In this document: in pieces, positions 1-39,400 of the stretch
How the letters are laid out: the number at the start of each line of letters is the position of its first letter
Position numbering within the stretch: the first letter of the stretch is position 1
NCBI GenBank assembly: GCA_023231475.1
Contig: JALJEE010001089.1
Span: forward strand, 1-39,400
Direction: 5' to 3'
DNA length: 39,400 nt
From: Seison nebaliae
Lineage: Eukaryota > Rotifera > Pararotatoria > Seisonacea > Seisonidae
Notes under the pieces: generated by a model
What the model saw: only the letters and a program-made list of their open reading frames with translations
What the model was told of the DNA's origin: nothing
The model's database searches: none
Program-made: the position numbers and the translations under genes

Positions 1-112
1 CTTTTCAATAAATTACATTACTTCGACTTCACACTATATCTTAGAACAGTTGGCACTACTATTTCAATCTTTGTCACTACTTCTCACAACTATCGAACCT
101 GCTCGAACAAAA

Positions 113-520
113 CTAATAACTTGTCGATCTATCCGCAACAGTAGTGGTTGTCGTTGTAGTGGTTGTCGTTGTAGTGGTTGTCGTTGTAGTGGTTGTCGTT
201 ACACTGGGTAGGGGATTAGGTAAACTATAATTAATATTTTATAAACCTCTGTATTAACTTTTAAATTAAATTACTAACTATCCATCACCATCACATACAC
301 CCATGCAAAGCGCATGATCATCGCTTCTCAAGTCGCTAATTTCGTAATCAATTTTTTTTTTTAACGCTTGCCCAGAAAGATTCTTGTTGATAATAAAAGA
401 CATAAATACAAATTGGGGGGAGAAAAATTTTGGTATGTAATTTTTAATGTAGATCGGTTTTTGATTCACAAATAAACGAAAATTTTGTGCAGTTCGTCTA
501 CTCATATATGACCTTTTCAT
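113..520 (-). CDS. 3' part of an unrecognised gene with a poly-Thr tail
   Basis: Two exons can be joined in phase. The upstream one (279 to about 520) ends with a small Cys/Gly/Asp-rich stretch (CMGVCDGDG). A 54-nt intron (225-278, donor GTTAGT, acceptor TATAG) leads to the last exon (113-224), which reads LPNPLPSV, then 20 consecutive threonines, then VADRSTSY and a stop. The threonines are encoded exactly by the four 15-nt repeat copies. The split Tyr codon across the intron and the donor type, the same as in the confident genes here, are the main support. The 5' end is not resolved; an acceptor TTTTGTCAG lies just upstream at about 535-540. No family is recognised. Threonine runs are common in O-glycosylated secreted or surface proteins, but no signal peptide was found, so that role is only a guess. 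It could also be non-coding. Confidence 0.4.
141..200. repeat. 15-nt tandem repeat, 4 identical copies
   Basis: The unit GTAGTGGTTGTCGTT is present four times head to tail with no mismatch. On the minus strand, in one frame, each unit encodes five threonines using mixed Thr codons (ACG ACA ACC ACT ACA), which gives Thr20. Identity of the copies suggests recent expansion or homogenisation. Confidence 0.95.
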
Positions 521-1174
521 TCTGTTTCTACTAAGCCTCTGACAAAAGTAATTTGATTCACATAGTCTTATGTTTAGACGAGGTTTATATTTTTTGGCAC
601 AATAGAGTTTATTATAAGTTTTACAATCCTGTATTTCTGATAGATATGATTAACTAATGAACTGAAAACAAACGAATGAACCAACCATATCCATGTTGAT
701 TGTCGATGATCGTTGAACAGTTAAAAAAGTTAATTGCAGTCGCAAATATTATGATATACCAAAAATAAATATAATGTATTGATAAAGTCATCTAAACTAA
801 TAAACTAGTATTTGAAAGAAAACTAATAGAAATCAATTTTATTCTAAATTAAATTAATTTTTCGTCCATTATAACCTTGTGAAATGTTGAACAAAATGTA
901 ATGGCTGAAGAACGTACAAATAAACTAATGTTATACAATGTTCTTATCACTAGGAACGTGTCAGATTGTATGAACATCGAAGTCAATGCTAAGATCCTGA
1001 GCCATCTTAATTGTTAACTCATACATGTCTTCAGATAAGGGAAGTCACTTGATTGAGGAAGATGTACATTAATCCTCATCGAATCCCTTTTGTAAGTTTA
1101 CCTCGAGTATAAAAATTGTGTCAATTTTTGGCACAATTCATTCTTTTTAAATAAAAAATCAAACAATCTAGTAG
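521..1174. other. No recognisable gene
   Basis: AT-rich stretch between the poly-Thr gene end and the kinase-like fragments. Open segments are short on both strands. Any 5' exons of the poly-Thr gene would lie here, but I could not place them. Confidence 0.5.
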
Positions 1175-2128
1175 TTAAAACCGATGATAGCGGATACCGC
1201 AGAAAATACTTCGGATGATCATGCTTATCTCCGGAATTCCACGATTTGGTGAATATGGATTAAGATATGCAATTTTTTTAATTTCTTTTATGAAATTCCC
1301 GACCGGATAAATCGAAATATTGTTGACCGATATCCTCCTTTATGGTCAGTGGTAAGAGATCTACGTTGCGTAAGATTAGTTGATACTAACACAGTGACAT
1401 CATTTGGAATAGATTGCCTTTCGCATCCGTAATTTCACTCCAAAAAATCATGCAAATAGGGAAAATAAGGTTAAAGAGATGGATAAATTTTTTATCCTTA
1501 CAACCTTGTTATTGTAGGCATGGAATTTGAATTGTTGCTACCGTTAGAAAACCACATTAATAATCTGTACGAATGACGGACGTCTTTGAACATATCTTGT
1601 TCTTGTAGTAGCACGTCTTTACTACTGTATCTTATCTTTCTCTATTTTATGAATAAAGATTTAAATCTTCACAAATCTTACATTATGCAGAAAAATTGGC
1701 ACTAATTTCAGTTATTCGCAAAAATGAAAATTCTATCGTAATATGCATTATTCTTTACATAACTTAATTTTTTTTAATTTTAATTTTCTTTGGGCACTAT
1801 CGAATACTCTCCTTATTAGTCGATGTATTACACCACATTTTGATGATACCAGGTTTTCTAAATACATTTCTGAATAAGAAATTATTTAATACGTATATGA
1901 AATTGTATATAAAAAATACATACCTACATCTACATACAGAGTAGAAAAGAACAAACATCTGGTGTAATACTTTGACTAAGGTTTAAAAAATTTACACATA
2001 ACTTTTATTTTTCTTATCTGCATGATTTTTTTGGAGTCAATGCGTACCATTCCCTTGTTAGTTTTTTTATTATTATTATCATCTAGTTCCTTTATTAATT
2101 GGAAATCATCCAATTTCTTGAAATCGGC
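1175..2128 (-). pseudogene. Fragments of a decayed protein-kinase-like gene
   Basis: Four open segments on the minus strand occur in kinase order but in different frames, separated by stops. Segment 1976-2128 reads like a beta1-beta3 N-lobe: FQLIKEL, then a loop without the usual glycines, then VMCKFFKP with a possible beta3 lysine. Segment 1748-1867 contains CGVIHRLIRRVFDS, resembling the catalytic loop 'GVIHRDxxxxN' with the Asp replaced by Leu. Segment 1498-1641 contains YSSKDVLL and DVRHSY, like the APE region and the alpha-F Asp. Segment 1175 to about 1340 contains IKKIAYLNP. Each segment alone could be chance, since open runs of 40-50 codons are not rare here; the order and motifs together are the argument. 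It lies directly downstream of the intact kinase-like gene, so tandem duplication then decay is the likely history. Confidence 0.35.
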
Positions 2129-2238
2129 TTATTACAAAGTATTATTTTATTTATATTAGATAATATAATATATATGAATATATAAAGAATATAATACAAT
2201 TGAATTGTTATGGAATTTATTGTGCACCGGAAGGTTAT

Positions 2239-3725
2239 CTATTTATTGCGAAGAATACGAGGAATTTGTTCATTTCTTTCCGGGTCGAAGTACTTAACAA
2301 TATCAAGCCATGTTTCATACGTTTGGAATTGGAGCATTGAACTGAACATCAATTCTATGAGACTGAGCTGTTCAAAGAACATACCCTGGTTCATCAATTT
2401 GACATATTTTATCACCCTATCAAACCTAGCGGTGGTTGATTCCAATTCATGCAGTGATACTTTCAATTTCCTACAATGTGACACTATTATCGGGTCTGAG
2501 GTATATACTTGTCCAACAAAACTTGTTGCGAAAATAAATGCTAAAGAGCAAAAATCTGAGCTTTGGGGTGAACTTATTATACGTTTTTTAGCTATTACAT
2601 TAAATTCTTTAATGCCCAATTCTTGTCGTAAAACTATATTATATATGCCCATTTTCAAATCTCTGACGTTATCGTATAAATAACGAGGAAAAGTTCCATA
2701 ATCGATTAAGATAGGAAAGTGGTATGGGAATCTTTGACTATAACGTTTCTCTGGTATCATAATATTTAAATGGTGTATATCACCATGAGCATTTGCGTAG
2801 TCGCCTTTGTTAAACAAAGTTACCTCAACTAAGGGTCGTTTGTTCAACGTAAAATGAACAGCTTGTATTTGTCGTAGAAGTAAAATAACGAAGGCATAGA
2901 ATACTCTATTGTTAAATTGTAAAGATGTTAAGTAATTTAGACAATTTGTCAGTATATCACCCTGAACGTACGTGATATCCATACATACCATTGTTTGTGG
3001 ATACACATATGTCAAACCGTAATCTTTTTCGAAAATTAAAACAAATTAAAGGAAAGAATAAAGAAACTTTGTGTAGCTATTAAAGTTTTTGATACATGTC
3101 GATTCTCAATACGTCCACGGGATGCACCTAATAAACGATATTGATGCCAATCGCCAACCGGGTGTATGAAAAAGGCTTCTAATGCATTTAATTCTATTAT
3201 GAGATCGCCAGGTTCATAAAATACTTTTTAAAGACTTATGTTAGAAATAGTTATGAATAATCTATAAAACATTTCGCAACACTTCTATCACCAGTTCTTG
3301 CCTTTAGTAAAAAAATCCTACCTTGTCCACCACAACCAAGTGAAGTCTAATTTACGTTAGTATTAATTTTAGGACAAACACAATAAAACTTTTTTGAAAC
3401 ATTTTGAAGATTCGGTTATATAGGTTGCCAGATGTACATTGGGAATTATAGGTGCTGTAATCGCAGGCCAGGTAATTTGATTTTTTTTATTTTCAATTTT
3501 AGGCAAGTTTTGGCATTTTTCGCTATATTGGAAAACATCTACTTTAAATGGTGCTCCGTCTAAACCCATTGCGAAACCATATATTTTAATAAACTCATTA
3601 GTTAGTTTTTCTGCTTCAATAAATTTTTGTTCATTGATATTCGACCTGAATAATATGGATTTATGATAATCTTGTCCACTAACAAGATAAAATAGATGGA
3701 AAAAAAGACAAAACACATTCATCAA
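2239..3725 (-). CDS. Secreted protein-kinase-like protein (4 exons, 450 aa)
   Basis: Exons 3390-3725, 3271-3346, 3068-3223 and 2239-3023 join in phase across 43, 47 and 44-nt introns with GTTTTA/GTTTTA/GTTTCT donors. Residues 1-18 form a signal peptide (MMNVFCLFFHLFYLVSG). Residues 19-112 are an unrecognised N-terminal domain with three cysteines. A kinase fold follows: glycine loop LGCGGQG at 115-121, beta3 VAK with Lys137, an alpha-C glutamate at 148 or 153, hinge MDITYVQGDIL, catalytic loop HGDIHHLNI with Asp271 and Asn276, metal-binding LIDYG with Asp297, and alpha-F VRDL. All residues needed for phosphotransfer are present, although HRD is HGD and DFG is DYG. With the signal peptide and no obvious second membrane segment it should enter the secretory pathway. 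It does not look like the FAM20 or VLK families. Partner and substrate are unknown; the C-terminal 130 residues are unassigned. Confidence 0.75.
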
Positions 3726-3900
3726 AAATAGATAAAAGAAATGAAAAAATTAGGTAGAATACTTAAAAATATTATAATTCAATGAAACAATCAAAATTCA
3801 TTTTGTTTTATGCTTTAGAGAATTTAATGTATTTCAATTTATATGGTTATATTGTTATATATGTACATTAAATCGAAAAAGTTCAACAGTGTTGATCAAC

Positions 3901-4281
3901 CTTCAGCCCATTTATTAAGTGTAACTCGTTTCTTTTCTAATTTACTTATAGACATAAAATCAACAAGGGTATCGTCTTTTAAAATCTCCCTGATTTTATG
4001 TTTATTCCTCATCTAATCTTTTTACACTACTTCCCACCTTTCTCACATGTTTCTGCCTCTCCATTTGCCGCATCTTCTAGATTGATTATCAGTTTGCCGA
4101 GATTATCCCAGATATTAAATCCATTGACAATTCAAAGTGGAAGTATCGCGAGAAGTGTATTAAGTAGAATCACATATAGAATAAAAATAGATGTTTTAAA
4201 GAATTTTACAAAATCAAAACAAGAATTCCAGCTAGATTTTCCTTTGGTATAGCTCTCACATATGGAAGAAAAATCATCCAT
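3901..4281 (-). pseudogene. Get1/WRB-like remnant with in-frame stop
   Basis: From an ATG at 4281 the frame gives a hydrophobic segment (FILYVILLNTLLAILPL), hits TGA at 4132-4134, and continues open in the same frame (IVNGFNIWDNLGKL). A 41-nt intron (3990-4030) would join this to DDTLVDFMSISKLEKKRVTL, which ends at a GTTGAT donor-like site at 3900. The last segment resembles the cytosolic coiled coil of Get1/WRB ('DEFARYARLERKINKM'), the insertase for tail-anchored proteins at the ER. The second and third membrane segments expected of that family are absent from the 175 bases before the next gene. I read it as a truncated, decayed copy. Chance similarity is possible, because the plus strand also has an 84-codon open frame here. 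Confidence 0.25.
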
Positions 4282-4551
4282 GAGGAAAGGTAATTCATAT
4301 GTGCGGTTATAGAGTATATATAAAAATGAGCGATTTAACTACCCTGTTTTGGTGATAGAATTTATACTGTATTTTTGTTGTTGGTAATTATAAAACTTTC
4401 AACTATAGGAACAAAATAAAACTATTGTGAAAGACTAATATTTGGAATGAAGAAATAAACGAATTTTTATTTGGAAAAAAAAACGCATATGTTTCAATAA
4501 GATATTCAATTAGTGCGGAGTAAATTTTGAAAATGTTTCATTTTTATTTAA

Positions 4552-6237
4552 TCACGAAGCCGGTGGTGGGGGTGGTGGGGGTGGAGGTACAACATTAAAA
4601 GCACCCAAAGGAACGATTCGTGACGATATAGTGGTTGTTGGTGGTGGTGGAGGAGCGACCATTCTTATTGCTGAGGGAATTATTGAATTAGTCGTTGGTG
4701 GTGGTGGGGGAGGTTGGAGAGTGTATGGCATTTGTGGTATAATAGCTGATGCAGGTGGTGGCGGTGGTTGCAACCAATATTGTGTCGGTGGTAGTTGTTG
4801 ATGTTTTTTTTGTTGTAAGGATTTGAAGTATTCACCTAATTCTCCATCATATGCTGGTTGTTCCATACTTCCTCGAGAACCATAACCATAATTACAAAGA
4901 TTACTCGCTTGATTCGGTTTAATGGCTGTAGTATTACCATTTGCTTTTTCATTTGCTTCTACTCCATTTTTTGTTTGCTCATCATTTCGTTCGCCTTCAG
5001 TTAACATTTCCGGTGCTGCTTGTAAAGTAAATATACTTCCACCAGATTTGCCAGCACTCTTGTCATTCTGCTTCAAACTAGAATTCTCTAAAATGTTAAA
5101 TGCTTTCTTATCACCCAACTCCAATAACATATTCGCGTATTCTGGATCGGCTTCATGATCAATTAAATTAACATGATTTTTTCCACCAGGAATCTCATCT
5201 CCATTTGCAAACATACAATCCGAAACGATGTGACCCGGATTACCGCATTTTGTACAAACGACAGCATTTGTATAAATTTTTCTTGATTCCTCTATTTGAT
5301 TCAATTTGTTCAAACCATCTACATATCGATATGTTCCATTAATCATAGCCAATTGTTTCAGTTGATCACAACGTCTCGCATTTTGATCTTCAGGAATTTC
5401 AATTCCATTTTTTATGATAATTTTTATTCTTTCTGCTGCTGTTTTTGTTGTAATTTCTTCATTAGAACTTACCCAAGCATGCAACGGTTCATCTTCTCCA
5501 GGCAATTTCATACCTTGTGGCCGTCCCGCCAGTTTACTTTCTTTCACACTACCTTTCCCACGAATAATAATTTTAGCTCCCGTATCCTTCTCCAACGTTT
5601 TCAGCGATTCACCACGTGGACCTATAATCAGTCCGATGAAATTGATAGTTGGATGTTCCTCCTGTGGAATGAAGACCTTATCCGTATACTGTACTCGAGG
5701 AACTCGGTAATCGACAGGAGGAATATAATTCGGTCTGAGAATCTTCATTTGTTGAATCGCATCATGGCGCTCTTGTTCGAGAGCTTGTCGATAACGAACT
5801 TCTCTCGTATTCAATCGTTTTCCATTCTGATCATAAATCGGTTCGGGTGATGGTGAACGTGGTCGATCAACAGGAGGGAGAATTTGGCCTCGTTTCAACT
5901 TTTGAGTTAGATCTTCAATCTTCACCTGAAGCAAATGACATTGTAGCTCTTCTTGTGGTAATTCGGTAGCAATTGCAGTTGGTACTCCTGGCAAATAAGT
6001 CTTATCGTATTCACTTCCTTGCCATCTGGATGCTCGTCTTCTCTTCTTTTTTGGAACGTCAATTGCTGTATTAATTGATGTTTCTGGAGTCTCCAATGTT
6101 ACATTTTGTACTAATTCTGCTGGTTTTGTTTCGATTTTGTGTTTTAACAATATCGATTTGGCCACTTCGTTTGCATTGGATAATGCATTCATTTTAATAT
6201 TCGACACGGGGAACTGATCGACTAGAAGTATTTTCAT
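4552..6237 (-). CDS. SF1: Splicing factor 1 / branch-point binding protein (SF1)
   Basis: A single exon of 561 residues. SF1 binds the intron branch point in the early spliceosome together with U2AF. The U2AF-binding motif is KKKRRRASRW at 63-72. The paired serines of the SPSP phosphorylation motif are at 128 and 130 (RSPSPEP). The helix-hairpin region follows, then the KH-QUA2 RNA-binding domain (about 185-315) with the GPRG loop at about 206-209. One CCHC zinc knuckle has Cys338, Cys341, His346 and Cys351. The C-terminal 100 residues are proline-rich with four or more runs of 5-10 prolines, as in animal SF1. Start: Met1 is used; Met16 is an alternative and would remove a short hydrophobic beginning. 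Lack of introns is unusual for an animal SF1. Confidence 0.95.
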   Translation of the reverse strand: MKILLVDQFPVSNIKMNALSNANEVAKSILLKHKIETKPAELVQNVTLETPETSINTAIDVPKKKRRRASRWQGSEYDKTYLPGVPTAIATELPQEELQCHLLQVKIEDLTQKLKRGQILPPVDRPRSPSPEPIYDQNGKRLNTREVRYRQALEQERHDAIQQMKILRPNYIPPVDYRVPRVQYTDKVFIPQEEHPTINFIGLIIGPRGESLKTLEKDTGAKIIIRGKGSVKESKLAGRPQGMKLPGEDEPLHAWVSSNEEITTKTAAERIKIIIKNGIEIPEDQNARRCDQLKQLAMINGTYRYVDGLNKLNQIEESRKIYTNAVVCTKCGNPGHIVSDCMFANGDEIPGGKNHVNLIDHEADPEYANMLLELGDKKAFNILENSSLKQNDKSAGKSGGSIFTLQAAPEMLTEGERNDEQTKNGVEANEKANGNTTAIKPNQASNLCNYGYGSRGSMEQPAYDGELGEYFKSLQQKKHQQLPPTQYWLQPPPPPASAIIPQMPYTLQPPPPPPTTNSIIPSAIRMVAPPPPPTTTISSRIVPLGAFNVVPPPPPPPPPAS

Positions 6238-7853
6238 TTAATAATTATTTTCGAAAAAAATCATTTCAATACAATAACCATACAAAAAGAGAGAGAGAAA
6301 GAGAAAATATGATTAATATTTTTTATAAGAAAATCTTTGTTATTCTTCATCTGCAAATAATTCCTTTTGTTTAAATCATTCGAATAGGAAGGAAAGGACT
6401 CTGATTGAATTTAAACAAAAAATCCAAATCATAAACACATAACTCAATAATAATTTACACGTATTTTCACTTAAAACTTTCTTTTGAAGTTGTGTCGTGT
6501 ACAATGATCTACTGGTGACAATAACTCGAGGTAGATCAATTATTGGTTTATTCTAAACTTAAAAGTCTAGATTGGCTAAAGAAATTGGGTTTCCGAAGAG
6601 ATAATCCCTTCATGAACAATTGATGAGTAAAGATATAGAAAATAATCAGAAAATTAAATTAGAGAATGAAGAAAAAGTATGTGATATATTTGAATTTGCA
6701 TCAAAATTTAACAAAAATGAAACGGACAATGTTCCAATCTAACTAAAATTGAATTATCGAGGATTAATAAAGAACAAAGAAATTAATTTAATAGAATAAT
6801 CTCCTGCTTTATATAGGGGACTCAGGAAAAATAATAACTTCGATTTGATGTATCAAGATCTGTTGAGTTAGTAACGGAATTCATTGGAATTTTCAAACAA
6901 TAATTCGATTTTTAATTTTATTGGATTCTTCACACTGTCATGTAAATAATAGTTTATTTCAAAAGCAACTATAATAACATTTTTTTTATTGAGAAATAAA
7001 CTTCTTATATATTAAAACGAACAAAATTCATGTATCTCATATAATTCTTCGTACTTCAAATTTTTAGTCTTATTTTCAAATATTTTAGTTATTTAATGTC
7101 CCTGTCAATGATGGTTATTAAATTTATGTTGTTGTCACTGTGACTCATATCTTTAGAACGTATCAAATTAAACTTAATAAATAATCTTTTACATGTGAAT
7201 AAGCATCTTTGAATCTGAAAATTTGTAAAAAAAATTTGATATTTTTTTAAAAATTGGCACATCTTTTCATTAATTCTTATTATGTCATCTGCATATAGGA
7301 TAACGGCAAAAGCAAGGAACTCAGACGTACCTTTTCCTAAAAATTCACAAGCAATTCAATTTTCAATTCTTTCGTAAAAATCTTTGTCAGTTTTATCCTT
7401 TCTTTCCAAAATTTCATTCAATTTACCCCACTGGGACTAAATTAATAAAAAAAATTTATTACATAAATTATATTTTTGTAATGTAAGTAGAACCAAATTA
7501 TCATTGTTTTCCTTCTTTTAGTTATATTCGTTCTTTTTCACTAATTAAAAACCGAAATTTTAGGGTATTGTTCATGGTAGGATTATAATTCAATTGAAAG
7601 ACATTACAGAGTTACACTGCATATCAGTATTCTCTTCCGCTCATATTCCATTGTATAGAATCTAATACTGACATGAAATAAAAGAACTGTAATAAAATTC
7701 TAATACATATTATTGAATAGAATAAAATGTAGTACGATTGGAAAGGGATGCAATTAATGTAGTTAGACAATAAGAAGAAGTTTTTTTTTCAAATTTAAAA
7801 TATTATGATAAATATAAAATGATGGGGGAATAGAGTAAATCGAAAAAAGGTGT
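6238..7853. other. 1.6-kb intergenic region with GA tract
   Basis: Lies between the 5' end of SF1 and the 3' end of GGA, both on the minus strand, so it should contain the SF1 promoter. A purine tract (GA repeats) lies at 6288-6306, about 50 bases upstream of the SF1 start. Several 35-40-codon open segments occur (for example 6622-6741, plus) but none resembles a known protein. No RNA gene is seen. Confidence 0.5.
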
Positions 7854-10489
7854 TTAGTTAATTTTTGAAGAAGTAAGTTTGAGATTTGCATGATCCACCC
7901 TAACTATTTCTTTAACTGTTCTTTCGATTTCATTCTCTTCCACATTGAAGAAATCAAAAAATAAATTGAGCTTAAACTTCTGTATATGGAAATGATGAAA
8001 TGGATAAAGGAAACGGAAATTTCTAACGAAATTTTCTTTCGCTTCCTTCGTATTAATAAAGCAGAGACGTGTTTGCGCGATTGGTTGTTGGAGTGGATTG
8101 AACGATGGTAATGAATCGATTTCACTCTTACAAATCTTATATGTGACACCCATAGACTATAAGAAAAATTAAGAATGTTATAATGAAATATTTCAATTAG
8201 AAACTTTATTGGGAGTTACTTCGACTATTTCACAATTGTCAATACGATATTCTGTATTCAAATTGGACAGATGAAGCAAAAATAGATGTGTAAAATTCAA
8301 TGAAATGTTGTCATTCATTTCATTAGATTTCAGAGTAGCCGGTATTAAGAGAAGACGAATGTCGTCGCGTTCATAAATTGGAATGGAATCTTTCATTTTT
8401 AGATTAAGTTTCGTCATATCTAAATCATCGAAATTTACATTTTTCTGAGATTGAATGTGATGTGAAGAATTGAAGATTTCATCTTTTGAAAATTGAATTT
8501 CTGATTTATCACTTGATAAAATTTCTTTTATGTTATTTTTTGGTATAGGAAAAGTTTTCATCATATTTAATCCATTATTTATAATGTTTGTTGTTGTTGT
8601 TGCTGTTGTGGGATAGGAGGAAGTGGTGGCGATTAAACTGGAAATTGGTGAGTCAGTTCCTATTTTATCTGTCAATTGTTGTTTCATCCAAGACTCACTT
8701 AATTCGGACAATTCTGAAAAACAGTCTTTTGGTTTATCTAACTTTATATCAATTCTTTTTTTCATTACAGGAACTTGATGATTATCTTTCTCATTAATAT
8801 CGATCTCTTCATTTTTATTGTTACTGAACTGCAGAACGGGAACAGTTCTATCCATTTTGCAATTACTAAAAATATCGTCAATTATATTTTTAGTTTCTTT
8901 TTCAGTTGTAGATGATGTTGTAGAAGAGTGGAAGATATCACCATATTTGACTAATTGATGTGAGTTCTCATGGATTGGTTCATCGAAATCAACTAAAAAC
9001 AATTGATCAATATCAGCAGATCCATTACTAAGTTCGTTTTCCGAAATCTCAAGTTTTTTAGGAATTGGACTTACTGTTGTTTCCAATGATTGGCCAATAT
9101 TAGTGTGGGAGGAAGTTGTATCTTTATTTTCGTGTTTACCATCTTCGAAATCATTGAATAACAAAATATTATCAATTTGTGTTTCTTCAGATAATTCGTT
9201 TGATCCGCACATAACCTTATCATATTTCTCCAACGACATACAAATGTAATCGTTACAATCCAATAAACTTTCTAAAATTAGAAAAGATTTGTGAAAAAAT
9301 GCAAATGAATTATATCGAACTCATCAAATCTGAATCGGAGGTATCACAATCAGTTATCATTTTCTTCAATTCTTCATTTTTCCCTTTCAAATCGTCGTAG
9401 ACAATCTAAGAAGGATGATAGTTGAAGATCGTTAAATAACAAATGGTGAAACTTGTAAAGTTTCTTCGGAACTTTCCGATTCATTTGCGTAATTATCCAA
9501 CATCTCATTTAATATTCTTGCACTCAACTTCGTTTTCTCAATATCGGACAATTTTGTTGCTCGAACTTCCACTTTCGCGTCATCTTTTTTTAACATTTGT
9601 TTTATTAAGTTATTTGCCTTCTGCAAATCATTCTCATTCTTACTCTTCAAATATGATTTCAGTGTCTATGAAAAGAAAGTGTGAGAAATTGTTATTGTTC
9701 TCTTCTTAACAAACTTGAACATCGGGATTGTGATTGTCGAATATTGATGGAGATCTTGGTCTTGGTACAATTTTATTATTCTGAAAATAGGAAGAGAGTC
9801 GAAGAGAGAGATTGATAATTGGATAAAGAGTATTGACGTTAGAAACTTCGAGAATATGAGTTGGATCTGATTTTATAAATGAATAATTTTTCAGAGCGTT
9901 ATAAGCTTCACTGATTTTTGATTCGTGTGGAAGATAGATCGTCCATGAATATAATAATTCTATACATTTCGTTTGTACTTTTGCCGTTGTTCGATTTCCA
10001 AGAAACTGACAATTTCATAAAAAAGAGAAGATGACGAATGAAGGAACTTTTGGAGAAATCATTCGAATAATTTCATTAAGAAATTTGAATTTACCAATTT
10101 CCTGATGGAGAAGACAACCACATTCATTGACAGCCGCATCTAACACCTTGAGTATGAATAATCAAATATTCTTCTAACTATGTCATCTAACTGACAGAGC
10201 GAGTAGTGCTTCCCATTCCTCGTGCGATTGCATCTTCTTGACCAACAATGACAAACCAGATCGTATCGTTGTCAAATCAGAATTCATTTTCTTGCAAAAC
10301 GACGTCACTAATTGTGGATCATATGAAGTTTTCTGATTCTCATGAAAGATCTTACCTTCGACAATTGATGAGTTAAATGATTTTAATAAAATTAAAACTA
10401 AAATCAATATCGATATTCTGATTAGCAGACGACGTTATTTTCGGATTTTCACCCGTCAACGACGAAAGATTGTTGATGAATAACGGCAT
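7854..10489 (-). CDS. GGA: GGA-type clathrin adaptor (VHS-GAT-hinge-GAE), 9 exons
   Basis: Exons 10399-10489, 10192-10355, 10048-10146, 9847-10005, 9715-9780, 9453-9665, 9321-9405, 8205-9271 and 7854-8156 join in phase to 748 residues. GGAs sort cargo at the trans-Golgi, binding ARF-GTP, acidic-dileucine tails and clathrin. The VHS domain is about 31-171 (HEEWEALLAL, GKFKFLNEII, VQTKCIELLYSWT). The GAT domain is about 190-330 (NDLQKANNLIKQML, then LLDCNDYICMSLEKY). A Ser/Asn/Thr-rich hinge follows with acidic clathrin-box-like segments (NILLFNDFED, QLFLVDFDEP). The C-terminal gamma-ear (GAE) domain starts near 570 and ends with FNPLQQPIAQTRLCFIN and a divergent tail; a further small intron in the last exon is possible. 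Exon 1 has no homology support beyond phase. All eight donors are A|GTT. It diverges from PP4C. Confidence 0.9.
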
Positions 10490-11042
10490 TATCTTTTTGG
10501 AATCAATTTTGATTTTACTATGAGAAAGAAAATACTGAGAATGACGATTTAGATTACAGCAATTGCCACCACGTATGGAAACGATTAGCGAATAATAATA
10601 ATGAAAAATTAAAATAATGAAAAAGGAATTTATCGAAATTTTCTTTTTATTATTAGAAACATGAATTTTTAATATATAACCATAGAAGAATTTGAAGAAA
10701 AATTATTTCTCACAAATTCATTTTACGTTTTTGGCTTATCTTCTCCTTCTTCAATTCCAAACAAATTTTTGACAGGCAACTAATCTTACATAATAGAAGT
10801 AAAAAATATCTCAAACGTCTGTTAATTAACTTTTTATTTCAAAAAAAAAATACAGTAAAATTGTCTGTATTTTTTCTAATATCTTTCTTTCTTTTTAACT
10901 TTTTTCTTATAAAATTTCTTATAATTAAAAATGAGAATTGTAGGTGCACGTTGAATTTATAGCCAGAACAATTAAGAAAATACGTTTCCTTTTTAGATTC
11001 TCCTCCCAATCGTCCAACAGATCTGTGAATTGAACAATTTGA
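10490..11042. promoter_or_regulatory. Divergent upstream region of GGA and PP4C
   Basis: 553 bases separate the two start codons on opposite strands, so both promoters and 5' UTRs should be here. It is AT-rich with homopolymer A/T runs around 10840-10860. No TATA or other element can be assigned. A 100-codon minus-strand frame (10839-11141) overlaps the PP4C start antisense and is judged not to be a gene. Confidence 0.5.
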
Positions 11043-12438
11043 ATGGTGAGCGAAAATATGATTAATATTCCGGCAAAGAAACGCCGTAGAAATAGTGAGA
11101 ATCAACAACTGCAAGGACAACAGCGACAAGTGGTAGATCAAATGTTGACTAGTGAGAATGTAACATCTGAAATTGTATATTCGACGATAAAGATAACATT
11201 AAATGACATTATATTTGAGATTCAGAATGCACGAGATTGTGAAGATGTGAATGAAATAAATCGTGAACCGTATCCCGATTGCATTCTCGATCAACAGCAA
11301 CAACAACAATCAACAAGCTCGAAATCTCCTTCATCATCTTCTGTTTCATCGACATCGTCTCTAAATTGTACCTCCAAAACATCACCATTAATTGTCTCAC
11401 CTATACCTTTAATTGCTTCACCACTTGCTGTGGTTAGTGATGAAGAGAATGAAACTAGAGATTGTCATACGAATGATGATATTGATCGAATTATTGCAAC
11501 GTTGAAAAAATGTCAACTGATATCGGAACAATCGGTCAAATGGCTTTGTGTTTGCTCCAGAGATATTTTAGTTCGTGAAGGAAATATTCATTCGGTGGAT
11601 CTGCCAGTTAAAGTTTGAACATTTAGTTAATTGATCATGTTAATTCGATTGGAAAAAGGTGTGCGGTGATATTCACGGACAATTTTACGATTTAATCAAA
11701 TTATTCGAAGTGGGAGGACAAGTGGAGAACGGAGTTAAATATTTGTTCCTTGGTGATTTTGTAGATCGTGGCTGTTATTCTGTCGAAACATTTCTACTTC
11801 TCCTCGCATTCAAAGTCAAATATCCAGAACGAATTTTTCTCATTCGTGGTAATCACGAATCACGTCAAATTACTCAAGTTTATGGATTTTACGATGAATG
11901 TATGAAGAAGTATGGATCAGCGACTGTTTGGCGTTTCTGTACGGAAACATTCGACTATTTTTCTCTCGGTGCAGAAATCAATGGGAAGATTCTGTGTGTT
12001 CATGGTGGATTGTCACCCTCCATTTATACTTTGGATGATATCAGATGTATCGATAGAAAGATCGAAGTTCCACATGAAGGAGCAATGTGTGACTTATTAT
12101 GGTCGGATCCAAATGATGCTCATCCTAAATGGGATATTTCACCAAGAGGAGCTGGTTTTTTGTTTGGACGTGAAATTGTAGAATCTTTTCATCGACGAAA
12201 TGGAATTAATTTATTATGTCGAGCACATCAATTGATTATGGAAGGATATAAATGGCATTTCGATAAAATGTTATTGACGATTTGGTCCGCACCAAATTAT
12301 TGCTGCAGATGTGGAAATGAAGCAGCCATTCTAGAATTGAACAATGACGAGAATTATTCTTTCATTAAATTTCGCGAAGCAGAAAGTGAATTTCGATTTA
12401 ACAATCTGAGATATTTCGACAATGACTATTTCTTATAA
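11043..12438 (+). CDS. PPP4C: Protein phosphatase 4 catalytic subunit with long N-terminal extension
   Basis: Exons 11043-11612 and 11659-12438 join across a 46-nt intron (donor GTTTGA) inside the [11 protein letters not shown] motif, giving 449 residues. This is a PPP-family Ser/Thr phosphatase. Metal-site motifs are intact: GDIHG, GDFVDRG, RGNHE, the HGG loop and RAHQ. PP4 identity rests on [19 protein letters not shown] and the C-terminal DYFL, whose Leu is carboxymethylated in PP4/PP2A. Nuclear and cytosolic PP4 acts in DNA repair, snRNP maturation and centrosome work. Odd: PP4C normally begins about 50 residues before GDIHG; here about 140 extra residues precede that, with a KKRRR basic patch near the N-terminus, a Gln run and Ser/Thr-rich stretches. 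The frame is open throughout and no Met lies close before the usual start, so the extension seems real. Confidence 0.93.
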
Positions 12439-12639
12439 ATAAATCATTCATTTTTCTATTTGTTGAGGACTCCATAATTGACGAATATCGTCTTATGATG
12501 TCAAGAGCAGTAAAAAAAATTTTGAAAAAATTATCTTTATCTTTAATAATGATAGAATAAAGATTTATCTTTAAATTTTTATTTTATTATTGTTATTTTA
12601 CTAATGAAAATATTAAAATAGGTTTATAAATCGATCATG

Positions 12640-13248
12640 TTATTCTGGTAATGTTTGTCCTCTTCCTGCTCCTCCGCTCTGCAGGAAAATATTCCACATT
12701 AATTTTATCTATCGTCGATTACAAATGGACTAACGAATAGTGGTTGAGATGTTCCTGGACCAACATCAGCTTTCTTATCTTGAGTTTCACGTGAGTCTTG
12801 GTAATTACCTCCTCCTCCACCACGTTCGTTCATCGATGGAAGTTCTTTTCGACAATGATAATGAAAAAATAAGATAGAAAAGAAAAGAAACTCCTCTTTT
12901 CTTTCTGGTATGGTTTTGGGACAACATCGTCAGGAAGATGAAGAAGTTCTCGAATATAATTAATTCCATCATTTGTCAATGTCCAGTAGAAATGTCTCCA
13001 TGCGAATTGTTCTTTGACATATCCCTTCGATTTCATAGACTATGAAGGAGAATGATTAAAAATTATGATTAGAGGAAAGAAATTTTGAAAGAAAATAAAA
13101 CAGTTAATGCTTTGATGACGACTAGATTAGGAATTTCTTTCAATCCTTTTGCCGTATGATTTCCTTCATATTTCTTCTCAGCTATCAATACGCCGTTTAG
13201 AAACAGTTCTTGATAGATCTGCTTTCTTACTGATTTGTCGATCAACAT
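12640..13248 (-). CDS. RPS10: 40S ribosomal protein eS10 (4 exons)
   Basis: Exons 13102-13248, 12892-13039, 12735-12844 and 12640-12678 give 147 residues; introns are 62, 47 and 56 nt (donors GTTTTA, GTTTCT, GTTAGT). eS10 sits in the 40S beak near the mRNA entry. The winged-helix N-terminal domain is clear: [16 protein letters not shown], then [17 protein letters not shown] and [12 protein letters not shown]. The C-terminal tail is short (human protein 165 residues) and keeps a degenerate Gly/Arg end, [13 protein letters not shown], in place of GGFGRGRGQ. The start Met matches the family start exactly. Gene diverges from USP39 with 260 bases between start codons. Confidence 0.95.
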
Positions 13249-13508
13249 TATAAATCTGAGAATAAAAAAAGTATAATTTGTATTATAATGAAATTATTGA
13301 GATTTTGATATATGAAAAGATACAAATGAATTTAAGGGATATAAATAAGAGCGACATCTTCCACGGGAAACTGTTGTTGTTTAGCCAAACATTTGAATAT
13401 TATTCGAAATAAAAATTTGACATTTTTTATATCATATCGTCCAAAAAGGGATTATTTGAAAATTGAAAGATTTTTTATAGATGAAAACATCTCGTTTGGA
13501 ACACGAAA
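13249..13508. promoter_or_regulatory. Short divergent upstream region of eS10 and USP39
   Basis: Only 260 bases lie between the two start codons, so the genes probably share one bidirectional promoter region. No specific element is assigned. Confidence 0.5.
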
Positions 13509-15378
13509 ATGAAACGACAAGTTGTTCAGCATGTAAATGGTGATAAACGATTAAAACAAACTGAACAATCGAATTGTGGAAGAGAAGTAAATGATAGTGA
13601 TACATTAATAATTGAATCAGAACGTTTCGAAGTGAATGAAAAGAAGAATGATAGAACGATTGATGTGCTATCGAGCAGTGAAACGGATGAAAGAGGAAGA
13701 AATTGTCCATACCTCGATACGGTGGAAAGGAAAGTTTTGGATTTCGATTTTGAGAAGTTATGCAGCGTGACATTGTCAAATCAAAATGTTTATTGTTGTT
13801 TGGTTTGTGGAAGATATTTCCAAGGAAGAGGCATTCGTTCACCTGCTTATCAGCACAGTATTCAGATTTATCATTATGTTTATTTGAATTTAGAGACGTT
13901 GAAATTTTATTGTTTACCTGAAAATTATGAAATAATTGATTCAAGTCTCGATGATATTCAATATCAATTAAATCCAATATTTAACGACGAAACTATCCGA
14001 TATGTATCAACCATCGTTCACGATATTCGAGCACATGATGGAAAGTATTATTTACCTTCAGTTGTAGGTTTGAACAATATCAAATCGAATGATTACGCTA
14101 ATGTTGTTCTTCACGCTCTATGTCAAACAGTTCCATTACGTAATTATTTTTTGAAAGAAGAAAATTATCGTCAATTTATAACACCAAAATCATTGAATCA
14201 TAATTCAATAGTGGACCCTATCAAAGAGAATTTCATAAAGAAATCCTACAACATCAGTTCACTTCATTTATTACCAAAAAGATTAGGAGAATTAATGAGG
14301 AAAATGTGGAATCCCCGAAATTTTAGAACTCATGTCTCTCCACATGAAATGCTACAAGTCATTTCCCTTGTCAGTAACAAACAATTCCAAATCACAAAAC
14401 AAAACGATCCACAACAATTAATGACTTGGTTGTTGAATGCACTTCACGTTTCATTAGGCGGTTCAATAAATGGAAAGAAGTCCACAATTATCACCGAGAT
14501 GTTCCGAGGCAAAATTAAAATTTATTCCAAGAAAATTCCACCTGCATCACTTGTCAGTTATTTTCCATGTGTAACTTTGGATAATTTTTCCAAAATTTTC
14601 CTTTTTAGAATCAGAAGGATGTCGAAAAATATCACCATTTATCTGAATATCAAGGTACTTTTTATTCTCATTTCAAATTTATAATTTTTTTTAATCTCAA
14701 GAAACAATTTCCACCGTTCCATTTTTTTGTTTGACGCTCAATCTGCCATCTGGTCTTATGTATCGAAATGAATGGAAAGATGATATTATTCCACAAGTTC
14801 TACAATTTCACTAATAGTTTAATGAACTTCCTCTGTGTTAGATTCCTTTGTTCAATATACTAAAGAAATATGATGGTCAAACTGAAACGGAATTTAAGAC
14901 ACACGAAGAGAATTTTATTAAAAAATATGAAATCCTTCATTTACCCAAATATCTAATTCTGTATTATGAGGTTTAACTATTCAAAAATTTCTAATAATTT
15001 AATATTTTATCAGAGATTTACAAAGAACAATTTTTTCGTGGAGAAAAATCCAACAATCGTCAATTTTAAGATAAAGTTCATTTAATATTTTCTTTCAACA
15101 ACATCAATTGGACAATCATTTTAAGAGACGTCGATTTTCGAGAACTGCTTAATGATGAGAATTTAACAAAAACCAAAAATACTCGATATAACTTATTGGC
15201 AAATATCGTACATGACGGAGACTTGGAGAACGGAAGTTATCGAATCTATATCCATCATAAGTCGACGGACGAATGGTACGAGATTCAGGATCTTCATTTT
15301 CGAAAAGCTCTGCCTGAAATAATTACACTGAGTGAGTGTTACATACAGATATGGGAACAAATCAATGATAACAAATAG
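13509..15378 (+). CDS. USP39: USP39/Sad1-type spliceosomal pseud-ubiquitin protease (6 exons)
   Basis: Exons 13509-14552, 14609-14654, 14702-14796, 14842-14970, 15014-15075 and 15126-15378 give 542 residues, close to the human 565. The protein is a U4/U6.U5 tri-snRNP factor needed for spliceosome assembly. The zinc-finger UBP domain starts at NCPYLDT (Cys66) and includes DFDFEKLCS and CLVCGRYFQGRG. The USP-like domain starts near residue 187 with GLNNIKSNDYAN, where the catalytic Cys of real proteases is replaced by Asp. Near the end, GSYRIYIHH lacks the catalytic His. Both losses are normal for this family, so it should not cut ubiquitin. FTKNNFFVEKNPTIVNF and ITLSECYIQIW match closely. Intron donors are GTCAGT, GTACTT, GTTCTA, GTTTAA and GTTCAT. 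Confidence 0.96.
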
Positions 15379-16041
15379 TTTCTTGATATTTTTTAATTTA
15401 TTTTCAATAAAAATAAAAACATTTTGAAGAATAATTTTTACCTCCAATTCAATTGAAGAACAAAAAGAGTTCTATATAAAATCTAACGACAAGAAATAAT
15501 AATAATAATAATAATAATAATCGTCATCATAAAAACAAGTGGAAACGAAACGGATTTCATTAGAAAGTGTCGATTGACGTAAAGAATATACAAACATCTC
15601 ATCCGAAATGAGCGGAGATGAACGTCTACCTGTGCATATGTCCTTTTCTTCTTCTATTTCTTATCTAATGAATTTTTATGTCTGTGATTTGATGAGGAAC
15701 GTAAAAAATGTTTCAATTTGATAAGAATCTAATAAGAAAAAGGAAAAGAATCAATTAATTGGAATCGGCAAATTAATTGCTTTTACTATATTTTTTATCT
15801 TTTCTTTTGGATTAATCGTCTCATGTCTAAACTGTGTTCGAGAGGAATACGATAGAAAATTTGTTTTTAGGCGAGTTATAATAACAAAGTTAAATAATAT
15901 GTTGTATGAATTAACAGAAAACTATTACGGAACCATTTGAAAAGAAATGATCGTGCTACTTACTCGTGTTCGAGTTGGTTGATTTGGTGAAGATAGATAA
16001 GAAAGGAAATGTAAATGAACGATAAATAAAGTCACCGAGCG
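15379..16041. other. Convergent 3' flanks of USP39 and the zinc-finger gene
   Basis: About 660 bases between two converging genes. Both 3' UTRs should lie here; an AATAAA lies at 15405-15410 shortly after the USP39 stop. Apart from an AAT microsatellite nothing is recognised. Confidence 0.5.
15495..15521. repeat. (AAT)9 microsatellite
   Basis: Nine perfect AAT units in the intergenic region between USP39 and the zinc-finger gene. Confidence 0.95.
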
Positions 16042-19000
16042 TCAATTGTATAAATAAGATCCCTCGTCTTCTCCATAGCAACGAGAGAAAAAAGGTGGAA
16101 TTAGGTCACTGGGCAGTGATGGGTAAGTGATGTCACTCTCAATAGAATAACCGGAGCGATGATAATTGACATTACTATCATCGACGAATTGATGATCGTT
16201 TGCTGAGTTGGTAAGTATATTGCTGAATGTGGTATTGTTGGATGTAGTAAGGAGACCTTTCGATTCTAAATGTAAATAGTCACTTGGGAATAATGATGAA
16301 GTGGAAAGTGTATCAAATAATTCATAATTTGTTGTATTTTCTTTGCATATGGTCGAATTGTCATTATCGGTCGAAGAATTATTAATGAAATTATTATTGT
16401 GAGAAGTGACGGTAGAAGATACATGAGTCGATGGAAAAAATGTAGATAGGTCAATCGAGGATGTTGAAGACAATGGTGGTTGTTCAGTTGATGATGGTGA
16501 TGGTGATGTTACCGACGTTAAATTTTTAGTGGAACTATTCGTTCCATTAACTTCAATTTTTTTTGTATTCATTTCAGATTGTGGGAGAGATGTTGTTGGT
16601 GATGGTGTTATGAGAATTATTGGAATAGAATTATCATTATTCTCATTATTATTCTGTTGTGTATTTGTCGAATAAAATTGATCAACAGCGTTAATTTCAA
16701 TGTGATTGCTTAGAAAGTCATCTGCATCTTTCTGTTGTTGTTGTTGCGATGATTCTTCAATATGATCATTCTCCAAATAATAATTATTTAGTGTTCGTTT
16801 CTTTGACATCGATGGAAAGGATGAGATTACCATAGATGAAGATGTTGATGATAAAATGTTGTTTTCATTTTGGTTCGGTATTATTTTTCCTTTTTCTAAA
16901 TCCTCTGTACTTTTAATGACTTCTATCGAATCTTCTGAATTATTCGAATTGGCATTTGCATGTAAACGTCGAATCATTGATAATGAATTACCCGACTTAT
17001 TCATCGTACCGTGAGCAGTCTTATTGAAACAATAGTCGGATCGAGCACATCCAAATAAATTGACGACGACAACAGGCGATAATGCAACATTTGTTGCTAA
17101 TTCATCAGACAACTGATTTGTTGAATGATTGAATGATAATCTTCGATCATTGATTTTGGTCGAATTAGTTTGTGTGGATAAGTCGAGAAATTCTGGAAAA
17201 TTGTTTATTTTCTCTTCATTTAATGTTCGTTTCAAATGAATGACAGGTCGCATGTCCAACATATCATCCTTCGTTAACACTTTTCCACTATCAATCGAAT
17301 CCATTTCATAATCATCGAACAATTTCTCCGACGTTACCCAATTATTCAACGAGTGATTAAATCGCTTCTCTGAATTAGACCGAATTAGAATTTCTTCATT
17401 CGCCAACGAATCCTTCTTCTTTTGGAAATGAATCGAATGAAATTTCTCATTTTTCATTTGACTGTTTTTGTTTAGAATATTACTAATATCTCTATCGATT
17501 TTCGTATCGTTCTTATTTGTTATAATGAGATCGATGGAATCAGGGTGTACGTTCCGGACGTGCTGATTTACCAATTTCTCCGAATTAAAAAATACTCCAC
17601 ATTTATCCACCGGACAATTGATAACATTGACACCTTGATGAACATTAGTTTGGTGGCGAAGCAAAGAATTGTTCCCCGTAAATTTTTCAAAACAAATCTT
17701 ACAAATTATATCTTTACTTCTCTGATGAACAGTATTTTCATGATCGACCAAATGATCTTTTCTATTAAACGTCTTCCCACAAGTCAAACAAATGAATGAA
17801 TTGTGTTTGGCATGAACTGTTCGTTGATGTCGATTGAGTTGACTACCAGAAAGGAAATAATTGAAATGTTCACAATTCTTACATTCATGCATCGTCAACT
17901 CATGAACTTTGTTAATGTGATTGCTTAATAATTGTTTTGTCAAGAAAGTTTCTTTATCACATTTTCGACAGATAAACCTATCTCTCTCTAAATTCATTTC
18001 CAATTCTTCATCCTCCATTACAAATTCATCTGTCTTAATTTTATCATAATTCTCCTTTTTATTCTTATTGTGATTATTATTATCATTTATCAGCATCCAA
18101 TTCTCCTGATTGAATATTAATTTAGTATTTGAATCATCTATCAACATTCGATCAGTTGTATCTCTAGTCATCATCATATTTTGACAAGAATCGTCCTCCG
18201 TATTCGATAACTGGAAATTATCAATATCTCCTTCCAAATCATAATGGGAAGAATTGGATGTGTTCAACGTTTGATTATTAAACGTCTGTTCTACTGGATT
18301 AAGAAAGACTTTTTTGGAATTTAAATCTAAATATTCGGACCCATTTACCGTCTCCATTTTATTCAACGATGTTGTGGATGATACTAATGATTTGTAAGTA
18401 GATGAACTACATCTATCAACATTATCCAAATCAATCGGCATATCGTCATCATCATGGAGCGGTTTGACTGATTCATCATCTAAATCGTAGAAACGGAAAT
18501 TCTCTCCAAAATTATAACGTTTTTGATGATCCTTCCCCAATTGAATTGTTGAAGGTGAACAACGGTAAGTGGGAGAGGAATGGAGAGAAGCACACTTATT
18601 ACGATTTTTGGAGATATCATTACTCAATTTCTTTCCAATAAATATATCATCGAGACAAGAAGTGTTGAATGTCGTGTCATCGAATGAGGTGGTAGAAAGA
18701 TCAGTATTGGAAATGGAGGAGATAGCTCTCGTCGCTAACAATGTTAGACGACCATCATTAATCAATTTTTGTTTATGCGCTTCCTCTTCCGAAATGTTGA
18801 GTCTTGAAGATAATGAGAAATAAGTAAAAAGATTTCGTTGAGCATTATCTCTATCCGTTTGTTCTTCGTCACTCTTTGTTTCGGGTGATGTTATTACAGT
18901 TGATTTTTGGTTAATATCCATCCCTGTTGATTTGGGAGAAAGAGAAGAAGATTTTTGGTAGAATTTTGATCTAGCATCAACAACATCTTGAAAGGAATTC

Positions 19001-20798
19001 ATATTACTAAAATTATTGTTCTTACTACTACTACTATTATTGTAAATATTCCTGTTGATGTTATTGTGGTTTTTGTTGAAATTATTTCCAATTTGTGTTT
19101 GTATTTGAGTATTATTAACTGGTAAGGGTTTCCTACAATGACTTTGAGGAAAATTAACTAATTTTAAATTATTTTGTTTGTTGCCATGGTTTATTGGAGA
19201 CATGTATTCATAAGAATCAGTTCTTCTACTTATCATATTCTGTCTCTTCAATTTCGATAAGTTTATTAATGAATCCTTTTCCATTGGAATTATTCTTGGA
19301 TTCTGATAATTAAGAAATTGATGATTTGAATATTCGCGATATTCATTATTTGTCTGATGTGCTGGTGGTGATTGTGATGATATTGATGAATTATTATATC
19401 GATCAGATGATCCGTTCGAATCTCTTCTTTCACCATCTTTATGATATCGTCGATGTGTTTGCATACGTTGTTCACTGAAAAATTTCCTGTCGCATCCTTC
19501 GTAAGTACACTTGACAACACGACCATCTTTCCCATGAACACTGATCATATGAGCTTCTCTCGCTTTATCGGTACAGAAACTCATGGGACCGTTATAAGTT
19601 CCATCAATGTTCTGCGTCGGCAAATTTCGTATATTCTTCTCGTCATTGAGAAGTTCTTGAAATTCCTTAAGAAATCGCGAGTTCTTCCGAAGTTCGTTAG
19701 GCATTCCTCTTAAATCTTTATCGTGTGCATTACCAGAAGAATATTTCACTGTGCACAATTTGCATACGATTCCTTTCGAGATACTTTTCAATAGATGTTG
19801 CTTCAAATTATACAGTGTAGCAAACGATGATTCACAACCATTGATTGGACACTAATATATAAATGATTAAATAAAGTCTGAAATTTTTATTAATCTATTA
19901 AAAATCAACCTTATATTGTTTGGTATGATTATGGTGACTATTCTGATGAGCAGTTAATTTTCCGCGATTCGAAAATGACCATTCACATCCCTTTTCTGGA
20001 CACTGGAAGTAGAAGACGAAGAGACGATGGAGGAAATTATGAAATGAATAAAGAATAACCTTGTGCACATTAACCTCCATATGTGTCGACATATGACCTT
20101 TGAGATCGTACTTCTTTGTAAAAGACATGTTACAAGCGACGCATATCAAATTATTGGACGTAACAATCTGATAGGAGTTTTTTTTAAATAAATATATAAA
20201 TATGAGGAAATTACTAAACATTTTTTTGATAATTATTATGGTTGTTATTGTTCTTCTTGTTGTTATTATTATTGTTCATATCATCTATATGATGTGGAAG
20301 GATATGGTTTGATCGAATCGTCGATTTATTGGAACTAAAAAAAATTGGCATGGAAGATGGTGGTTGATTGCGCACGTTCTCATTGGAATTTTGTTGCACA
20401 TACGATTCATATCGATTCCAGTCATTCTCATCACTTGTCGTTCCACAAATTTGTTGATGATGATCGTTCGTCGTATAAACGGATGTCGGATGATGATTTT
20501 GAAATGATCCATTGTTGTTTGGTCTTAATCGAGTTGGTGTTTCGACAAGCGTTCGCTGATTCAACAAATTCCCATTATGATTATCGTTTGACAATTGTAC
20601 ATTGCATCGATTTTCGGTATGATGAGAAAAAACATCGGCAGACGATGAATCATGAAAGTTGGAGAGAGGTGTCGAATTGAAATAGTTCGAAGGTTTTTCG
20701 AATATTAAATTATTCCGATACATTGATTCGCGGTTCAACGATGTTTGTCGTATGATATCGTCTGGTGTATATTTTCTTCCTTTATTCTCAATGCACAT
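16042..20798 (-). CDS. Large C2H2 zinc-finger protein (4 exons, 1529 aa)
   Basis: Exons 20220-20798, 20060-20167, 19910-20002 and 16042-19851 join in phase (introns 52, 57 and 58 nt; donors GTTTAG, GTTATT, GTTGAT). Two finger clusters are seen. The first (about 200-360) has CVACNMSFTKKYDLKGHMSTH, CPEKGCEWSFSNRGKLTAHQNSH, a degenerate CPINGCESSFATLYNL finger and, after a spacer, CTYEGCDRKFFSEQRMQTHRRYH. The second (about 886-1030) has five fingers in tandem, such as FICLTCGKTFNRKDHLVDH. The rest is low-complexity Asn/Ser/Thr/Asp-rich sequence, with Asn runs just before the first cluster. It is probably a nuclear DNA-binding regulator. I cannot assign an orthologue; the first cluster's CxxxxC spacing recalls ZXD- or MTF-type fingers. 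An upstream exon is possible, since TTTATTAG|AAAGAT lies just before the Met codon. Confidence 0.88.
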
Positions 20799-23700
20799 AT
20801 CTTTCTAATAAATCATTTCTATTCATAAACAATTAAATTGAAAAATGACCATTACACATTATTTCGCTCCCTCGATGATTTCCAAATAAGAAAAATAATT
20901 CTCTAACTCGTAAAAGTAAACTCGTAAGTTAAGTTAATCGTTGATAAATTTTTAAACCTCCTTCAGAACATTTCATATCATCAATCAATATGAACACTTA
21001 CCCATAAAACGTTCAACGATGAGACTCTCGAAATTCACACGAAAACTTTTTTCATTTATTGGACGATTATAATAGATGTCTTCATCCTTCCACTATCTAC
21101 ATACGTCTAATAAGAATAACAACAATAATAAGACGAAAAATAACAGTGAAATAAGTGCTACTCCATATATGATGAATGATAATGCATCACCAGTATCAGG
21201 ATTCATTGAAAAAAATAAAACGAACAAATATTTGATTGATTTTGCGCAAAATAATCATGATAATATTTATTTTAAATTAATCTCTTACATTTCTCTTTCT
21301 TCTTCAAAATGAACATAAGAAATACTTTAGATAATGAGATACAGATATGTCCAACTTATTTTTATATTCTCCTTTATAAATGTCGATTAGGAAAGGAATA
21401 TGATTAAATGAAATTAAAGTTTATTCTCATCAATTAGAATAAATTTCTTTTTCATATATTTTCAATTACGGTCCTTCATATGTGAGTGTAATGGGAATGA
21501 GCATATAAATCTTCATATTATAAATTATTATGATTAAATTAGTAGATATTAAAAATGAACGGAAGTCGAAAATAAAAAGAAAGAAGATAGGAGAATAATT
21601 GTTGGAAAAGATATGGTTGGGGTTGTATAGCAATTTTCATCGATATCTCCTGCTCTAATCAACAGACGAATATGGATTGTCTTTCCACAACGATTAATAA
21701 ACATTCTTCGTAATGGATAGCAGATATCGAGTCGATCCTCCAATGTGCATGTACATTAGTTCTACGAAATGAAATTTTCTTCTTCGTTCGAATTACTCAA
21801 TCAACTAATCACAAACAAGGAGAGGAAAAGAAATCTCTGTTAATCTATTTACATTCGACTCCAGTAGTCGATCGACAGAATAAATAAATAATAAGTGATG
21901 CATTCACAATTCTGTAACAATGTAAGAGTGGATCGGTCGATCACTCATCTCCTCTCCCCCCTCAAAAACGAACAAATAATTGAATATGAATAATAGATGA
22001 TAGATAGGAAGGGTAGAAAGATAAATTTAAGAATTTAGAAAAAACTTATTTCCATTGCTATTCCGGAATGACGATCGATGTTAGACATATAACTGGCTAA
22101 TAATCATCGATAGCTTAGTTTTATGTTGTTCATAAGAATATTATTGATTTTAGATCGACTACTATTGAAAGGAATGTGTAAATGAAAATAATGAAGAAGA
22201 GCGATAGAGAATGAATTATTGAAGATAAATTTAACAATTATTTTCATCAATTATTCTCATAATTTCTATCAACAGAAAAAATATTATCCTTCTCTCATCA
22301 ACTTCACTATTCTTTCCATCTATTGACTCATTCCTAACCATATTCAAATCGAACGATCATTTCACAACAACACTAAACAATATCTCGGTTGTCATTCTCT
22401 ATTAACAGTGTAAGATTTTGAGTGCAAAAACAAATACCATCTCTTCGGTGAGGAGAGGGAGGTGCTATCATTTGGAAGAGGAAGAATTTGAATGATTCTC
22501 TAATAATTTCTTTTCTTATCCTCGAAAAATATGCTTGAAGTATTCATTTACGTTCAACATAAAACGAAAAAGGTAAATCATCGTTTCCAAGTTTACGGAT
22601 TGAAAGAATTCTCTCTCGAACTCTCCGACATCCGTATCGTGAACAATTAACTCTTATAAAAATTCGAATAGTTGTTCCCTTATCACTCAATTGCCCTTTC
22701 GTCTATTTAACTTTTCTCCCAGTCAATTCCAATTCGACACTTATATAATTCCTTAAAATGTACACAGAATGTATATGATCTTATATATATATATACATAT
22801 CTGTCTACATATATGAATTGTTACTACGTCAATCATTTCAACTAATTCACCAACATTTCTCCATTTCACAAAACTTTTGCAAATCTACAATAACACTCTC
22901 CACAACCGATTATACATTTTCACAATTATGAGTACGGATATACCAACAAGTTAAAGAAGAATCCAGCATTCTAAACTTTATACATTTCACACTGCTAATT
23001 TGACATTTGCCCACGTTATTAGAGGTTGGTTTGCGTGAATAGACGAATAAGTGTGAAAGTCCGATATTTTAAGGCTTAACATTCAGGTCTTTCTAACGTC
23101 AAATCCTTCGGAGAAACGTTGAATACGAATATATATTGGATTACTTAATTAATCGATTACATTATAAAATTTATAAATATAAAGTGATTAATTGCTTGTC
23201 TCTCCTCTCCTATCAATTCAACTTTTCTACGTAACAATGACCATTATCATGTCATTAATTTATAGGACAACCATTCACTCAACATTACAAAGATATGGGA
23301 TAACATATATATGAGTAGCATAATATCTTACTATTCGCAATAGAGGACACTTTTCGTCTTTTAAACTTGCTGTATTTCCAATCTCCTTCCGAATAAGAGA
23401 GAATTTTCAATAATTTAGTTGTGACATACATCGTTCTAACAAATGATTCTGCATGTAAAACATTCGAATGAACTTACTTGATTTGTATGCAGGAAGAAAT
23501 AGGGTTTGTAAACGAATTAATAAGAAAGAACGACAGGATGGAAAATCTTACAAAGGATATTAGAATCTATATTGTAGATTCTATACAATTCCAGTAGAAA
23601 GACGTTGAGGAATTAAGAGAAATAATAATCATAAATCGTTATTCGTCAACTTCCTTTCAATAAATTACTCAAAATTCTTATGATCGTCAACGATGCATAA

Positions 23701-23984
23701 TTGACATGAAAGAAATTAATAGTAATTGTTTATATAATCATCTTGTTGGCAAATGCACTCCAATCTCAACCCACTACAACTTTCCAATGAAATTGTGAGT
23801 CATTCATTATTCCACTTTAATCGTTAACAAAAGAGAGAGAAAGAGAGTAAGTTACATAACTGGAGAATTTTTCTGATAAATAAAGTTTAATTCATTCGTT
23901 GAAGAATTTATTATATTTTCACCATAACACTCTGTGCATAATACATGCACCAACTGATGAATAGAGAGGACAATATAATTATAT
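20799..23984. other. Long gene-poor stretch upstream of the zinc-finger gene
   Basis: About 3.2 kb with no gene I can assemble, exceptional in this dense window. It is next to the 5' end of a putative transcription factor, so regulatory DNA or untranslated 5' exons are the likely content. A 78-codon plus-strand frame (21076-21312), Asn/Lys-rich with HTSNKNNNN at its start, and a 64-codon minus-strand frame (21549-21743) have no recognisable features. A short TA run lies at 22782-22795. No tRNA-like or rRNA-like sequence is seen. Confidence 0.5.
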
Positions 23985-25275
23985 TTATCTATGGTTCACA
24001 TTCTTCGTATAATCTTCAATAATAGTGTCTTGATCTCCATCTTCTTCGAACGGAGTGGACATTGACAAGTAGACCCAGTTCATTCGGCCCACCAACCTTA
24101 CGATGACTTCATGGTCGATATGTACATGACTGTCTTACCTATTATACTACATCCAACAAATATCACATGCACAATAATCATTGTACATACACCTCAAAAT
24201 AACGACATCTATTCATCTTACTCGCCTTCACTGTTACACATACAAGAATTACGTAATGATATGGTCAAACTCAATTTTTTGTATAAAAACCAACACGTGG
24301 AAATTAAGGAGAGAACGTAAGCATTGTTAAAGTATACGTCATAAATGTTAATAAAAAATTCTCCTATCATATAGACACATCAGAGACCGATCACGAGATG
24401 TAGAAATTATATAGAGTAGAAGTGGACATGGAGTAAATTCTCTCCAAAATAAAGTATTAGGATCATCGTTTTTACTAACAAGTTTTCAATGTTTTTGATC
24501 ACAACTCTTAAATAAAAATGCATATTCATTTCAATATATTTCTTCTAATCTAATCTCTACCAAGATCTTATTCAATTGATCTTTGTCGAACTGATCTCGA
24601 ATGATCATGGAAGTTAACTATTGGATTTTTATTACCGGATGAATTTTTGGTAGAAACTAACAAAGTTTAAATTGTACTTATGAAATGATTTGTAGGATAA
24701 TATCAGAACAAAATTATTTAACAAATGACGAATAACTAGTTGACTTGGACTTCTCCCAATAGGAGAAAGAGAAAGATATTAATATTGGGAGACTAACATG
24801 AAAATTGAATGAAATTGAATCTTCTTCTTTAGGCGATGTGAAGAGAACAATATAATTCGAATATTTCATCTTAAATATCATAATATGTCTCCCTCAATCA
24901 TTGGTAATTAAAAGAGAACAGTTTTGTTAGATTGACCTTTCCATCCACGATTTTTCATTTGTTGAGCTTATCTTACGAAGGGTAGACTTCGTTCCATCAA
25001 TTCCAAAGACACTAAATTAAAGAAAGTTGTTTTTCTCCTACAAACTACTCACCAATACACTAGAGAAGGGCGATGAGACGCTATTTGAACGAAATGAACT
25101 TTCTTCTCATTTCGAAAATTTGAATTTTTCCTTTCTCTTTAGTTTGTCTCACCTGAGAGTTAACACGAAGCAAGTGATGGATTTGAATGATATTATGACA
25201 ACATTCTGGTTTTGTCTTCAAAAGTTTTTCGAGTTTTTGAAGAAGCTGAAGATCCTTGCTTTCCTCATTCAACAT
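23985..25275 (-). CDS. Tentative multi-exon gene, function unknown
   Basis: Four exons join in phase: 25153-25275 (MLNEESKDLQLLQKLEKLL...), 25053-25102 (KVHFVQIASHRPSLVY), 24937-25011 (VFGIDGTKSTLRKISS) and 24798-24888 (HIMIFKMKYSNYIVLF, SPKEEDSISFNFH); introns are 50, 41 and 48 nt. Further exon-like segments follow less surely (a segment with ENFLLTFMTYTLTML near 24330-24360), and a final one at 23985-24129 reads GRMNWVYLSMSTPFEEDG and ends at TAA. The first exon is a charged helix. The FLLTFMTYT piece recalls the REM region of Ras exchange factors, but that is weak. Against it: three of its donors (GTGAGA, GTGAGT, GTCAAT) are unlike the GTT donors of the secure genes, and exon 1 is antisense to the proposed first exon of the 5-phosphatase gene. 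Only one of the two can be right unless the genes overlap. Confidence 0.3.
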
Positions 25276-26590
25276 TTCGCCATAGGTGACATACCATCAA
25301 TTGAACATAGTTATTCTTTAACTTCTCTCTCTTTTCCAGTTCCTTTTTTTTCCGGATAGATGGCGAAAGAAACAGTAAATTAAATGTGTGGATCAGTACG
25401 TTTAACATCGACTCAGCCAGTTGTTGTGCTACGAAAGAAAATGAAGTATTAAGATGGTTTGATAAAATCTCTCCGAAAGAAGATCTGATAGTGATAGGTG
25501 TGATTTTCTTTTTTTCTGTTGTTCCTTTACATTGTTCCATATAGGTCTACAAGAAGTTGCTACTCTCTCGTTTAGTACTTTTGTTGGTTTAGGTTTAGAA
25601 AAGGGAAGACAATGGTCGAAAAAGATCCATCGAATTCTCAACAAACATCTCTCAAGTTCAATCATTCATCATCTTATTGTTTTTTATCTCGTATGTTTTC
25701 TGTCAATCTTTTTTCGGCAATTGACAGATATTGATAACTCTTCAAATTCGTCGTATGAGTTAGTTGTTGCTCAACAACTTGTTGGCATATCTATTATAAT
25801 TTTCCAAAAATGTCACACTGAAACTAGTGGGAAGTTCATATCAAATTTTGATATAAAAAATGTTCAAATTATTTCAACTCCATTCGGTTTGGTGAACATG
25901 ATAGGCAATAAGGGTAACGTCGGAGTGCGAATGGAAATTAATGATTCGGTTTTTGGCTTTTTAACCATGCATTTACCATCAGGAATGGGTTATCGTAATG
26001 ATAGAACAAAAAAGTTCCATGAATCACTTAATGAGTTTTTTCGACTGACGAACAGTAGTTGGGAGGAAATGGATTGTTTATTCGCGATTGGTGATATGAA
26101 TTATCGATTAGCTGCACCTAAAATTTCACGAAGTACATTGCAATCGATTGCAGAAGAATTTGTAAGAATGGACAATTTCGAAAATAATTTAAGGCGAATA
26201 ACCAGATTATGCGTGGATAACGACGAATTGACAACTGAACGAAAAAATGATGATTTACTAAAATTATTCCAGGAAAAATTCATGATTTATTCTGGCGTTA
26301 ATTTGACTGCACCGAAACTCTTCCTCCCAACATACAAATATGAACGACGTCATTTATCGCAATTTGATTGTAAGAAAATGAGATTTCCTGCATGGTGTGA
26401 TCGAATTCTGTTTCATTCGAAACATCGTCTTCTCCAATTGACTGAATATGATTCCATACAACATATAACAATTTCAGATCATAAACCCGTTTTCGCCAAA
26501 TTCACATTTTCTCTCATCAACGATCAATCACATGAGAATGATGGAGAAGAATTTTGTACAGTCGATCTCCTAGAAATGAAATGTTCATAG
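25177..26590 (+). CDS. Inositol polyphosphate 5-phosphatase (catalytic domain)
   Basis: Exons 25360-25497, 25545-25655 and 25728-26590 are well supported; 25177-25285 is a possible first exon with an in-phase Met, giving about 406 residues. The enzyme removes the 5-phosphate of phosphoinositides or soluble inositol phosphates. IPPc motifs in order: VWISTFNID, GLQEV, MIGNKGNVGVRM, FLTMHLPSG, AIGDMNYRL (catalytic Asp/Asn), PTYKY, FPAWCDRILF and SDHKPV. The protein is little more than the catalytic domain; no RhoGAP, SH2, Sac1 or CAAX motif is seen (it ends LLEMKCS), so the subfamily stays open among OCRL/INPP5B, INPP5E/J and others. The 72-nt intron at 25656-25727 has no stop and keeps the frame; read through, it would add a false hydrophobic segment. 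Catalytic domain 0.9; first exon about 0.35. Confidence 0.85.
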
Positions 26591-26769
26591 AAAATCATAG
26601 ATTTAGATTGTAAATAAAAGAAAAATTTTAATTTTAACTTTATTCATTATCACAATTACATATTGTTCAAATGATGAGCGTCCGATTTCTTTCATTTTTG
26701 AGTCAGATTTATAATTTGAGTCGAATTATTCAATCATAGAATCGTCAACAAAAAGTGTAATTATTGGGA

Positions 26770-27474
26770 ATGGATCAATTAATTTTACTCTTTCTCTCAC
26801 CCAAATGCTATGGGAAATTTCGAATGGATCCAATGATTTATTTGATGGATATCGATTGTCTCAAACAGACAGTGAGCAAATGTCTCGGTTATGGAATCCT
26901 CATAATGTCTACCATCATCAAAGTTCCTCAAATTCTCAAGATGTTGACCAATAGAAGTGGTGCTGGTGTTAGTTTGATGAGTGAATTACTTTACATGATC
27001 AGTGTGTTCGGTACGTTGTCTTATGGATATATTAATCAATTTCCTATGAGTTCTTATGGAGATACATTTGCACTCCATTTTCAGACGGTGATCATTATGT
27101 TGCTGATCCTTTATTATGAGAAGAGAAGTCTTGCATCTTGCATCATCTTCTCTCTATTCAACTCAATTCTATTTTATGTGTTATTCACAAATCAATTCCC
27201 TCCACCACTTGCAACCCTTCTCCAATATATCAATATTCCAGTCATTGTCATGAGTAAATTGAATCAAATATTTCTCAATTATCAAAATCATTCAACTGGA
27301 CAATTATCCCTCATTACACAAACTTCATTACTTTTGGGATGTATCGCTCGTATTTTCACTTCAGTACAAGAAACGAATGATCTATCCATGCTACTCACAT
27401 ATGCTTTTAGTACTATCTTAAATTTTATATTATTTTATCAAATTTTCACTTATCCGAAATTGAAAGCAGAATAG
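26770..27474 (+). CDS. MPDU1: Mannose-P-dolichol utilization defect 1 protein (PQ-loop membrane protein)
   Basis: A single exon of 234 residues from the ATG at 26770 (human 247). MPDU1 is an ER multi-pass membrane protein needed for use of dolichol-linked mannose and glucose in N-glycan and GPI synthesis. The two repeats are clear: IIKVPQILKMLTNRSGAGVSL in the first and MSKLNQIFLNYQNHSTGQLSL in the second, followed by ARIFTSVQET, the family signature. The second PQ pair has become NQ. Hydrophobic stretches fit about seven membrane segments. It starts 180 bases after the 5-phosphatase stop on the same strand and converges with Dicer. Confidence 0.94.
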   Translation: MDQLILLFLSPKCYGKFRMDPMIYLMDIDCLKQTVSKCLGYGILIMSTIIKVPQILKMLTNRSGAGVSLMSELLYMISVFGTLSYGYINQFPMSSYGDTFALHFQTVIIMLLILYYEKRSLASCIIFSLFNSILFYVLFTNQFPPPLATLLQYINIPVIVMSKLNQIFLNYQNHSTGQLSLITQTSLLLGCIARIFTSVQETNDLSMLLTYAFSTILNFILFYQIFTYPKLKAE

Positions 27475-27594
27475 AAAAGAGGAGATTTGCTTTCCATTCG
27501 TTTTCTTTCGTAAATATTAAGATTAGTTTCTAATAAAATCTTACAAAATATTTGATGAAATCTTATAAAACATACGTTTAGAAATACGAATTCT

Positions 27595-30500
27595 TTAATT
27601 TTTCTTATCATTCTTCATTCGATTGAGATAACTTTTCATCGGATTATCTTTTGGACTATTCGAACAATTTTTTTGTTGAGAATAGGCAGTGAATTGTCTC
27701 CAACGCTTTATTGTTAATTTGGCCGCATTCGTTTTAGCCAAACGACCGTTTCTTCCAATTCCAACGAACATTATTGTAGAACGATGAGCACCACAAAATC
27801 GAGCGAATGCTGAATGATTAACATGTGCAAATACTTTTATTTTATTATGAGATGCCATTAATGGTCGACTGAAACGAACACAATCAGGTAAACTTTCGAT
27901 CAATTCTCTCACTGGAAACTTCGGAACATTCTCGCAAAAATTTTCTAAAAAAATAAATGAAGATAATTTAATTAAGGAAAATATGTAACGTATTTGACTT
28001 TTCATCATTCGATAATAAATCTTCCACACTAATTCTGCATTCCTTCCACTGTCAATAAAAATCGCACCGGCTACACTCTCAAAAATATCACCCAAACATT
28101 TCGGTACTTCCAGATATTCTTTCTCTTCGATTAAGTTCGTTGAAATTTCATTGTTCTGTTCGAATTCCCTTAATTTTTTCATATCCATCGAATTATCATC
28201 GAAGTTATTTGAATTAATTATATCATTTTCATCTTGATCAACTATTCCCGATGAGAAATCCAATAGATCGTCAATATCGAGACAAAGATCGTCATCATAT
28301 TTATGACGAAAACGTTCAATGAATGCATCGATAGATTTAATGATCGACAAGTTCTGATGAATAAGATATCGATGAAAGTCATATTTACAACTAATAAAAG
28401 CGAAGATTGTGTTGTTGACAAGAGCGGAACGAAGATCTGTAATTTCACCAGGATTTCGAAATTTGTGATCATGGAATATGTGTTCGGTAATAACGAAATC
28501 TAGAACAGCATCGCCTAGTAATTCGAGTCGTTGATAAGAGTCAGTGGCAGAAGAAAGAAAGCTGGCACTTGAATGAGTGAATGCTTCAATCAATAATGAT
28601 TTATTATTAAATCGATAAGATAATCGATTTTCAAATAGATGAATATTCTTCAATTGTTCTTCAAATAAACGAGAAGCGCTGAGAATGTCTGGTATGAATT
28701 GTTCCGTTGACGAATATAATTCAATGGGAGATTCGTTCAATTTCACATATATATTCTTTTGAGAATCATCTTCTATTTGTATTTCATTAAAATCGAAATT
28801 TAATCCAAACCATTTCATCACTTTCAACGTTTTCTTCATCCCTAATTCTATTAATGATGCCCCAATAATTGCTTCCACACAATCAGCAATTGACTTATCT
28901 GACAAATAATGTTCATTGATCATATCCATATCTCTTGTTTCGTTCACTTTCATCTCATCTTCAAATCTCACTTTCCTTTTCTGTCCATCTTCTTTTTTTA
29001 AACTTGTCGGTTGGACGGCAGACTTGGTGTTGGAATAGTTCGATAAGAAAGTTTTCATTTGATTCGAAGAGAAAGTGGAAGTATCATCATCGATCAATTT
29101 CCTTTTTTTTTCTGTGAACATAGGCGGACACCAATTGACATAAGGATGAAATTCAGTAGATTGCATATAATTAGGAATATGTCTCCTTTTCCCTAAATAT
29201 GCGAGAGTTTGATTTGAAATCAATTTCGAGCGAAGCAATGAAAGAACTCCTTCATTCTCTCTAGGAAATTTCAAGAAGAGATAAATAGCTGAGGAGAATT
29301 TAAGGAAAGAATCACCTAATAATTCAACTCGTTCCAAATCGAAAGCATCACCAGCTGACCTTAATGTAAGTGCTTGAAGTAATTGACATGTAGTCAGAGT
29401 ACCATCAATGATATCATCTAAAGACTCATACCACTTATCATTCAATTCGTCATTATTTAGATCAATGAAACTTTTTTGTTTTAAATCAAAATCTTTCACA
29501 AGTAAATGTTTCATCGACAAACCCATCGATTTCTTTTCCAATCTGCTTTGTCCAATCGCATAATATTTTTCTATGGATTCCATAAAACGGAAATTTTTCA
29601 TTTCTTCGCCGATTCGATTTGGATCATAGACCAATTGAAGATTTATCTTTTCGTTGAAATGATGATCGGAAGATGAATGAAGAATTATCGATATTTCGTG
29701 AAACTTTATTTCATTCATTTCATTCGAATTTATTATTTCGTAATTTTCATTCGGATTTTTTCGGAATTCTTCTAAATTTTCATTAACTAATTTATAATTC
29801 ATTTTGAAGACGACTCTTCTCTTCTTTGCATTCTCATAAGCATCGATTGAACGACAGTGTCTCTTGAATGTGGATTGGAGATTATTCATTCGGTTTATTT
29901 GCAGCTCATTATTCTTTTCATCCATCAAATCATCACCATCCGTATATTCCATATCATCATCAAAATGATAATTTGATCCGAATTCCGAAACGGTAATCTC
30001 CTTCCAATTCTTCTCTAATATTTTCTCTTGTTCATTCATGTCAATGAGGAAAGAATATGACAAATTATCAAAATGATCATTAGATTGATCGATTAAATTC
30101 AATTTGTCAAATTCATCTTCCATTTGGAACTGTTTCTTCTTCGTAATTGCTTGGACAGAATTCGAAGGTTTAGTTGATGATTTTTTTGAATTACATCTAG
30201 AAAGTTCTACTGGAATTTGTTTCGGAAGTGTCATTTTATTCTGATAGTTCTGATTTAATGGTTCTGATAGATTTCGTGTTGATTGGGAACCAGATAAACT
30301 TTGATCTTTCTGATAAACTTGATGGAGATCATTCAATTCCATTTCATCGAGAACGAAAGCTTTATTTAATTGCGAATTTTTCCAATGTCCCTCGATCGAA
30401 CTAACTTCGTTTTCTTCCTCCGTCTTCTTTCTTTCACATTCGAACCAGATTGCATTACTCCAAACGGAAATTGATTTTACATCTTCATCGTTCTCTAATT

Positions 30501-33500
30501 CGTCAAGTCCATTAGAATTGAATTCATTGGAATTGAAATTCTTTGAATAATTCAGTCGAATATTCTCTTCATTTAACAAACTATTATCCGATTTGTTCTT
30601 ATAGAAATTGAGTAGAGATTCCAAATTATAATCTTCTTCCCCAATCCATTCATCTTCGCGATGTTGATCCCAATAGAAATAGAGATTATCTTTATTTTGT
30701 ATGTTGTGAGAAGGAGATTCATTTGAATAAATAAACAAATTTAATTCATATTTCAATTCTCTCGCTAATAGTAGAGATGTAATACGATGGAAGATTGACG
30801 AGAATTCCAATGTGGATCGCCAAATCTCTCCATGTAGTGGATGAACTGCAACTAATTCAGGAACGAAATGAATTTGTTGAGAATGATGATTATTTGAGGG
30901 AGTGAGTGATAACAACTGCTTATCCAATAATTCGATGACACATTTGACAATTGGAATATTCTCTTCTAATTCAATTAAATCATTCTCATTCAAACCTCTC
31001 TCCATCAACAACGATTCAATACGACAAGAAAATAATCGATCGATTTCTTTCGTCACTTCATCAATAATTTCCTCATGATTAATATACATCGAATGAATAA
31101 TATATCTCCATAATTTATTATAAATAATATGCACAACTATTTCTTTAGTACTACTCACATCTTCTTCTTCAAATTTCATCAAAAGTGACATAATATACAT
31201 GATGAGAGATAACAAAGACAATCTTCCGTTGTTAGATGGACGGAAATGTGAAAGAGCGAAAACTTTAGGTATATCATTTAAATATTTCTTCCGTTTCTTC
31301 ATTAGTTGACCTCGTTTAATTGTTGTTGAGAGATAGCGAGGAATCAATAAATTCATTCTCGATGATAACGTCTCCACAATTAACAAATTTTCTTTCGAGT
31401 GGAATTGCAACTGGCAACAATATTTCTTCTCAAAATAATCTTGATAACTTGAGAACAATTTACCTTTTGAAGGGAAAGATGAAGAAATTTTGAGGAATGG
31501 ATCAATTCCTGAAACGAAAAAATATTCAGGTTCTTCTCGATTCCTATAAGTAGGAGTAATGACGGAGTTTGAGAATTGTTCCAAATTCAATTCATTTCGT
31601 GACCGATTCATTTCAATGTCAAAAATGGACAAATGTCGATTATTCCAAATGGAATTTATTTGGTCCCAATCAATCTCGTTCATTTTCAACGGAATCACCA
31701 AACTGAACGATTGACTACAACGAATATCATATTGGACATTTGAAACATTTTCACCAAATTTGAGAATGTTGTTAAAGAGATAAGAATGGAAATAGAGAAT
31801 TTTCTTGATTTCAAATAAGTTAAATTGATAAAATTCTTTATTATTCAATAGACTCAAATCGATAAACTCTTCACCATTCCGAGTAAAAATTGCAAATTTG
31901 GGAAATGGTAATTTGATGCGTTCCAAACTAATAATTCCTAATGATGACGAACGTTCTTTCCTACTATAACTACGGAAAAGATTTGACAACAAATCTGTAA
32001 TGACTCGAATATCTTCATTGGATGTTGCATGAAAAATATTATATAAAAACGATTCCATTCGTTGTTGATATTTGGTAAGAATGGATTTTTCAGATCGTAC
32101 GTTAATTTGATAGATAAAAAACTTTTGAGGAAAAATTTCATTTTTCGTACAATTCATTATTGTAGAAATTTCATTTAACTTCATCGATAAATCATCATTA
32201 ACTTGGAAGACTTTAGGAACATTTTTACGGAAAATGTTACTATCGTTGTTGTTGTTGGTTGTTGATGGTTGTATTGCGAAATATGTTTGTAACATATAAT
32301 TATCGGAATTAGTTGTTAATAAATGTTTATTCTTTATTTTCTCCTCCAATTCTTCCACCAATTCTTTAGTTAATAATTTTCGAATATTCTTCAAATAAAT
32401 TTGATATTTAGTAGAGGGAAGGGATCTATTCCAACCAATTTCATCCATATTCAATTGATCATGTTCATTCAAATAAAACAAGACGAATTGAATAAGATAA
32501 TCATTAGGAACAACCAAATCTTGTGGCAGTCTCATTATGAAAAATTTGTGAAATTTGGAATTGATCGGTAATTGCAAAAACCGATACTGATATTCCATTG
32601 ACCGATAAGTTTTGATGGTTGGAGATAATCGTGTAAATTGATCACTTGGCAAGAGCGAACAATAATAATTTAATAATTCATAAGAATTAGATGAATCATC
32701 AAAAAATTTTTGAAAAATTTCAAATCTTCTCGAATAATTTCCGAAGTTTTCTTTTTTAAAATTGATTTGATCGAATGGAATTGAAACGTATTGATCCTCA
32801 TTAATCTTCTTTCCATTCCAATGATGTAAGAGTTGACATATGGTATGCCAGTTGGTTAACTGGACACACTTTGTTCTGAGATCATTTCCAGATATTTCGT
32901 TAACGAAAATTTTGAGAGTTTTAGATTTGGATGGCTGTTGATAAAGAGAAAATATCTGATGAAATTGATGAAAAGTTTGAGGAGTGTCCATCAAATAAAT
33001 GTGTTGGAGAGAAAGATGATGATCATCTGTAAACAGATAATCCATTTCATTTGTATTTAATCCAGCACAAATCAAAATGTTGAGTTGCTTTTTTTTAAAT
33101 TGTTGGAGAATGAATTCTCGTTTCTCAATAAACTTCTTCGCGCTTTTCTTCGAAATGTTCAGTTGCAATTTTGTCGTTTTGTGAAACTTCTTCAAATTAT
33201 CCTCAAATGTACCAATTATTTTCTCATCTTCCATCATTTCCTGATTGAGGGGTATGGGAAGACTTGCTGATACTGTTGGATATTTATTATTTGCTTTAAT
33301 GGATTTGATTTGATTGAAAACGAAATTACATTTGAATGAGATAATTGAGGAGAATCTTCTATCCTTCGTCAAATATTGAATTAAATCAGATAACAATTGT
33401 GCTGATAATCGAGTTTGAATAAAGATCAATAATTGTTCACCTTTCTTCACATTTCCCAATTCGTGAATGAGATTTAATACTTTCGAAGTAATAAGGAAAT

Positions 33501-34962
33501 TGGCAATTAATTTAGAAATCTTTGAACCCTTTCTAAAATGGAATTCATTGTCGATAATATCGGATGAATAGTAGAGATATCTGATGGTATTATCGATATA
33601 GGATTGAATGAACGAAAGTTTAGTGATAGTCCATCGTAACAGATTATGTTCGTCATCCAATAGACGACTACCGAACAATAGATTTAATTTCTCTAATGGT
33701 GACATGATGGAGCGAATGCCTCGAAGGAGACACCATACTCCTAAATTGTTGAGGATATGTAACGCTTCCATCAACGAACATTTACATATATGAGCAACTT
33801 TTAAATTGATTGAATCAGAAATATCATTTTCCTCATTTTCCTCATTTAGTAGATGATCATTTTGACAGAAATCAGTCAATTCCTTTAAAACTTCTTTCGA
33901 TTCGTTTTCAGTTGACTGATTAATTAGTTCAGCAGTTTTCCATTCGTTCGTCTTCTCCAAAAACTCAATTGCGTTGATTAATTCATTCTTTGTATTCTTT
34001 ATGAGATATAAGCAGGTGTCAGGCAAATCACGTCCACTCAAACTTTTACATTGAACGAATGTCATGTCAAGCTTGACGTCCGTGCCATTCATCCCGTTCG
34101 CTGTAAGTAAGAATGGCATCAAACGACATTTCCATAAATTCTCCAAACATTTCAACAATAAACTGAGATCCATATAAGAGATATTATTTGGAGTAACTTC
34201 TTTCATGTTGTTGTGCAGAAAGTTTTTCTTTTGAATTTTCCATATAAATTTCTCAAAATTTTCGTGAAAAGTTGAAAGGTGAAGAAGAAAATTGCCCATA
34301 AATAAACAACGATGAATTTTAGTAGATCGAACGTCGGTTGAGATAGATTCATAATATTCATCAACGAATATATTCTCGATATTATTGAGAATTATTAAAG
34401 AGTATAACTCGGCACTCTCCAAATTAATTAAGTTTCCTAATAATTCGGTGAATAAAATGGAAGAAAGGAAAATTACTGGAAATTTCTTGAGAATCTTCTT
34501 CCAATCATCCAATTTCCAAAAGAGAAGATAATGTAATTGAATTAATGGATAATCGATATATGTCATACTGTTGTCGTCTCGAATCAATTCATAAGTTGTC
34601 TGAGAATGTAAAATTTGTTCATAATTCTTCTTTTCCATGAGAATCTCTTCAAAGTTCGGTGACAATCCAAAAGCAGCGGGAAATGCTAAAGACGAAGAAT
34701 AATCAATAGCGATCTCTTTCGTTAATTGATGAGGATGACAGATGATAAGAACGGTTTTCGACGGATTTGTTTGAATGAAATGTCGAATTAGTTGAATTGA
34801 AATAAATTTTCGTTCAATATCGGTCTTATGAGGAATAATAATATTATCTCTTTTCGCCGCATCAATCACTTGATCAACCACCAAATGTTTCACTAATCCA
34901 TTTTCACCATTAATAGCTGAGGCGAAATCCTCAGAATTCTGATAAATTTGGGAGATTGACAT
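27595..34962 (-). CDS. DCR1: Dicer, Dicer-1-like with inactive helicase
   Basis: A 2455-codon frame broken only by a 45-nt intron (27945-27989), leaving about 2440 residues. Dicer cuts double-stranded RNA and microRNA precursors. The N-terminal helicase is degenerate: the Walker A site reads PHKTDIERK and the DECH box VDEYYE, so ATP hydrolysis is unlikely; insect Dicer-1 is similar. Helicase C remnants lie near 505-640. The dimerisation domain is about 760-860 (LLPSDQFTRLSP), PAZ about 1060-1215 (MNLLIPRYLS), then the long connector. RNase IIIa has ERVELLGDSF near 1880 and DKSIADCVEAIIGA near 2020; RNase IIIb has RLELLGDAVLDF near 2145 and GDIFESVAGAIF near 2290. The dsRBD follows (VPKFPVREL, NGRLAKTNAAK). 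Acidic catalytic residues are present in both RNase domains. At 2440 residues it exceeds fly Dicer-1; extra length is Asn/Glu-rich insertion before RNase IIIa. The upstream gene is IP3 3-kinase, 242 bases away. Confidence 0.93.
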   Translation of the reverse strand: MSISQIYQNSEDFASAINGENGLVKHLVVDQVIDAAKRDNIIIPHKTDIERKFISIQLIRHFIQTNPSKTVLIICHPHQLTKEIAIDYSSSLAFPAAFGLSPNFEEILMEKKNYEQILHSQTTYELIRDDNSMTYIDYPLIQLHYLLFWKLDDWKKILKKFPVIFLSSILFTELLGNLINLESAELYSLIILNNIENIFVDEYYESISTDVRSTKIHRCLFMGNFLLHLSTFHENFEKFIWKIQKKNFLHNNMKEVTPNNISYMDLSLLLKCLENLWKCRLMPFLLTANGMNGTDVKLDMTFVQCKSLSGRDLPDTCLYLIKNTKNELINAIEFLEKTNEWKTAELINQSTENESKEVLKELTDFCQNDHLLNEENEENDISDSINLKVAHICKCSLMEALHILNNLGVWCLLRGIRSIMSPLEKLNLLFGSRLLDDEHNLLRWTITKLSFIQSYIDNTIRYLYYSSDIIDNEFHFRKGSKISKLIANFLITSKVLNLIHELGNVKKGEQLLIFIQTRLSAQLLSDLIQYLTKDRRFSSIISFKCNFVFNQIKSIKANNKYPTVSASLPIPLNQEMMEDEKIIGTFEDNLKKFHKTTKLQLNISKKSAKKFIEKREFILQQFKKKQLNILICAGLNTNEMDYLFTDDHHLSLQHIYLMDTPQTFHQFHQIFSLYQQPSKSKTLKIFVNEISGNDLRTKCVQLTNWHTICQLLHHWNGKKINEDQYVSIPFDQINFKKENFGNYSRRFEIFQKFFDDSSNSYELLNYYCSLLPSDQFTRLSPTIKTYRSMEYQYRFLQLPINSKFHKFFIMRLPQDLVVPNDYLIQFVLFYLNEHDQLNMDEIGWNRSLPSTKYQIYLKNIRKLLTKELVEELEEKIKNKHLLTTNSDNYMLQTYFAIQPSTTNNNNDSNIFRKNVPKVFQVNDDLSMKLNEISTIMNCTKNEIFPQKFFIYQINVRSEKSILTKYQQRMESFLYNIFHATSNEDIRVITDLLSNLFRSYSRKERSSSLGIISLERIKLPFPKFAIFTRNGEEFIDLSLLNNKEFYQFNLFEIKKILYFHSYLFNNILKFGENVSNVQYDIRCSQSFSLVIPLKMNEIDWDQINSIWNNRHLSIFDIEMNRSRNELNLEQFSNSVITPTYRNREEPEYFFVSGIDPFLKISSSFPSKGKLFSSYQDYFEKKYCCQLQFHSKENLLIVETLSSRMNLLIPRYLSTTIKRGQLMKKRKKYLNDIPKVFALSHFRPSNNGRLSLLSLIMYIMSLLMKFEEEDVSSTKEIVVHIIYNKLWRYIIHSMYINHEEIIDEVTKEIDRLFSCRIESLLMERGLNENDLIELEENIPIVKCVIELLDKQLLSLTPSNNHHSQQIHFVPELVAVHPLHGEIWRSTLEFSSIFHRITSLLLARELKYELNLFIYSNESPSHNIQNKDNLYFYWDQHREDEWIGEEDYNLESLLNFYKNKSDNSLLNEENIRLNYSKNFNSNEFNSNGLDELENDEDVKSISVWSNAIWFECERKKTEEENEVSSIEGHWKNSQLNKAFVLDEMELNDLHQVYQKDQSLSGSQSTRNLSEPLNQNYQNKMTLPKQIPVELSRCNSKKSSTKPSNSVQAITKKKQFQMEDEFDKLNLIDQSNDHFDNLSYSFLIDMNEQEKILEKNWKEITVSEFGSNYHFDDDMEYTDGDDLMDEKNNELQINRMNNLQSTFKRHCRSIDAYENAKKRRVVFKMNYKLVNENLEEFRKNPNENYEIINSNEMNEIKFHEISIILHSSSDHHFNEKINLQLVYDPNRIGEEMKNFRFMESIEKYYAIGQSRLEKKSMGLSMKHLLVKDFDLKQKSFIDLNNDELNDKWYESLDDIIDGTLTTCQLLQALTLRSAGDAFDLERVELLGDSFLKFSSAIYLFLKFPRENEGVLSLLRSKLISNQTLAYLGKRRHIPNYMQSTEFHPYVNWCPPMFTEKKRKLIDDDTSTFSSNQMKTFLSNYSNTKSAVQPTSLKKEDGQKRKVRFEDEMKVNETRDMDMINEHYLSDKSIADCVEAIIGASLIELGMKKTLKVMKWFGLNFDFNEIQIEDDSQKNIYVKLNESPIELYSSTEQFIPDILSASRLFEEQLKNIHLFENRLSYRFNNKSLLIEAFTHSSASFLSSATDSYQRLELLGDAVLDFVITEHIFHDHKFRNPGEITDLRSALVNNTIFAFISCKYDFHRYLIHQNLSIIKSIDAFIERFRHKYDDDLCLDIDDLLDFSSGIVDQDENDIINSNNFDDNSMDMKKLREFEQNNEISTNLIEEKEYLEVPKCLGDIFESVAGAIFIDSGRNAELVWKIYYRMMKSQIRYIFSLIKLSSFIFLENFCENVPKFPVRELIESLPDCVRFSRPLMASHNKIKVFAHVNHSAFARFCGAHRSTIMFVGIGRNGRLAKTNAAKLTIKRWRQFTAYSQQKNCSNSPKDNPMKSYLNRMKNDKKN

Positions 34963-35204
34963 CTTGAAAAATATTCAAATAAATATTTTTGGACTAAACT
35001 TCAAATTTGAAAATCTTCAATATGTTCTATACTTCAAAATGGTTTGTTTAAAAAAAGAGAAAAATTTATAATTTAATTGAAAGTTCTCTCTCAAATTAAA
35101 CTCTAAAATATTTACATAATGCTTTTAACTTTATGAAAATAGGAAAATAATCAAATTTATACGAATTGTGATGATCGATAAATATTAGGACGAATACTGT
35201 TAAT

Positions 35205-36468
35205 TTACATATGCAACTTCTGACATACTTCTATTAAGTTATTTAATCCGATGAGAAATCCATCTTCTTCTTCCATAGGAATCCAATATTTCAAATGTGT
35301 CACTGGTTTCCTGGTGACAACCGTCTTCGCAAAATCAATTAGATTGACATTGCAACGATTGTCATCATGATAGATCAATAACGACGTTGCTATTAACTGG
35401 AGAAAGGGGGGAAGAGAATAAAAAGTAAATTCTTTCAAAACTTCTTTAAGCAAACTTGATGATTTTTGAAGAACATTGAATTGCACAGATCACTTCTTAA
35501 CTTTTCTAAATTTTCTTGGAGATTGAACTGAAAGGAAATGAAGCACAAATATAAAAAAAGAAAATAAGATAATGGGATAAGAGAAGAAGAACTATAAGTT
35601 TTGGGGAATCATTGAGAAATTTCTGGAAAAAATATTCAACATTAGCTATTTCTGCCGATATTAAATCGTGTTTCGGGATTTTATTTCCCTTGATCTGCAT
35701 TGCTTCAATCCTGTAACCATGATGGAATGTCGTTGATAAGCGATCTCTCCAACACAAATATCGATATTTAGTCATTTTCTTATTTTCAACTTCTTCCTTC
35801 TTTAAAATGAAATTTGAATCTTTTTTTTTTTTGAGACTTACATGAAAATTAGTTCCAATGAAAAGAAGATGAACCATGAATGAATGAATAATCAGAAATT
35901 AATTCTTTCAATTTCGGTTTTATATCAGTGGATGGCAGTTTTGACATCGAATCATTCGAATCAACGCTATCGAACGAATTGAGACCCTCACAGATTTTTT
36001 TCAGACTTAATCGATTATCCGCTTTGAGAGAGGAATGATAATTTTGATATTTGTTAAACAGATCTTCTCGTTCTTTTGACTCCCAAACCTCCTTCAATGA
36101 GAAAGTTCTCGTACCCATTTTAATATCAGTAACGGAATGATCAATTCCTTTCAATCGTTGAAGTAGATTCTCCATTTCAAACCATTTTCCTAAAACTTAA
36201 ACGAAGATGGAGAAATGAAAAATTGGAACCTGAGTCATCTGCCACTATCCCATAAGTCTTTGGAATGTAATCATGAATCACGTCATCAGAGTAAAGAGTT
36301 TTAAGTGATTTGTAAATGGAAAATTCGTTTTCGGAAAATTTTTTTAAAATTCGATCCTCATTTTTTTGTCGAAAGTTATCTAATCAAAATTAGAAGAAAG
36401 CAATTAAACGATAGGTAACTTGAATGGCCACCAACTGGTTTCCACATTCCTATTCTCTCGTTTTTCAT
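35205..36468 (-). CDS. Inositol-trisphosphate 3-kinase (6 exons)
   Basis: Exons 36420-36468, 36230-36379, 35875-36189, 35593-35819, 35456-35527 and 35205-35396 give 334 residues; introns are 40, 40, 55, 65 and 59 nt, all with GTT donors. The enzyme phosphorylates Ins(1,4,5)P3 to InsP4, ending the calcium signal. Family motifs: WKPVGGHS near the start, the DxKxG motif in VTDIKMGTRTF (about 86-96), LCWRDRLSTTFHHGYRIE (the region that in IP3K binds inositol phosphate), TSLLIYHD, the metal-binding Asp292 in NLIDFAKT, and EDGFLIGLNNLI. The RYLCWRD segment argues for IP3 3-kinase rather than IP6K or IPMK. It is the short form, without the long N-terminal region of vertebrate ITPKs; upstream exons cannot be excluded. 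Confidence 0.92.
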
Positions 36469-37627
36469 TCTTATTGAATAAATTAAATTTTGAATATGTT
36501 GAAATTTGATAAATTGTTGTTTTGGTTCTCTCGCTTTAAAATGTCAATTGCTGAGAATTTAATGTTCAATGAAAAGTAAGCTGTCAAGAATGAATGTGAA
36601 TGAGAGAAAAGGGGTACAATGTAAATAAAAATTTCCAAAATCACTTCACCACGCAATTTGTTTCTTTTATGTTACGAGGAGGTTATGATAGATGAAAGAC
36701 GGAGCATTTAATTACTTTATTCGAATGAAGAAATTTCATATAAAGGAAAACAATTATTCTGTCTTTTGTACATAATCAAGGGAATTTATAAAACATTTTA
36801 TATGAAATGATGAACTATTTTTTAGTTGAGTAAGACATAGGAAAGAACACAATTAGATTCATATGTCCTACATACTATTTGTGTCACTATCATTGTATGT
36901 GTTGTTGCCACATAGGTGTGTGAAGAGAAGTAATATTAAAGTGATTATTTTTCCATTAAAAATTTAATTAAAAACACACATTCACTATTTTTTTTATTGA
37001 AATTCAATGCAAATATTTGGTGTGGTTGCGGACAACATCATGCCATGGTGAGATAATTCTCTTTTTCTCATCATATTGAAATTTTTAAAAGTAACTAATA
37101 AAACGGTGATTTCCTCGGGAGACAGACAATTCGGAGACCATTCTTAGGAAGTGTTCAAGAATATTCGAGAATTATCTTATACATAATGTTGTAACCGCGG
37201 TTAATTAATAATGGTTGTACTATACAGGTTACATTATAGAAGTTCTAGATCCCATTAATGATCAAGGATCAGAATTGATCGATCAAGATCCAATATCAAA
37301 TGTACGATTACCCAAAGCAGAATGGTGAAAATGAATGTTCAAAAATTTCAGGGAATATACCAAATTTACTATAAACATGATATCTCGCAGCATTTTGTAA
37401 AATATTGTCGATTCGTAGTAATCAATTTACATCAGCAACAACTACACAATTTTATATATGTTTTTCTTTAGTTTATGTGTGTTTATTCGATATTTCTTAA
37501 CACTAACTAACTTGTAAGATCAATATTAAGTATTAACTTTATGATTATTAAATCTTAGTTATGATAATTATCTTAGAATGGTTTTCTGCATTGAATTGAA
37601 ATAGTGTTAATAATCATTATTTTTCTG
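36469..37627. other. Intergenic region between IP3 3-kinase and protease genes
   Basis: About 1.15 kb, containing the 5' region of the kinase gene and the 3' flank of the protease gene. A perfect 10-bp palindrome AACCGCGGTT lies at 37192-37201. A 38-codon plus-strand open segment near 37210-37330 (VLDPINDQGSELI) has no recognisable family. Nothing else is seen. Confidence 0.5.
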
Positions 37628-38485
37628 TTACACACCCATTTTTCGTTTGGTTTCCGCTATCCATTTTAAATAGGAAGCGACCCTTGTATACACTGTTCCT
37701 CTCAAGCCGCATCCTTCTCCAAATGATGTCAAACCATGTAAATACCATTTGCTTCCATCTCGGCAGATTAAAGGTCCTCCAGAGTCTCCGAAACATGTGT
37801 CCTCATTTCTTTTCGACGCAGTTGCGCACGTTTGATAATTTACATTTACTGTGTTTCTCCTTCCAGCAACATTTGCACATACAGACTGACTGTCTTGAAT
37901 TGTCAATTTAACTTCTCGTAGGTCAGGGACACTATTGCCTCCCATCCTTAAAGCTCCCCAACCAGCAGCGAAACAAATATTTCGATCGAACTTTTTCCCG
38001 ACTGGACTAATACAAATGGGATGTAGATCTCTTTCTGATTTCGGCGAATTGGTGAATGGAACAGCACATGATAATTTTATTAAAGCAATATCATGTGCCA
38101 TACTCCATCTATCACGTTTGAAATTCTGATGTATTTCCAACTTGGCAACTGGTATACGTCTAATTTGACGATTCCTTAAATTGAGAGCACCAGTCACTAC
38201 TTGATAACTTTTTGGATTTCTCGATCTTCCGAAACAATGAGCTGCAGTAACAACTAATCTTTCATGTATCAATGAGCCCCCACACAAATGATTATTGTTC
38301 ATTTGTAAAGAAATAATCCACGGCCAACGACCGGCTGATGTTTGTACTCCATTTGTAATACGTCTCAAAGAAGATATTCCGCAACTTTCTGGAAGTATTG
38401 ACATATTTGCAAGAGAAAACAAACATGAAAACTGAACGATAACAGATAGTAATAAGTTTTTATAAGTAGAACATACAATTTTCAT
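37628..38485 (-). CDS. Secreted trypsin-like serine protease
   Basis: A single exon of 285 residues. A hydrophobic signal peptide (about 1-26) and a short pro-region with one Cys precede the activation site LRR|ITNGVQT, after which Ile16 forms the mature N-terminus. The triad is complete: His in VVTAAHC, Asp in HDIALIKL, Ser in CFGDSGGP. Six residues before the Ser is Asp189, which in trypsins selects Arg/Lys. The S1 walls are odd: Trp215 is Phe (TSFGEG), Gly216 is kept, and the position equal to Gly226 is Thr (RGTVYTRV), as in pancreatic elastases; the loop before it is two residues short. Specificity is therefore uncertain, possibly narrow. The pro-region Cys probably pairs with the catalytic domain as in chymotrypsin. 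Likely extracellular; digestion or defence cannot be told apart. Confidence 0.93.
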   Translation of the reverse strand: MKIVCSTYKNLLLSVIVQFSCLFSLANMSILPESCGISSLRRITNGVQTSAGRWPWIISLQMNNNHLCGGSLIHERLVVTAAHCFGRSRNPKSYQVVTGALNLRNRQIRRIPVAKLEIHQNFKRDRWSMAHDIALIKLSCAVPFTNSPKSERDLHPICISPVGKKFDRNICFAAGWGALRMGGNSVPDLREVKLTIQDSQSVCANVAGRRNTVNVNYQTCATASKRNEDTCFGDSGGPLICRDGSKWYLHGLTSFGEGCGLRGTVYTRVASYLKWIAETKRKMGV

Positions 38486-39400
38486 AATTTATATGTAGTG
38501 CTAAACCTTATTTTTACCTGTATAAAGTTTTGCCGATATTAAACAATTGGAAATATTGCGCTTTATGTGCTTTTCAATTTTAATTAACTTCAGTATTTCC
38601 TTGGTAATTGATAATTAAGGTTTAGACCTTTTTATTCATTTACCAAACAACTATAGTTCATTTATAATGTGCAGTTTCTGAAATGTTCCACAACAGATCA
38701 ACTGGATGGAAATAATAAGTCTTCCATGGCTATTTGTCGCCTAAATCCTCATTCATTTAGGAAAGTGAAGATATTTCAAGTTTGATATCTAGTACTTTAG
38801 TACTTAATCTAGTGCCTTGTGATGTCATTAATGTCAACCACGACCAATATTCTTAAATAATTATATCATCGGACATCGGAAAACTGCCACCAATAACCGG
38901 TCAAGCACACGATTACACAGTGAAGTCAAACCGTACACAAGTACCAAAGAACCACTATAGACCATATTTTCTCTAACGTAATATTTGTTTATTATTTTTA
39001 TTTCGGTTTAATCGAGATTGGGAAATTTTATATTTCTTTAATTTTTTCTGTTTACCGATTAGCTTAACCACTCAGAAGTGATTCTTCTAATTATTTTATG
39101 TTCATCAAATTCGCGAAACCGTGTCGCTGAACCTGTTCAATAATCAACAACTATAAGGTTTGAGGAATGAACTGTTAGAGACCAATATTAAACCTATTTT
39201 GCAACGTTACTGTTTATCAAATTTTGTATGCTAGGGAATATAAATGAGATGAGTGTTTACAATTAAACATTTATTATGATTAAAATTAAATAAGATTAAA
39301 TATAATATATGCAATAATATTATGAATTTGTTTCTATATCTTCTATAAAACAATGTGGAAGATCATTAGTTTGAAGAGGTTTGATCAGCAAGACTGTCAG
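38486..39400. other. Right end of window, no recognisable gene
   Basis: Upstream of the protease gene. A less AT-rich patch at about 38870-38965 is open on both strands (plus: LPPITGQAHDYTVKSN; minus: YSGSLVLVYGLTSL), about 39 codons each, without family resemblance. Nothing else can be supported. Confidence 0.5.

What the first reader, a model, noticed from the sequence alone, without database searches (positions are those of the whole stretch)
7854..36468. 5' splice sites read A|GTT instead of the usual AG|GTRAGT
I placed 31 introns in nine genes from frame, and in eight of these genes also from family similarity (GGA 8, eS10 3, PP4C 1, USP39 5, zinc finger 3, Dicer 1, IP3 3-kinase 5, 5-phosphatase 2, secreted kinase 3). 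In 28 the +3 base is T (GTTTCT, GTTCCT, GTTTTA and similar); the exceptions are GTCAGT, GTACTT and GTGTGA. None is GTAAGT or GTGAGT. The -1 base is A in 18 and G in only 7. Animals almost always have A or G at +3, matching the 5' end of U1 snRNA. A lineage-wide shift like this would imply a changed U1 (or U6) snRNA or a reduced role for U1. Basis: donors are read directly; the interpretation is inference.
Basis: partly seen in the sequence, partly recalled or inferred. Interest (0 to 1): 0.78.

Follow-up and report, generated by a model that had tools for sequence, protein, structure and literature searches.

The report
Rotifer splice sites with matching U1
In the tiny marine rotifer relative Seison nebaliae, introns mostly begin GTT instead of GTA or GTG, and most of the U1 RNA genes found in its genome, the RNAs that recognise intron starts, carry the matching base change at a position that is otherwise almost never altered.

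Summary
The window is a Seison nebaliae contig. Of 32 anchored introns, 28 have T at +3 and none is GTRAGT. An HMM trained without donor preference gives 127 of 143 with +3 T, also when training starts from CAG|GTAAGT; 123 of these lie in 16 other contigs. T follows GT in 41% of all GTs and 57.5% of those inside introns.

Four U1 genes were found. Three begin AUACUAAC instead of AUACUUAC: U1 position 6, opposite donor +3, is A. One also has U at position 9, opposite donor -1, now mostly A. The fourth is canonical. Positions 6 and 9 are the only ones that vary among the first 13 U1 bases. The three changed genes carry the 3' element AATTAAACT seen at Seison U2, U4 and U5 genes. U6, U5 loop 1 and U1C are ordinary.

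Best explanation: U1 and its 5' splice sites co-evolved genome-wide. My paper searches showed no counterpart. Expression is untested.

The parts
11613..11658 (+). PP4C intron 1, donor TTAAA|GTTTGA
   Evidence: matches deposited protein P0001
13040..13101 (-). eS10 intron 1, donor AACT|GTTTTA
   Evidence: gap-free against solved eS10 chains at this junction
12845..12891 (-). eS10 intron 2, donor AGGA|GTTTCT
   Evidence: frame and GT-AG; family alignment loose here
12679..12734 (-). eS10 intron 3, donor ATTC|GTTAGT
   Evidence: frame and GT-AG; family alignment loose here
14553..14608 (+). USP39 intron 1, exception donor CTT|GTCAGT
   Evidence: gap-free alignment to human USP39 6qw6_U
14655..14701 (+). 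USP39 intron 2, exception donor AAG|GTACTT
14797..14841 (+). USP39 intron 3, donor CAA|GTTCTA
14971..15013 (+). USP39 intron 4, donor GAG|GTTTAA
   Evidence: gap-free alignment to human USP39 3jcr_V
15076..15125 (+). USP39 intron 5, donor AAA|GTTCAT
   Evidence: gap-free alignment to human USP39 3jcr_V
27945..27989 (-). Dicer intron (45 nt, in frame), donor TAC|GTTACA
   Evidence: HMM; removal gives a gap-free alignment to Dicer 3c4b_A at the junction
   Evidence: HMM
19852..19909 (-). zinc-finger gene intron, donor AAG|GTTGAT
   Evidence: HMM
25498..25592 (+). 5-phosphatase gene intron, exception donor TAG|GTGTGA
   Evidence: HMM
4552..6237 (-). SF1/BBP gene, single long open frame; branch-point-binding splicing factor with SF1-HH, KH and zinc knuckle domains
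   Evidence: Pfam

Best explanation
Seison nebaliae has a re-tuned U1:5' splice site helix. Most of the U1 snRNA genes found carry A instead of U at position 6 of the arm that recognises the 5' splice site, so the arm (AUACUAACCUG or AUACUAACUUG) pairs with T, not A or G, at intron position +3. One gene (L007) also has U at position 9 and so pairs with A at -1. Donors across the genome have moved with it, to roughly AA|GTTWNW. Pairing is concentrated at -2 to +3. Positions +4 to +6 pair poorly with U1 and U6, while the A-rich exon end fits U5 loop 1 and a LUC7L3-type LUC7 protein, so later proofreading probably leans on U5.
Shown: the donor shift, the U1 gene sequences, intact U6, U5 loop 1, U2 branch-pairing region and U1C, and the shared snRNA 3' element. 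Inferred: expression of the A6 U1s, their direct selection of these donors, and the U5/LUC7L3 part.
For: Donors: +3 T in 28 of 32 anchored introns and 14 of 16 set residue by residue in five genes; GTRAGT in 0 of 32 and 0 of 143; 127 of 143 HMM introns. EM training from a CAG|GTAAGT start still ends at +3 T 0.86, from a flat start 0.88. Three deposited S. nebaliae proteins are reproduced exactly by GT-AG splicing: P0001 across its 1 intron, P0121 with 5 introns, all 305 aa, P0241 with 8 introns, all 286 aa; all 14 donors are GTT.
U1: four Rfam U1 genes over cut-off; L004 and L006 AUACUAACCUG, L007 AUACUAACUUG, L005 AUACUUACCUG. Only columns 6 and 9 vary in the first 13 bases. Asking which base at each U1 position 3-11 best fits 143 donors, the largest gain over canonical is U6 to A (4.20 to 5.00 mean Watson-Crick pairs); C9 to U gains 0.25.
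Gene quality: AATTAAACT lies 9 nt past the 3' end of all three A6 genes and is also found past U2_L031, both U4 and U5 (7 of 9 snRNA genes examined); a random 70-nt stretch holds it with probability 0.002. L007 and U5 share an upstream element near -72. The three A6 copies keep the U1A loop AUUGCAC; L005 does not.
Machinery: U6 ACAGAGA, U5 loop 1 and U2 branch region and U1C are ordinary; the U1-70K N-terminal domain has a match.
Against: No RNA data: expression of any U1 copy is not shown. Two of the three A6 copies keep C9 and do not pair with the commonest -1 base, A. In-register duplex energies with the A6/C9 arm beat the canonical arm in 64 of 143 donors, tie in 65 and are worse in 14; the A6/U9 arm beats canonical in 113, ties in 3 and is worse in 27. 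G11 to U, seen in no copy, would gain 0.38 pairs, more than the observed C9 to U, so U1 does not track every donor position. A canonical-end U1 (L005) persists and shares a 14-nt upstream element with U2, so it may be used. The G at +5 that U1 C4 would want is only about 24% and +4 to +6 do not fit U1, so the helix is short. No clear shared upstream element was found for L004 and L006. Against the 57.5% background inside introns, the 16 residue-fixed donors alone give only p 0.01. The HMM makes boundary errors (LUC7 intron 5, U1C, p30) and missed eS10. The search for U1 scored only the best candidates (41 of 293), so further copies cannot be excluded.
Confidence: 0.82

Rival explanations
1. 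The donors drifted to GTT because U1 pairing matters little in this species (short introns, selection by U5, U6 or proteins). The U1 changes are relaxed decay or variant copies, and canonical U1 L005 does the essential work.
For: +4 to +6 do not fit U1 or U6; a canonical-end copy remains and has a U2-like upstream element; the U1 genes are only 62-67% identical to each other.
Against: Drift does not explain T at 88% against a background of 41% (57.5% inside introns). The substitutions fall on exactly the two U1 positions opposite the two shifted donor positions and are the complementary bases, while the other 11 of the first 13 U1 bases are invariant in all four genes. The A6 genes keep the U1A loop and the exact 3' element, which L005 lacks or has in 8 of 9 letters.
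Confidence: 0.1
2. Two parallel U1 snRNPs split the introns: A6 U1s (best L007, AACUU) read AA|GTT donors and canonical L005 reads a minority of AG|GTA donors.
For: +3 A donors have -1 G in 8 of 13, against 24 of 127 for +3 T donors (Fisher p 0.002). All three anchored +3 A donors (USP39, RGS, TPR) have -1 G. L005 keeps a 5' end complementary to AG|GTA and a U2-like upstream element.
Against: Only 13 +3 A introns, some possibly HMM errors. A strong -1 G could simply compensate for a +3 mismatch with a C9-bearing A6 U1. L005 lacks the U1A loop and has 8 of 9 letters of the 3' element.
Confidence: 0.25
3. Artefact: wrong gene models, a shifted intron frame or low-complexity bias produce apparent GTT donors.
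For: The genome is AT-rich and introns are short (median about 50 nt), so boundaries can be ambiguous.
Against: Introns set residue by residue (14 of 16 +3 T) and three deposited proteins (14 of 14 GTT) agree. Training from a canonical start converges on GTT. The changed U1 was found only after the donor pattern had been reported.
Confidence: 0.02
4. Minor-spliceosome (U12-type) introns.
For: Non-GTRAGT donors in general raise the possibility.
Against: No U12 snRNA match at E 1 (42 of 3167 candidates scored). Donors lack the U12 consensus (recalled: ATATCCTT/GTATCCTT).
Confidence: 0.01

Closest known systems
Canonical animal U1 snRNA:5' splice site pairing (U1 5' end AUACUUACCUG with CAG|GTRAGT; recalled)
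   Same: Same RNA family, same register, GT at +1/+2 read by C8 and A7, AG acceptors, ordinary U1C, U5 loop 1, U6 and U2 branch region.
   Different: Position 6 is A in 3 of 4 genes found (and 9 is U in one); donors are AA|GTT with weak +4 to +6.
Fritillaria borealis non-canonical introns (PMC13326754, abstract start and passages seen)
   Same: Another animal lineage with massively altered donors.
   Different: There the GT/AG rule itself is escaped and the paper states that the U1 5' end is strictly preserved, in both U1 versions; it proposes altered m6A and duplicated U2AF. Here GT-AG stays and U1 itself is changed.
Saccharomycotina +4 A/U switches (PMC10581693, passages seen)
   Same: Switch at one donor position across a lineage.
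   Different: There U1 ACUUACC was invariant in all species with a U1 prediction and U6 ACAGA in all, and the switch tracks METTL16 and SNRNP27K. Here both protein families have matches in the genome and U1 is changed.
Human variant U1 snRNAs (PMC5159530 and PMC13172311, search listing and abstract start only)
   Same: Divergent U1 gene copies in one genome.
   Different: Accessory paralogues beside a canonical U1 (recalled); here the changed form is the majority of genes found and the donor consensus follows it.
Giardia and nucleomorph U1 (PMC3510501, PMC6461891, passages seen)
   Same: Highly divergent spliceosomes in reduced genomes.
   Different: They keep the ACUUAC recognition motif.

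Membership tests
U1 snRNA (RF00003) | Covariance-model score above the family cut-off over the full length | tested here: met
   112.9, 112.4, 108.0 and 97.4 bits against 69.5, model 1-166, for the four genes
U1 snRNA (RF00003) | 5'-terminal ACUUAC recognition motif (near-universal, not part of the family cut-off) | tested here: not met
   ACUAAC in L004, L006, L007; ACUUAC only in L005. The first three are filed as U1 on score, structure and gene context, with this feature changed.
U1 snRNA (RF00003) | U1A-binding loop AUUGCAC in stem-loop II (motif recalled) | tested here: met
   Present in L004, L006, L007; AGAGCAC, so not met, in L005
U1 snRNA (RF00003) | Sm site AAUUUNU-like after stem III | tested here: met
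   AATTTAT (L004), AATTTAT (L006), AATTTGT (L007), AATTTCT (L005)
U1 snRNA (RF00003) | Expressed, capped, in a U1 snRNP | not testable with these tools
   No RNA data here; the 3' element AATTAAACT shared with U2, U4 and U5 is indirect support
U2-type GT-AG introns | GT start and AG end | tested here: met
   32 of 32 anchored introns, though the models were chosen with GT-AG in mind; the HMM nearly required it
U2-type GT-AG introns | Animal donor consensus G|GTRAGT (recalled) | tested here: not met
   0 of 32 and 0 of 143 GTRAGT; +3 A or G in 3 of 32 and 15 of 143
U12-type introns | U12 snRNA in the genome | tested here: not met
   No match at E 1, best candidates only
U5-loop-1-favoured 5' splice site class (AG//GUNNN, PMC11732430, passages seen) | Strong exon-side, weak U6-side pairing potential | tested here: inconclusive
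   Exon end A-rich (-3 A .56, -2 A .61, -1 A .53 in +3 T introns) and U5 loop canonical, but -1 is A, not G; the U5/U6 correlation was not computed

The most novel reading that the evidence does not exclude
Seison runs its major spliceosome with two U1 specificities: A6 U1s (three genes, one also U9) read the bulk AA|GTT introns and a canonical U1 reads a residual AG|GTA class. This would be a natural, genome-wide re-coding of the U1:5' splice site code in an animal, with an intermediate two-U1 state still visible that shows how such an 'unchangeable' code can be changed.
Probability: 0.3. Interest if true: 0.93.

Novelty: new variant of a known kind. Interest (0 to 1): 0.86.

Why it matters
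The recognition arm of U1 is one of the most conserved stretches of RNA. [quoted passage not shown] Seison would show that the arm can change when donors across the genome change with it, perhaps through a duplicated-gene intermediate. It offers a natural compensatory-mutation test of what U1 positions 6 and 9 and the -2 to +3 pairs contribute. It also warns that gene finders trained on GTRAGT may mis-model such genomes.

Tried and rejected
U6 change: rejected, ACAGAGA and flanks canonical. Loss of METTL16 or SNRNP27K as cause of the weak +4: not supported, PF05971 and PF08648 both have matches; the PF05971 hit was not proven to be METTL16. U1C change: none seen once one acceptor was corrected; the first HMM model of U1C was wrong. 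Minor spliceosome: no U12 at E 1. Branch-point motif: no enrichment of CTAAC, CTAAT, TAAC or similar in 131 introns; the top 5-mer was TGAAC, 12 introns against 2.8 expected, not followed up. A shared upstream element for all U1 genes: not found; only L007 with U5 and L005 with U2 match well. In one search I read the U5 locus and one U2 locus (L032) in the wrong place or strand; U5 was redone, L032 was not used. When the change arose: unknown, other rotifers are not in the collections I could search. A U1 model of my own was built but could not be searched in this genome.

Anchored set, what was dropped: the HMM gave 50 multi-exon genes; I printed 14 and sent 7 of the 50 plus LUC7 to Pfam. Two of these (539 and 333 aa) had no family; their introns stay in the HMM set but not in the 32. 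The Na/K-ATPase-beta and TPR matches are weak, so their five introns are softer anchors. Introns outside the Pfam stretches were left out of the 32.

Literature: ten searches showed no report of Seison donors or of an A6 U1. Some lists were capped: 20 of 21, 25 of 29, 15 of 46, 8 of 43 and 20 of 30 papers shown; one search found none. PMC8351084 (Seison genome; term search of the main text only) has 0 occurrences of snRNA and donor, 1 of splic, 2 of intron; PMC12256650 has 0 of splic, intron, snRNA and snRNP; PMC7310846 has 0 of intron and snRNA. Only open-licence PMC papers were searchable. PMC10599564 was seen as outline and abstract.
Full report
Source. The PP4C frame of the window is 100% identical over 98% of the query to SNEBB_000627 of Seison nebaliae, whose contig is given as 39,400 bases. 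The genome held has 36.03 Mb in 846 contigs. Seison is an epizoic relative of rotifers (PMC8351084; abstract start and term passages seen).

Donors, homology. Five genes, PP4C, eS10, USP39, U1C and LUC7, were spliced residue by residue: 16 introns, +3 T in 14, C in 1, A in 1. Checks: PP4C against P0001; USP39 gap-free across five junctions; U1C gap-free across two; LUC7 identical to a deposited protein; eS10 gap-free at its first junction only. Adding one Dicer intron (gap-free) and 15 introns inside Pfam domain matches (RNase P p30 six, RGS two, TPR one, Na/K-ATPase beta four, UAA transporter two) gives 32: +3 T 28, A 3, C 1; -1 A 16, G 6, T 6, C 4; +4 never G; no GTRAGT. Three deposited Seison proteins are reproduced exactly: PP4C across its intron, LUC7 over 305 residues and p30 over 286 residues. 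For p30 the deposited protein uses the seven HMM donors, moves one acceptor by nine bases and adds one intron. These three hold 14 introns, 14 of 14 GTT. How the deposited proteins were predicted is not known to me.

Donors, unsupervised. I wrote a two-strand HMM gene model and ran it on 239.4 kb: the window plus one 10-kb stretch from each of 20 contigs. With GT..AG fixed and no context learned, 121 introns have +3 T at 0.68. With learning, a flat start ends at 168 introns and +3 T 0.88, and a start biased to CAG|GTAAGT ends at 166 introns and 0.86. The 143 introns on which both agree have T 127, A 13, G 2, C 1. Around the 127: -3 A .56, -2 A .61, -1 A .53/T .23/G .19; +4 T .37/A .35/C .23; +5 A .35/T .26/G .24; +6 T .47/A .43. 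T follows GT in 41% of all GTs, 36% of coding GTs and 57.5% of GTs inside introns; against the last and strictest, 127 of 143 still gives p 2e-16 and 28 of 32 gives 3e-4. The model makes errors: it misplaced LUC7 intron 5, broke U1C, gave no spliced eS10 gene and missed one p30 intron.

U1. The Rfam U1 model finds four genes over the cut-off: L004 (C208:8280-8439 -), L005 (C208:6576-6739 +), L006 (C647:4426-4585 -) and L007 (C762:47440-47598 -) (41 of 293 first-look candidates scored). Their 5' ends are AUACUAACCUG (L004, L006), AUACUAACUUG (L007) and AUACUUACCUG (L005). In the alignment of the four, columns 1-5, 7, 8 and 10-13 are invariant and only 6 and 9 vary, although the whole genes are only 62-67% identical. 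Position 6 faces donor +3 and position 9 faces -1 (established register, recalled; position 5 opposite +4 is stated in PMC10581693). A at 6 pairs with T at +3; U at 9 pairs with A at -1. When each U1 position 3-11 is varied in turn against the 143 donors, U6 to A gives the largest gain over canonical (0.80 pairs), then G11 to U (0.38, seen in no copy), C9 to U (0.25) and C4 to U (0.11). The -3 A preference is therefore not explained by U1.

Are the changed U1 genes real genes? The word AATTAAACT lies 9 bases past the 3' end of all three A6 genes, 19 past U2_L031 and 12 past both U4 genes and U5. The canonical-end L005 has 8 of 9 letters of it at 14 bases and the divergent second U2 copy L033 has no match better than 6 of 9 there. 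A random 70-base stretch contains the word with probability about 0.002. L007 and U5 share ACAGTTCRCACTTTCT near -72, and L005 and U2 share ATTATCACACTTTT about -95, so both U1 kinds may be transcribed. The three A6 copies keep the U1A loop AUUGCAC; L005 has AGAGCAC. A supporting sign at genome scale: ATACTTACCTG occurs 3 times on both strands of the genome, one being L005 itself, against 34 for the word read backwards.

The rest of the machine. U6 has ACAGAGA; the U5 loop GCCUUUUAC and the U2 GUAGUA are canonical; U12 is not found. U1C begins [24 protein letters not shown] after correction of one acceptor and aligns without a gap to human U1C over residues 1-57. The U1-70K N-terminal domain has a match. 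One LUC7 gene is found (three exon matches on C540). Of 346 relatives the best 120 are listed; those with a numbered LUC7 name say LUC7-like 3, a few say only Luc7-like and many have no name. A review (PMC11732430, passages seen) says that knocking down LUC7L3 moves choice away from sites with strong U5 loop 1 pairing. That fits Seison donors, A-rich on the exon side and weak on the U6 side, but it is only a consistency.

Two classes? +3 A donors have -1 G in 8 of 13, +3 T donors in 24 of 127 (Fisher p 0.002), and the three anchored +3 A donors all have -1 G. This is what a residual canonical U1 would favour. It is equally what compensation for a +3 mismatch with a C9-bearing A6 U1 would give.

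Known or new. PMC10581693 (passages) asked whether compensatory U1 changes explain +4 switches and found ACUUACC invariant in every species where U1 was predicted (227 of 230 Saccharomycotina and 9 of 10 outgroups). PMC13326754 (passages) reports the U1 5' end strictly preserved in Fritillaria; its abstract says 95% of introns escape GT/AG. Giardia and nucleomorph U1 keep ACUUAC (passages). None of the papers shown by my ten searches (several lists capped) had a title or abstract start about a natural U1 arm change with matching donors. Subscription papers and preprints outside PMC were not searchable, so this is not proof of absence.

Verdict. Observation confirmed and genome-wide; the predicted change in U1 found at the predicted base. 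The causal link and expression await RNA data.

Noticed in passing
L004, L006 (5' end of U1): The U6 to A change makes the U1 5' end AUACUAACC, which contains UACUAAC, the classic branch-point sequence that SF1 and U2 GUAGUA recognise (recalled; UACUAAC as branch motif also in an abstract listed). Seison introns show no enrichment of CTAAC or CTAAT. Coincidence or a U1-U2/SF1 contact is open.
   Followed up: no
L033 (C796:78598-78799): A second, divergent U2 copy (78.7 bits against 139.1) with several broken stem pairs and no AATTAAACT 3' element; possibly a decaying copy or a variant U2.
   Followed up: partly
L004, L006, L007, L031, L034, L041, L042: An snRNA 3' element AATTAAACT shared by U1, U2, U4 and U5 genes of this species, useful for finding further snRNA genes.
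   Followed up: partly
C540:21460-23048: Only one LUC7 gene, of LUC7L3 type by its nearest named relatives, was found; a LUC7L/LUC7L2 relative may be lost.
   Followed up: partly
window 4552-6237: The SF1/BBP gene itself lies in this window as one long open frame.
   Followed up: no
window 27595-34974: A Dicer-like frame of 2459 aa (45-nt in-frame intron included) with platform, two RNase III domains, dsRBD and sub-cut-off PAZ and dimerisation matches, but no helicase family at E 0.001 in Pfam.
   Followed up: no
introns of the HMM set: TGAAC is over-represented inside introns (12 of 131 against 2.8 expected), meaning unknown.
   Followed up: no
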